Shown: in pieces, positions 1 to 64,000 of the stretch | How positions within the stretch are numbered: position 1 is the first letter of the stretch | How the letters are laid out: each line of letters begins with the position of its first letter | Origin: Symbiodinium sp. CCMP2592 | Lineage: Eukaryota; Sar; Dinophyceae; Suessiales; Symbiodiniaceae | DNA length: 64,000 nt | Assembly (NCBI GenBank): GCA_905221615.1 | Contig: CAJNDT010003212.1 | Location: 167,001 to 231,000, forward strand | Reading direction: 5' to 3' | The notes under the pieces: model-generated | What the model saw: the letters and a program-made list of their open reading frames with translations, nothing else | Database searches by the model: none | What the model was told of the DNA's origin: nothing | Made by a program: the position numbers and the translations under genes

Positions 1-549
1 GATCAGTTGCTGCAGGTGCACATGCGTACCCAGCCATCCGGCCATCAGCGAGTTTCGATTGCTCAGCTTCGTGAAGCCGACAAGTTCCTGTGGACGAGGA
101 TCGCCGAGGACACGCGTGGCTCACTGTCCATGCGCTCAGACGGCTCGTACCCCTTTGAGGTCTCGCTTGCAAAGTGGAAGGATCACACGCAGGTTCAGTG
201 CTACCTGCTTCCGCTGATGCGATCTGTGCCTCCGCCCCCAGCTCCGCATGTGCCCAACAGCCCGCCCAGCAAGGACGGGAAAGGGGGCGGCAAGGACAAA
301 AATCAGAAAGCCCTGAAGATTCGCAAGGACACTCCCGGCGCGGAGAAACCCAGTGACTCAGGAGCCAAGAAGTGGTCTGTCCCGCAGGGTTGCCACTCTC
401 AGGATTCGGCTGGAAAGCCGCTGTGTTTCAGCTTTAACACCAAGGGCTGCGGGTTCGCCAAACCCGGTAAGCGCTGCCGCCGAGGCCGCCACCTGTGCTG
501 GAAGTGTTTGGAGCCGCATCCGGCCTCTGAGTGCCCAGAGTTTCAGTGA
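1..549 (+). CDS. gag-like protein, C-terminal part (DIRS-like element 1)
   Basis: The frame is open from the first base of the window, so this is the 3' part of a longer gene. A basic, Pro/Lys/Gly-rich linker (about nt 220-360) leads to a C-terminal Cys/His module at about nt 420-540: one CCCH-like finger (C-x7-C-x8-C-x4-H) followed by a zinc-knuckle-like CWKC...H...C. This fits the nucleic-acid-binding end of a retroelement Gag, which packages element RNA. It ends at a single TGA (547-549). The next gene lies in the same frame with no further stop, so gag and pol may be joined by readthrough. The same finger type ends the second gag at 5715-6011. The Gag role is inferred from the fingers and position; no capsid fold could be recognised. 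Confidence 0.6.
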   Translation, partial: DQLLQVHMRTQPSGHQRVSIAQLREADKFLWTRIAEDTRGSLSMRSDGSYPFEVSLAKWKDHTQVQCYLLPLMRSVPPPPAPHVPNSPPSKDGKGGGKDKNQKALKIRKDTPGAEKPSDSGAKKWSVPQGCHSQDSAGKPLCFSFNTKGCGFAKPGKRCRRGRHLCWKCLEPHPASECPEFQ

Positions 550-570
550 CCAGATTCTGAAGCTGCCGGC

Positions 571-2022
571 GTGATGACTCCTTCATTCAGGGATGACGAG
601 ACCGGTGGCAAGCGTCTTTCGGCTGAGGAGTTGGCCGACCGGCTCCTTGCTCAGCCCACTGTTACTTCGGATGATCTTTTTCGTCTTAGTTTAGCATTGC
701 CTTCTGAAATCCCTTCCCGAGGAACCGGTTCCGGAGGGCGCTCTGTTAGTTTGGGGGCCTTTGCTTTTTCAGGATCGCAGTGCTTGCAGGTACGTGACAC
801 CAGCAAGCAGTACCCCTTGAGTACCAAAGTTTTTGCAAGATTCGTACATCAGCTTGACAAGGATTTTACTTGCACAACCATTGCCGTCTTCACAAATCTT
901 CGAACACAGCTTCACCAAGATACCGCCAACGATTCGAGAAGCTGCAACCTTCTTTATCCGCTGTCCAAATTTTCTGCCGGAGATGTCTGGATCGAGTCTC
1001 CCCAGGGAAAGGTTCCTTTCGAACACCAGGGCGAGATTCTCTGGGGAGATTCACTGCCGGTGTCCCAGGGGCTTTGCTATCTTGATGCGCCGAACCGCCG
1101 ACACGCCACTTTGGCCTGGCAGGGCGAGCGCAGTGTTCTGGTGGGCTACACGGCCCGAGGAGCCGATTGCATGCCTCAGGAGACGCGAACTTTCCTTGAG
1201 GACCTAGAGTTTCCCTTGCCCCCCGCGGGTCCAAGGCCCATCCCTAAGACTAATCCCGAGCCCGTTAAGCCCCCCCTTGCTGTCGCCGACTCCTGCAAGC
1301 CTCTCTTCGTCGAGATCTTCGCAGGCTGCGCACGGCTTTCCAAGCATTGCCAGGCTTTGGGGTTTGACGTTTTAGCGATTGACTCTCCTTGGAACCGTCA
1401 CGTACCTGAACACCCGCTTCTTATGCTGGACCTTACGGAAACCACGTGTCAAAAACAGCTCCTGGACAGGCTCTTGTTGCATCCACCATTTGCCATTCAC
1501 ATTGCCTTGCCCTGTGGCACGGGTAGCCGAGCCCGAGAAAGGCCCATCAGCAAGAAGGCGAGATTGGCAGGTGCTCCTGAACCTGTCCCGTTGAGGGATA
1601 ACGATCACATTCTGGGCCTCCCCAACCTGTCGGACTCCGACAAAGCAAGGGTTCGCAAGGCTAACGAATTGTGTCGTTTCGTTGTGGAGCTCGTTAGGGC
1701 CCTACCTTCATCCACCTTTTTAAGCATCGAGAACCCCAATAATTCCTGGATTTGGGGAGTGCTTGCGTACTTCGTGCAACAATCTCGAGACCCTGCCCTA
1801 CTTGAGAGGTGGCGCCGCATGATAGATGTGCGCTTCCACAATTGCATGAAAGGCGGTCGCAGACCCAAGCACAGTCGCTTTCGGTGCAGTGATTCTCGCT
1901 TGTCTAGCATGGCTGTAGAGTGCGACAATCAGCATCAACATGATCCCTACCTGGTCTATCAGACCGGCCGACAGTGGAGGTTCAGTACCGCCCTGCCGGG
2001 CTTGCCCGGCGGCGCTGTTTAG
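571..2022 (+). CDS. 2OG-Fe(II) oxygenase-like + C5-cytosine methyltransferase-like fusion (element 1 pol, RT missing)
   Basis: A protein of about 480 residues (GTG at 571, ATG at 574) in the same frame as the preceding gag ORF. Residues ~60-200 look like a double-stranded beta-helix 2OG-Fe(II) oxygenase: HQD (iron-binding HxD, ~113), GDVWIE (~139), a distal His in RRHAT (~177) and an Arg in GERSVLVGYT. Residues ~245-470 look like a cytosine-C5 methyltransferase: FVEIFAGCARLS (motif I), ALPCGTGSRARE with the Pro-Cys of motif IV (~313), and SIENPNNSW resembling motif VI. Related dinoflagellate retroelement proteins continue into reverse transcriptase; this one stops soon after the methyltransferase, so RT/RNase H was probably deleted. 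Activity on DNA is inferred from the family. The target base of the oxygenase is unknown. Confidence 0.68.
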   Translation: MMTPSFRDDETGGKRLSAEELADRLLAQPTVTSDDLFRLSLALPSEIPSRGTGSGGRSVSLGAFAFSGSQCLQVRDTSKQYPLSTKVFARFVHQLDKDFTCTTIAVFTNLRTQLHQDTANDSRSCNLLYPLSKFSAGDVWIESPQGKVPFEHQGEILWGDSLPVSQGLCYLDAPNRRHATLAWQGERSVLVGYTARGADCMPQETRTFLEDLEFPLPPAGPRPIPKTNPEPVKPPLAVADSCKPLFVEIFAGCARLSKHCQALGFDVLAIDSPWNRHVPEHPLLMLDLTETTCQKQLLDRLLLHPPFAIHIALPCGTGSRARERPISKKARLAGAPEPVPLRDNDHILGLPNLSDSDKARVRKANELCRFVVELVRALPSSTFLSIENPNNSWIWGVLAYFVQQSRDPALLERWRRMIDVRFHNCMKGGRRPKHSRFRCSDSRLSSMAVECDNQHQHDPYLVYQTGRQWRFSTALPGLPGGAV

Positions 2023-2300
2023 AGTAAACGTTTTGGGTGGGCGGGGCGGGGTGTCTCTGTGGGTAGGAGGAGTTCCCTCGACTAGACCAACTCGAAGATC
2101 TCCGCAGTTTCAAAGAGAAAAGTTTTATCTAGCAGTTTTGAGTTTCTATTTTATTTCACGCATCGTGCGCTTTTCAGAATTGAGCCAGAAGCTGAGTGCG
2201 CGCACAATCTCAATGCTTATCATGGACGCAGAGCTCAGGCTCAGGAGCAGGGAAAATTTTGATTCTATGGGGCTAGCATTCACAAGCATCGTTGTGACGC

Positions 2301-4355
2301 ATGACTGGGCAGCTTAGTTTCACGGTAGCTCCATACCTTAGGACTACGAAAGCGGTAGAAGGGTGGCCCTGCGGCCCATGGTCGGCCATGAGTGGCACAG
2401 GACTCGGATGGCCCGCTTTAGTGCCACCATACCGCAACCGCCTTGAAGAGTGGTTTAGCACGCCTGAGAAATTGTATGCCTCATTCGACACGAGGGAAGA
2501 GCTTGTATCATTGCTTAGGGCTTGCGATAACACGCTTCTTGAAAGTAGCCTGCAGTTGATTGCGGATGCACTTCTTGAATGGCATGCAGACAATGCCCGC
2601 ACAGTTGCGAGTGGGCGCAGGGAAGCAAGGAGGCGCTTGACAGAGTGCTTGCCCAGTGTCCCGGGAACTGGCCTTAGCTTGCATGAGCATTACAATCAGA
2701 TCGCACTTCAGAGTCCACTTGCGTTGCTTCCGGTTCTTCGCAAGCGGAAGTTAGCTACTGATAGGGTCGTAGATCGCGGTGCCAGGGCCACTGAAGAGAT
2801 ACGACTTCGGCAGGAGTATGCATTGCGTCTTGCAGCCATCATGCAGGAGGCGCAACTGCCGGTGTGCAAGGTGCTTGCAGGGGTCAGCAATGCCGAGGAA
2901 GCCTGGCCACGGCTGTTCGGGACCCGTCGATCCAAGACATTGAGGAATCGCTTTAGGGCTTGGGATAAGTTTCGGGAATGGTTGCTTTATAGCCGTGGCA
3001 GAAGTTATCCGGAAGGGGTAGCTGATGTGCTAGATTATGCCAATGAACGATTCCAGGAAGGATGTGGAAAGACAGTTCTCGAAAGCCTGCAAGCCTCTCT
3101 CAGTGTAATTGAAGGTGTAGGGCGCGTGCCGTCCACGCAGCAGATATCCCAGGATCCCACATGGCAGGCGCAGCTCAAAAGTTACACAGCCGATTTGGTT
3201 TCGGCGGCACCGCCGGAGCAGCCAGCCAGCATGCTCACCGTTGCTATCATCCTCGCATGTGAGATCTTCGTTTGCACGCCTGGGGAGCCTAGTTACTTGA
3301 GAGCATTGGGCTTTGTTTGCTTATTGATGGTTTGGGGATCGCTTCGGGCTGATGATGTTCAGGGGCTCCTGCCGCAGACCATGCTTCTGGACGAGCGAGG
3401 GCTTAGCATTGATCTCGCGCGGTCCAAGACTACAGGGCCCGACAAAAGGACCCACACCGTCAAGGTCTTCGTGGAACGGAGTATCTCTCTGACAGGGCAT
3501 GATTGGCTGAAGGTCGGATATGCACTTTGGAAGGATTTCGATTTTGAGAGGGATTATTTGGTTTTGAAGGCCAATGAAGGTTTCACGGAACCCCTTGAGA
3601 AGTCGGTGCCTTCCTCCACGGTGGCCCTTTACTTCCGCAAAGTTCTCAGTGAGTTGAAGACGCCCAAGCGTGAGGGGCGCACCTGGAAGGCCAATGATCA
3701 GCGTCCGCTGCTCCCAGGATACACTTCCAGTCATTTTACGGGCCATTCTGCGAGGAACTTCCTTAGCTCGGTCGGAGCGGCCATCGATGTCGACCCCAGG
3801 GAGCTTGATTATCTGGGTCGCTGGAAGGTAGGTGGCGAAGGTTCTGCAACCTACATTCGCACTTCTAGGCAGGTTGTGCATCGTCTCCAGAGTCACATTG
3901 CTTGTTCTCTTGTCACCGGACAGCCTAAGCACTACATCGAGGTGGATTCCATCAAGGCTTTGACGGACTATGCAGCTAAGGCGGGGGAGAGCGAATCTCA
4001 GGTTCGTCGCCGTCACACCCTCCTCGAGGGATCCAAAGGCTTGGGCGGATCGTGGCCAACTCTGGCATTGGAAGTGGGTGTTGCGGCACCACCTTCTCCG
4101 GTCGAGCAGGTCTCGATGCCAGGCAGCCGGGGGGATTACTTCATCGTTACCTCTCGCACCACAGGCCTGAGGCGTTTGCACATGTTGGGCTGCTATGTCA
4201 AACCTGAGAATTGTTACGATGTAAAATTTGTCAATCATGTCGGCGCGGAGGACGTCGATAACATTTGCAAAGATTGCAAAGCAAGAATGAAGGCTCAGGC
4301 CGGAGAGGAGGAATCAGACCCCTCCAGCAGTGACAGTGGGAGCGAGTCGATGTGA
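2301..4355 (+). CDS. Tyrosine recombinase/integrase of a DIRS-like retroelement
   Basis: A 684-residue protein starting at ATG 2301. The C-terminal half carries the tyrosine-recombinase signature: Arg349 in SLRADD, the HxxR box GHSARNF (His482, Arg485), the segment LGRWK before the nucleophile, and Tyr518 in SATYIRT. Such enzymes integrate circular DNA intermediates of DIRS/Ngaro-type retrotransposons without target duplication. The first ~230 residues would be the core-binding and accessory region. After the catalytic domain come a Cys pair (CKDC) and an acidic/Ser tail. It lies downstream of gag and the 2OG/methyltransferase ORF, the usual DIRS order, but the RT/RNase H that should lie between is absent. 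The reading frame itself is uninterrupted, so the enzyme could still be active. Confidence 0.78.
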   Translation: MTGQLSFTVAPYLRTTKAVEGWPCGPWSAMSGTGLGWPALVPPYRNRLEEWFSTPEKLYASFDTREELVSLLRACDNTLLESSLQLIADALLEWHADNARTVASGRREARRRLTECLPSVPGTGLSLHEHYNQIALQSPLALLPVLRKRKLATDRVVDRGARATEEIRLRQEYALRLAAIMQEAQLPVCKVLAGVSNAEEAWPRLFGTRRSKTLRNRFRAWDKFREWLLYSRGRSYPEGVADVLDYANERFQEGCGKTVLESLQASLSVIEGVGRVPSTQQISQDPTWQAQLKSYTADLVSAAPPEQPASMLTVAIILACEIFVCTPGEPSYLRALGFVCLLMVWGSLRADDVQGLLPQTMLLDERGLSIDLARSKTTGPDKRTHTVKVFVERSISLTGHDWLKVGYALWKDFDFERDYLVLKANEGFTEPLEKSVPSSTVALYFRKVLSELKTPKREGRTWKANDQRPLLPGYTSSHFTGHSARNFLSSVGAAIDVDPRELDYLGRWKVGGEGSATYIRTSRQVVHRLQSHIACSLVTGQPKHYIEVDSIKALTDYAAKAGESESQVRRRHTLLEGSKGLGGSWPTLALEVGVAAPPSPVEQVSMPGSRGDYFIVTSRTTGLRRLHMLGCYVKPENCYDVKFVNHVGAEDVDNICKDCKARMKAQAGEEESDPSSSDSGSESM

Positions 4356-4752
4356 AGGCAAAAGATGCTTTCGACTGCTGTGTATAGGCTGTGCCCTGCA
4401 AGTCCTAGCCAGAAGTTGGCATGAGTTGCTTATGCAAGGGCGCCTTGAAGTAGATCCACGATAACAGTCCATGCTGACTTTTCTCAGGGCGTCTTGAAGT
4501 GGATTCGCGATAACAGTTCATGCTGATTAAGTGCACGTGCTGGCGCTGTTCAAGCAGGAGGAAGTCTCACTCGGCGCAGGCCGTGAGGTGCCGACGGATT
4601 CTGCATCCTGTCACAGGCCTCAGGGCGACGGGTGGACACATCGCAGTGCAGCTAAAGGCCTCAGGGCGGCTAGCAATCCAAGTCCTACAGGGCCACAGGC
4701 CGGGGCGCGGCCTTCGCATCAGGAGTAGCTGGAGTTAGTTACTGTTGTCGCA
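4356..4752 (+). other. Spacer between the two DIRS-like elements
   Basis: About 400 bases with no convincing gene. It holds a pair of near-identical 40-bp direct repeats (4438-4527) and a shorter repeat of GGCCTCAGGGCG near 4615 and 4665. These could be remnants of DIRS terminal or internal complementary repeats, but no matching inverted copy was found at the other ends. Confidence 0.4.
4438..4527 (+). repeat. Two imperfect 40-bp direct repeats
   Basis: Positions 4438-4478 and 4487-4527 share the pattern GGGCG-CTTGAAGT-GAT, then CGATAACAGT and CATGCTGA, with a period of 49 bp and a few transitions. They lie just downstream of the recombinase gene, where DIRS-like elements carry terminal or circle-junction repeats. 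Confidence 0.65.
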
Positions 4753-6011
4753 ATGGCCGCCACAGATGCCGAGAAGCGCGAGCTCATAACCAAAGCAGAT
4801 AGCGACTTGCAGTTTGTGCTCGGAGAAGCTGGCTTGTCTCTGGATGCCCAGTATCGCATTGTGCAACGACATACAACACTTAGGCGATTCCAGGCAATCG
4901 CCGATTCCCGGCCGGAAGCTCGGGCTGCTGGGAAGGCGGACTTTGGTTTTGATGATGGGGCTGCTGAAGGGCGACAACAAATCGCGGGGGTCGTCGCTGC
5001 ATGGGAACTTGCACGCGACGTAATCAGCAAAGAGACGGAAACGCGAGCAGAGGCGAAAGTGTTAGGCCAGCCGCGAATCTTGCAAGTCACAGAGAGGCAA
5101 GCAATGCTCAAGGCGGTAGCGGCCGTTCACGGGCAGCTGGGAGAGTCGGAGACTCCATCGTCTGAGTACCTCGCTCTCAAGTGCGAGGAGTGCGAAGCCA
5201 ATGAGCCCCAGGCTTCAACCTTGGATGCCATAACTTCGAAGAAGAACACGCTCACCACGAGCATCCAATCCAGCCTTGACGCTTCGGGGCGAATTCATAT
5301 TACTCAGCACAAATCCAAGAGTGAGCTCCCGACTACTACAGAAGCTTATCGCAAGGTCCTTCGCGTGGAAGCTTTCACATGGCTGTGCATGGCATCCCGC
5401 TTTAAATCCAAGCAGTGGCTTCAGGATCTCAAGCTGTCTGACTTCGACCACTTCGTGAACTACATCCTTGGCGAAAAGGTCGCGCAGCTCACAGTGCCTA
5501 CTTCTCATCAGCCAGCCGATGTGCCTTCACTTTCGCCACCTTGGGAAGTAGTCTTGGCCTATGAGCACCGGTTGCGCAAGGAGGCTTTCCGTCTGGTCAA
5601 TGATCAGGGTTATACTCTGGCAGGCGCTCTGGCTTCAGTCATTTCTTCAGCGGAGCTTAAGGAGACCTACTTCACGACGCCGCTCGCCTTGTCCATCATT
5701 GAGCGACCACGCAAGTGGCACAAAGGCAAGGGCAAGGCAAGGACGGCAAGGACGGGGGCAAGACAGGAAAGGGCGGCAAGGGCAAAGACTCCAAGGGGGG
5801 CAAGAACGGCAAAAGCCCCTCGGACCCGGCACTTAAGGGCCTTCAGTTGGTTTGGCGCACGCCGGAAGGCCGCGACATCTGCTTTGCATTCAACTCGCAG
5901 GGCTGCACCAATCCTTCATGCGAACGCTTGCACGTGTGCCGGGTCAAGGGCTGTTATCAGCCCCACTCAGCGACCGAGCATAAGCTTAAGACCGGCAAGC
6001 CCAAGGAGTGA
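4753..6011 (+). CDS. gag-like protein with CCCH/CCHH fingers, frameshifted (DIRS-like element 2)
   Basis: ATG at 4753 opens a frame coding for ~320 residues of helical, charged protein, ending in a Lys/Gly-rich stretch near nt 5710. The finger module (about nt 5875-5985: C-x7-C-x4-C-x3-H, then C-x4-C-x3-H-x4-H) lies in a different frame (5715-6011). The switch falls inside the repetitive AAGGCAAGGGCAAGGCAAGG tract near 5720-5745, where slippage or an indel is likely. The module matches the end of the gag at 1-549, so the intended product is almost certainly Gag plus fingers. It ends at TGA 6009-6011, and the pol frame continues without another stop. Either this copy is mutated or the tract is a programmed shift; one copy cannot decide. 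Confidence 0.6.
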
Positions 6012-9000
6012 CTATCGCATGATTCGGTCTCTACCATTGAAACATCAGATCACATCGCATACCAGCCTCAGCTGTACAGTCCGAGCGGGCTACGTGTGCT
6101 CTACATTTTCGCGGGGCCCCATCGCAAAGGTGATGTGGGCTCTTACCTTCAGTCGTTGGGCAATGTCACTAATCTTCTTCAGTTCGATCTTCAGCGCTCC
6201 ACGGAGCATGACTTGACTAAGGAAGGCTTGTGGCAGCACATCTTTCAATTGCTTGGCGAAGGGGATTGGATCCTCATTGCCTCTCCTCCTTGTGAGACAT
6301 TTTCCAGAGTCCGGCATCGCCACCCCGGGCCAAAGCCACTACGTTCAGCATTTTATCCTAGAGGTTTTCCATGGTTAAGCAATTTGCACAAGCAGCAGGT
6401 GGAGCAGGCTAATTATTTTCTTGATCAGACCGTGACGGCATGTCAACTTGCATGGCAGTATGTCCTGGAGCACCCGGAGGATCTCGGCGCGACGCCGGAT
6501 CACGAGTTACCGGCTTCCATTTGGCAACTACCAGCTCTGCGTGAGCTCCAGGTTTCCACTCAGGCCATCACTTTTGCATTCTTTCAATGCAGCTTTGAGG
6601 CTCCCACTTCCAAACCTACCCGCCTTCTCACTAATCTACAGGCCTTTGTCGAGCAGCCTCCGCCTTTTGCTTCATGGCCACGCTTCGACTCCAGCGATCG
6701 CTACGTGGGGCCGTTGCCGCCACGCTGCCCGCGCGGGAAACACGACAAAGTACTTGCAGGCCGAGAAGGCTCCCGCTGGGCGACCGAGTCATCAGCAGCC
6801 TATCCTCCTCTGTTGTGTGAGTGGCTTGCGCATGCTGTGCTTGCTTCCGCTTCGCAGGGGGGACTTGGGTCAGCGCCGCACAGCTCCGTTCCAGGTGAGG
6901 CAGGTCCAATGCAGGAATCCCACGAGGCGACGCAGGAGGTGCATCAGGATTTGTGTGAAGTGCCGCAGGGGCTGCATCAGGTGGTTTCCGATAGGGTAGA
7001 GGCGGTTACAGATAGGGTAGAGGCGGTTGGCTTGATCGAGTCGGAAGCACCTCCTTCCACTTTGTTGCCGTCGCCAGACTCTTCGGGGCAACCGCAACCG
7101 AAGGCAGCACCTAGGGGGGTTAAGAAACACATTGAAGCCGAGGAGTTCGCACGCATCATTTCTTCGTCGAGAGCCCCGACTCGGGCCGAGGTCCATGCTC
7201 TCTTCAAACTGCTGCCGCATGAGACTCCGCCTAGGTCGGCGGTGTCCTCTAACTGGGTTCCTAGCAGCTTTTCGACAGGCTTGTACCGGAAGGGTGGAGG
7301 CCTGATCGGGCTCAGGTCCGCGTGCAAAGGCTTCCCGGCTTCCACTGAAGCATTGGCATCCTTCGTGCGTAGCAACATGCCCGGGCACCCCTTTACCACG
7401 ATTAGCCTTTACCTTAACACCGGCACCAAGCCCCACAAGGACTCCAGGAACGCACCTTTGCCCAATGGGATAATAGGGGTTACTGACTTCGTAGGAGGAG
7501 AGATCTGGGTCGAGGCCCAGGATGGGGAGTCTGTTCAGATTGTTGACGGTAAGCGCTTAAGTGGTCACCTTCTTCCGATCAGTGAGACGCCCACCTACAT
7601 ACATGCTTACCGCGATCTTCACCTCACAATGCCCTGGAAAGGTAAGAGATTAGTCATCATAGCTTTCAGTGTATCGGAGCATACTCAGGCATGCGATGAG
7701 GATCTCGCGTTCCTTCGCGGGCATGGTTTCGTCCTTCCGGGCGAAGAGCACAGTGCTGATCTTGAGGCGGTCCAGTCAGATGATTCGGAGGTGCTGGAGG
7801 GGGGCGAGGTCGAAAGACCGGAGCCCTTCAAGCATCAGGAGTGCCACAACATCGGGCTGCCTTTGAACCTCGAGTGGGATGGCAAAACTCAGCCGATCAC
7901 GGATGGCTTTGGACTCTGCTCACCCACTAGATGGCCTCCGGAAGCCAGGGGGGGCCTGCTGCCCAAGCAGGCTTTGGAGTTCGCCACTGCCATGCATCAA
8001 GTGCTTCGAGACTTTGTAGCGGACGTCGTGCCTGATATCAGGCGCACGGCGATGGAGCTTGCGCTAGGCCGCCTTAAGGAATCACCTTTCACTCCCGAGA
8101 TGTTAAGGGTCCTTAGGAAGGAGTGGTTTAGTTGCATAGAGGCTGCTTCGGGAGGCAAGTGTACGGATCTTGATGTGGTGCCGAGTGGCCAGCCATTCTT
8201 CTTGCATGCTGTGTCTGCGACAGCGCGGCTGTTGCAGGACCCAGATTGGAAAGCCGTTTCTTGCCAGGAGGACTCCTATGTCAGCGGGGTCGCGATCGGT
8301 TATGACTGCCCCGCGCCTCACTTGCCACAGGTGTACGAGTACAAACACAAGTCCCGCAAGCTCGATGAATCGGATGTCGAGTGGCATCGCGAGAACTATT
8401 CGTCGGCAAACGAAACGTCGGATCAGCTTGAGAAGAAGTTTGCAGAGGAAGAGGCTCTTGGGCGCATGGCGCCTTCCACGTTGCCGGTTCTTGAGCAAAA
8501 GTACGGGCGGGATAGGGTTAGGATAGCTTCTTTAGGTTCCTTGATTAAACCAGACGGCTCCGCTCGGCCATTACACGATGGCACCCACGGTGTGCATGTC
8601 AACAATGGTATTAGGCTACTTAATCAGCAATCTAATCCCGGACCCCAGGAGGTAGTTCACCTTGTGCGTAGCGCAAAGCAAAGTCAGGAAGCCACCTTTT
8701 GCCTCACCGGCGATGTGACGGCGGCTCACAGGTTGTTCCTTGTCAGAGAGGCCGACTGGCCTTTGTTGTGCTGTAAGGTGCGCAACGACACGCCGGTCGT
8801 TTGGTACAACAAAGTAGGAACGTTCGGTATTTCATCATCCGCCTTCCTTTGGTCTAGATTGTTCGGAATCATCGGCCGCTGCACCGCGCGCTTTCTTTTG
8901 ACCTTGTGGTTCTATCACCTCGTCTTCGTAGATGATGTTCACGCCAACTTCGCAGGAAGGGAGAAATTTCATCATTTGCTCATGTGGCTAGCATGCTTCG

Positions 9001-10022
9001 AGATGTTTGGCACACCTTTCGCATACAAGAAGTTCCGCGGTGGGCTCACTTCGGCTTTTGTGGGTTACGAACTTTCTTATCCAGACCAGAGGGTTGGAAT
9101 TTCGGAATCGCGGGGCCAGTGGCTCTTGAAATGGATCGCTGAGGCTCGGTCCTCTAAGTTTGTTGTTTCGGTTCGCAGGTTTGCTGAGTTCTTAGGGAGA
9201 CTGGGCTTCGTTGCTCGGCTTTTGGTTTGGCTTAAGGCACACCTTGCGCCGCTTTACAGCTGGAGGGCAGCGGTGAACGACAGTTCAGTCGCTCGGATGC
9301 CCGACACCGTCATCCTTACTCTTGAATATCTTGACCTCACGTTCAGGGACATGACGTTCAAGGTCGCCGCAGCAAGATCGGTCAAGAGAGCAGGCGTGGC
9401 CTTCCGCACTGATGCAAAGTGCGCGGACGGGTACGTGGTCCTTGGGGGTTGGGATTGCGCAGGCACAACTCAGGAGTCCAGATGGTTCTCACTTCGACTT
9501 ACTCCCTCAGAGGCCCCTTACCTCTTTGACTCAGAAGGTCACAGTCAGTGGGCTTCGGCATCGGCTGAATTGCTGGCCACGCTGGCCGCACTGCACATCT
9601 TCGGTCACCTTGAAGCCGGGCCAACTAGGCGCTTGATGAAGGTTGAGGTTTTAGCTCAGACGGATAATAAGTCTAACGAGGGCTTGACTCGCAAGGGTTC
9701 TACAACGCGCTGGCCCTTGCTCATGGTGAACATGCAGCTCACCCATGTTCTCATGAAGGCCGGCTTGCGGTTGAACTTGGGATGGCGTCCACGGGACGAA
9801 AATCAGGAGGCCGATGATTTAACCAACGAAATCTTCGACCGTTTCTCTGAGGAGTTGCGGGTCCCAGTGCAGTACTCCGAATTGCCGCTTTCCTTTCTTC
9901 ACACTCTTTACGAAGCCAGGCGTGCACAGCTGAGCAGCCGTGAAGTGGATTCCATCCGCGACACGGTCGGTGGCAGGCCACGCTTCAGAGGCAAGAGAAA
10001 GAGAGAGAAGTCTCCTTGGTGA
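6012..10022 (+). CDS. DIRS-like Pol: C5-methyltransferase-like, 2OG oxygenase, reverse transcriptase, RNase H
   Basis: The frame is open from just after TGA 6009-6011 and has no ATG before its first domain (the first candidate start is GTG 6096). Numbering from 6096: residues ~1-230 resemble a C5 methyltransferase (YIFAGPHRKG as motif I; ASPPCETFSRVR with the catalytic Pro-Cys ~64; LEHPEDLG as motif VI). Residues ~345-530 form a 2OG-Fe(II) oxygenase-like domain (HKD ~446, GGEIWVE ~466, HLTMPWKGKR ~508). Residues ~750-1010 are reverse transcriptase (LTGDVTAAHR motif A, VGTFGISSSAF motif B, VFVDD motif C). RNase H follows with RTDAK (~1101), AELLA, QTDNKS (~1187) and ENQEADDLT. This RT/RNase H style is that of DIRS elements. 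The protein should copy element RNA. No tyrosine recombinase follows, so the element appears truncated. The methyltransferase-oxygenase order is opposite to element 1. Confidence 0.8.
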   Translation, partial: LSHDSVSTIETSDHIAYQPQLYSPSGLRVLYIFAGPHRKGDVGSYLQSLGNVTNLLQFDLQRSTEHDLTKEGLWQHIFQLLGEGDWILIASPPCETFSRVRHRHPGPKPLRSAFYPRGFPWLSNLHKQQVEQANYFLDQTVTACQLAWQYVLEHPEDLGATPDHELPASIWQLPALRELQVSTQAITFAFFQCSFEAPTSKPTRLLTNLQAFVEQPPPFASWPRFDSSDRYVGPLPPRCPRGKHDKVLAGREGSRWATESSAAYPPLLCEWLAHAVLASASQGGLGSAPHSSVPGEAGPMQESHEATQEVHQDLCEVPQGLHQVVSDRVEAVTDRVEAVGLIESEAPPSTLLPSPDSSGQPQPKAAPRGVKKHIEAEEFARIISSSRAPTRAEVHALFKLLPHETPPRSAVSSNWVPSSFSTGLYRKGGGLIGLRSACKGFPASTEALASFVRSNMPGHPFTTISLYLNTGTKPHKDSRNAPLPNGIIGVTDFVGGEIWVEAQDGESVQIVDGKRLSGHLLPISETPTYIHAYRDLHLTMPWKGKRLVIIAFSVSEHTQACDEDLAFLRGHGFVLPGEEHSADLEAVQSDDSEVLEGGEVERPEPFKHQECHNIGLPLNLEWDGKTQPITDGFGLCSPTRWPPEARGGLLPKQALEFATAMHQVLRDFVADVVPDIRRTAMELALGRLKESPFTPEMLRVLRKEWFSCIEAASGGKCTDLDVVPSGQPFFLHAVSATARLLQDPDWKAVSCQEDSYVSGVAIGYDCPAPHLPQVYEYKHKSRKLDESDVEWHRENYSSANETSDQLEKKFAEEEALGRMAPSTLPVLEQKYGRDRVRIASLGSLIKPDGSARPLHDGTHGVHVNNGIRLLNQQSNPGPQEVVHLVRSAKQSQEATFCLTGDVTAAHRLFLVREADWPLLCCKVRNDTPVVWYNKVGTFGISSSAFLWSRLFGIIGRCTARFLLTLWFYHLVFVDDVHANFAGREKFHHLLMWLACFEMFGTPFAYKKFRGGLTSAFVGYELSYPDQRVGISESRGQWLLKWIAEARSSKFVVSVRRFAEFLGRLGFVARLLVWLKAHLAPLYSWRAAVNDSSVARMPDTVILTLEYLDLTFRDMTFKVAAARSVKRAGVAFRTDAKCADGYVVLGGWDCAGTTQESRWFSLRLTPSEAPYLFDSEGHSQWASASAELLATLAALHIFGHLEAGPTRRLMKVEVLAQTDNKSNEGLTRKGSTTRWPLLMVNMQLTHVLMKAGLRLNLGWRPRDENQEADDLTNEIFDRFSEELRVPVQYSELPLSFLHTLYEARRAQLSSREVDSIRDTVGGRPRFRGKRKREKSPW

Positions 10023-10080
10023 CGTGCCGGCCTGCGGAAGGGGGGGCACAGGCACACAGGTGCGCCTTCCCGACACGTCA
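10021..10080 (+). terminator. GC-rich inverted repeat just after the pol ORF
   Basis: GACGTG near 10,021 pairs with CACGTC near 10,074, and an internal GGAAGG pairs with CCTTCC, giving an interrupted hairpin directly after the stop codon. It may be a 3' RNA structure or part of a terminal repeat; the function is not established. Confidence 0.4.
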
Positions 10081-10397
10081 AAGACCTGTTCAAGAATTAG
10101 ATGCCTGCGTGAGCCTGCCGCCATCCGTTTGAAAACATCCTGCGTGCTCCTTTCGGCAGTTGCTATCTCTTTAGATATTCTTCATTAAGTGGCGAGGATA
10201 CATTTGATTGGAGTCCCAAGAGGCGAAAGCAAGATATGAGAATTTATACCCCATATATTCTCCGGGGATACCGTCGGTGCATTTATACCTTCGCCGATAT
10301 TTCCGTTTGCCCAATATATCTTCTGGGCAATAAAATTTCTGATGAGGGAACTGAGTTTTGTAAACTTCGCTCACAGCGCCCTTCCTAAACACAACGG
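10081..10397 (+). other. AT-richer spacer between the DIRS-like element and LINE copy A
   Basis: No gene is seen. The stretch contains several TATA-rich words (TTTATACC twice, CCATATATTC, CCCAATATATC) unlike its GC-rich neighbours. LINE homology begins at about 10,398, where the sequence becomes alignable with copy B at 43,794. Confidence 0.4.
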
Positions 10398-10503
10398 TTA
10401 CGGAGAACAGGCGTTTTGGCTTGCAGTTAGCTCCAAGCGCTCCAAAACGGGCAACGGCTGGGTAGAGCCGGCTAAAACTGCTGTGCGTGGGAGGGGGCAG
10501 GCA

Positions 10504-13500
10504 ATGGCTCCTTCCTCTGGTGGCGCGGCCACCTTTTCTTCTGATATGCGAAGGCGACTCAGAGCTATGACAGCTCAATTACATAAAGACGACAACGATG
10601 GCTTGAGTCTACCCCTCAGGCCTTGGGCTTGCGGGCCCGTAGCACCATGGAGCTGGTCTGGCCAGCAAGGCGAAGTTTCCCCTTTGGAAGCGAGGCACAA
10701 TTTTTGGAATCACTGCCGCCTGGGAGGTGGCAACTGGGGTGCATCCGGGGCGCTTGGGGGCGCCAGTGATGCAAAAGTGGCAAGGGCCATTGGTCTTCTT
10801 GTGAGTTTCATTGTGGAGAAGCGACAGGCCTATCTCCTTGGTGCAAGGCAGGCTTTGCAGAGGTTGCTCGCCAAGGGCATCGGACCTAGCATGCTGTGGT
10901 CTCTTGACGGCGAGTTTGGCATCCTGCCTTTGGAAGGTGAGCTCTGGCCGGCTGCTGCCTTTTGCAGCACCGAGGCCAGCAGAGCTCGTGACATGGCTTG
11001 GGGCAGCGAGACTGCCGTACGGGCCTATGAAGCTGCTACTTCTGGTGGCGATGAACCAATCAGTGCAGGTGCTGCTGCTGTGGATGGCGGCAGGACTATC
11101 AGTGCAAGAGATTCCTCTGTCACGGGCTGTGGCAAGGCTACTGCTGGCGATTTTGCTGATGAGGGCGGGGATCCTGCCTACGAAACTCTCGCTTGTGGTT
11201 GTGAAGGGACAAGCTGTGTTTGCGATCATGGCGGTGATGGTGAAGTAGGATCTGTGCCCCATAAAGAAATGACAAAGACCCGTCAAGGGCTAAAAAAAAG
11301 CCGGTCGAAAGAAGAAAATGAAGAGCCTGAGAGGCCAATCCCGAGCCTTAACCCGCCACCGGCCCGTTCTGGGCCCCTCTGCCAACTTTGGAGTTGGCCC
11401 TCAGGCTCCTCCTGCATGCGCTGGGGCGGCTGCTGGCGACCAGTCGAACGAGCTCTTCCACACGAAGGACAAGTACACCGGCACGTTTCTTGAAGGCCCG
11501 GAGGGCGAGATCGCCGGCGACGACGATGCGAGAAGGAAACCTTCTCAAGACGACAGCTGTGGGCGACGACTTGGTGTTGGCAACTCCGATGCCGCCTGCA
11601 GGTGCACCCCTGGGACCCCCCTAAGGTTTAGTCCCGTAGGGTTTCCCGGTAGTGCAACGCGGCAGCATCGCAAGAGGCTGCTCCCAGCAATGCGTGCGTA
11701 CATCAAGCCTCGCAAGCGCTCTTGCCGCATCTTGGTCGACCCTTTGCAGCCAACGGCAGAACATCCAAGACAGCTTTCATGTGATCATGTGCAGCAGGTT
11801 CCCCTGGGCCCCTTGGGCCACCGCTGTCTCAGGTCCCGGCTCAGCCTTGAGTGCACAACATGTGATGCATCTTCTGAACTTCTGCTTGATCCGATTTCCC
11901 AGTGTTGGTGCTGTGGCGCAACCGGCCGGCCTTCTCTGAGGTGTGGTCGGGAACCCTCGAAAGAGAGCGAGAAATCCCACCAAGGACAGGTCAGGACCTC
12001 TGCTGCCTGCACCGATTTTCATGATGACTCTTTTCTTGAAGATGCCGAAGCCAGCCTGAGGTGTGGTCAAGATTGGTCGAAAGATCCTAGCATATCCCAC
12101 CGAAGGATCGCTGATGCAGCTAGTGCAATCTTGCATGAACCCCAATCCGGCAATACCCAGTCTTCCCCTGCCCTGGCTCCACGTGCTGCTGCAGGTCGGA
12201 AAAGAGTGCAAAAACCCGCGACATCCTCACAAGAGCCCTGCCGATCTTCATTTCGAGGCTGGATCCCGTGGTGCACTACTTTTCTTGATTGCGGTCAAGG
12301 GTTCTCAGGTTGGTGCAAATGTGAGTTTCCCATTGCAGTTTGTAGCCCCAGCCGGGGCAACCGTCACGATGGCAACATAGCAGCGCGAACTGTCGAAGCA
12401 AACCACCCAGGGCCGAGGTTCGATTGCAAGCGACAGCTCCCAGCACTGAGGGCGTATACTAAGCCTCGAAAACGATGCTGCCGAAGGGCTGCAGGTGTTT
12501 CGATCAGCGCCCGGTGCCGTGACTGCAAGCGGCCGCTCCCAGCACCGTGTGCTTATGTGAAGCCCCGTAAACGCGCTTGCCACAGTGTCGCTGGCACCCT
12601 GCAGTCGAGGGATGGACATCAACAACTGCTGCATTCTAACCACGTGCCGCCGGTTCCCCTGTTTCCCTTGGGGTGTAATCCCTTCTGGTCCCAGCCGAAC
12701 TTTGAGCGCAATACATGTATGACATCTTCAGCCTCCTCGCTTGATCCGACTTTCAAGTGTTGGTGCTGTGGCGCAGCCGGCCAGCCTTGCCTGAGGTGTG
12801 GTAGAGAATCCTCGGAAGAGGACGAGAAATCCTGCCGAGGGCGGGTTAGGACCACTGCTGCCCGCACAGATCCACAGAATGATTTTCTTCTGAAAGGTGC
12901 CGAAGCCACCCCGACCCCTCAGGAACTTCAGACTACTCTCAAAAAATGGCCTGAGAAGGAGAAGCTACCCTGCCCCGGGACAGGCTTCCCAGGCTGCTTT
13001 TCTGGGATATCCTCAGATGCATCCTGCCGAACTTCGTTCCGAGGCTGGCTCCTGCTGTGCCCCTCGTTTCTTGAGTGCGGTAAGGTCTTCGCAGGTTGGT
13101 GCAACATTAGGTTTCCTTTTGGGATTCGCACCCCCAGCCGGGATCAGTGCCATGACGACAAAACTGGAGAGAGAATCGGGGAAGCCAGTCACCCGGGCCC
13201 GAGGTTCAGTCCCACAGGTGATTGCATTCTGAGCGCTCCCAGCCGGGAGTGGTGTCATGACGACAAGGTTGGTGCCCGAATTGGAGAGGCCAGCCACCCG
13301 GGGCCGGGTTTCGATTTGGGGGGTGGTTTCGCTGATGCACTCAAGCAACAAATCATGCAACTCGTGCAGGAGGCAGTACAAAAGATCCTTGCTGATCTTA
13401 ATCTGGGCTCCCTCCTGGGGGGTCAAGTGTCAGTGCCACTGGCAAACAGCCCTTTTGCTCCCTTGCTTCCGAATGCTGCAGGGACTGGCGACGGTTCTCC

Positions 13501-16490
13501 GCCCAGATCCCGCAGAAAGCGCAAAAATAAGGGGCAACAGCCCCTAGCAGAGCAGCCAGAGCCCAAAGGCAAGGCCAAAGGCAAAGGCAAGCACAAAGGC
13601 GAAGGTGATAAGACCCTGCACCCCCCTAAGCCCTCGACCGAGGCCCCTGCAAACCCCTCTCGAGGTAAAGGCATCGGCATCACACCGGAGGATGCCAAGG
13701 CTGGCTGGATCACTGTCGGCCCAAGAGCACGACCGAAACCCAATGACGAATTCTGCTTAAGAGCACAAGATTGGAATCAGCCCCTCCTTGATCCCACAAA
13801 GTTCGCTGAAAAGCTTGAGGCGATCCCACAGGGTGAGAAACTGACAGGCGTGATCTTGTGCAACTCTGAGCAGGCTCAGCTTATCAAGGCCATGGCAGCT
13901 GGATGTACCAAGGCTTATTCCGTCACTCTGGTGTGCCTCGATCCTGCGGGAACCGCCCGGGTCCCAGGCCTCGTGAAGGATCAGCTGCAATTCCGCAAAG
14001 CCACCACGGGCTTCCTTCGTTCTGATCCGACAGATGCTGTCCCGGCACCTAAGGGTGCCAAGCCCACTTTTGCCGTTGTCCGCAAGCCTTCGGTGGTCCT
14101 GCATGCGAGGATCCCGAAAAGCTTTGCCACCGAAAAGCTTTGGGCTGCTGTTGCCAAGACACCCTCCCGTGTCATGATGCAGTGGATGGCAGACCACCAT
14201 GTCAATGTGCTGGACGCCTGGGGCTGGAAGGAAGAACGCCTCGCTAAGGACCTCCAGCTGTATGGCCTTCTCAGGGTCAGCGAAAGTGACTTGAAGCCGG
14301 TGCTTGCGCTCTCTGGCATGGACGGCATCTTCCTTGAATGCGCTAAGAATAAAGAAGCACCGAAGCTTCCCACCAAAATCACTTGGGTTGAACCTACCAA
14401 GGGCGAGGCTCCGGGTGAATACCTTGCTCGCATGCGGCGTTCGGCTGGGGACCTGGGTCTCGCACATCGTGGAGGCAAACTCGGCCAAATTGCACCACTT
14501 GCCGACGGCGAGCCCATTGCGAAAATCTGGTCGGTGCCGTGGGTCCCAGCCGATTGGACTGTCGAGCAGGTCACCGACCTGCTAAAAGCCTCTTTCACAG
14601 AAATCGCCATGCTCAGGCAATTGCGCAAGAAAGCTTCCAAGGTGTTCTACTTTCGTGCTGCAGCCAAGGAGCCAGACCGGGATCTCATTCCCCTCCCGGC
14701 CAAGGATGGCGACACTGAGCTGACTTTGTGGGCCGCGGTTGCACCTCCGCGCACCCCGGTGCGACAGCAGAGACCTTTGAAAGCTTCGTCGGTTCTGCCT
14801 TTGGCCCCTCGCGCCTCCATCTTTGACCCCCAGCCTGTGTCGGTGCCCAGTGCCCCTGCTGAGAACCCAGATGGCCAGGACGAACCAAAGGAGGTCAGTG
14901 CCCCGAAGCGCTCCAAGACCATGGCCCGACAGGTGCCACAGGGAACCAAGCTGCACCCGCAGCCGCGTGATGGGGCTTGCATTTTCCACACGGTTTCAGC
15001 TGGTCTGACATGGCTGCACCGAGAGGGCAAAAAGCGCATCCCCATTGCACGAGAGTTGCGCGCAACCACCATCGAACACTTGAAGAAAAATCAAGACAGG
15101 TATGAGCCATACTGGGACCAGATGGGCCCGGATGGCAACAAACTTAAGACGTGGTCCGACTATCTTGAAAAGCTGGCTTCTGAGTCGGCCTACGGGTCCG
15201 ACATCGAAATTAGGGCCCTTGCAAAAATTTGGGATATTAGGATCATCGTAGTGCCCGAAGCCCCCGAGCTCTACCCCGAAGCGTACAATCCGCAAGCTAC
15301 CATGGGCACAATAGCTGTATGGCTCAGCCACAGACATGTCGACTTGCTCTTACCCGAGAATGGCACATACCCCAAAGAGGTCTTAAATGTCAAATCAGGA
15401 CCAGCGGTCGCCTTTCGGGCCGGGGGGGACTCGAACAGTGATGCTGCCAGCACCTTGAAGCGACCACCCACGGTCTCGGCCCTCCGGTCGGGGTAGAGCT
15501 GCTCCCACGGATGGTTCAAGGCCCACTACCCTGCGACCTCCCACCACCGTGTGGACTCGCATGCATAAGAGCACCGCCCCTAAGCTTCCTAAGACTTGTC
15601 AGGGTTCCACAGGTGATGCTGAGGAGGCAGCCGTCAGCGAGACCGAGAGTCAGGACTTGCAGGGTTGCGAGGCTCAGACTGACAAGGCGGTGGTGTGCAC
15701 TGCCAAGTGGAGAGCCTGCCCGTACCGACCCCTCCCGAAAGCTCCCCGGGACCTTGTGTTTAAGTGTGATTTGTGTCCTTTTCGCCGCATATGCAAAAGT
15801 GCGACGCAGTACTACAACATCCGTCATAAACACAACAGGACGGCCCACGATGGGGCAAACCTCCCAGGATTGCTACTTCAGCCTCGCATGCAAAGGATGC
15901 CGCAAAGGTTGTCCCCCGGGGATTGGCGTTGCCCTCTCTGCAAAGAAGGCCTGCGTAAGGAGGTGATGGCTCAGGTCTCCTCATCTGTGCTGTGTCAGAT
16001 TCGCTTGCGACACTGGACGACCAAGCATAAGGATGAGGTCACCCGCCAGCAGTGGACCACCCTCCTTAAGCAGCAAAGGCCCCAGACAGGTCCCAAGGAC
16101 AGCGTTGGACACATTCAGGCCATGCGCTTGAGAACCCTCAACAAGCGCGTCATTGCTGAAGTCAGGGCCCCCAGTTTCCCCAGCCTCACCATGTTTGCTT
16201 GGCCCCGCTGCAAGAAAAAGGGCAAATCTGAGCGATTGACTGTGGAGCATGGCTGGTCGTGCAACAGCTGTGGCCGTGCGCTTCGCGGTCGACGCGAGGC
16301 CAAGAAACATGCCCAAGGCCCATGCATTCCGGCATCTGAGGCGCTGTGTGCCAAATACGAGCGTGAACTTAAGAACCTGAACAAATGGGTTGATGAGCCG
16401 GGGCGCGTTGGCCTCCCGCAGCACATCCATGAGCTGATCACGTCGGCCCTAAAGGCTGTGAGGCGGCAAAAACAGTTGCAAGGTTCGTAA
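10504..16490 (+). pseudogene. LINE copy A ORF1 (frameshifted)
   Basis: ATG 10,504 begins an N-terminus (MAPSSGGAATFSSDM) that in this copy reads straight into KVARAIGLLVSFIVEKRQAY; copies B and C lack one base near 10,750 and split the two. The frame runs to 11,493, shifts, continues at 11,318-15,496, stops in a diverged stretch and resumes at 15,549-16,490. Recognisable parts are: Cys-rich modules (AYTKPRKR, CWCCGA), GEASHPGP-type motifs at about 12,395, 13,185 and 13,290, a Lys/Gly-rich linker near 13,560, an OTU-like protease with DGAC (~14,970) and HRHVD (~15,330), and three C2H2-like fingers (CDLC ~15,767, CPLC ~15,932, CNSC ~16,261). The protein would bind element RNA. Broken as it stands. 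Confidence 0.75.
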
Positions 16491-17923
16491 AGGTCTTGAC
16501 TGCCAACACCAATCGTACCGGCACTGCGAAGACGCCTTTGCTCGTGAGTTTCATAAAACAGGAGTCCGTGCAATTAGCATCTTTGCAAGAAGTGGATGTC
16601 AACGTTGAGTCTGCAGTGGGTTTTTGCAAACACTGGAAGACTCAGGGATTCAATGCAGTGCTGGCGCCTTTAGACGCCGAAAGACGCCAACACAGAGTTG
16701 CTCTGATCTCTTCGCTGCCTATCAAGCCTATTGCATTAGGGGGGGTTTTTGACAGCTCCAGGGTCGCTGCAGGTTTGATTGAGCTACAACGTCAAGGGAA
16801 CAAAATGTCAATTTTAGTCCTTGCCGTTTATGGTTACCCTGGGAATCTCCCGAAAACTTCCCTACTTGTAGAAAGTCTCTTTGAAAAAGCAGCCACCTTC
16901 GGAGGCCCTGTGCTGGCCGTAGGTGACTGGAATGCCGTAGAGGAGGAGGGGGTCCTCGCTCGCCTCGTGACCTCAGGACACCTGATCCCGCTTGACGATG
17001 GTGATCGCAGCGACCTTCAGAACACCAATCCCGCCCGCACCAGAAGAATCGATTATGGAGTGAGCACCGCGCACATTCGTGCCGACGCCGTGCTACACTA
17101 CGATCGAGCTGACATCTCGGACCATCTGTGCGTCGCTTATAGTTTGGACCTGGAGACCTGGCAACAGTGTGCCGGTATCCCTAGATTTCAGCCAGTGGAA
17201 CAAACGGACCCACAAATCATCATGAACCGGTTTCGTGAAGCCTGGGAACCAGAGGTTTTTGAATCCTGTTTGGAAGCTGCTGATGTTGACCAAGCCCTTG
17301 TGCACCTTTATAGAGTGGCCGAAACTTGCTTGCATTCCGGTGATTCGAGCTGTGCCGAGGCCGTCAGCCGGGCGATGCTCTGGGACCCTGTGCGCAACGT
17401 ATGCCGCCCACACCACACCACAACAGAAGGTCATGCCTCCTTGACGTTGCACACCCTGCGCAAATTGGACAGTCAACTACGACAGCTGCGTTGCCAGCCT
17501 TTCGACCAAAATCTAAGGACTGCGGTACGGAAAAAATGCGGGGACCTGCGTCGCCGACTCCCTGAATGCCCTTTCTTCGACCTTAACGACCTTGATAGCA
17601 CCCTCACTAAAGTCGAAGCTTTGCGGTCTGACCTGACGGCCCAGGAAAAGCAGATCCGCATCGCCAGGTGGAGGACTGAAACAAACAATGTCACTGCTGC
17701 CACTGCCTGGGTCAAGCGTTGGGCTGCGCGCCGTGTCGAGCTCGACACCCCGCCCTGCGAGTTGGCCAAAGCTCCCGCTGACATCCACCCCACTTCTGTC
17801 GTCAGTACTCAGAGCAGGGTGTGGATGAATAAGTGGTCTTGCGATTCCGAGCCCATAAACCAGGCCGACCTGGCCGAAATCTTGAGTGCCCTCCCCAGGC
17901 CGACTCAGGCTTCAGTGGACTTA
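16433..17923 (+). pseudogene. LINE copy A ORF2, APE-type endonuclease part (truncated by insertion)
   Basis: An apurinic-endonuclease-like (EEP) domain that nicks the target for reverse transcription. Motifs: LTANTNRTG, SLQEVDV (metal-binding Glu), VYGYPGN, AVGDWNAVEEEG (Asp-x-Asn), RRIDYGVST and a terminal SDHLCVAY (Ser-Asp-His). The frame lies -1 relative to ORF1 and overlaps its end by about 55 nt, with no ATG before the first strand of the domain. The stop at 17,924-17,926 is created by the first bases of the 22-kb insertion, so the original ORF continued into the RT now found at 39,971. Confidence 0.8.
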
Positions 17924-17951
17924 TAGTAGTTCACAAATCGTTGGCATACGG
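17924..17951 (+). repeat. Left terminal inverted repeat
   Basis: It begins TAGTAGTTCACAA and continues with ATCGTTGGCATACGG. Against the reverse complement of the right end, the first 13 bases are identical and the rest match apart from two substitutions and a 2-nt gap. The inner part, CACAAAT-NNN-TGGCA, is the motif repeated throughout the element. Confidence 0.92.
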
Positions 17952-18004
17952 AAATCGACTTCAATGTGCCATTCACTCCGTTTTTTGGTAAAACCTGGCT
18001 CTTA

Positions 18005-18430
18005 GAACAAATCCCTGGCATATCTGACGAAAACTTGGGCTCAGAAGAGGGGGCTTGGGGAGTAGACACAAATGCCTGGCACATTTGATTGCAATTCTCG
18101 ATTGGCTTAAAAAACCCTAATGGCCCTAATGCCTCAATGCCCGAATACCCAAATCTCCTTAAAATCCAAACATCTTGGTGCCACAATATTTTGGGAGTGT
18201 GGCTTGAAACAGTGATTCAGTTTTTCGATGGCTCACAAGAGGGGGCTTGGGGAGTGGACACAAATGCCTGGCACATCTGATTGCAATTCTCGATTGGCTT
18301 AAAAAAACCCTAATGGGCTTGGGGAGTAGACACAAATGCCTGGCACATCTGATTGCAATTCTCGATTGGCTTAAAAAAAAACCCTAATGGCCCTAATGCC
18401 CTAATGCCTCAATGCCCGAATACCCTACCC
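18005..18430 (+). repeat. Left subterminal repeats with forward motif copies
   Basis: The forward motif (ACAAAT-NNN-TGGCA) recurs at ~18,006, ~18,066, ~18,259 and ~18,331. The last three lie in a longer repeat, GGGGCTTGGGGAGT-G/A-GACACAAATGCC, followed by a shared TTGCAATTCTCGATTGGC and CCCTAATGCC words. Such subterminal clusters are typical transposase-binding regions; binding here is inferred. Confidence 0.7.
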
Positions 18431-18520
18431 CCGGAACTTTTTTCCCTAAAGCCCTTTCGGATCGCAGCGGGGCGGGGCTGGGCCGGGACCTCAGAGTTTG
18501 TTGTCGTAGGAGGGTCTTCA

Positions 18521-19034
18521 CTAGGAGTGCAGGTAGTGCAGGCTTCGGGGGTTTTTCGGGGTTTCTTCGAAGGTGGTTTGGGGCTCTGAGGCTGCAAGGT
18601 AGTGTCCGTGCGCACTCCCTTCCCTTCCCCCGCCTCCTTCCTCCCCCCACCCTTCCCTCGCCCAGGTCCGACCTCGTTGACGATGCTGGCTGGTCCCTCT
18701 GAGGTTTCAGGGTTAGGGTTTTTTTTTCGGAAGGCTGGTTGGGGCTCCGAGGCAGCGAGGCAGTGGTCCGTGCGCGCCTAGGAGTGCAGGTAGTGCAGGC
18801 TCGGGGGTTTTTCGGGGTTTCTTGGAAGGTGGTTTGGGGCTCTGAGGCTGCAAGGTAGTGTCCGTGCGCACTCCCTTCCCTTCCCCCGCCTCCTTCCTCC
18901 CCCCACCCTCCCCTCGCCCAGGTCCGACCTCGTTGACGATGCTGGCTGGTCCCTCTGAGGTTTCAGGGTTAGGTTTTTTTTTTCGGAAGGCTGGTTGGGG
19001 CTCCGAGGCAGCGAGGCAGTGGTCCGTGCGCGCC
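18521..19034 (+). repeat. 257-bp tandem duplication
   Basis: 18,521-18,777 and 18,778-19,034 are nearly identical, each starting CTAGGAGTGCAGGTAGTGCA and ending GTGCGCGCC, with only small differences such as the length of a T-run. No coding potential is convincing. Confidence 0.85.
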
Positions 19035-19905
19035 AGGTTCAAGGTCATTTCTAAGGTTGGAAGGCGGGGGGTTTTCGTAGGCCGCGAGGTTTAGAGTGCA
19101 GGTGCACAGGGTTCTCTGCTATGGTTGGGGGGTTTTCGGGGTTTGTAGGTCCCTAAACCTCTCGGGGTACCCTAGGCCGCCTTGCATCCGGGATCCCCGG
19201 CCCCCCGCCTCTCTGCCCAGGTGCTTCCAGCTGGGGCGGCGCCGTCGTCGCCAGCTGCGGGGAAAAAGGGGGTTTGAGGCGGGCCAGGGGGGATAGCCGG
19301 AAGCATGCCTCACATGTGCCATCAATTTGTGTGCCTTCCTGGCGTGCCCTTGGGCAATCACACACATGCTGCCCGGTGTTCGCGATGTGAGGCGATGGGG
19401 TCTCCGTTGCATTCCACGAAGGATGATCTCCACGAAGAGGTGCGGCCGCTGCTTCAGATTGAGCTTAACTGCCTTTGTGCATTTTGCCGTGCTGCTGCTG
19501 CGAGGTGGATTGGGGTTTCGGTTTCGGGTTTTGGTGGTTGGGGTCTTGCCCGTCCCTCTCCTCTCGACAGCTTTCGGGCTTTGGTGGTGGTTTGGGGTCC
19601 ACGTGTGCCGCTCACATGTGCCATCCATTTGTGTTGGTGGCTTGCCCGTAGTGCTGTGCAGGATCAGTTGCTGTCAGTTGCTCAGAGTTTTTTTTCGCCG
19701 TATGTGACACATGTGGACCAAAAAAGGGAAAGCTTGCTTGATTTTGGTCACTCCTTTAAGGTTTAATGTTCAATGCCAAACCAATGCATGACAACATGAC
19801 CTATCGATCCTTTAGGTCCTAGCCTTTCGCCTCGCCGCTTCGCCATAGCTGCGCTCTGTGAAAACTACTCCAATTCCCTCTCGAGTTTGATCGTCAAGGT
19901 CATTC
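19035..19905 (+). other. Non-coding stretch with two motif copies
   Basis: I see no supported gene. Reverse-orientation copies of the element motif occur at ~19,315 and ~19,616, the latter in CACATGTGCCATCCATTTG. Pyrimidine-rich runs around the motifs suggest intronic or untranslated sequence. Confidence 0.35.
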
Positions 19906-19914
19906 GTGCCGGTG

Positions 19915-20403
19915 ATGGCAGATCGCGATGTGCCCGACTGGGTGCTGCCCTGCTTCAGGGGCTTCAGTGTCGTGCATGGTGGTGCAGTTGATACAGTCGA
20001 AGTGTGCCAGATAGAGGGCAAGAAGGCTGTCATGTATGAAGGGGTTGAGACAAGCGCAACGGTGGAGGAGATGTTGACTCGTCTGACTGATCCTGGCTGC
20101 TCTTCTGACCTTTACGAAGCAGTGGGCATAGCTGTGGTGGTTAAAAGGAAGAGACAGGACAACAGCGATGACAAGAAGCAGGACGATGACCAGGGCAACA
20201 ACGATGACAAGAAGCAGGACGATGACCAGGGAAGCAGCGATGACAAGAAGCAGGACGATGACCAGGAAAACAACGATGACAAGAAGCGGGACGATGACCA
20301 GGGAAGCAGCGATGACAAGAAGCAGGACGACGACAAGAAGAAGGACAGCGATGATTCGGGCTTCGCAGCTACCGTGGCAAAGAGGCTGCGTGCTGGACAG
20401 TGA
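19915..20403 (+). CDS. Acidic/Lys repeat protein of unknown function
   Basis: ATG 19,915 opens an ORF of ~160 residues. The first ~85 residues form a compact, non-repetitive domain (DVPDWVLPCFRGFSVVHGG, then a segment resembling VEEMLTRLTD). After a basic KRKRQ patch come about five copies of a 12-residue DDKKQDDDQGxx unit encoded by a 36-nt DNA repeat (about 20,165-20,340), and the protein ends AKRLRAGQ. The repeats are highly charged and probably disordered. I do not recognise a family. It is the first coding-looking ORF from the left end of the transposon; whether it is a complete gene or one exon is unclear. Confidence 0.45.
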   Translation: MADRDVPDWVLPCFRGFSVVHGGAVDTVEVCQIEGKKAVMYEGVETSATVEEMLTRLTDPGCSSDLYEAVGIAVVVKRKRQDNSDDKKQDDDQGNNDDKKQDDDQGSSDDKKQDDDQENNDDKKRDDDQGSSDDKKQDDDKKKDSDDSGFAATVAKRLRAGQ

Positions 20404-21309
20404 GCGGCTTTCACTAGAGTCACTAGAGCAAAACACAGCACAACACAGCACACAACAGCCACACACACACACAGCAGCAACGACACAGCAGCAGCAGCAA
20501 CACAGCAGCACACACCACAGCAGCACGACAACACGAGGGGTGAGGTCTCTCGAGGGTGTGCTCCGGGGTTGGTGGGTTGTACATTGCACATCCTAGGCAT
20601 AGGCCGGGTATAGCATGGTGGGGTACTTGAGCACACCCTCGTTCGTACAGGCTTTCGCGGCGACAAAGGAGTGGGGTTTGGGGCGCTGGGTGATAGGTGC
20701 TCGAAGTTCAGGAAGTCCAGGGCACCCGAACCCATTTGGCCCCGTGGTAGGCGTGCCTTCGTCTTTGTCCTCCTCGACTTCTCGCCGCGCGTGATGCCCA
20801 GCTGCCCATTTTGAAGCTTTTGGGTTTCGGGCTGCGGGTTCTTGCTGCTCTGGTTGCTTGGTTACCGGCTTTACGACCTCAGGCCTTTATCTTCCTGCGC
20901 TGCTTTCGATTGATTTGCCATCACAAAAGACACATGTGCCAGGAATTTGTGTGCGTCCCCACAGGTCCCCTCCTTTTGCCCTCCGAGAGTGTTGCCCAGG
21001 TCCAGATCTTCGTCATCCAGTGCTGGCGCCTCTGAGGGTTTGTTTTGGGGTCGCGGTTTGGTTGTGTCGACTGTGTGCGGATGAGCGAGTGTGTACCTTG
21101 TCCTCCCCGTCGGCCCCGCATAGGAGCGATTTCACGAAGCGACTAAGTTGTCTTTTCCTGAGTGCCGTCGCAGCCACTGAGCCGCGTATATAAAAATAAA
21201 GAAAAGAAAATATCTCTGGAAAACGTGCCATGCATTGCACTGTGGGACAGTAAGTTTTCCATTGTCTAGAAGCACTCTTCGTTCGGGACTGGCTTCTTTT
21301 TCCTGTGGC
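20404..21309 (+). other. Non-coding stretch with AC/CAG-rich microsatellite
   Basis: Bases 20,430-20,535 are rich in ACACAC and CAGCAGCAGC runs. A motif copy lies at ~20,936 (CACATGTGCCAGGAATTTG). No gene is supported. Confidence 0.35.
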
Positions 21310-21738
21310 ATGTCGGTGCCGAACACCTTGTCTGATGACGAGGGGCACTGGGCTGTGCTGCAGCCGCCCGCTTATGCCTCGCAGATGCTTCGCTACCTGG
21401 AGAGTCAGCCCGTAGGGCTCAGGGATGAGGCGCTGGCCGATGCCTGTCGCCGGGGTATTGCTCGAGAAGCCCATGCTTCTGACAACGAGGCGTTTGAGTC
21501 GCCTGGAAGGGCATCTGCCGGCTCAGATGTGCTCCCCTCGACGACGGATAGGCTGGACTATCTTGAGGAGCAGATGAGGGACCTTCACGAGCAGAGTCGC
21601 TTGCAGCGCGAGCAAATTCAGACGGCCATCCGCCTAATCCACGAGGTGAAGAACCAAGTGGCTCCTCTGCTAGGGGCTTTCCAAGCTGATGCGGCAGGTC
21701 AGCGGCCTCGATCCAGAAGCCCAAGTCGGCGCACGTGA
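21310..21738 (+). CDS. Coiled-coil protein or exon with RS-rich tail, unknown function
   Basis: From ATG 21,310 (MSVPNTLSDDEGHW) the frame codes for ~142 residues. A helical N-terminal part (YASQMLRYLESQPVGLRDEA) is followed by a predicted coiled coil with heptad-like spacing (DRLDYLEEQMRDLHEQSRLQ) and by HEVKNQVAPLLGAF. The tail is basic and Ser/Arg-rich (RPRSRSPSRR). It may be a DNA- or RNA-associated accessory protein, or one exon of a larger gene. No family is recognised. Confidence 0.4.
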   Translation: MSVPNTLSDDEGHWAVLQPPAYASQMLRYLESQPVGLRDEALADACRRGIAREAHASDNEAFESPGRASAGSDVLPSTTDRLDYLEEQMRDLHEQSRLQREQIQTAIRLIHEVKNQVAPLLGAFQADAAGQRPRSRSPSRRT

Positions 21739-22656
21739 GGAAAGGCGTCTGCAGCCATCATTTGTGGTCAGGTAGCTTCGTCTTACAGTTTTGAGTTCCC
21801 CACAGGCTTCCTGGAAGGTGCGTGTGGTGGCTGGACCTCTCTTCGGCGTCCCAGGTCATAAACAGAGCGAGGATTGTTGGCTTGCTGGCTTGGTTTATGA
21901 TGCAGTTCTCAGATGTGCCAACCTTTGGTGCAGGGTTTAGCCTAGGTCGGTTGAGTGGTCCATCGGTCTTCAAGGCTTGCCTTGCTTTGCCCAGGTCCTG
22001 ATCTGGGTGTTGGCTCCATCATCGACGTCGTTGCGCCGGGTGCCTGGAAGGTGAGTTTCTAATAAACTGTTGAGTGTTAGGAACGACTGTTGTGGCATGA
22101 ATTGGTGTTGATCCCCCTCCTATCCGCATCGCTAGGTCTGTCCATGTCTCTCTCGTTCTCGCTCTTTCTCTCTGTGTCTCTCTCTGTCTCTCTCTGTCTC
22201 TCTCTGTCTCTCTCTGTGTCTCGAGACGGCCCCGCCCAGGCAACTCGCGCATCCTCTCGCTGCTGGGTCAGCCGATAGGACCCTGGTGTGCCATCCATTT
22301 GCGTGATTAGATCGGCTGTCACGGGGATTCACAAGCATGCTCACGCTCATGTCCATAGCCAGTAGTGACATGAGTGCCGACGGGAACCTGATGTGCCATC
22401 CATTTGTGGGATTTAGACCGGCTGTCACGGGCTTTCACAAGCATGCGCGTGCTCGAGTCCATCAGCCAGTGGTGTGGCATGAACGCAGACATGGGGGCAT
22501 TCTGCGTTGGAGGCATAGGGTTTAGAGTTTATGACTTGAGGGTACTAGGGTTCAGTGTTTGAGGGTTCTCGGGGTTTTGGGATCAAGCGCTTTAGGGCCT
22601 GAGGGTTATTTTTAGATGCCTCCCTACCGCAGATTGCTAGAAGTATATATGGATGC
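21739..22656 (+). other. Non-coding stretch with CT/GT microsatellite and motif copies
   Basis: The motif occurs at ~21,914, ~22,288 and ~22,392, the last two within a ~100-bp duplicated block (CGGCTGTCACGGG then TTCACAAGCATGC). A TCTCTCTGTC microsatellite lies at about 22,140-22,222, and ~22,600-22,710 repeats AGATGCCTCCCTACCGCAGA. No gene is supported. Confidence 0.4.
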
Positions 22657-22918
22657 TTGACACAAGATTCACAAGATGCCTCCCTACCGCAGATTGCTAG
22701 AAGTATATGGATGCTTGACACAAGAGAGGGCGAGTGGCAAGCTGAGTGCGTAGGCACTTTCCTGGCTGCAATGGATTCCACCCATCCCTTGGCCGTGGCG
22801 GGGGCACGCTGCATGAAAACAATTGCTGAACGAGCAGTTGCAGCGGCGGCTCAGGTGTGGGCTGTGCGAGATTTGTACCATTGTAAATCGACTTCCGCTG
22901 TCCATGCGACAGGTTGAT

Positions 22919-24732
22919 GGACACCCTCTCTTGTTGTACCGGCGGGAGCTCACGCTCTCAACCCGTTTTTCGGGCATGGGAGGTGGCGAGCAGGCTGCGC
23001 TGATGGTGCAGAACGCTACGGGGATTCACTTTGCACTCACCAATCAGTGTGATCATGCTCGAGAGGCCTTTTCGGTGCCTTGGCTGGTACGCATTTTGAG
23101 ACAAAGATGCTCCAACCGCGCGGGCTGCGTGTGCTGTTAGTCGGTCGTGCCCTGCGAGGCCCTACAGTTGAGCCCGCTCTTCTCTTCTGCTGTGTGTCAG
23201 TTCTCTGACATCAGCAGCTTGCTTCAGCCCTGGTTATGGGGTGACCTTGGCTACGATGAACAGCTTAAAGCTTCCAGGGGCGCGAAGCTACAACCACGAG
23301 TAAAGTGCCTTCACCATGGTACCTCGCCTTCCATAGACTACACCCAAACATCAGTCCATGCTATAAGTGCACATGTGCCATCCTTTTGTTGAGCGAACAC
23401 AGGCCAGAATTGCCGGCCTGCCGCCGCGGATCTGGACATATCCGGTCCACACTGCACGGACCACAGCAAACTAGGAAGAAAGGCTGGCAAAGACGGTCCG
23501 ACAGCACGCTTCTTCCTGTCTTACATGCAAGAACTGCGGGAGCGACGCACAAAATTGGCCGTGATTGAAAACGTCTCCAGCGGCGACTTTGCCGACATGC
23601 TGTCGCTGGGATGTAGATATACGCATGTACAGCTTACTTACACACGTCTTAATGCGCGTGTACGCATGCAGTGTCGTCCTTTGATTTTTGCCGAACGTTT
23701 TGGCCCTATAGAGTTGTGTCGCAGTCTAGGACGGGCAACCTCCGGGATATTTACTACATCGAAGAGATTCGCGCAGATCCTCGGGACGTCGGATATTTTG
23801 CTGTAAGCAGGCCTCGCAGCTATTTCGTATTGGTTCATCGTGAACAAGGGCGTTTCTTGCGGAGCCCGCGCAACGTCTACTCGGAGATCTGCTCAACATT
23901 GCAGCAGCAGAAGGACTTGCGCATCCCACATCTCTTCTGGGAACGTGACGAAATGGAATTGAGGCGTGAACGATTTGCAAGCATACCTCAATCTCGGTCA
24001 GATGATGCGTCGGGGTCAGCTTTCAGCGATCAGCTGCCCCCCTTCGAATGCAAACAGCTAGAAGGGTACAAGCGCATGTGGAAGGAACACTGTTCCGACA
24101 AGCCGGCAGATGAGGCACTCTTTGTCCTCAACCAGGACTGTCAAAAATACACCAAATGGACGTTGTACGGCACGGACAAGGAAGCGGGGCGGTGCCCCAC
24201 GCTGGTGAAGGGATGTGGCACGACGCGCTTGTGGCACATGCAGTCAGAGAGATGGGCAACTGCTCGGGAGAAGCTCCGAACCCGCATTGATGCAGCATGC
24301 AAGGCAAACAAATAGATGGCACATGTGGGCCACTGACTCGGCGTGTATGCACTCAGGTTGTCCTGGCACGGCTGGCCTACGCACCCCGAGCTGGCAAAGG
24401 CCGAGCCTCATGGTGGTTGTGGTGATGGTGTGTGTGTGTGTGTGTGTGTGTTGTCCAATCGCTTGTGCTTATGCTTTTTGCCCTTTATACATTCCCAATT
24501 TCGGAGAATGTATATATTTGCTGAGGCGATGAACCTTCCTCTTCTTGACACCGCCCGGCTATCCAAACCCCACGAGCTCGCCGGCTCGGGGTTTATGGTG
24601 CCTTGCTGCGCCGCCGCCTTGCTTTCTGCTTTGGCGTCGATTCAACTCCACGAGGATGTGACGGCCTGGCAGATTCCTCGGCCGATGGCGCCAATGGATT
24701 TTGAGGCAAGGGACTTGCTTCTGTTTCAACAG
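22919..24732 (+). CDS. C5 cytosine DNA methyltransferase with introns (transposon cargo)
   Basis: The methyltransferase motifs occur in order over several exons. Motif I: TRFSGMGGGEQAAL (~22,962-23,005). An acidic/Cys NQCDHARE follows. Motif III-like: FSDISSLLQPW, ending KCLHHG at 23,318. After an intron comes DLDISGPHCTDHSKLG (~23,435), with the catalytic Cys of motif IV in a PHC rather than PPC context. Motif VI: AVIENVSSG (~23,560). Then DPRDVGYFAVSRPRSYFVLV (~23,782), CGTTRLWHMQSERW (~24,220), and a motif X-like SGFMVPCCAAALLSAL at 24,588-24,640. Intron 23,319-23,402 (GT-AG, 84 nt) keeps the frame exactly. Intron 24,304-24,525 (GC-AG) is also in phase. Another intron near 23,600-23,690 is needed but its ends are unresolved. 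It should transfer methyl groups to cytosine in DNA. N-terminal exons may lie at 22,657-22,850. Confidence 0.72.
23319..23402 (+). other. 84-nt intron containing the transposon motif
   Basis: Donor CACCATG|GTACCT, acceptor GAACACAG|GCCAG. Removing it joins KCLHHG to QNCRPAAADLDISG in phase 1. The motif ACATGTGCCATCC-TTTTG lies inside it, ending about 11 nt before the acceptor. Confidence 0.75.
24304..24525 (+). other. GC-AG intron starting with the forward motif
   Basis: Donor TGCAAG|GCAAAC, immediately followed by AAATAGATGGCACATGTG, the forward form of the motif. The acceptor is TTGCTGAG|GCGATG. Splicing joins RIDAACK to AMNLPLLDTARL in phase 0. A GT microsatellite lies inside. Confidence 0.65.
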
Positions 24733-24770
24733 GTTCTGACATGTGCCGTCCACTTGTTTCCATGCCTCAG

Positions 24771-25380
24771 GTCATCCGTGTGCCACAAAACGGGAGGTGC
24801 TTTCTCTCATGCGTGTGGCTTCACACAGTGGCGACGCGAGAGGAACTGAGGGAGTGGTCTCTTCTACCCCGGTCGGCCACCGGAATGCCTATGGCGTATG
24901 GGGAAACAGATCACGGGCGCCTCAAATGGGAGGAGTCACGTGACTTGCCTGTGCAGGTCTGTCCATCTCTATCTCTATCTCTCTCTCTCTCTGTGCCTGT
25001 GAGTTTCCGGGTATATATTTCCCATGAGGTCAGATTGCAACAGCAAGCTCCGTGGAACAGCTGTTGAACGACACCGGGAAGGCAACCAAGGAGCTTTTAG
25101 ATAGGCTCCAGCGCGGGTACCAGACCGATGGTGATGACCATCAAATTCTGTGCCAGACCTTGAAACTGCGCATGACTGCCCACCACTGCAGCAACAGCCA
25201 TGTGACGACAGAGGAGCTTGGCTGCTTGCAGGAAGAGGCAGAAGGCCACATCCATGTTCGATTTGCCCAAGCATGTGACGGTGCTGGTGTTGGCCAAGGA
25301 CACTTCGATTACCTTTATCCCAGGAGCCATGAACCCCAGGCAACCGGCGGGGTCCCTCTGCCCAAGACAGTTCAACACGG
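24771..25380 (+). CDS. OTU-like cysteine protease domain (probably fused to the methyltransferase)
   Basis: The exon starts after acceptor CCATGCCTCAG|GTC (24,770), preceded by a short intron whose 3' half is the motif (ACATGTGCCGTCCACTTG). Joining it to the methyltransferase exon keeps the frame with either likely donor (24,732, or the GC donor near 24,705). The domain opens VIRVPQNGRCFLSCVWL, in the position of the OTU Asp-Gly-x-Cys box, with Asn for Asp and the nucleophile Cys kept. Intron 24,940-25,043 (GT-AG, phase 1) joins LKWEES to SSVEQLLND. The domain closes with GQGHFDYLYPRSH, matching the GHFD catalytic-His end of OTU proteases. OTU proteins usually cleave ubiquitin chains; the substrate here is unknown. 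Confidence 0.6.
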
Positions 25381-26065
25381 GATAACGATTCAGGGTAAGT
25401 GCCTCGCCGCAGCAATTCTGCAAGGGTACAAGGACGTTGAGAACCGCAGAATATCACTAGAGAACCAGTGGGTAGCCCTCCACCTCGGAAAGACGATCCC
25501 CAAAACTGAAGAGACAACGAAATGGTTATGCCGCGATCAACATGGTGATTCTTTGAAGCTTAATGGGCTGCTGCCCGGACATATTGTGGGGCTAATTTTC
25601 ATCGACAGCTCTACACCTATGCACGCTTATCGACAAACCGTGGAATGTGGCGCCAGTTGCAAAATCGACCCCAAGAACTTCTGCAGTTCTCACGTGGGGA
25701 ATTGTCGGTGCAGCCCGTGGGCACACGGGCCCATACTGAACCGCATAGCAAGGGTGATACCTCTCACACCCATTGTTTGCTCTGGCAATGTGGGCAAGTG
25801 GCCGCTTGATGTCCAGGTCCGGAAGCAGGTCCTTTCTCAGCTGAAGCAGGGTCAGTGGGAGCAGCGTGTCAATGATGGCTGTATAAGGGGTTGGCCATTG
25901 CCTTGGCTTCCGCCGGGGGCTGGAAGGAGTCCATCTGCGGAAGCATCGTCTACGGAAGCAAACCCGGCACCAATGGAAGTGCCGGCCAGGGAGTCGCCAT
26001 CCACATCGACGTCGTCAGACTCCGAGTCGGAAAGGCGTCGTCTGGCTGGCCAAGCAGCAGTTCGA
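25381..26065 (+). CDS. ASCH (PUA-like) domain exon
   Basis: Contiguous in frame with the OTU domain. ITIQGKCLAAAILQGYKDVE and then NRRISLENQWVALHLGK give the ASCH signature G-x-K-x-x-E-x-R. LNGLLPGHIVGLIFIDSS (~25,560-25,610) and CSPWAHGPILNRIARVIPL follow, as expected for the beta-barrel, ending with VCSGNVGKWPLD. ASCH domains bind RNA or modified nucleotides in related proteins. A Ser/Asp-rich tail (STSSDSESERRR, ~26,005-26,040) ends the recognisable part. The tail region is duplicated at 26,945-27,110. The chain methyltransferase-OTU-ASCH would be one large protein if the inferred splices are used. Confidence 0.6.
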
Positions 26066-27760
26066 GCTGGAATCTCAATTTACTGCTGTGTTGCTCGGCA
26101 ATGCCTCCACCATGCCAACTGCATGACAACTTTGAAGTCCTTGAGGTTGTGCACAAGTCCACCGCGAGTGGGGTGGCCCCCCAGGCTGAGATGTGCCTGC
26201 CATTCGTGCTGCAGCCGGACACATGTTGAAGGTGCATGTGTCACGTCTCAGGAGCCAAGCGCCAACGTGGGTGCCGCCGTCGCTGAGGCTGCATCTCTCT
26301 GGCTGAGGTTGATTCTGGTCGGGGATTCTTCAGCCGCATATAAATAAATATATATATATATATATATATTTATTTATACACTTCGTCATATATTTATACA
26401 CTTCGTCAGGAGACTGGCACGGAGAAAGGCAGTCACCCGGCAAAGGCAGCGTGTCCGTGAAGAGTTCTACGATTCTACGAGTCTATACCCGTGAGCATGC
26501 ATCCTTGCGCATCAGGAACCTCATATGTCTGCTGCTGCTACAGATGCGAAGGTGCACATGTGCCAGCCTTTTGTGGATCGTCCGCCTGCCTTACTTATGG
26601 CTCGATGACACAGGTAGCACCACTTTCCTCCGAACGAGCCGAGACATCGCAGCAGGACCGGCCCATGTTGGCCCATGTCTCCATCGATACGTGTGTGTGT
26701 GTGTGTGTGTGTCATTTTCTTCCACGGAGCCACTCGTGAAGGACTCTGCTAAATAAACCGTTGATTGTGCTTGATTTTTTTTGCGGGGGGCTCTGCGCTG
26801 CCCCTCAGGAGAGTGGCGAGGAGACAGGCAAACACCTGGCAGAGGCACAACTTCATTTGCCTGCTGCGGCTACAGATGCGAAGGTGCAGATGGTTGAGGT
26901 TGTTTTTGATGATGTCGTCGGGAATGTTTCAGCCGCCTCAGGAGGCTGATGCGGGGCTTCCGTCAGGGGCTGCAAGGCCTCCACTTGCGGAAATACATAC
27001 ACCAGGCGCCCATGAAAGTGCCGGCCAGGGAGTCGCCGTCCGCATCGACGTCGTCAGACTCCGAGTCTGAAAGGCGTCGTCTGGCTGCCAAGGCCACACG
27101 TCGAGCTGGGCTCTCAATTTTCTTGGTTACTGGGTTGCTCGGCAACGGGTGCCAACTGACACCTTTGAAGTCCTTGAGGCTGTGCTCAAAACGAGTAAGG
27201 TGGCCCCCGAGGCTGAGATGTGCCTGCCATTTGTGCTGCAGCCGGACACATGTTGAAGGTGCATGTGTCACGTCTCAGGAGCCAGGCGCCAACGTGGGTG
27301 CCGCCGTCGCTGAGGCTGCATCTCTCTGGCTGAGGTTGATTCTGGTCGGGGATTCTTCAGCCGCATATAAATAAATAAATAAATATATATATATGTATAT
27401 ACATATACTTTGTCAGGAGACTGGCGCGGAGAAAGGCAGTCACCCGGCAAAGGCAGCGTGTCCGTGAAGAGTTCTGCGATTCTACGAGTCTATACCCGTG
27501 AGCATGCATCCTTGCGCATCAGGAACCTCATATGTCTGCTGCTGCTACAGATGCGAAGGTGCACATGTGCCAGCCTTTTGTGGATCGTCCGCCTTACTTA
27601 TGGCTCGATGACACAGGTAGCACCACTTTCCTCCGAACGAGCCGAGACATCGCAGCAGGACCGGCCCATGTTGGCCCATGTCTCCATCGATATATGTGTG
27701 TCATTGTCTTCCTCGGAGCCACTCGTGAAGGACTCTGCTAAATAAACAGTTGAGTGTGCT
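25920..27760 (+). repeat. Segmental tandem duplication (~1.0 kb period)
   Basis: About 25,920-26,760 and 26,945-27,755 are similar in order: the SESERRR tail exon, CTTTGAAGTCCTTGAGG, GATGTGCCTGCCATT, CCGCATATAAATAAAT, TA runs, and a unit with CAGATGCGAAGGTGCACATG. The copies differ by small indels and microsatellite length. Confidence 0.75.
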
Positions 27761-29102
27761 TAATGTTTTCGCTGGGGACTCTGCACTGCCCCTCAGGAGA
27801 CTGGCGAGGAGACAGGCACAAGCCTGGCAGAGGCAGCGTGTCCGTGAAGAGTTCAACGAGTCTAGACCCGTGTGCATGCATCCTTATTGCGCGTCAGGAA
27901 CCGCAGAAGTCTGCTGCGGCTAGAGATGCGAAGGTGCACATGTGCCAGCCTTTTGTGGGTCGTCCGCCTTACTGATGGCTCGATGCCCCAGGCTCCAGTT
28001 TGCTCTGAACCAGCGGAGACATCGCAGCAGGACCGGCCCATGTTGGCCCATCTCTCCATCTGCCAAATAAACAGTTGAGTGTGCTTGATGTTTTTCGCTG
28101 GGGACTCTGCGCTGCCCCTCAGGAGACTGGCGAGGAGACAGGCACAAACCTGGCAGAGGCAGCGTGTCCGTGAAGAGTTCAACGAGTCTAGACCCGTGTG
28201 CATGCATCCTCATTGCGCGTCAGGAACCGCAGAAGTCTGCTGCGGCTACAGATGCGAAGGTGCACATGTGCCAGCCTTTTGTGGGTCGTCCGCCTTACTG
28301 ATGGCTCGATGCCCCAGGCTCCAGTTTGCTCTGAACCAGCGGAGACATCGCAGCAGGACCGGCCCATGTTGGCCCATCTCTCCATCTGCCAAATAAACAG
28401 TTGAGTGTGCTTGATGTTTTTCGCTGGGGACTCTGCGCTGCCCCTCAGGAGACTGGCGAGGAGACAGGCACAAACCTGGCAGAGGCAGCGTGTCCGTGAA
28501 GAGTTCAACGAGTCTAGACCCGTGTGCATGCATCCTCATTGCGCGTCAGGAACCGCAGAAGTCTGCTGCGGCTACAGATGCGAAGGTGCACATGTGCCAG
28601 CCTTTTGTGGGTCGTCCGCCTTACTGATGGCTCTATGCCCCAGGTAGCTCCAGTTTGCTCTGAACCAGCGGAGACATCGCAGCAGGACCGGCCCATGTTG
28701 GCCCATCTCTCCATCGATATGTGCGTGTGTGTGTGTGTGTCACTGTCTTCCTCGGAGCCACTCGTGAAGGACTCTGCTAAATAAACTGTTGAGTGTGCTT
28801 AATGTTTTCGCTGGGGACTCTGCGCAGCCCCTCAGGAGACTGGCGAGGAGACAGGCACAAACCTGGCAGAGGCAGCGTGTCCGTGAAGAGTTCAACGAGT
28901 CTAGACCCGTGTGCATGCATCCTTATTGCGCGTCAGGAACCGCAGAAGTCTGCTGCGGCTACAGATGCGAAGGTGCACATGTGCCTGCCTTTTGTGGGTC
29001 GTCCGCCTTACTGATGGCTCGATGCCCCAGGTAGCTCCAGTTTGCTCTGAACCAGCGGAGACATCGCAGCAGGACCGGCCCATGTTGGCCCATCTCTCCA
29101 TC

Positions 29103-29105
<3 letters not shown>

Positions 29106-29150
<45 letters not shown>
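29106..29150 (+). repeat. TA/TG microsatellite
   Basis: A run of about 16 TA units followed by TG units, within one unit of the tandem array. Confidence 0.9.
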
Positions 29151-29151
<1 letters not shown>

Positions 29152-29689
29152 CACTTGCTCTTCCACGGAACCACCCGTGAAGGACTCTGCTTTCTTGCTG
29201 TATAAACTGTTGAGTGTGCTTGATGTTTTATGTGGGGGACTCTGCATAGCCCTCAGGAGACTGGCGAGGAGACAGGCGAACACCTGGCAGAGGCAGCGTG
29301 TCCATGTTCAACATATACATATATATATATATATACACATGGATATGTATATACCGGTGTGCATGCATCCTTACGTGTCAGGAACCTCATTTGTCTGCTG
29401 CGACATCAGATGCGAAGGCGCACATGTGCCAGCCTTTTGTGGGTCGTCCGCTTACTTATGGCTCGATGTCTCAGGTAGCTCCACTTTCCTCCGAACGAGC
29501 CGAGACATCACCACAGGACCGGCCCATGTTGGTTCATTCTGTCGGCTGGAACATGCTTCCTTTGTGTTTCGATGAACAGCGGAGTGTCCTCCCGCAGGTT
29601 GGCTCGAGGCGGGCGGGAGGCAAGCGTCGGCGGTTGCCACCAACATTCCAGGCTCTGATGTGCCTGCCAGCCATTTTTATCTCAGCTGC

Positions 29690-30405
29690 GGGCGCTGTGT
29701 CTGTGAGGAGACGTGTGGCGGCACCGAAGCAGAGCGGAGTGAGAGGGCTTGCAGGGCGTTGTTGCAATCGCCGTCCGACAGCCTGACTTACGACATGATG
29801 TTCACAGTCATACAGTCTTCTGGACTGCAGCCATGCAAAACCAAGAGGTCAAAACTATTTCTGATCTCGGATGACAAGGAACGCCGGCTTGAGGATGAAG
29901 CTACGTATTGGACATTGGGTTTGACATCCTCTGGCGGTGTACACAGCCTGTCCCGGGTCTCTCGTGACAGACCACAATTGACCTTGCTGCTTACTCGCTT
30001 CATGAAGACACAGGCGCCTCCCGGATTTACTTTCAGCAGCTTGTGCATCTGCCTGGACACCAGGCTTGACTTGCACCGTGATGCAAACAATGTGCGGGGC
30101 CCTGCAACTATTGTCTGCGGCCTTGGGGAATATAGTGGCGGAGAACTATTTGTGCAGACTCCAGAGGAAGAGGCATCCCTTTCGAAGTGGGTCCATGGGA
30201 ACCGGGTCCCAGGGAAATTGATCGATATCCGCGGCACCAGCGCGGTGTTCGACAGCACGCTTTGGCATGGAGCAGAGGAGTACAGTGGCACAAGATGCAC
30301 ACTGGTGGCCTATACCACGAAAACCCTACGTTTCTCTCACCTCGAGCTTCGCGGCCGCTTGGTATCCCTTGGATTTCCCATTCCTGAAGACGTCGGGGAG
30401 GCCGA
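29690..30405 (+). CDS. 2OG-Fe(II) dioxygenase-like protein (transposon cargo exon)
   Basis: The exon begins after an intron end that carries a motif copy (GATGTGCCTGCC, ~29,658). It has a helical start (LLQSPSDSLTYDMMFTVIQS). LCICLDTRLDLHRDANNVRG supplies the HxD pair (~30,076), GEYSGGELFVQTPEE follows, then VFDSTLWHGAEEYSGTRCTL with the distal His (~30,266) and an Arg, and LVAYTTKTLR. This matches the oxygenase-like domains of the two DIRS-like Pol proteins at 1-10,022 in order and spacing. Such enzymes oxidise a substrate with Fe(II) and 2-oxoglutarate; TET/JBP relatives act on DNA bases, but the substrate here is unknown. The exon ends near PEDVGEAE, before another motif copy and a CT microsatellite. 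Confidence 0.62.
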
Positions 30406-30461
30406 AAACCAAACATACATATGTGCCTGCCATTTGTGGGCGGTCGTCTCTCTCTCCGGTC

Positions 30462-31500
<1,039 letters not shown>

Positions 31501-31639
31501 TTATGTATGGCCGTGTGACAAGCTCCGACTTCGTGCTTCATGACAGGCACGAGTTCCAGACCAGGCCCGCGGCGATGCCACCCAGCACCAGGTGCCACGC
31601 CAGACTCATGCAAAAGCGAACTCTGCCCCGTTGCTCCTC

Positions 31640-33600
31640 GCAGGTTGACTGGAGGGAGACAGCAGGGGTCATGGCCTCTGAGGGCATCGAAGGCCAAACT
31701 AAGGCCGCACATGTGCCTGCCATTTGTGCGACTGTGGTCGATGTCCCACTGCGTGCTGGCCAGGCAGTGCAGTCGGAGCAGGCAGCCTTTGACGAGGCCA
31801 AGAAGATAGGACTTCGCTTCGACCGACGTCGCAAGCATTTTCAGATGAGCCACGGCGGCTATTCGAGAACATTTCCTTGGGGCAAAAATGGCATGGATGT
31901 AGCAGCCGCATTTGAGATGGGCCGGGCATCTGTGAAACTGTTGGAAGAAAGCCAGTGCGAAACGTCTGGCTGGTCAGGCAAGAGGTGCGCAGACTACATG
32001 CGGGAACATGATCTGCCTGGCAAACGATCCAAGGTTTCTGAGCGACAAGACACGTGCGCGGGGTTCATGTGGAGTCTGACTTTTCCTGCCACGAAGCAGC
32101 CTGCACTTCCTGCTTCAGAGCCTGCGCAAGCTGCGGGCAGGCTTGACTCCACATGCAAGTCAGAAGTGGCCAAAGCAGGCCTTCCGGCTGCATTCAAGCT
32201 CCCCGACTCAACTCCATCAACATCGACATCCAAGAAGACGAAGACCCGTACCGAAGACGTTACAGCCACTCTGTTCCAATCCCAACAACCCAAGGAGGCT
32301 GTGTCTGGCAAAAGCGTGACGCAGTTGCACGATGCGGAAAGCATCAACCAGGCCACCAAGATCATCCTACCAAGAATTGCCCTGGTGAAGTATGCTGAAG
32401 CTGACCAGACACTGCGAGCTGCAGGTGGCGCTGCGCCGCCGGGTGTCGTTGCAGCCGTCCCCTTGGATAAAGGGCGACACAAAGGATTGCTCATGGCTCG
32501 CGGACTGTTCGTTGGTGCGGGAGAAGCAGCGGGCAACAAAGACGATGAGGAGTATGAAGCTTTCCGCAACATGCATGGGCTGTCTGTCCCGATTGGCAGG
32601 CGGGGGGGGGGGGCAGCGACACAAATGGTTGGCACATTTGGATCCCAGAAGGTGTTCGTAGGTTATACATATACAGTAATTATATGCATGCACACGCGCA
32701 CATACATACACACACATAGACGCACACGCAGTGTGTGCCTCTGTGGAAGGATCATCAGTGGAAGGGAGTTGTGCTCCGAAGATCTCGAGTGGGTGGTGAG
32801 TTCTGGACAGGAGCATGCGTTTGTGGCTGTTCTAGGGGCCACAGTCTCTGACCTGAAGATTTACGGGCTCTCCCAGCAGAAGTCGGAACTTGTTCCGCAA
32901 GGGCACGTCAGTGTCCAGGCGAAGGGCAAATTCTCCGCGCTACTTGACGGGTTTTGGTTTGTGCTTGACCGTGTCCGGCAATGCAACTTGGAGAAAGGGG
33001 TCGTGGACGCCTTCGACAAGGAGCTGGAAAGGCTTCGCGCTAGCAGCTCCCACTCCAAGGCCCCAGCAGAGCTGTCAACGGAAAGCCACGAGAAGCTCAT
33101 GGAGGCCGGGGCAAGCACCTCCATATCTGCCGTCATCGAGCTGTTGGACCAGCACGTTGACCGCCTGAAAACGGATGCTGCAGCAACTCTTGCCCAGTCA
33201 GGATACGGCGTGCTTCGCGCGGCGGCAAGTTGTGAGCCAGTTGTGAAAGAAGCCCTTCGAGCAGTGCCGGCGTGGATGCATAACGAGCCGGGCATTCTGG
33301 CCGGTGTCTGGTCTCGATGCGCTCAGCGCCTTCGCAGCTACCGCTCGCTTAGGATGTTCAGTCGCCTGAAGCTTGCCCTGGAAGAGCGGCTGGCGTTCCT
33401 GATGTCCCCAACGCACTCCAAAGAATGGCTAAACTCGTTGGCATCACAGGCAGAAGAGTGCGCTGACCTCAACGCACTGTTGGAAAGCCTACCTCACTTC
33501 GATGATCACGCGTGGTCACAGATCCAGCCAGACGACGTGGTCCGGCTGATGAAATTTTCTGCACAGCTACTGTCTCGCCTCGCTGAAGTCTCTTGGCTGG
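31640..33600 (+). CDS. AP2-like DNA-binding domain protein (transposon cargo)
   Basis: A long open frame, probably with at least two introns. The stretch near 31,706-31,768 carries the motif (CACATGTGCCTGCCATTTG) and ends with an AG acceptor before SEQAAFDEAKKIGLRFD. The interval ~32,600-32,745 has a G-run, a forward motif and CA-rich sequence that stays open by chance. IGLRFDRRRKHFQMSH and FPWGKNGMDVAAAFEMGRAS (~31,805-31,930) resemble one AP2/integrase-type DNA-binding unit (beta strands, then an amphipathic helix). The rest is helical, for example ISAVIELLDQHVDRLKTDAA and RLRSYRSLRMFSRLKLALEE. It may regulate or help transposition; both are inferences. The ORF end (~33,618) runs into a forward motif copy, so the true 3' end is uncertain. 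Confidence 0.45.
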
Positions 33601-33850
33601 TGTCGGTCCGTGTAACAGACACAAGTCTTTGGCACATCTGCGCACGAAAAGTTTAGAACGCTTGTAGTATGGGTTGAACTGGGCTGCAACAGCGACAGGG
33701 GCACCCCCGTAGCAGGCACAAGTCTTTGGCACATCTGTGCACGAAAAGGTCAGAAGGCTTGTTGTTCTGCATTTACCCCAAACCTAGCACCCCCTCTCCC
33801 CACTCTCCCCCTCTTCCACTCCCCATTTTTTTTGTCCCCGCCCAGGCAGT
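33601..33850 (+). repeat. Duplicated forward motif block
   Basis: ACACAAGTCTTTGGCACATC near 33,618 and its near copy near 33,716 are each followed by TG and GCACGAAAAG. They match the inner right TIR (CACAAGTCTTTGGCATAT read inward) better than most other motif copies do. Confidence 0.75.
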
Positions 33851-34165
33851 CTCAGCAGGAGCTCATCTCAACTCGATTTCCTCAAGCACTCCCAGGCGTC
33901 CTGCTGCTTGTGGACGTCACAACCCGGAGAGGTCGTACAGGATGATGCGCTCGCAGATTTCCAAGTGTGCTTTGGTGGCCGGGGCAAACGATGTGGATGA
34001 GGTTCTAGCGTTGATCCCTGAGAAGCGCAAGCGCAATTCGTCGGTGCCTTCAGCGCCGGTGCCCGCTCTGCAAGATGCTGACGGCAGGCAGAAGGCTGGT
34101 GTTCTTATGGATGGCTTCGCAGAGGATGCGGGAGACGCGGCAAACATAGTATACCAGCAGACATG
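33850..34165 (+). CDS. Short exon upstream of the transposase, unknown function
   Basis: After a pyrimidine-rich tract ending CCCGCCCAG (33,845), an open frame codes for RMMRSQISKCALVAGANDVD, EVLALIPEKRKRNSS and LMDGFAEDAGDAANIVYQQ. It could be the N-terminal exon of the transposase or a separate small gene. No family is recognised. Confidence 0.3.
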
Positions 34166-36250
34166 CCGCCCAAGCCCAAGCAGCACTATCGCAGGAAGCC
34201 TGGGGACTTGCCCACCATTGACGAGGTGTGCCAAGTGTGCCGGCGAGCGTTAGCTCTTCCGGCGGGAAGTGCAAGACAGAAGATTGTCCGTAGCGAATAT
34301 CCGCACATCATCCGAAGCAATGTGCTATCGAAGTGGCTGTCCCGTTACTTTCGGGAAAAGCTGTGGAAAGTGCCGCCAGAACTGGCAAAGAAATGGAAGA
34401 CCGTACCAGAGTACTGGGGCAAAGAATTCGGGCTATGCGTCTCGTCCAAAGGTCCTGCTACAATCGCTGGCATCCCGAAGGAGGTCATGCTGTTATGAAA
34501 CTGTCATGTGCCATGTGCCCGTGTTTATTCGGAGTGTAATGTATATATATATATGCACTGATACAGGTTTCTCCTGCTTATGCATCAACGTGCTTCCTTT
34601 CGTGTGTCCGACTCGGGATTCGCTTGCAGGTGGCGAGGCTGGTGGATCATGCGCAGTCGGAGTCTGTCATGGGACTCACAGACGCTACAAAGCGTGCGGA
34701 CGCTGCTCAGTCATCCCGGCATCTCAAGAGATCGATCGTTGCTGCGATGAGTCAGTACAGCAATCGGGTCGAGCAGCAGACACTCAGTATCCAAGGCGCA
34801 AATCAGCAGGCGTGGGCAGAATTCAAAGAAGAAGTAAAGAAAAATGGCAGCGGTGACAAAACTTTGGCAAAGGCAGTGAAAACTTTGCGCAGGAAAGTCC
34901 AGCCATTGGCACGGTCATTCAGATCGTGGAAGCCAAATGCGATGACAACTGCCAGGTTCAACAGGTTCTTCAAGAACATCACACAAAAATGCAACACATC
35001 CGGAAATTACTTGACTTTCGATGACCCGCGAATGGTGGCCTCGCGCCATCATCACAGGGAAACCGTGCGAGAACATAACATCAAGCAGCAGTTGATTTTG
35101 TGCCTCGACTTCATATGTGTATATGTATATACATATACCAGACGTCTTAGAGTCTTAGACATAGAGATGTGCCATCCATTTGTTGATCAAATACACATAT
35201 GCGTGTGTGTGTGTGTGTGAATATACACACACAAGTGGTTGTGTGGCTCAGGAATTTTGATCAAAGCTGGCGCTCTTTGTATCATGTGGGCAAGAAGGCA
35301 GTCCGGAAGAGGTGCGGCCGCAGCGAGATTGCGTCCGGGAAGCAGAGCCAACGAGCTGGGAGAGGCAAAGGCCATCACAGCAAGCGCAAGAAGGGCCAGG
35401 GCAAACAAAAGTTACGATCGTCGGGCACCCCGAAGGAGGACTTTCGCTTCGACCCCATAGGCAATGTGCTTAGGCTGCACCATCGTATTGCTTGCCTGCC
35501 CGAATCATGTTACGTTCTTCGGGATATGCCACCCTTTGGTGCGCCGAGGCAAGACGCTGTTTCAGCGTGTGCGCATCCACCTGGGCCAATGGCAGCCCGG
35601 GACCGGTCGCCATAAGCATACCGGCCGGGACTGTCAGCGGCAAGCTGATAGCGCAGTGGAATCGCCAATTCGTCGGTCGCGCTCGGTGGATAGTTTCCAC
35701 CACGGAGTCCCACATGTTTAACGCGGAAGCCATACTCGAACTTTTCGAAGAGCTCTACACGCCGGCCTTCAAGTTGCAAAGGAGCTGCTGCGGCCTTTCC
35801 TTACAAGATAAGGGCCTCTTGTTATGCGACGCCTTTACGGGCGTTCATGCCGCCACATTCGGTCTCGTGGAGAGACGACAGAGATGGGGGGATCAGAACA
35901 ATGTGGAGATGCCGCACTTGCAACCGGGTGGATGGAGTGCGAAAGGCCAACCGGCCGATAGGCTGTTTGGGCTATATAAACAAAGAGTGAAACTACTGAT
36001 GGATCGCAGCTTGGGCTTCAATGAAGACTATTTCAGCCGGAGCAGATTTCATACCCTTCCACTGTCTTGTTTGGGGGCCCCCAAGAGATCCGTGAACTTT
36101 GAAGAGGCGCATTTGATTTCCGTACAGTGTTGGTGGGAACTCCCGCTGAAGCTGTTTCGCATGGCCTGGCTGCAGACGGGGTACGTTTCGCCGGATGAAA
36201 TGGCCTCCATGACTGGAGAGGATGCTTCATCTTTTGAGAAGGCCGGCTGA
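34163..36250 (+). CDS. Pogo/Tc1-like DDE transposase with introns
   Basis: The first exon from ATG 34,163 encodes a basic, helical start (MPPKPKQHYRRKPGDLPTID, then LSKWLSRYFREKLWKVPPEL), likely the DNA-binding part. A second exon (~34,628-35,090) is helical and Lys-rich. The catalytic part follows: first Asp in WLRNFDQSWRSLYHVGKKAV (codon 35,259); then HMFNAEAILELFEELYTPAF; second Asp in KGLLLCDAFTGVHA (codon 35,828); third acidic residue in GQPADRLFGLYKQRVK (codon 35,957), 43 residues later. The QPxD...FK pattern and a C-terminal CWWELPLKLFRMAWLQTGYV are typical of pogo/DDE_1 transposases. Introns lie at about 34,500-34,625, 35,090-35,240 and 35,450-35,580; motif copies lie at ~35,168 and ~35,525. 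It would cut at the terminal repeats and insert at TA. Confidence 0.72.
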
Positions 36251-36361
36251 GATATGCCTTCCTTTTGTGTAGGACTTTTGGGTCCAGCTGTTGCTCTGGT
36301 TCCTTCGACACACATCTAAAATAAGAGATATATATATATATATATATTGTAGAATCGAATC

Positions 36362-37230
36362 TCTTCCAGGTCACAGGGACAGCTCCCGCAGAAATCGACG
36401 TCGTGGATGCTAACCCACTCTTGCGCATGAATCCGCCTTCTTGCTCAGAGGTGCTGGGCGCCGCGGCACCCGGAGAAGTGGTGTATATGTGGCAATATGA
36501 GGATCGATCGGCCCTGGCTGATGCCTCCTCCGGCAGCTCGGCAGTTCCAGCCGAATCTTGCGAATGGCGGCCTTTGCCTAAACTGCTGTACAGACTCCTG
36601 GACCGTGAATACGGTCGGTATTTGCATCCCGACGAAAGTCGTGCTCCTCCGCACCCGATCAGCAGCTTCGTGGTACATTGCAGTTTCGGCTACGAAATGC
36701 AGCGATCTTGGGTGTTCAGCAATTCGTCAGCACTCCCAGCTGGCGGGCGCAAGCTTCACACCACGAAGACTGGCAAGGAACGTGGCCAGTACATGATGGT
36801 GAACTTCGACAGGTCTTCGCTGAAGGTTCAGTTCAACGGACAGCCTCAGTGCAGGGTGCGCTGCTGCAAGGTGACGCATGAAGCGGGGGAAATTCTGACC
36901 GAGGGGGATATGACTACTTTGCGCGATCGACTGAGATGCTACTTGGACGACGGTGATGAGGATCATCATACATCCGACGGAGTGCAAGAAGCTGCCCAGA
37001 GCGTGGAGGAGGTGTTTGTGTGTCATTTTGCAAAGAGTCTGTGTGCGGTGTAACCTGATGTGCCAGCGACTTGTGCAGGCAGAAGATGCTGGCCATCCAG
37101 ATGCCAATGCTATGCTGGCGATCCCCGAAATGTTGCCGAATTCTGAGGAGGAGATGTGTTTGCTGGTTCATTCCATGCATGAATGCGCAAAGGAAGGTTG
37201 TGCAGAAATACCTGACGTATCACGTGTAAG
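36362..37230 (+). CDS. Possible WWE-like domain protein, two exons
   Basis: After acceptor CTCTTCCAG|GTCAC (~36,370) an open frame codes for VDANPLLRMNPPSCSEVLG, VVYMWQYEDRS, EWRPLPKLLYRLLDREYGRY and then GQYMMVNFDRSSLKVQFNGQ, PQCRVRCCK. The last part resembles the second half of a WWE domain (Tyr-x-x-Asn/Asp-Phe ... Gln-x-Asn ... Arg-x-Arg), which in relatives binds ADP-ribose. Intron 37,012-37,078 (GT-AG, 67 nt) joins AQSVEE to AEDAGHPDANAML in phase 0, and its last bases are the motif (TGTGCCAGCGACTTGTGCAG). The second exon continues to about 37,226. It could instead be a C-terminal extension of the transposase. Assignment is tentative. Confidence 0.4.
37012..37078 (+). other. 67-nt intron ending in the transposon motif
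   Basis: GTGTTTGTG at the donor, and TGTGCCAGCGACTTGTGCAG right at the acceptor. Splicing keeps phase 0 and skips an in-frame stop (37,051), which supports it being real. Confidence 0.65.
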
Positions 37231-37539
37231 TGTGTGTGTGTATATATATAAATAACTCATTCGAAGGCAGAGGAAGCGGGCGATGCTGACGCCAATCTGC
37301 GGTGTGCTGCGACGTCACACATCCGTGTGACCACGGAGGAAGAGGCCATGGAGTCGTTTGTTGTTGTGAGATGACAGATGCCAAGTGCTGCGCATGAAGG
37401 CAGCTCCGTCTTCCGATCTCGGCGCTGGCCGAGAACCCATGGATGCGCTGGCAGCAAGCTATGTCACATGGCTGTTTGTGATTTTCGACCCGCACGTGTG
37501 CCATCCTTTTGTGCAGCAACCGTATAGAAGTTGTGCGCT

Positions 37540-37830
37540 CAGGCTTCTGAGGAGGAAGGCAGCGAGGAATTTCCGCCGTTGGGCCCGGAATGGACTGTGC
37601 TGATGCAGCGAACGAGCTCTGGCTCTACACAGGTCCGCATCCCGCAGGAGCCAGGAGCGTTCTCTACACCAGCGAGCGACAAAATGGACCTGGCCCCAGG
37701 GAGCCGCATTCAGCGGCGAGGGCCGGACCACTGCTTCCAGGTGCACTACAAGGTTTCAGGATCACCTGCGTATTCCAAGAACTTTTCTTGGAACATCCAG
37801 CCCAACGCCGAGCCCTCTCAGGACGTTCGT
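37540..37830 (+). CDS. Coding fragment of unknown function
   Basis: Downstream of a motif copy (~37,497) and acceptor TATAGAAG, an open frame reads SEEFPPLGPEWTVLMQRTSS, then SRIQRRGPDHCFQVHYKVSG, SPAYSKNFSWNIQPNAE. It looks like one exon, perhaps of the preceding gene. No family is recognised. Confidence 0.3.
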
Positions 37831-38467
37831 AGCATCATGACAGTGTGTGTATTTTCTGTCCAGATAATCGGACTCGTGACAGGAGTCCGCTCTGCAACAA
37901 GCCATTGCGTGGACGTGGCAACAGTATGACCTCCATGGTCCCAGTGCATGAACCGAGTAGATGCATGGCGAGTCTCACGTGCTTTGGCGGAGCCTTCAGG
38001 TGGGACACGTAAACAGGCAACATATGGGCTATACTGATGGACACACGCTGGGGAATCCTTTCGAAATTCAGATTCCAACCCAAAGGCTCCCGAATGAATG
38101 TGAGTGCAAGCGAGGGTGGTGCACCGCCGTTATCAGTTTCGTTGATGCCCCTTTGTACACAGATGCCTTGGGCTACGTTACACTGATTTTACAAGCTTGC
38201 CTAAATTTGACGGTGGTAATTCCTCTGGTGTGCCAGAAATCTGTGGGAAGGAGATAAAATCCGACGAGTTTTGCAATGCCGTGCATTGGTGACAGTATTC
38301 TTTGCAGTACAAGCTTCTTTTTTTGCAAGTTGTGCCGCCAGGACCTACGGCGTGGTCATGAAGGTCGTCATGTGCCAGCCACTTGTGGGTTTAAGACTTC
38401 TGCTCGTACTTCGGTGCGTTTTCTTGCCCGTCTGAGTTCTTACACAGGTCCGAGAGCTTTTAGGATG

Positions 38468-38507
<40 letters not shown>

Positions 38508-38800
38508 TTTTTGGCTACTAGAAGTGGTGATGAAGATGATGATGACCATTGTGGTCGCCACGCACCAGTTCACAACAGCTCCTATCATCACGATGTGTCA
38601 TATGGCCGCCGTGAATTTCGACCCTCGCGTGTGCCAGTGTAGCAGCCGTATTTCGTTAGGCAGTTTTCTTTCGGAGCACGTTTCTCCTTTGCTCCCACTT
38701 TTGAATCTCGCTGCCGCGCATGCTCCGGTTCGAGTTTCGTGTTGCCTGCGCTCAGGCTTCTGGCGAGGAAGACGACGGGGACTTTCTTGTCCTTGCAAGT
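37831..38800 (+). other. Non-coding interval with TA microsatellite
   Basis: Motif copies occur at ~38,370 and ~38,630 and a (TA)n run at about 38,468-38,504. GCGCTCAGGCTTCTG-GAGGAAG at ~38,748 echoes ~37,537, suggesting a decayed duplication. No gene is supported. Confidence 0.35.
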
Positions 38801-38814
38801 TGCTGCGCGTCCCT

Positions 38815-39545
38815 GCGTGTGGATGCTGGTGTGCCAGCCATTTGTGCAGAGTAACATAGCTGCAAGAGGTCCCGGTCTAGCATCTCTCATTCCGGGCCTT
38901 TTATTGTTCACTATGCCAGAACCCGAAACTGTGAGCCACAACTAGATGATCCTTTACCCAAAGCCCAAAGCCCCATTGAAGTTTGGAGCCGGGCGTCCAC
39001 ACGAATGGCATTGTGATGGGGTGTTGCAGCACGGCACGGGCCTGTTTGCGGGTGCTGATGTGCCAGCCATTTGTGTAGAGTCTACAAGGCAAGAGGTCCC
39101 GGTCTAGCATCTGAATCTCTCATTCCGGGTCTTATTGTACTCACGGTGAGCCATAGTTAATCCTCTACCCAAAGCCCAAAGCCCCATTAGAAGTTTGGGG
39201 CCGGGCGTCCAAACAAATGGCACTGTGATTGGGTGTTGCTTCACGTGCCCGTGTGGGTGCTGGTGTGCCAGCCATTTGTGTAGAGTAACACAGCTGCAAA
39301 AGGTCCCGGTCTGGCGTCTCTCCTTCCGGGCCTCTTATTATACTCACAATGACAAATCCCGAAACTGTGAGCCACAATTAGATAATCCTCTACCCAAAGC
39401 CCAAAGCCCCATTGAAGTTTGGAGCCGGGCGTCCACACGAATGGCATTGTGATTGGGTGTTGCATGTGCCTGTGTGCGGGTGCTGATGTGCCAGCCATTT
39501 GTGTAGAGTAACATTGCCGAATAAAACATAGCTGCAAGAGGTCTA
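38815..39545 (+). repeat. Right subterminal tandem repeat with reverse motif copies
   Basis: Four units with a period of ~204-229 bp. Each contains GTGCCAGCCATTTGTG (at ~38,831, ~39,060, ~39,264, ~39,489), CAAGAGGTCCCGGTCT or a variant, and CCAAAGCCCCATT followed by GGGCGTCCA. With the right TIR they give five reverse-oriented motif copies, mirroring the forward copies at the left end. Confidence 0.85.
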
Positions 39546-39599
39546 GCAGCCTGGCAGGCAATATTCACGGCGTGGCGCATGCTTTTTGTATAGGTTATG

Positions 39600-39760
39600 T
39601 ATATAGGCGTTGTTTCTGGCTCATCCGCACAAGGCCACCAGGCAACCCTGCTTGGAAAACTTGCGAAGGCTTTGCGAAGCTCGGTTTAAGGTAAGGCGTG
39701 TTTCTGACACATCCCTGCAAAGCCACCTTTGTTCGAAGGCTCTGGATTTGCAAAAGCCCG
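39600..39760 (+). repeat. Two diverged direct repeats near the right end
   Basis: GGCGTTGTTTCTGGCTCATC (~39,607) and GGCGTGTTTCTGACACATCC (~39,697) start two ~90-bp related blocks, each continuing with GCAAAGCCACC- or CAAGGCCACC-type sequence and CGAAGGCT. Confidence 0.6.
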
Positions 39761-39938
39761 AGAAGAGATCGGACTAGGAACCTGTCGGCGCATCTTGACG
39801 GAAAAAGAAAGACCCTCCGCGCACAAATAGATGGCACGCGATCCGCAAATAGGCGTTTTTTTATCGACTGGGTGCATGTCATCTTGGCCCCCATGTCCAT
39901 CCCCCCGGGGGGGGGCGTATGCCGTCCACTCGGTCGAG

Positions 39939-39968
39939 CCGTATATGCCAAAGACTTGTGAACTACTA
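39939..39968 (-). repeat. Right terminal inverted repeat
   Basis: It reads CCGTATATGCCAAAGAC and then TTGTGAACTACTA on the + strand, the inverse of the left end. It is followed by the TA target duplication and then directly by LINE ORF2 sequence (TCAATCAAAGG). Confidence 0.92.
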
Positions 39969-42448
39969 TATCAATCAAAGGGCAGGAACTTTTTGATGCG
40001 GTCAAAAGAATGTCCCACAAGGCCGTCGGCCCCGACCAATGGGGTGCCGAGACCCTGCACCTGCCATCTGAGTGGTGGGAAGCCTTGGGACGACTCTGGA
40101 CATTTGTGCTCTCCAGTGGGCAAGTCCCACTGCTGTGGAGACGTGCGTTGGTAATACTTGTCCCTAAAGCACATACTGAGTACCGCCCCATAGCGCTGAC
40201 ATCCTTCTTTTGGCGCGCGGGTGCCCGCATCCTGTGCAGGCGTATGCAAGCGTGGATTGCATCGTGGTGCTCGCCCCAGGCTGCTGGAGGAGCCCCAGGC
40301 AAAGGCACCACTGACGCTCATGGCGTCATCTTGCAGAGCTGGCACCAGGGTGCCAAAGCCTACATTCAACAAGACTTATCCGCGTATTTTGACAGCATCA
40401 GGCTCCCACAGCTGCTCACCATCCTTGACCACATGCGGGCCCCGCCGTGCCTGGGCAGGCTGCTGGCATCGTTCTACAGCAATGCTCAAAGATTGTTCAA
40501 GGTCTCCAAAGTCACCAATGGAAGGTGGAGGACGCCTTCTAAAGGTCTTCTGCAGGGGTGTCCCCTGTCTCCCCTGTGCGCCCTTTTGATCGGCAATGTG
40601 TGGCATGCTTACGTCACCCGGGGCGGTCCCACCAAGGCGCTTATCTTCGTGGACGATAGGCTCTTATGGGCGCCGCCAGGGGCCAGGGACGTGGAGGCGG
40701 CTCTCGTGGATGGGGTGACGCGAAGTAATTTCTTTGATAAGGTCATGAATTTTACCTGCCGTCCCTCGAAGTGCGCGATTGTCGAGCCTAAGGCCCGCCC
40801 CAAGCTGAGTACACTAGCGGCACAGTTGGGATATCCGACCCGTCACCGTTTGGAAATCTTGGGCCTCACTGTTGAGCTTGACAGTGGAAAAACAGGCTTA
40901 CTTAAGATGAGTGTTGACACCCTCCAGGCTCGCCTTCGCGCCCTAAACATCCTGAACCCCTCTTTCGGTGTGGCAAGGGTCGTGTGTTCCAGTTTGGTTT
41001 TCGCTGCTCTGGCTTGGGCTGCAGGCATCGCAGCCCCGGAAGCGAAGGATCTCACCGCCATCCGGAAGTCGGTCCACCGAGCCCTCAAACCTCAGATCAC
41101 AGGCGAAACTCCGTGGGTCCTTCTAGCCGAAGTCCACGGATGGCAGTGGGACCCCAAATGGCTTTTGCAATGGAGGGCCTTATGTGCAGTCGGGAGACAT
41201 GTGACAAGGGGTGCAGCTCAAAGTGACAACCCGGTGCAGGCTGTCCTCCCCCATGCCGTCAGCACCGCCACCGACTTGGGCTGGACACTTGAACTCAATG
41301 GCGCCGCCATCTCTCGAGTCGACGATGCCGGGCAGACGACGTTTTTGGTTCGGGTGGCAGAACATCCAAGTTTTGCGCGACTGGCTCACCGAAGAGCACC
41401 GCAAGCGAGGCATCGCAAGCTGTGGACGTGTCAAGACCTCTTACCACCGTGCAGAGGTAGGCCTTGCTATGGGCCTAAATCTTGATGCACCGTGCCCGAG
41501 CATCCGCTTCGCCCTGGCTGGCCACAGACTTCTCGGACAGAGTCAGACACTTGATGTTCGCCGAGCCTCTCTGGCCACAGGCGGTTCGGCCTGGTACCAC
41601 CGTCAGCGCCTCCCTTCTATGCGTGATTCTGAGGTCAAATGCCTGTGCAATCTCTCCCCTCGCGAGCCCACGTTACGTGGGTATGCCCAAAGACAGTTGT
41701 GCACAGGCAGGGTCTCCGGACCCCCACGAACAGAGTAGAAGAAAGGCTGTTTGGAGCCCCCCTGCCGGAATACCCAGCTGCCCCTGATGGCAACCAGGTC
41801 CCAGCCATGATTCAGGCTTTACGAGACCACTTCTGTCAGCTCCTGACACATGATGCCGGCAACATTCTTGTTGCCAGTGATGGGAGCCATCATCTTGGGG
41901 TAGGTGCTTGTGCAGTGGTGACGGAGAGTTCCGAAGACACCTTCTCCGCAGGAGATGATGCCGAAGACCAATCTCCCTTTCGGTACGAGATGGTCGGTTT
42001 GAATGCCCTCCTGCAGGCTCTCCCGAGGGGGCCGCGGTACAACAACTCCACCGTAACCGTCTTGGTCGATTGCCAAAGTGCTTTGGATTCTGTTCAGCGT
42101 CCCGACACTAGCAAGCTCAGATCCCTGGCTGAGGAGTCGGCTGCGTTGTTGCAAGCACTCCGTCGGGACTATAAAGCTGTTCACCTGGTGTGGGTCCCCT
42201 CGCACAACAAACGACTTGATTGGCAACCGCCTTTAGGGTTGGATGATCGCCGATGTCGTGACCTGAATGACAAGGCCGACCGGGCAGCCAACCAAAGACG
42301 TGACTCAAGGGCCCAAGGCTCCTCTCGAGTGGCGTGGCATCGCCGCTTTGAGGAAGCTGAGCGATGGGAAGTTGCTGCAATCTCTGCGGCAGCCGCATCA
42401 TCTGCCCTTCTGTACGATCATCTCAAGCCTTTGGACTCCCCTCCCTAG
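39969..42448 (+). pseudogene. LINE copy A ORF2, RT and RNase H part
   Basis: ORF2 resumes directly after the TA duplication. The RT frame runs to 41,485: AYIQQDLSAYFDSIR (motif A, ~40,362), GLLQGCPLSPLCALL (motif B, ~40,547) and ALIFVDDRLLW (motif C, ~40,643). RNase H is in other frames: one shift near 41,335 (also present in copy B) and a second at 41,657, where 4 bases present in copy B are missing. RNase H residues are SDGSHHLGVGA (~41,877), EMVGLNALL, VDCQSALDSV (~42,064) and DKADRAAN (~42,270). Intact, it would reverse-transcribe element RNA at the nicked target. Confidence 0.8.
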
Positions 42449-43330
42449 CTGGTGGCTTTATACCGTTTAGGCTCTTCCCTAGGTGTGCGCTGCCAAGCTG
42501 CACCCAACTTGGTTGTCGTAGTGTGCCAAGCCTACTTGCCCACTCCCTTTGCGTGTGGTTCCCTAGTGTTGGTTTAGGCCCACCCCTTAATGCCCGTGAG
42601 CTCCTGCAAGCTCCTCCTCTACGGGTTTGCTCAGGTTTAGGCCCCGTCTTTCCCTTAGTGGTACCGGTGTGCAACCGGCGTGAACTCCAAGCTGCATGAG
42701 CGCGGCCTCGCTTGTTGCGTGATGCTGCTGCCGTGGCTGGGGATTGCGCTCATATGCCATCTGAGGATCTGCAAGGTCCTTGTTCTCTCCCTTTGGGTTC
42801 CTTTGGGTTTAGGCCCTTCCTTCCCCCCTTAGGGTTCCCGTGTGCACCTGGAGTGAGCTCAGAGCCTTTGCTGAGCGCGGCTCTGCTTAAATGAGCGCTG
42901 CTGCTGCTGGCGAGAGCATCTGATCCCAGGAAACATTTCTTACGACAAATGCTGCTCGATAAGTGGGGCTGTAGCCCATCCTCGGCAGTGCCTGCCCTCT
43001 ACCAGTGTTGACCCCTTCAATAGGGTCGATATTTCCTTCTTGCGCTTGAGCACCGTCCGGTGCACCTCACGGGACCGTGGCGATGCTTCTTGCAGCCGGT
43101 TGTCCCTTTTTCTTTGCCAAAAACAACAAGGTGCGCGAACCCCTGGGGTGCGCTAACACTTGACACAACTTTGCCTGGACCTGCTGCTCTGCGCAGGGCC
43201 TTCTTCAAAACGTTAACGACTCGAAACACCTTGTGCTACCTCGTCGAGACTTCACTGTGCCCTCCGCGGTCGCTGCGCTGGGGCTGCTGCGCTGTGGTTG
43301 CTGCGGCTGCTGCGGTCTTCTGGAGCCCGC
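42449..43330 (+). other. LINE copy A 3' region with conserved hairpins
   Basis: Non-coding and related to 54,098-54,885 of copy B. Repeated phrases TTGGTTTAGGCCCACC and GGGTTTAGGCCC are shared. Four hairpins in order at 42,966-43,063 have counterparts in copy B, with some base-pair exchanges that keep the stems. They probably form the 3' RNA structure recognised by the element's RT. Confidence 0.6.
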
Positions 43331-43899
43331 GTCCTGAGTTCCTGTGGCAAGTCCCACTGAGTGCGAGTGTAGCCTTGCTGTGTACATAGTCCTGTAGCTT
43401 TCGACTGGAGTCAACTTGGTCACACATGCTGAAGTATGGTACCGAGGACTCTTTGTAGCGGCCTCTGTCCTCTTGTGACACCTGGCTTACTCAGTTGCCC
43501 ATCGACGATCTGGCTTCGCTTTACTCTTTCGCATGGGGGAATGTGGAAGTAGGAAGCCTTGTAGCAGATACAGTCTCTTTTGCTGTACAGCCGAGCCTTT
43601 CGTTGCACAGCGACGAAGGGATAACGAGACGACCTGAACCAGAAGCGGCGAGGGACCTGCGCGCCTGCTCTCCATGGTAGGTGCAAGGGCTCTTGTCGTG
43701 ACACCGAACGAGACGACACGAACCAGCAGCGGCGAGGGACCTGCGCGCCTGCTCTCCATGGTAGGTGCAAGGGCTCTTGTCGTGACACCGTGAGTACGGA
43801 GAACAGGCGTTTTGGCTTGCAGTTAGCTCCAAGCGCTCCAAAACGGGCAACGGCTGGGTAGAGCCGGCTAAAACTGCTGTGCGTGGGAGGGGGCAGGCA
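43331..43899 (+). repeat. A/B junction: 5' leader of LINE copy B with 83-bp tandem repeat
   Basis: The ~350-bp block from CCTGAGTTCCTG (43,332) to GCGCCTGCTCTCCATGG (43,677) matches the duplicated block before copy C. Inside it, 43,624-43,706 and 43,708-43,790 are an 83-bp tandem repeat containing GCGGCGAGGGACCTGCGCGC and GTAGGTGCAAGGGCTCTTGT. The leader homologous to copy A starts at ~43,794. Confidence 0.65.
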
Positions 43900-44018
43900 A
43901 TGGCTCCTTCCTCTGGTGGCGCGGCCACCTTTTCTTCTGATATGCAAAGGCGACTCAGAGCTATGACAGCTCAACTAAACAAGGATGACAACGACGGCTT
44001 GAGTCTACCCCTCAGGCC

Positions 44019-47000
44019 TTGGGCTCGCGGGCCCTTAGCACCATGGAGCTGGTCTGGCCAGCAAGGCGAAGCTTCCCCTTTGGAAGCGAGGCACAAATTT
44101 TGGAAACAATGCTGCTTGGGAAGCAGCAACTGGGGTGCATCCGGGGCGCCAGGGGCGCTAGAGATGCAAAAGTGGCGAGGGCCATGGGTCTTCTTGTGAG
44201 TTTCATTGTGGAGAAGCGACAGGCCTACCTCCTTGGTGCGAGGCAGGCTTGGCAAAAGATGCTCGCCATCGGCATTGGACCAAGCATGCTGTGGTCTCCT
44301 GTGGGCGAGTTTGGCATCCTGCCTTTGGAAGGTGAGCTCTGGCCAACGGCTGCCTTTTGCAGCACCGAGGCCAACAGAGCTTGTGACAGTGAAAGAAGTG
44401 ATATGGCCCGGGGCAGCGATGCTGCCAACAGGGCCGGCGAAACAATCAGTGCAAGTGCTGCTGCAGTGGGCGGCGGCGAGATTATCAGTGCTTGTGATTT
44501 CTCGGCTGCGGGCTGTGGCGAGGAAAATGGAGACAGCGATCTTGTTGCTGTGGGCAATCATTTCGACAGTGATGCTTTCACTTGTGGACATGGTGAGACA
44601 GATTGCCCTGGCTTTTGTGCTGCTGAGAGCGGCGATCGGCAAGCCACGGCATGTATCGCTGCTGGTCCCTCTCTTGATGGCCACATTTGCTGGGAAGAGG
44701 TGCACGATGAAGGCAGCCACGGCATTGCTTTCAGCATCTACGACTCCACCATCGACGTTCCTGCTTTTAGGTCTAGGGGGAACCGGACCCAAGAACCGAG
44801 AAGAACAACAAAAGATCCGCGTGAGGACAAAGAGTGTTGTAGGGTAGGTAAGGTGTCTGTGTCACGTCGACCAGATGCCGGGGACCGGACCCTAGAACCG
44901 AGAAGAAACAATCAAGATCCGCTCGAGGACAAAAAGGGTGAACATGCTAGCTCCACCGGCCCGCCCATGGGCCCCCCGGGGCCTTCAGCCTCGCAGTGCG
45001 GAAGCCATGGCAACAGTGTTGGCTTTCAGGTTCCTCCCGCTTGCGCGGCGGCGGCTGCTGGCGGCCAGTTGAGCGAGCACTTCCACCCGAAGGGCAAGTC
45101 CACCGACACGTTTCTCGAGGACCTGGAGGGCACGATCACTGGCGACGGCGACGCGAGAGGACAGCCGTCCCAAGACGACAGCCGCGGGCGACGACTTGAT
45201 GTTGGCAGCTCCGGTGCCACCTGCATGTGCATCCCTGGGACCCCCCTAAGGTTTAGTCCTGTTGGGTTCCCCGGTACTGCGACGAAGCTGCATCGCAAGA
45301 GACTGCTGCCAACATTGCGGGCTTACACCAAGCCTCGCAAGCGCTTCTGCTGCAGTGTGACAGGCACTCTGCAAATCATGCCAGGGCATCCAGGACAGGG
45401 TTCATGTGATCATGTGCGGCAGGTTCCCTTGTGCACAACATGTGTTGCTTCTTCTGAACCCTTGCTTGATCCGACTTCCCAATGTTGGTGCTGTGGCGCA
45501 ACCGGCCGGCCTTATCCGAGGTGTGGTCGGGAACCCTCGAAAGAGAGCGAGAAATCCCACCAAGGACAGGTCAGGACCTCTGCTGCCCGCACGGATTTGC
45601 ATGATGCCTCTTTTCTTGAAAGTGCCGAAGCTAGCCTGAGGTGCGGTCAAGATTGGTCGAAAGATCCTAGCATATCCCACCGAAGGATCGCTGAAGCAGA
45701 TTGTGCCATCTTGCATGAATCCCAATCCGACAATACCCAGTCTCCTCCTGCTCTGGCTCCCTCTGCTGCTGCAGGTCGAACGAGTGTGCAAGAGCCCGTG
45801 ACATCCTCACGAGCGCCCTGCCGGTCTTCACTTCGAGGCTGGCTTCAGTGTTGCACCGCTTTCCTTGATCGTGGTAAGGCTGCTTTCGGTTGCTGTAACT
45901 CTGAGTTTCCCTTTGTGGCTTGTGACCCCAGCCGGGGCAACGGTCCGGATGGTAACATTGAAGCGCGACCCGGCGAGGTCAACCACCCAGGGCCGAGGTT
46001 CAATTGCAAGCGGCAGCTCCCAGCACTGAGGGCGTACACTAAGCCTCGAAAACGCTGCTGCCGAAGCGCGGCAGGTGCTTCGATCAGCGCACGGTGCCGT
46101 GACTGCAAGCGGCCGCTCCCAGCACCGTGTGCCTATGTGAAGCCCCGCAAACGCTTCTGCAACCGTGGCGATGGCACCCTGCAGGCGAGGGCTGGACATC
46201 AGCAACAACTGCATTCTAATCAAGTGCCGCCGGTTCCCCTGGTTCCCTTCGGGTATAATCCCTTCCGACCCCAGCCGAACTTTGAGCGCAACACATGCAT
46301 GATACCCTCAGCCTCCTTGCTTGATCCGACTTTCAAGTGTTGGTGCTGTGGCGCAACCGGCCAGCCTTGCCTGAGGTGTGGTCGAGACTCCTCGGAAGAG
46401 GGCGAGAAATCCTGCCAAGGGCGGGTTAGGACCACTGCTGCCCGCACGGATCCACAGAATGATCTCCTTCTCCAAAGTGCTGAAGCCAGCCCGAGGTGTG
46501 GTCAAGTTTGGTTGAAAGACCCTAGCATTTCCCACCGAGGGTCAGCTACAACCACTGATGCAGCCCTGCAAGCATCCCACTCCGGCAACACCCTGCTTTC
46601 CCCTGCCTTGGTCCTCGATGCTACTGCAGGTCAAGAGCGCTCGCAAGAGCCCGGCATATCCTCAGATGCATCCTGCCGAACTTCGTTCCGAGGCTGGCTC
46701 CTGTTGTGCCCCTCGTTTCTTGATTGCGGTAAGGTCTTCGCAGGTTGGTGCAACATTAGGTTTCCTTTTGAGAGTTGCACCCCCAGCCGGGATCAGTGCC
46801 ATGACGACAAAACTGGAGAGAGAATCGGGGAAGCCAGCCACCCGGGCCCGAGGTTCAGTCCCACAGGTGACTGCACTCTGAGCGCTCCCAGCCGGGAGTG
46901 GTGTCATGACGACAAGGTTGGTGCCCGAATTGGAGAGGCCAGCCACCCGGGTCCGGGTTTCGACTTGGGGGGTGGTTTCGCTGATGCACTCAAGCAACAA

Positions 47001-50000
47001 ATCATGCAACTCGTGCAGGAGGCAGTGCAAAAGATCCTTGCTGATCTCAATCTGGGCTCCCTCCAGGGGGGTCAAGTGTCAGTGCCACTGGCAAACAGCC
47101 CTTTTGCTCCCTTGCTTCCGAATGCTGCAGGGACTGGCGATGGTGTTCCGCCCAGATCCCGCAGAAAGCGCAAAAATAAGGGGCAACAGCCCCTAGCAGA
47201 GCAGCCAGAGCCCAAAGGCAAGGCCAAAGGCAAAGGCAAGCACAAAGGCGAAGGTGGTGAGGCCCTGCACCCTCCTAAGCCCTCGACCGAGGCCCCTGCA
47301 AACCCCTCTCGAGGTAAAGGCATTGGCATCACACCGGAGGATGCCAAGGCTGGCTGGGTCACTGTTGGCCCAAGAGCACGACCGAAACCCAATGAAGAAT
47401 TCTGCCAAAGAGCACAAGATTGGAATCAGCCCCTCCTTGATCCCACAAAGTTCGCTGAAAAGCTTGAGGCGATCCCACAGGGTGAGAAACTGACAGGCGT
47501 GATCTTGTGCAACTCTGAGCAGGCTCAGCTTATCAAGGCCATGGCAGCTGGATGTACCAAGGCTTATTCCGTCACTCTGGTGTGCCTCGATCCTGCGGGA
47601 ACCGCCCGGGTCCCAGGCCTCGTGAAGGATCAGCTGCAATTCCGCAAAGCCACCACGGGCTTCCTTCGCTCTGATCCGACAGATGCTGTCCCGGCACCTA
47701 AGGGTGCCAAGCCCACTTTTGCCGTTGTTCGCAAGCCCTCGGTGGTCCTGCATGCGAGGATCCCGAAAAGCTTTGCCACCGAAAAGCTTTGGGCTGCTGT
47801 TGCCAAGACACCCTCCCGTGTCATGATGCAGTGGATGGCAGACCACCATGTCAATGTGCTGGACGCCTGGGGCTAAAAGGAAGAACGCCTCGCTAAGGAC
47901 CTCCAGCTGTATGGCCTTCTCAGGGTCAGCGAAAGTGACTTGAAGCCAGTGCTTGCGCTCTCTGGCATGGACGGCATCTTTCTTGAATGCGCTAAGAATA
48001 AAGAAGCACCGAAGCTTCCCACCAAAATCACTTGGGTTGAACCTACCAAGGGCGAGGCTCCGGGTGAATACCTTGCTCGCATGCGGCGTTCGGCTGGGGA
48101 CCTAGGTCTCGCACATCGTGGAGGCAAACTCGGCCAAATTGCACCACTTGCCGACGGCGAGCCCATTGCGAAAATCTGGTCGGTGCCGTGGGTCCCGGCC
48201 GATTGGACTGTCGAGCAGGTCACAGACCTGCTAAAAGCCTCTTTCACTGAAATCGCCATGCTCAGGCAATTGCGCAAGAAGGCTTCCAAGGTGTTCTACT
48301 TTCGTGCTGCAGCCAAGGAGCCAGACCGGGATCTCATTCCCCTCCCGGCCAAGGATGGCGACACTGAGCTGACTTTGTGGGCCGCGGTTGCACCTCCGCG
48401 CACCCCGGTGCGACAGCAGAGACCTTTGAAAGCTTCGTCGGTTCTGCCTTTGGCCCCTCGCGCCTCCATCTTTGACCCCCAGCCTGTGTCGGTGCCCAGT
48501 GCCCCTGCTGAGAACCCAGATGGCCAGGACGAACCAAAGGAGGTCAGTGCCCCGAAGCGCTCCAAGACCATGGCCCGACAGGTGCCACAGGGAACCAAGC
48601 TGCATCCGCAGCCGCGTGATGGGGCTTGCATTTTCCACACGGTTTCAGCTGGTCTGACATGGCTGCACCGAGAGGGCAAGAAGCGCATCCCCATTGCACG
48701 AGAGTTGCGCGCAACCACCATCGAACACTTGAAGAAAAATCAAGACAGGTATGAGCCATACTGGGACCAGATGGGCCCGGATGGCAACAAACTTAAGACG
48801 TGGTCCGACTACCTTGAAAAGCTGGCTTCTGAGTCGGCCTACGGGTCCGACATAGAAATTAGGGCCCTTGCAAAAATTTGGGATATTAGGATCATAGTAG
48901 TGCCCGAAGCCCCCGAGCTCTACCCCGAAGCGTACAATCCGCAAGCTGCCATGGGCACAATAGCAGTATGGCTCAGCCACAGACATGTCGACTTGCTCTT
49001 GCCAGAAAATGGCACATACCCCAAAGAGGTCTTAAATGTCAAATCAGGACCAGCTGTCGCCTTTCGGGCCGGGGGGGACTCGAACAGTGATGCTGCCAGC
49101 ACCTTGAAGCGACCACCCACGGTATGGACCCAATCCTCTAGGCGTGGTAGGGCCGCTCTTTCGCAAGCTTCCCAGCCCGCCACCCTTCGGCCTCCCACCA
49201 CGGTGTGGACCGACAAGCCTAAGAGTAAGGCCTCTCGGGTTTCTAAGGTTCGCCAGGGTTCCAAGGTGCAAGGTTTCGCCCGGGCCCTCGAGGTCCAAGG
49301 TCACCCACCTGCTGCAGGCAGTGCAGAGGCTGTTGCCCCAGGCCAGGTGCAGGATGCCGTCAGTGAGACTGAGAGCCAGGACCTGCAGGGTTGCGAGGCT
49401 CAGACTGACAAAGCGGTGGTGTGCACTGCCAAGTGGAGAGCCTGCCCGTACCGACCTCTCCCGAAAGCTCCCACCGACCTTACGTTCAAGTGTGATTTGT
49501 GCCCTTTCCGCCGCATATGCAAAAGTGCGACGCAGTACTACAACATCCGGCATAAACACAACAGGAAGGCCCACGACGGTGCAAACCTCCCAGGATTGAT
49601 CCTTCAACCCCGCATGCAGCGGATGCCAAAAAGACTGTCCTCAGGAGATTGGCGTTGCCCCCTCTGCAAAGAAGGCCTGCGTAAAGAGGTGATGGCTCAG
49701 GTCTCCTCATCTGTGTTGTGTGAGATTCGCTTCCGACACTGGACGACCAAGCACAAGGATGAGGTCACCCGCCAGCAGTGGACCACCCTCCTCAAGCAGC
49801 AAAATCCCCAGACAGGCCCCAAGGACAGCGCTGGACACACTCAGGCCATGCGCTTGAGAACCCTCAACAAGCGCCCCAGTTTCCCTAGCCTCACTATGTT
49901 TGCTTGGCCCCGCTGCAAGAAAAAGGGCAAATCTGAGCGATTGACTGTGGAGCATGGTTGGTCGTGCAACAGCTGTGGCCGTGCGCTTCGTGGCCGACGC

Positions 50001-50195
50001 GAGGCTGCGAAGCATGCTAAAAACCCATGCATTCCAGCATCCGAGAAGCTCTGTGCAAAATACGAGCGAGAACTTCAGAACCTCAGCAAATGGGTCGATG
50101 AGCCGGGACGTACTGCTCTCCCGCCGCAAATCCATGAGCTGATCACGTCGGCCCTCAAGGCTGTGAGGCGGCAAAAACAGTTGCAGGGTTCGTAA
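44019..50195 (+). pseudogene. LINE copy B ORF1 (single in-frame stop)
   Basis: The same frame spans 44,019-50,195 except for TAA at 47,874-47,876, where A and C have TGG (Trp). The upstream MAPSSGGAATF start (ATG 43,900) is out of frame because of one missing base near 44,147. Order of parts: two Cys-rich modules (CWCCGATG at ~45,484 and ~46,339), GEASHPGP-type motifs (~45,985, ~46,835, ~46,937), Lys/Gly-rich linker (~47,210), a conserved ~330-residue region, OTU-like domain (DGAC ~48,618; HRHVD ~48,977) and three C2H2-like fingers. Without readthrough only the first ~1,285 residues are made. Confidence 0.78.
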
Positions 50196-53100
50196 AGGTC
50201 TTGACTGCCAACACCAATCGTACCGGCACTGCAAAGACGCCTTTGCTCGTGAGTCTCATGAGACAGGAGTCCGTGCAATTAGCATCTTTGCAAGAAGTGG
50301 ATGTCAACGTTGAGTCTGCAGTGGGCTTTTGCAAACACTGGAAGTCTCAGGGATTCACTGCAGTGCTGGCGCCTTTGGACGCCGAAAGACGCCAACACCG
50401 GGTCGCTCTGATCTCTTCGCTGCCTATCAAGCCTATTGCATTAGGGGGGGTCTTTGACAGCTCCAGGGTCGCTGCAGGTTTGATTGAGCTACAACGTCAA
50501 GGGAACAAAATGTCAATTTTAGTCCTTGCCGTTTATGGTTACCCTGGGAATCTCCCGAAAACTTCCCTACTTGTTGAAAGTCTTTTTGAAAAAGCGGCCA
50601 CCTTCGGAGGCCCTGTGCTGGCCGTAGGAGACTGGAATGCAGTAGAGGAGGAGGGTGTTCTCGCTCGCCTCGTGACCTCAGGACACCTGATCCCGCTTGA
50701 TGATGGTGATCGCAGCGACCTCCAGCACACCAATCCTGCCCGCACCAGACGAATAGATTATGGTGTGAGCACTGCGCACATCCGTGCCGACGCCGTGCTG
50801 CACTACGATCGGGCTGACATTTCGGACCATCTCTGTGTCGCTTATCGTTTGGACTTGGAGACTTGGACGGAGTGCGCCGGCCTCCCTAGATTCAGGCCTG
50901 TTGAACAAACGGACCCCCAACTCATCATGAACCGCTTTTGCAAAGCTTGGGAGCCACGAGTTTTTGAGTCCTACTTAGAAGCTGCTGATGTGGACCAGGC
51001 CCTTGTGCAACTTTACACAGTTGCCGAAACTTGCTTGCGATCAGACAACCCGACTTGTGACAAGGCCATCAGCCGTGCACTTCTCTGGGATCCTGAGCGC
51101 AACGTGTGCCGCCCACACCACACTACGACTGAAGGTCATGCCTCCTTGACGTTGCACACCTTGCGCAAATTGGACAGTCAACTGCGACAACTGCGTTGTC
51201 AGCCTTTCGACCACAACCTGCGAATTGCGGTGCGAAGGAAGTGCGGGGACCTGCGTCGCAGACTCCCTGACTGCCCTTTCTTTGACCTTAATGATCTTGA
51301 CGCCACTCTCGCTAGAGTTGAAGCTTTGCGGTCGGACTTGACTGCCCAGGAAAAGCAGATTCGCATAGCCAGGTGGAGGACTGAAACCAACAATGTCACT
51401 GCTGCCACTGCCTGGGTCAAGCGGTGGGCTGCGCGCCGTGTCGAGCTCGACACCCCGCCCTGCGAGTTGGCCAAAGCTCCCACTGACATCCACCCCACTT
51501 CTGTCGTCAATACTCAAAGCAGGGTGTGGATGAATAAGTGGTCTTGCGATTCCGAGCCCATCAACCAGGCCGACCTGGCCGAAATCTTGAGTGCCCTCCC
51601 CAGGCCGACTCAGGCTTCAGTGGACTTATCCATCAAAGGGCAGGAACTTTTTGATGCGGTCAAAAGAATGTCCCACAAGGCCGTCGGCCCCGACCAATGG
51701 GGTGCCGAGACCCTGCACCTGCCATCTGAGTGGTGGGAAGCCTTGGGACGACTCTGGACATTTGTGCTCTCCAGTGGGCAAGTCCCACTGCTGTGGAGAC
51801 GTGCGTTGGTAATACTTGTCCCTAAAGCACATACTGAGTACCGCCCCATAGCGCTGACCTCCTTCTTTTGGCGCGCGGGTGCCCGCATCCTGTGCAGGCG
51901 TATGCAAGCGTGGTGCTCGCCCCAGGCTGCTGGAGGAGCCCCAGGCAAAGGCACCACTGACGCTCATGGCGTCATCTTGCAGAGCTGGCACCAGGGTGCC
52001 AAAGCCTACATCCAACAAGACTTATCCGCGTATTTTGACAGCATCAGGCTCCCACAGCTGCTCACCATCCTTGACCACATGCGGGCCCCGCCGTGCCTGG
52101 GCAGGCTGCTGGCATCGTTCTACAGTAATGCTCAAAGATTGTTCAAGGTCTCCAAGTCACCAATGAAAGGTGGAGGACGCCTTCTAAAGGGCTTCTGCAG
52201 GGGTGTCCCTTGTCTCCCCTGTGCGCCCTTTTGATCGGCAATGTGTGGCATGCTTACGTCACCCGGGGCGGTCCCACCAAGGCGCTTATTTTCGTGGACG
52301 ATAGGCTCTTATGGGCGCCGCCAGGGGCCAGGGACGTGGAGGCGGCTCTCGTGGATGGGGTGACGCGAAGTAATTTCTTTGATAAGGTCATGAATTTTAC
52401 CTGCCGTCCCTCGAAGTGCGCGATTGTCGAGCCTAAGGCCCGCCCCAAGCTGAGTACACTAGCGGCACAGTTGGGATATCCGACCCGTCACCGTTTGGAA
52501 ATCTTGGGCCTCACTGTTGAGCTTGACAGTGGAAAAACCGGCTTACTTAAGCTGAGTGTTGACACCCTCCAGGCTCGCCTTCGCGCCCTAAACATCCTGA
52601 ACCCCTCTTTCGGTGTGGCAAGGGTCGTGTGTTCCAGTTTGGTTTTCGCTGCTCTGGCTTGGGCTGCGGGCATCGCAGCCCCGGAAGCGAAGGATCTCAC
52701 CGCCATCAGGAAGTCGGTCCACCGAGCCCTCAAACCTCAGATCACAGGCGAAACTCCGTGGGTCCTTCTAGCCGAAGTCCACGGATGGCAGTGGGACCCC
52801 AAATGGCTTTTGCAATGGAGGGCCTTATGTGCAGTCGGGAGACATGCGACAAGGGGTGCAGCTCAAAGTGACAACCCGGTGCAGGCTGTCCTCCCCCATG
52901 CCGTCAGCACCGCCACCGACTTGGGCTGGACACTTGAACTCAATGGCGCCGCCATCTCTCGAGTCGACGATGCCGGGCAGACGACGTTTTTGGTTCGGGT
53001 GGCAGAACATCCAAGTTTTGCGCGACTGGCTCACCGAAGAGCACCGCAAGCGAGGCATCGCAAGCTGTGGACGTGTCAAGACCTCTTACCACCGTGCAGA

Positions 53101-54097
53101 GGTAGGCCTTGCTATGGGCCTAAATCTTGATGCACCGTGCCCGAGCATCCGCTTCGCCCTGGCTGGCCACAGACTTCTCGGACAGAGTCAGACACTTGAT
53201 GTTCGCCGAGCCTCTCTGGCCACAGGCGGTTCGGCCTGGTACCACCGTCAGCGCCTCCCTTCTATGCGTGATTTTGAGGTCAAATGCCTGTGCAATCTCT
53301 CCTGGCCTTCGCGAGCCCACGTTACGTGGGTATGCCCAAAGACAGTTGTACACAGGCAGGGTCTCCGGACCCCCACGAACAGAGTAGAAGAAAGGCTGTT
53401 TGGAGCCCCCCTGCCGGAATACCCAGCTGCCCCCGATGGCAACCAGGTCCCAGCCATGATTCAGGCTTTACGAGACCACTTCTGTCAGGTCCTGACACAT
53501 GATGCCAGCAACATTCTTGTTGCCAGTGATGGGAGCCATCATCTTGGGGTAGGTGCTTGTGCAGTGGTGACGGAGAGTTCCGAAGACACCTTCTCCGCAG
53601 GAGATGATGCCGAAGACCAATCTCCCTTTCGATACGAGATGGTCGGTTTGAATGCCCTCCTGCAGGCTCTCCCGAGGGGGCAGCGGTACAACAACTCCAC
53701 CGTGACCGTCTTGGTCGATTGCCAAAGTGCTTTGGACTCTGTTCAGCATCCCGACACTAGCAAGCTCAGGTGCCTGGCGGAGGAGTCGGCTTCTTTGCTA
53801 CAGGCACTCCGCCAGGACTACAAGGCTGTCCACCTGGTGTGGGTCCCCTCGCACAACAAACGACTTGATTGGCAACCGCCTCTCAGCTTGGATGATCGCC
53901 GGTGCCGTGACCTGAACGATAAGGCCGACCGGGCAGCCAACCAACGACGTGACTCGCGGGCCCAAGGCTCCTCTCGAGTGGAGTGGCATCGCCGCTTTGA
54001 GGAAGCTGAGCGATGGGAAGTTGCTGCCATCTCTGCGGCCGCTGCGTCATCTGCCCTTCTTTACGATCACCTCAAACCTTCAGATTCCCCTCCCTAG
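50150..54097 (+). pseudogene. LINE copy B ORF2 (endonuclease, RT, RNase H; frameshifted)
   Basis: Endonuclease and the first half of RT are in one frame to 52,234 (LTANTNRTG, GDWNAVEEEG, SDHLCVAY; QQDLSAYFDSIR). One A is missing at ~52,157 relative to copy A, shifting the frame before motif B. The RT continues in 52,210-53,130 (ALIFVDDRLLW ~52,287) and RNase H in 52,970-54,097 (SDGSHHLGVGA, VDCQSALDSV, DKADRAANQRR). The frame begins upstream of the ORF1 stop in the -1 register, with no ATG ahead of the endonuclease. Confidence 0.8.
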
Positions 54098-54885
54098 GAT
54101 GGGTTTTGTAGGGCTGCACCCAACCTGGTTTTCGGAGTGTGCCTTGCCTGCTTGACCACTCCCCTTTTGTGTGGATCCCTAGTGTTGGTTTAGGCCCACC
54201 CCCCTTAATGCCCATGTGAGCTCCTGCGAGCTCCTCCTCTTCAGGTTCTCTCGGGTTTAGGCCCCATCTCTCCCCTTGTGTAACTGGAGTGAACTCCGAT
54301 CTGCCAAGCGCGGCCTCGCCCTGCTGCGTGAAGCTGCTGCTGCGGCTGGAGATTGCGCTCCTAGGCCCTATGCGGCTCTGCAATGTCCTCCCTTTCCCTT
54401 TTGGGTTCCGTTGGGTTTAGGCCCCTCCTTTCCCCCTTAGGGGTCCCGGGTGCACCTGGTGAGAGCTCGGAACCTTGGGTGAGCGCGGCTATGCTCACGT
54501 CGTGAGCGAGGCTGCTGCTGGCGAGAGTTCTGACCCCAGGACTTTTCTTACAACAAATACCGCTCGATATGTGGGGCCGTGGCCCATCCTGGGCAGTGAC
54601 TGCCCTCGAAGTGCAGGCCCCTCGACAGGGGCGGTCTTTCCTTTCTTGCGCTTGTGCACCGTCCGGTGCACCTCGAGACAGTGGTGATGCTCTCTGCAGC
54701 CTGCTGTCACGAAGCATTGCCTAGACCGTTCTACGTTGGGCTTGCTTGGCAGCGTTTGGAAGCTCGAAACACCCTCTTGTGCTACCTCGTCGAGGCTCCC
54801 CTGTGGCCTCTGAGGCTGCTGCGCTGGGGCTGCTGGCGGCTGCTGCGCTGTGGCTGCTGTGGCTGCTGCGGTCTTCTGGAGACCG
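54098..54885 (+). other. LINE copy B 3' region with conserved hairpins
   Basis: Non-coding counterpart of 42,449-43,330. Hairpins: GGGCC/GGCCC (54,574-54,585), GGGCAG/CTGCCC (54,591-54,605), GCCCCT/AGGGGC (54,617-54,632) and GTGCACCG/CGGTGCAC (54,654-54,671). Confidence 0.6.
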
Positions 54886-55616
54886 AGTCCTGAGTTCCTG
54901 CGGCAAGCCCCACTGAGTACGAGCGTAGCCTTGACGTGTACGTAGTCTTGTAGTCTTTTCCTGGAGTCAACTTGGTCACACATGCTAATGTATGGTACCG
55001 AGGACTCCTCGTAGCAGCCTCTGTCATCTCATGACACCTGGCTTTGTGGTATATACTCTCCTTTGACCATCATGCTTCGCTTTGCACTTTCGCATGGGGG
55101 AATGTGGAAGTTGTAAGGCTAGTCGCAGTTACAGTCTCTTTTGCTGTACAGCCGAGCCTTTCGTTGCACAGTGACGAATGGACAACGAGACGACACGAAC
55201 CAGCAGCGGCGAGGGACCTGTGCGCCTGCTCTCCACGGTAGGTGCAAGGGCTCTTGTCGCACGAGTCCTGAGTTCCTGCGGCAAGCCCCACTGAGTACGA
55301 GCGTAGCCTTGACGTGTACGTAGTCTTGTAGTCTTTTCCTGGAGTCAACTTGGTCACACATGCTAATGTATGGTACCGAGGACTCCTCGTAGCAGCCTCT
55401 GTCATCTCATGACACCTGGCTTTGTGGTATATACTCTCCTTTGACCATCATGCTTCGCTTTGCACTTTCGCATGGGGGAATGTGGAAGTTGTAAGGCTAG
55501 TCGCAGTTACAGTCTCTTTTGCTGTACAGCCGAGCCTTTCGTTGCACAGTGACGAATGGACAACGAGACGACACGAACCAGCAGCGGCGAGGGACCTGTG
55601 CGCCTGCTCTCCACGG
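54885..55616 (+). repeat. Two ~354-bp direct repeats before LINE copy C
   Basis: 54,885-55,238 and 55,263-55,616 are practically identical, with a 378-bp period. Each runs from GAGTCCTGAGTTCCTGCGGC to GCGCCTGCTCTCCACGG. The first ends with GTAGGTGCAAGGGCTCTTGT, as in copy B's 83-bp repeats; the second joins directly to the copy C leader (CTTGCAGTTAGCTCC). Confidence 0.85.
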
Positions 55617-55819
55617 CTTGCAGTTAGCTCCAAGCGCTCCAAAACGGGCAACGGCTGGGTAGAGCCGGCTAAAACTGCTGTGCGTGGGAGGGGGCAGGCA
55701 ATGGCTCCTTCCTCTGGTGGCGCGGCCACCTTTTCTTCTGATATGCGAAGGCGACTCAGAGCTATGACAGCTCAATTACACAAGGATGACAACGACGGCT
55801 TGAGTCTACCCCTCAGGCC

Positions 55820-58800
55820 TTGGGCTCGCGGGCCCTTAGCACCATGGAGCTGGTCTGGCCAGCAAGGCGAAGCTTCCCCTTTGGAAGCGAGGCACAAATT
55901 TTGGAAACAATGCTGCTTGGGAAGCAGCAACTGGGGTGCATCCGGGGCGCCAGGGGCGCTAGAGATGCAAAAGTGGCGAGGGCCATGGGTCTTCTTGTGA
56001 GTTTCATTGTGGAGAAGCGACAGGCCTACCTCCTTGGTGCGAGGCAGGCTTTGCAGAAGATGCTCGCCATCGGCATTGGACCAAGCATGCTGTGGTCTCC
56101 TGTGGGCGAGTTTGGCATCCTGCCTTTGGAAGGTGAGCTCTGGTCAAAGGCTGCCTTTTGCAGCACCGAGGCCAACAGAGCTTGTGACAGTGAAAGAAGT
56201 GATATGGCCCGGGGCAACGATGCTGCCAACAGGGCCGGCGAAACAATCAGTGCAAGTGCTGCTGCAGTGGGCGGCGGCGAGATTATCAGTGCTTGTGATT
56301 TCTCGGCTGCGGGCTGTGGCGAGGAAAATGGAGACAGCGATCTTGTTGCTGTGGGCAATCATTTCGACAGTGATGCTTTCACTTGTGGACATGGTGAGAC
56401 AGATTGCCCTGGCTTTTGTGCTGCTGCGAGCGGCGATCGGCAAGCCACGGCATGTATCGCTGCTGGTCCCTCTCTTGATGGCCACATTTGCTGGGAAGAG
56501 GTGCACGATGAAGGCAGCCACGGCATTGCTTTCAGCATCTACGACTCCACCATCGACGTTCCTGCTTTTAGGTCTAGGGGGAACCGGACCCAAGAACCGA
56601 GAAGAACAACAAAAGATCCGCGTGAGGACAAAGAGTGTTGTAGGGTAGGTAAGGTGTCTGTGTCACGTCGACCAGATGCCGGGGACCGGACCCTAGAACC
56701 GAGAAGAAACAATCAAGATCCGCTCGAGGACAAAAAGGGTGAACATGCTAGCTCCACCGGCCCGCCCATGGGCCCCCCGGGGCCTCCAGCCTCGCAGTGC
56801 GGAAGCCATGGCAACAGTGTTGGCTTTCAGGTTCCTCCCGCTTGCGCGGCGGCGGCTGCTGGCGGCCAGTTGAGCGAGCACTCCCACCCGAAGGGCAAGT
56901 CCACCGACACGTTTCTCGAGGACCTGGAGGGCACGATCACTGGCGACGGCGACGCGAGAGGACAGCCGTCCCAAGATGACAGCCGCGGGCGACGACTTGA
57001 TGTTGGCAGCTCCGGTGCCACCTGCATGTGCATCCCTGGGACCCCCCTAAGGTTTAGTCCTGTTGGGTTCCCCGGTACTGCGACGAAGCTGCATCGCAAG
57101 AGACTGCTGCCAACATTGCGGGCTTACACCAAGCCTCGCAAGCGCTTCTGCTGCAGTGTGACAGGCACTCTGCAAATCATGCCAGGGCATCCAGGACAGG
57201 GTTCATGTGATCATGTGCGGCAGGTTCCCTTGTGCACAACATGTGTTGCTTCCTTTGAACCCTTGCTTGATCCGACTTCCCAATGTTGGTGCTGTGGCGC
57301 GACCGGCCGGCCTTATCCGAGGTGTGGTCGGGAACCCTCGAAAGAGAGCGAGAAATCCCACCAAGGACAGGTCAGGACCTCTGCTGCCCGCACGGATTTG
57401 CATGATGCCTCTTTTCTTGAAAGTGCCGAAGCTAGCCTGAGGTGCGGTCAAGATTGGTCGAAAGATCCTAGCATATCCCACCGAAGGATCGCTGAAGCAG
57501 ATTGTGCCATCTTGCATGAATCCCAATCCGACAATACCCAGTCTTCCCCTGCTCTGGCTCCATCTGCTGCTGCAGGTCGCAAAAATGGTCGAAAACCTGC
57601 AACATCCTTGCAAGCGCCCCGCCGATCCTCGTCTGGAGGCTGGCTCCTGCGGTGCACCACTTTTCGTGATTGTGGTCAGGCTGTGTTAGGCTGTTGCAAC
57701 TGTGAGCTCCCTTTTGCATTTTGGAACCCCAGCCGGGGCAACCAGCGCGAGGGCAACGCAGGAGAGAGAATCATTGAAGCAAGCCACCCAGGGCCGAGTT
57801 TCGATTGCAAGCGGCAGCTCCCAGCACTGAAAGCGTACACGAAGCCTCGGAAACGCTGCTGCCGAAGGGCTACAGGTTTTTCGGTCAGTACCCAGTGCCG
57901 TGACTGCAAGCGGCCTTTCCCAGCGCAGTGTGCTTATGTGAAACCCCGTAAACGCTTTTGCCACAGCGTCGCTGGTACCCTGCAGTCGAGGACTGGACAC
58001 CAACAACAGAGCTTGTCTAATCAGGTGCCGCCGGTTCCCCTGGTCCCCTTAGGGTGTAGTCCCTCTTGGTCCCAGGCGAGCTTTGAGCGCAACGCATGTG
58101 TTACATCTTCAGCCCTTTTGCTTGATCAGACACACAAGTGTTGGTGCTGTGGCGCAACTGGCCAGCCTGGTCTGAGGTGTGGTCGAGTCTCCTCGAAAGA
58201 GGGCGAGAAATCCTGCCAAGGACGGGTTAGGACCTCTGCTGCCTGCACGGACCCACAGAACGCTCCTTTTCTTGAGAATGCAGTGGCCAGCCCAGGGTGT
58301 GGTCAAGATTGGTTGAAAGACCCTAGCATATCCCGCCGAGGGTTGGCCACAACGGCTTGTGCAGCCTTGCATGCACATCACCCCGGCAATACCCAGATTC
58401 CTTCTGTTCTGGCCAACGATGCTGCTGCAGGTCAAGAGCGTTCGTCAGAGCCCGGAACATCCTCAGCAGCACCCTGCCGATACTTGTCGCGAGGCTGGCT
58501 CTTGCACTGCCCCACGCTTCTTAATTGCGGACGGACTGTTGCCAACTGGTGCGCCTTTGGATTCAACTTTACAGCCTACACACCCAGCCGGGGTAAGTGT
58601 CACGATGACAAAATTGGGGAGCGTATCGGAGAAGCCAGCCATCCCGGCCCGAGCTGCAACCCTACTTGTGGTCACAGTCTGCGCACTCCCAGCCTGGAGC
58701 AGTGCCATAACGACAAGGTTGGCGCCCGAATTGGAGAGGCCAGCAACCCAGGACCTGGTTTCGACTTAGGTGGTGGCTTTGCCGATGCACTCAAGCAGCA

Positions 58801-61800
58801 AATCATGCAGCTTGTACAGGAGGCGGTGCAAAAGATCCTAGCTGATCTTAACTTGGGCTCTCTGTTGGGAGGGCACACTCAGGCGCCGATTGCAAACAGC
58901 CCTTTTGCTCCTCTGCTTCCGAATGCTGCTGTGGCCGGTGACAGTACCTTGCCCAAACCTCGTAGGAAGCGCAAAAAGAAGGGGCAACAGCCCCCAGCAG
59001 AGCAGCCGGAACCCCAAGGGAAGGCCAAAGGTAAAAACAAGCACAGAGGCGGAGGTGAACAGGCCCAGACTCCCCCTAAGCCATCTCTTGAGGCCCCTGC
59101 GACTCATTCCCGAGGCAAGGGCATCGGCATCACACCGGAGGATGCAAAGGCTGGCTGGGTCACTGTTGGCCCAAGAGCACGACCGAAACCCAATGAAGAA
59201 TTCTGCTTAAGAGCACAAGATTGGAATCAGCCCCTCCTTGATCCCACAAAGTTCGCTGAAAAGCTTGAGGCGATCCCACAGGGTGAGAAACTGACAGGCG
59301 TGATCTTATGCAACTCTGAGCAGGCTCAGCTTATCAAGGCCATGGCAGCTGGATGTACCAAGGCTTATTCCGTCACTCTGGTGTGCCTCGACCCTGCGGG
59401 AACCGCCCGGGTCCCAGGCCTTGTGAAGGATCAGCTGCAATTCCGCAAAGCCACCACGGGCTTCCTTCGTTCTGATCCGACAGATGCGGTCCCGGCACCT
59501 AAGGGTGCCAAGCCCACTTTTGCCGTTGTTCGCAAGCCCTCGGTGGTCCTGCATGCGAGGATCCCGAAAAGCTTTGCCACCGAAAAGCTTTGGGCTGCTG
59601 TTGCCAAGACACCCTCCCGTGTCATGATGCAGTGGATGGCAGACCACCATGTCAATGTGCTGGACGCCTGGGGCTGGAAGGAAGAACGCCTCGCTAAGGA
59701 CCTCCAGCTGTATGGCCTTCTCAGGGTCAGCGAAAGTGACTTGAAGCCGGTGCTTGCGCTTTCTGGCATGGACGGCATCTTTCTTGAATGCGCCAAGAAT
59801 AAAGAAGCACCGAAGCTTCCCACCAAAATCACTTGGGTTGAACCTAGCAAGGGCGAGGCTCCGGGTGAATACCTTGCTCGCATGCGGCGTTCGGCTGGGG
59901 ACCTGGGTCTCGCACATCGTGGAGGCAAACTCGGCCAAATTGCACCACTTGCCGACGGCGAGCCCATTGCGAAAATCTGGTCGGTGCCGTGGGTCCCAGC
60001 CGATTGGACTGTCGAGCAGGTCACCGACCTGCTAAAAGCCTCTTTCACAGAAATCGCCATGCTCAGGCAATTGCGCAAGAAGGCTTCCAAGGTGTTCTAC
60101 TTTCGTGCTGCAGCCAAGGAGCCAGACCGGGATCTCATTCCCCTCCCGGCCAAGGATGGCGACACTGAGTTGACTTTGTGGGCCGCGGTTGCACCTCCGC
60201 GCACCCCGGTGCGACAGCAGAGACCTTTGAAAGCTTCGTCGGTTCTGCCTTTGGCCCCTCGCGCCTCCATCTTTGACCCCCAGCCTGTGTCGGTGCCCAG
60301 TGCCCCTGCTGAGAACCCAGATGGCCAGGACGAACCAAAGGAGGTCAGTGCCCCGAAGCGCTCCAAGACCATGGCCCGACAGGTGCCACAGGGAACCAAG
60401 CTGCACCCGCAGCCGCGTGATGGGGCTTGCATTTTCCACACGGTTTCAGCTGGTCTGACATGGCTGCACCGAGAGGGCAAGAAGCGCATCCCCATTGCGC
60501 GAGAGTTGCGCGCAACCACCATCGAACACTTGAAGAAAAATCAAGACAGGTATGAGCCATACTGGGACCAGATGGGCCCGGATGGCAACAAACTTAAGAC
60601 GTGGTCCGACTACCTTGAAAAGCTGGCTTCTGAGTCGGCCTACGGGTCCGACATAGAAATTAGGGCCCTTGCAAAAATTTGGGATATTAGGATCATAGTA
60701 GTGCCCGAAGCCCCCGAGCTCTACCCCGAAGCGTACAATCCGCAAGCTGCCATGGGCACAATAGCAGTATGGCTCAGCCACAGACATGTCGACTTGCTCT
60801 TGCCAGAAAATGGCACATACCCCAAAGAGGTCTTAAATGTCAAATCAGGACCAGCTGTCGCCTTTCGGGCCGGGGGGGACTCGACCAGTGACGCTGCCAG
60901 CACCTTGAAGCGACCACCCACGGTATGGACCCAATCCTCTAGGCGTGGTAGGGCCGCTCTTTCGCAAGCTTCCCAGCCCGCCACCCTTCGGCCTCCCACC
61001 ACGGTGTGGACCGACAAGCCTAAGAGTAAGGCCTCTCGGGTTTCTAAGGTTCGCCAGGGTTCCAAGGTGCAAGGTTTCGCCCGGGCCCTCGAGGTCCAAG
61101 GTCACCCACCTGCTGCAGGCAGTGCGGAGGCTGTTGCCCCAGGCCAGGTGCAGGATGCCGTCAGCGAGACTGAGAGCCAGGACCTGCAGGGTTGCGAGGC
61201 TCAGACTGACAAAGCGGTGGTGTGCACTGCCAAGTGGAGAGCCTGCCCATACCGACCTCTCCCGAAAGCTCCCTCCGACCTTACGTTCAAGTGTGATTTG
61301 TGCCCTTTCCGCCGCATATGCAAAAGTGCGACGCAGTACTACAGCATCCGGCATAAACACAACAGGAAGGCCCACGACGGTGCAAACCTCCCAGGATTGA
61401 TCCTTCAACCCCGCATGCAGCGGATGCCAAAAAGACTGTCCTCAGGAGATTGGCGTTGCCCCCTCTGCAAAGAAGGCCTGCGTAAAGAGGTGATGGCTCA
61501 GGTCTCCTCATCTGTGTTGTGTGAGATTCGCTTCCGACACTGGACGGCCAAGCACAAGGATGAGGTCACCCGCCAGCAGTGGACCACCCTCCTCAAGCAG
61601 CAAAATCCCCAGACAGGCCCCAAGGACAGCGCTGGACACACTCAGGCCATGCGCTTGAGAACCCTCAATAAGCGCGTAATTGCTGAAGTCAGGGCCCCCA
61701 GTTTCCCCAGCCTCACTATGTTTGCTTGGCCCCGCTGCAAGAAAAAGGGCAAATCTGAGCGATTGACTGTGGAGCATGGTTGGTCGTGCAACAGCTGTGG

Positions 61801-62017
61801 CCGTGCGCTTCGTGGCCGACGCGAGGCTGCGAAGCATGCTAAAAACCCATGCATTCCAGCATCCGAGAAGCTCTGTGCAAAATACGAGCGAGAACTTCAG
61901 AACCTCAGCAAATGGGTCGATGAGCCAGGACGTACTGCTCTCCCGCCGCAAATCCATGACCTGATCACGTCGGCCCTCAAGGCTGTAAGGCGGCAAAAAC
62001 AGTTGCAGGGTTCGTGA
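55820..62017 (+). CDS. LINE copy C ORF1 polyprotein, 2,065 residues
   Basis: Uninterrupted from ATG 55,820; an upstream ATG (55,701, MAPSSGGAATF) is out of frame by one base. Two ~200-residue modules each hold AYTKPRKR (~434, ~672), CWCCGATG (~488, ~774), a GWL...C...C stretch and a closing EASHPGP (~655, ~940). A further copy reads GEASNPGPGFD (~975), followed by an amphipathic helix (ALKQQIMQLVQEAVQKILAD). Then come a Lys/Gly-rich linker, a conserved region of ~400 residues, an OTU-like protease (DGACIFHTV ~1533; WLSHRHVDLLLPE ~1653) and three C2H2-like fingers (CDLC ~1823, CPLC ~1880, CNSC ~1991). LINE ORF1 proteins bind element RNA; an OTU protease also occurs in Dualen/RandI LINEs. Possible ribosome skipping at the PGP motifs is inference. 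Confidence 0.82.
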   Translation: MGSRALSTMELVWPARRSFPFGSEAQILETMLLGKQQLGCIRGARGARDAKVARAMGLLVSFIVEKRQAYLLGARQALQKMLAIGIGPSMLWSPVGEFGILPLEGELWSKAAFCSTEANRACDSERSDMARGNDAANRAGETISASAAAVGGGEIISACDFSAAGCGEENGDSDLVAVGNHFDSDAFTCGHGETDCPGFCAAASGDRQATACIAAGPSLDGHICWEEVHDEGSHGIAFSIYDSTIDVPAFRSRGNRTQEPRRTTKDPREDKECCRVGKVSVSRRPDAGDRTLEPRRNNQDPLEDKKGEHASSTGPPMGPPGPPASQCGSHGNSVGFQVPPACAAAAAGGQLSEHSHPKGKSTDTFLEDLEGTITGDGDARGQPSQDDSRGRRLDVGSSGATCMCIPGTPLRFSPVGFPGTATKLHRKRLLPTLRAYTKPRKRFCCSVTGTLQIMPGHPGQGSCDHVRQVPLCTTCVASFEPLLDPTSQCWCCGATGRPYPRCGREPSKESEKSHQGQVRTSAARTDLHDASFLESAEASLRCGQDWSKDPSISHRRIAEADCAILHESQSDNTQSSPALAPSAAAGRKNGRKPATSLQAPRRSSSGGWLLRCTTFRDCGQAVLGCCNCELPFAFWNPSRGNQREGNAGERIIEASHPGPSFDCKRQLPALKAYTKPRKRCCRRATGFSVSTQCRDCKRPFPAQCAYVKPRKRFCHSVAGTLQSRTGHQQQSLSNQVPPVPLVPLGCSPSWSQASFERNACVTSSALLLDQTHKCWCCGATGQPGLRCGRVSSKEGEKSCQGRVRTSAACTDPQNAPFLENAVASPGCGQDWLKDPSISRRGLATTACAALHAHHPGNTQIPSVLANDAAAGQERSSEPGTSSAAPCRYLSRGWLLHCPTLLNCGRTVANWCAFGFNFTAYTPSRGKCHDDKIGERIGEASHPGPSCNPTCGHSLRTPSLEQCHNDKVGARIGEASNPGPGFDLGGGFADALKQQIMQLVQEAVQKILADLNLGSLLGGHTQAPIANSPFAPLLPNAAVAGDSTLPKPRRKRKKKGQQPPAEQPEPQGKAKGKNKHRGGGEQAQTPPKPSLEAPATHSRGKGIGITPEDAKAGWVTVGPRARPKPNEEFCLRAQDWNQPLLDPTKFAEKLEAIPQGEKLTGVILCNSEQAQLIKAMAAGCTKAYSVTLVCLDPAGTARVPGLVKDQLQFRKATTGFLRSDPTDAVPAPKGAKPTFAVVRKPSVVLHARIPKSFATEKLWAAVAKTPSRVMMQWMADHHVNVLDAWGWKEERLAKDLQLYGLLRVSESDLKPVLALSGMDGIFLECAKNKEAPKLPTKITWVEPSKGEAPGEYLARMRRSAGDLGLAHRGGKLGQIAPLADGEPIAKIWSVPWVPADWTVEQVTDLLKASFTEIAMLRQLRKKASKVFYFRAAAKEPDRDLIPLPAKDGDTELTLWAAVAPPRTPVRQQRPLKASSVLPLAPRASIFDPQPVSVPSAPAENPDGQDEPKEVSAPKRSKTMARQVPQGTKLHPQPRDGACIFHTVSAGLTWLHREGKKRIPIARELRATTIEHLKKNQDRYEPYWDQMGPDGNKLKTWSDYLEKLASESAYGSDIEIRALAKIWDIRIIVVPEAPELYPEAYNPQAAMGTIAVWLSHRHVDLLLPENGTYPKEVLNVKSGPAVAFRAGGDSTSDAASTLKRPPTVWTQSSRRGRAALSQASQPATLRPPTTVWTDKPKSKASRVSKVRQGSKVQGFARALEVQGHPPAAGSAEAVAPGQVQDAVSETESQDLQGCEAQTDKAVVCTAKWRACPYRPLPKAPSDLTFKCDLCPFRRICKSATQYYSIRHKHNRKAHDGANLPGLILQPRMQRMPKRLSSGDWRCPLCKEGLRKEVMAQVSSSVLCEIRFRHWTAKHKDEVTRQQWTTLLKQQNPQTGPKDSAGHTQAMRLRTLNKRVIAEVRAPSFPSLTMFAWPRCKKKGKSERLTVEHGWSCNSCGRALRGRREAAKHAKNPCIPASEKLCAKYERELQNLSKWVDEPGRTALPPQIHDLITSALKAVRRQKQLQGS

Positions 62018-64000
62018 AGGTCTTGACTGCCAACACCAATCGTACCGGCACTGCAAAGACGCCTTTGCTCGTGAGCCTCATGAGACAGGAGTCCGTGCAA
62101 TTAGCATCTTTGCAAGAAGTGGACGTCAACGTTGAGTCTGCAGTGGGCTTTTGCAAACACTGGAAGACTCAGGGATTCACCGCAGTGCTGGCGCCTTTGG
62201 ACGCCGAAAGACGCCAACACCGAGTTGCTCTGATCTCTTCGGTGCCTATCAAGCCTATTGCATTAGGGGGGATTTTTGACAGCTCCAGGGTCGCTGCAGG
62301 CTTGATTGAGCTACAACGTCAAGGGAACAAAATGTCAATTTTAGTCCTTGCCGTTTATGGTTACCCTGGAAATCTCCCGAAAACTTCCCTGCTTGTTGAA
62401 AGTCTCTTTGAAAAAGCGGCCACCTTCGGAGGCCCTGTGCTGGCCGTAGGAGACTGGAATGCAGTAGAGGAGGAGGGTGTTCTCCCTCGCCTCGTGACCT
62501 CAGGACACCTGATCCCGCTTGATGATGGTGATCGCAGCGACCTTAGGAACACCAATCCCGCCCGCACCAGAAGAATCGATTATGGAGTGAGCACCGCGCA
62601 CATCCGTGCCGACGCCGTGCTACACTACGATCGAGATGACATCTCGGACCATCTGTGCGTCGCTTACAGCTTGGACCTCGAGACCTGGCAACAGTGTGCC
62701 GGTATCCCTAGATTTCAGCCTGTGGAACAAACGGACCCCCAGATCATCATGAACCGGTTTCGCGAGGCCTGGGAACCAAGAGTTTTTGAGTCCTGTTTGG
62801 AAGCTGCTGATGTTGACCAGGCCCTTGTGCACCTTTATCGTGTGGCCGAAACTTGCTTGCATTCCGGAGACTCCAGCTGTGCCGAGGCCGTCGGCCGTGC
62901 GATGCTCTGGGACCCTGTGCGCAACGTATGCCGCCCTCACCACACCACAACAGAAGGTCATGCCTCCTTGACGTTGCACACCCTGCGTAAATTGGACAGT
63001 CAACTGCGACAGCTCCGCTGCCAGCCTTTTGACCAAAACCTAAGGACTGCGATACGGAAAAAATGCGGGGACCTGCGTCGCAGACTCCCTGACTGCCCTT
63101 TCTTTGACCTTAATGATCTTGACGCCACTCTTGCTAGTGTTGAAGCTTTGGGGTCGGACTTGACTGCCCAGGAAAAGCAGATCCGCATCGCCAGGTGGAG
63201 GACTGAAACCAACAATGTCACTGCTGCCACTGCCTGGGTCAAGCGGTGGGCCGCGCGCCGTGTCGAGCTCGACACCCCGCCCTGCGAGTTGGCCAAAGCT
63301 CCCACTGACATCCACCCCACTTCTGTCGTCAATACTCAAAGCAGGGTGTGGATGAATAAGTGGTCTTGCGATTCCGAGCCCATAAACCAGGCCGACTTGG
63401 CCGAAATCTTGAGTGCCCTCCCCAGGCCGACTCAGGCTTCAGTGGACTTGTCAATCAAAGGGCAGGAACTTTTTGATGCGGTCAAAAGAATGTCCCACAA
63501 GGCCGTCGGCCCCGACCAATGGGGTGCCGAGACCCTGCACCTGCCATCTGAGTGGTGGGACTCCTTGGGACGACTCTGGACACTTGTGCTCTCCAGTGGG
63601 CACGTCCCACTGCTGTGGAGACGTGCGTTGGTAGTACTTGTCCCTAAAGCACATACTGAGTACCGCCCCATAGCGCTGACATCCTTCTTTTGGCGCGCGG
63701 GTGCCCGCATCCTGTGCAGGCGTATGCAAGCGTGGATTGCATCGTGGTGCTCGCCCCAGGCTGCTGGAGGAGCCCCAGGCAAGGGCACCACCGACGCTCA
63801 TGGTGTCATCTTGCAGAGCCGGCACCAGGGTGCCAAAGCCTACATACAGCAGGATTTATCCGCGTATTTTGACAGCATCAGGCTCCCACAGCTACTCACC
63901 ATCCTTGACCACATGCGGGCCCCGCCATGCCTGGGCAGGCTGCTGGCCTCTTTTTACAGCGACTCTCAGAGATTGTTTAAAGTCTCTAAGGTCACCAATG
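61962..64000 (+). CDS. LINE copy C ORF2 (endonuclease and start of RT, partial)
   Basis: The frame lies -1 to ORF1, opens after TGA ~61,959 and overlaps the ORF1 end by ~55 nt. The first codons before the domain give KTVAGFVKVLTANTNRTG with no ATG. APE-type endonuclease: SLQEVDV, VYGYPGN, VGDWNAVEEEG, RRIDYGVST, SDHLCVAY. RT begins near 63,450 (KGQELFDAVKRMSHKAVGPD), with YIQQDLSAYFDSIR (motif A) at ~63,845. No stop is seen before the window ends. It carries the uninterrupted target site of the 22-kb element (GTGGACTTGTCAATC, ~63,441-63,456). It may be a functional source copy. Confidence 0.78.

What the first reader, a model, noticed from the sequence alone, without database searches (positions are those of the whole stretch)
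17922..39970. A 22-kb cut-and-paste DNA transposon with TA duplication inside a LINE
Seen: a perfect 13-bp terminal inverted repeat (about 28-30 bp imperfect), a TA duplication, an empty site in two sister LINE copies, and a DDE protein near the right end. Known: Tc1/mariner-pogo elements duplicate TA and are usually 1-3 kb. Inference: this is an autonomous giant member that has gathered host-like genes, comparable in lifestyle to Starships or Teratorn but built on a different enzyme. I know of no described dinoflagellate element of this kind.
Basis: partly seen in the sequence, partly recalled or inferred. Interest (0 to 1): 0.95.

Follow-up and report, generated by a model that had tools for sequence, protein, structure and literature searches.

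The report
Giant 22-kb jumping gene in dinoflagellate
A 22,000-letter piece of DNA in an algal genome is a real and recently active cut-and-paste jumping element, about ten times longer than is usual for its kind, carrying extra genes and dotted along its whole length with the short signal found at its ends.

Summary
Confirmed and extended. Positions 17924-39968 (22,045 bp) are a precise insertion: 13-bp perfect inverted ends, TA duplication, empty sites in two sister LINE copies. The same 1.10-Gb genome holds a second full copy (26 substitutions apart) in a telomere-like repeat, and five ~2.36-kb short copies 99.45-99.75% alike. All 7 right ends found pair with a left end; TA lies outside 14 of 14 paired ends; an eighth left end is unpaired. 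A multi-exon gene encodes a D/D/D transposase without Pfam match; a homolog's predicted fold ranks Mos1 first, tied with Sleeping Beauty and retroviral integrases. Aboard are a cytosine-methyltransferase-like gene, near-identical to a Symbiodinium sp. CCMP2592 protein, and a TET/JBP-like domain, both below Pfam cut-offs. New: a 17-bp motif, core of both ends, occurs 41 times in each giant, 10 times in each short copy, 0 times in 120 kb of host flanks. It or a diverged variant recurs at three of four related transposase families examined, so it is probably the transposase's binding site, tiled along the element (inferred). No giant Tc1/mariner-type element appeared in the papers searched.

The parts
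17922..17923 (.). left copy of the TA target duplication
17924..17951 (+). left terminal inverted repeat TAGTAGTTCACAA..., includes motif copy 17932-17948
17924..39968 (+). whole giant transposon, 22,045 bp
   Evidence: second copy on C5172 of 22,431 bp with 26 substitutions
17932..39960 (.). 41 copies (at most 1 mismatch) of motif CACAARNNNNTGGCAYA, 10 on + and 31 on -, through the whole element; 25 exact
18006..18347 (+). left subterminal cluster of 4 motif copies, in the same orientation as the left end
22771..24315 (+). cytosine-5 DNA methyltransferase-like gene, 5 exons (22771-22854, 22913-23074, 23159-23279, 23403-23612, 23672-24315), one GC-AG intron
   Evidence: PF00145 E 0.0025, 17.7 bits, cut-off 22; 325 of 333 ungapped residues identical to a Symbiodinium sp. 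CCMP2592 protein
25028..26347 (+). open frame of 439 aa, unknown (no Pfam match)
26402..31535 (+). region with 9 diverged copies of a repeat, several spaced 326-391 bp, each copy with one motif just before it; copy number differs between the two giants (412-bp indel)
29576..30643 (+). frame with a 2OG-Fe(II) dioxygenase-like domain, TET/JBP type
   Evidence: PF12851 E 4.7e-5, 23.1 bits, cut-off 34.9; alike to domains in flanking frames
31497..33656 (+). frame encoding the probable N-terminal part of the transposase protein
   Evidence: matches the N-terminus of homolog P0005 (label symbB), E 1e-11 over 98 aa
34163..36247 (+). transposase core, exons 34163-34483, 34630-35099, 35252-35465, 35549-36247; 568 aa, D267, D429, D472
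   Evidence: fold of a homolog; two identical genomic copies of the last exon
38830..39503 (-). right subterminal cluster of 4 motif copies, in the same orientation as the right end (a fifth, 39822-39838, nearer the end, points the other way)
39939..39968 (-). right terminal inverted repeat, includes motif copy 39944-39960
39969..39970 (.). right copy of the TA target duplication

Best explanation
This is a giant (22-kb) cut-and-paste DNA transposon, most likely of the Tc1/mariner superfamily, in a Symbiodinium-like dinoflagellate. Its multi-exon transposase cuts at the TAGTAGTTCACAA ends and inserts at TA. The same ends mobilise a ~2.36-kb short derivative (shown by paired ends and TA junctions; that this transposase does it is inferred). 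A motif that is the core of both ends is repeated 41 times along the element and is absent from the host DNA tested. Inferred: it is the binding site of the transposase, so that protein coats or loops the long element, helps the distant ends meet and marks it as self, while only the terminal copies next to TA|TAGTAGTT are cut. A methyltransferase-like and a TET/JBP-like protein probably tune the methylation of the element (inferred).
Confidence: 0.82

Rival explanations
1. The dispersed motif is not a protein-binding site but a splicing or introner signal: short intron-making elements with the same end core invaded the genes of the element, and the 3' end of such introns reads TGTGCCANNNNTTTGTG...AG.
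For: 3 of the 7 introns modelled hold one motif copy (5 of 9 with two more putative introns), some right before the 3' splice site; no copy lies wholly in a modelled exon of the two spliced genes, one overlaps a stop codon; introners are reported in dinoflagellates (passages of PMC11453091 and PMC10666404).
Against: Absent from 120 kb of host flanks (how much of that is intron is not known), frequent in subterminal blocks and in both ends, present 10 times in the short copies; no paired inverted copy at the 5' end of these introns was seen by eye.
Confidence: 0.2
2. The transposase belongs to another TA-duplicating DDE group (PHIS/Harbinger-type or EnSpm-related with TA) and not to Tc1/mariner.
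For: Fungal PHIS-type elements that carry TET/JBP genes also make TA duplications (passage of PMC12730594); no Pfam match to a Tc1/mariner model above cut-off; integrase cores tie with Mos1 in VIA-align.
Against: Mos1 ranks first in Foldseek and VIA-align, with Metnase and Sleeping Beauty among the top seven of the latter; DDE_1 (weak, 2 of 32) is the only transposase family in the list.
Confidence: 0.15
3. Two short elements of the same family bracket a piece of ordinary host DNA and moved it as a composite.
For: Short copies (5) outnumber giants (2).
Against: The motif fills the whole 22 kb and is absent from the host DNA tested; the transposase gene with a homolog-backed D/D/D triad lies inside; both giants have the same content and ends.
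Confidence: 0.04
4. Assembly artefact.
For: The window copy lies in a tandem LINE array, which is hard to assemble.
Against: A second copy on another contig with the same ends, plus five short copies at other TA sites.
Confidence: 0.01

Closest known systems
Tc1/mariner superfamily (Mos1, Sleeping Beauty, pogo)
   Same: TA duplication, short inverted ends, D/D/D catalytic core whose homolog model ranks Mos1 first (tied with integrases), short non-autonomous partners
   Different: 22 kb instead of the usual 1-5 kb (recalled), several genes with introns, end-core motif tiled through the interior, no Pfam match
Tec and TBE elements of ciliates (recalled, not read)
   Same: alveolate Tc1/mariner relatives with TA duplication and extra genes
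   Different: recalled as 4-5 kb; no tiled motif recalled
KDZ and other TET/JBP-carrying fungal DNA transposons (PMC12730594, passages)
   Same: DNA transposon carrying a TET/JBP-like dioxygenase
   Different: other transposase groups; 'mariner' does not occur in that main text
DNMT-carrying Symbiodinium retrotransposons (PMC5890265, passages)
   Same: mobile element with a cytosine methyltransferase in the same genus; the paper also cites DNMT-encoding DNA transposons in marine viruses
   Different: those of Symbiodinium are intronless and in retrotransposons; this one has introns and rides a DNA transposon
Starships and Teratorn
   Same: giant, carry extra genes
   Different: tyrosine recombinase (Starships), or piggyBac joined to a herpesvirus (Teratorn, passages of PMC6431247); no relation shown
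En/Spm and Ac subterminal repeats (recalled)
   Same: several copies of a transposase-bound motif near both ends
   Different: there recalled as confined to a few hundred bp at each end; here along all 22 kb
Dinoflagellate introners
   Same: short non-autonomous elements with inverted ends, and motif copies at 3' intron ends here
   Different: no introner was shown here to share these ends; Gozashti 2022 looked for end pairs within 10 kb, and among RepeatModeler repeats (passage, PMC9860276), so a 22-kb partner could be missed

Membership tests
Tc1/mariner (IS630) superfamily | TA target duplication | tested here: met
   14 of 14 paired ends
Tc1/mariner (IS630) superfamily | terminal inverted repeats | tested here: met
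   13 perfect, about 28-30 imperfect; the left end of the C5172 copy has 1 mismatch
Tc1/mariner (IS630) superfamily | RNase H-fold transposase with DDE/D triad | tested here: met
Tc1/mariner (IS630) superfamily | catalytic core closer to superfamily members than to other DDE enzymes | tested here: inconclusive
   Mos1 first in Foldseek and VIA-align, but integrase cores are within 1 Z, so tied
Tc1/mariner (IS630) superfamily | sequence profile match to a curated family | tested here: inconclusive
   none for the window protein; DDE_1 in 2 of 32 homologs, best E 0.11
pogo/Fot1 | CENP-B-type HTH plus DDE_1 core | tested here: inconclusive
   N-terminal region has no such Pfam match; spacing D2-D3 is 42 residues
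Autonomous transposon | encodes a working transposase that moves it | not testable with these tools
   both giants encode identical catalytic last exons; 2 substitutions in the other core exons; activity not tested
TET/JBP dioxygenase | Tet_JBP domain above cut-off | tested here: not met
   23.1 bits against 34.9; called TET/JBP-like only
C5 cytosine methyltransferase | PF00145 above cut-off | tested here: not met
   17.7-19.5 bits against 22; its Symbiodinium homolog has no match at 0.1; motifs FSGMGG, ENV and RCPT seen by eye, recalled; called methyltransferase-like
Starship | DUF3435 tyrosine recombinase captain | not tested
   the transposase found is D/D/D; no dedicated search made

The most novel reading that the evidence does not exclude
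Dinoflagellates hold a lineage of giant TA-inserting DNA transposons that tile their whole length with their transposase's own recognition motif, families having their own diverged variants, as a built-in self-label that lets a small-element enzyme handle tens of kilobases; with a methyltransferase-like and a TET/JBP-like gene aboard they would also write and erase their own DNA marks, and may be the long-sought source of transposase for some introners.
Probability: 0.35. Interest if true: 0.95.

Novelty: new variant of a known kind. Interest (0 to 1): 0.88.

Why it matters
Tc1/mariner-type elements are usually small, and the main text of a 2019 review of giant eukaryotic transposons has no occurrence of 'mariner' or 'Tc1'. 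A near-identical pair of 22-kb copies plus five short partners shows that such ends can carry a multi-gene load. The tiled motif makes a direct, testable prediction about how distant ends are brought together, and the methyltransferase-like plus dioxygenase-like genes tie the element to the unusual DNA methylation of dinoflagellates. It also gives a candidate donor of transposase in genomes rich in introners and short elements, which an end-pair search limited to 10 kb could have missed.

Tried and rejected
Viral contigs: patterns for the end (20 stretches) and the motif (54 stretches) gave single matches only; none of those loci (632,841 bases) holds two exact motif copies, so these look like chance. 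I first thought that the motif was a general dinoflagellate intron signal; the host flanks (0 in 120,495 bp) argue against that. The fold of a 3-sequence alignment was useless (pLDDT 30). Pfam sees no transposase in the window frames scanned. PDB sequence search of the transposase gave only a nanobody at E 0.099, and the profile one row at E 1.3. Fold comparison lists no pogo entry in the rows shown; that is no evidence either way. C1546 has the left end but no right end in the 35 kb fetched beyond it. Exon coordinates were slightly off; searches give the corrected ones. A genome-wide motif map and a spliced-leader test were asked for and never answered. On the required check of this report I lowered the best explanation from 0.85 to 0.82 and raised the other-DDE-group rival from 0.12 to 0.15, because the integrase rows are tied with Mos1, not merely close. 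Papers: listings; passages (and abstracts as listed) only of PMC9860276, PMC10666404, PMC11453091, PMC7789003, PMC5890265, PMC6431247, PMC12477816 and PMC12730594; Roy et al. 2023 (Curr Biol) was not seen and is known from citations in those passages and recall. 'Not in print' rests on those listings and passages.
Full report
OBSERVATION. The element is 17924-39968, 22,045 bp, between TA at 17922-17923 and TA at 39969-39970. The ends share TAGTAGTTCACAA and, imperfectly, about 28-30 bases. The target is an ~11.8-kb LINE present in tandem; the two sister copies read GGACTTATCCATC and GGACTTGTCAATC across the same point, so both are empty. Frames of this LINE carry RVT_1 and Exo_endo_phos.

COPIES IN THE SAME GENOME. 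The window lies in contig C3212 of a 1,098,105,373-base assembly. The left 301 bases match in full at 8 places (40 of 125 candidates scored, so a lower bound). The right 301 bases match at 7 places (7 of 7 candidates scored). All 7 right ends face a left end in the proper orientation: two at 22.0 and 22.4 kb (C3212, C5172) and five at 2.35-2.38 kb (C1001, C236, C111, C5006, C835). The eighth left end, C1546, has no right end in the 35 kb read beyond it. TA is directly outside 14 of 14 paired ends; TA makes up 3.4-6.3% of dinucleotides in four fetched regions, so chance is about 2.5e-19. The C5172 copy differs from the window copy by 26 substitutions and 12 indels, the largest a 412-bp unit of an internal array. 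Taking it out with one TA leaves an uninterrupted CCCTAAACCCTAAACC, a telomere-like repeat. The five short copies are 99.45-99.75% alike; three of them were compared with the giant and keep its left 307 and right 734 bases, with a middle that is only patchily alike. So the ends move together, recently, and the element is not an assembly error.

CARGO. A five-exon gene at 22771-24315 is methyltransferase-like (PF00145 17.7 bits, cut-off 22). The only match that the protein search returned (7,739 candidates, word and length limits) is an unnamed protein of Symbiodinium sp. CCMP2592, 325 of 333 ungapped residues identical, which agrees with two of my splice choices; the last intron is chosen differently there. 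That protein has no Pfam match at 0.1. The frame 29576-30643 has a TET/JBP-like 2OG-Fe domain (23.1 bits, cut-off 34.9) that resembles domains in the frames at 550-2022 and 6012-10022 (E 3e-9 and 1e-9), which I take by eye for retroelement frames (no Pfam match). Frame 25028-26347 is unknown.

THE TILED MOTIF. CACAARNNNNTGGCAYA is part of both ends. With at most 2 mismatches it occurs 48 times in the element and 4 times in the rest of the window; shuffles of the element give 1.85 on average, 4 at most. Exact copies: 25 and 0. With at most 1 mismatch: 41 in each giant, 10 in each of five shorts, 0 in 120,495 bp of flanks of C5172, C1001, C236 and C111 (224 expected at element density), 0 in 6,008 bp of flanks of C5006 and C835. 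C1546 has 5, all within 1.5 kb of its left end. Conservation drops outside about 21 bases. The four copies after the left end and the cluster of four near the right end point the same way as that end; 39822, nearest the right end, does not. Nine of the 41 precede the nine copies of one internal repeat, so they are not independent. In the two spliced genes none lies wholly in an exon, and one overlaps a stop codon; four lie in the long frames 29576-30643 and 31497-33656. The 57% relatives carry 2-4 copies per locus of the same motif; the 54% and 47% relatives have variants with the same GGCAYA half and another left half, 6 and 3 copies in 3.7 kb, shuffles at most 1; the 52% locus has none; the variant of the 54% relative also occurs 3 times in the giant and 3 times in 120 kb of host. 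The half GGCAYAYGTG occurs 18 times in the giant, 1-3 times in each of four loci of relatives, 0 in the 52% one, 1 in the rest of the window and 2 in 120 kb of host. The variants were chosen from the loci in which they are counted, so this is suggestive, not proof. The best reading is a transposase-binding site that diverges together with the enzyme.

MECHANISM. Shown: paired ends, TA insertion, recent movement, short derivatives, a D/D/D gene, the tiled motif. Inferred: that this protein cuts the ends, binds the internal copies, and that binding helps synapsis of distant ends or marks the element; that the methyltransferase-like and dioxygenase-like products act on the methylation of the element.

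COMPARISON. It works like a Tc1/mariner element and probably is one. In size it is like Polintons, KDZ and large En/Spm, but by another enzyme. The main text of the 2019 review of giant transposons has no occurrence of mariner or Tc1, and I saw no such element in the listings for giant transposon plus mariner and for dinoflagellate plus mariner (20 rows each). In Ectocarpus the passages seen name KDZ, EnSpm and Sola-1 as giant, with a 4.4-kb autonomous Tc1/mariner. DNMT-bearing retrotransposons in Symbiodinium, and DNMT-bearing DNA transposons in marine viruses, are already reported (passages of PMC5890265), so a methyltransferase on a mobile element is not new in itself.

Noticed in passing
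window 550-2022, 6012-10022, 29576-30643: Three frames of mobile DNA in this window share a 2OG-Fe(II) dioxygenase-like domain; the first two also show methyltransferase-like motifs by eye.
   Followed up: partly
G000 contigs C3951, C3526, C1922 and about 30 others: About 30 contigs hold a 92-93% copy of bases 117-301 of the left end; C1922 has two, about 32 kb apart. This may be a tandem unit or another high-copy element using the same subterminal repeat.
   Followed up: no
G000:C5042, C4223, C31: Distant transposase relatives (23-24%) sit in single open frames of 1910-2494 aa.
   Followed up: no
L115-L121 (C288, C3546, C5129, C4918): A four-copy family with a 57% alike transposase and the same motif type, 99-99.9% alike over the stretch compared; its ends were not reached.
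   Followed up: partly
window 10.4-64 kb: A ~11.8-kb LINE in three tandem copies, the last cut by the window end, with endonuclease and RT domains and, by eye, an OTU-like protease region and repeated Cys-rich segments.
   Followed up: no
G000:C5006:214601 insertion: The target looks like an inverted repeat (TTGATTCAAG TA ATGAATCAAG) around the TA; one case only.
   Followed up: no
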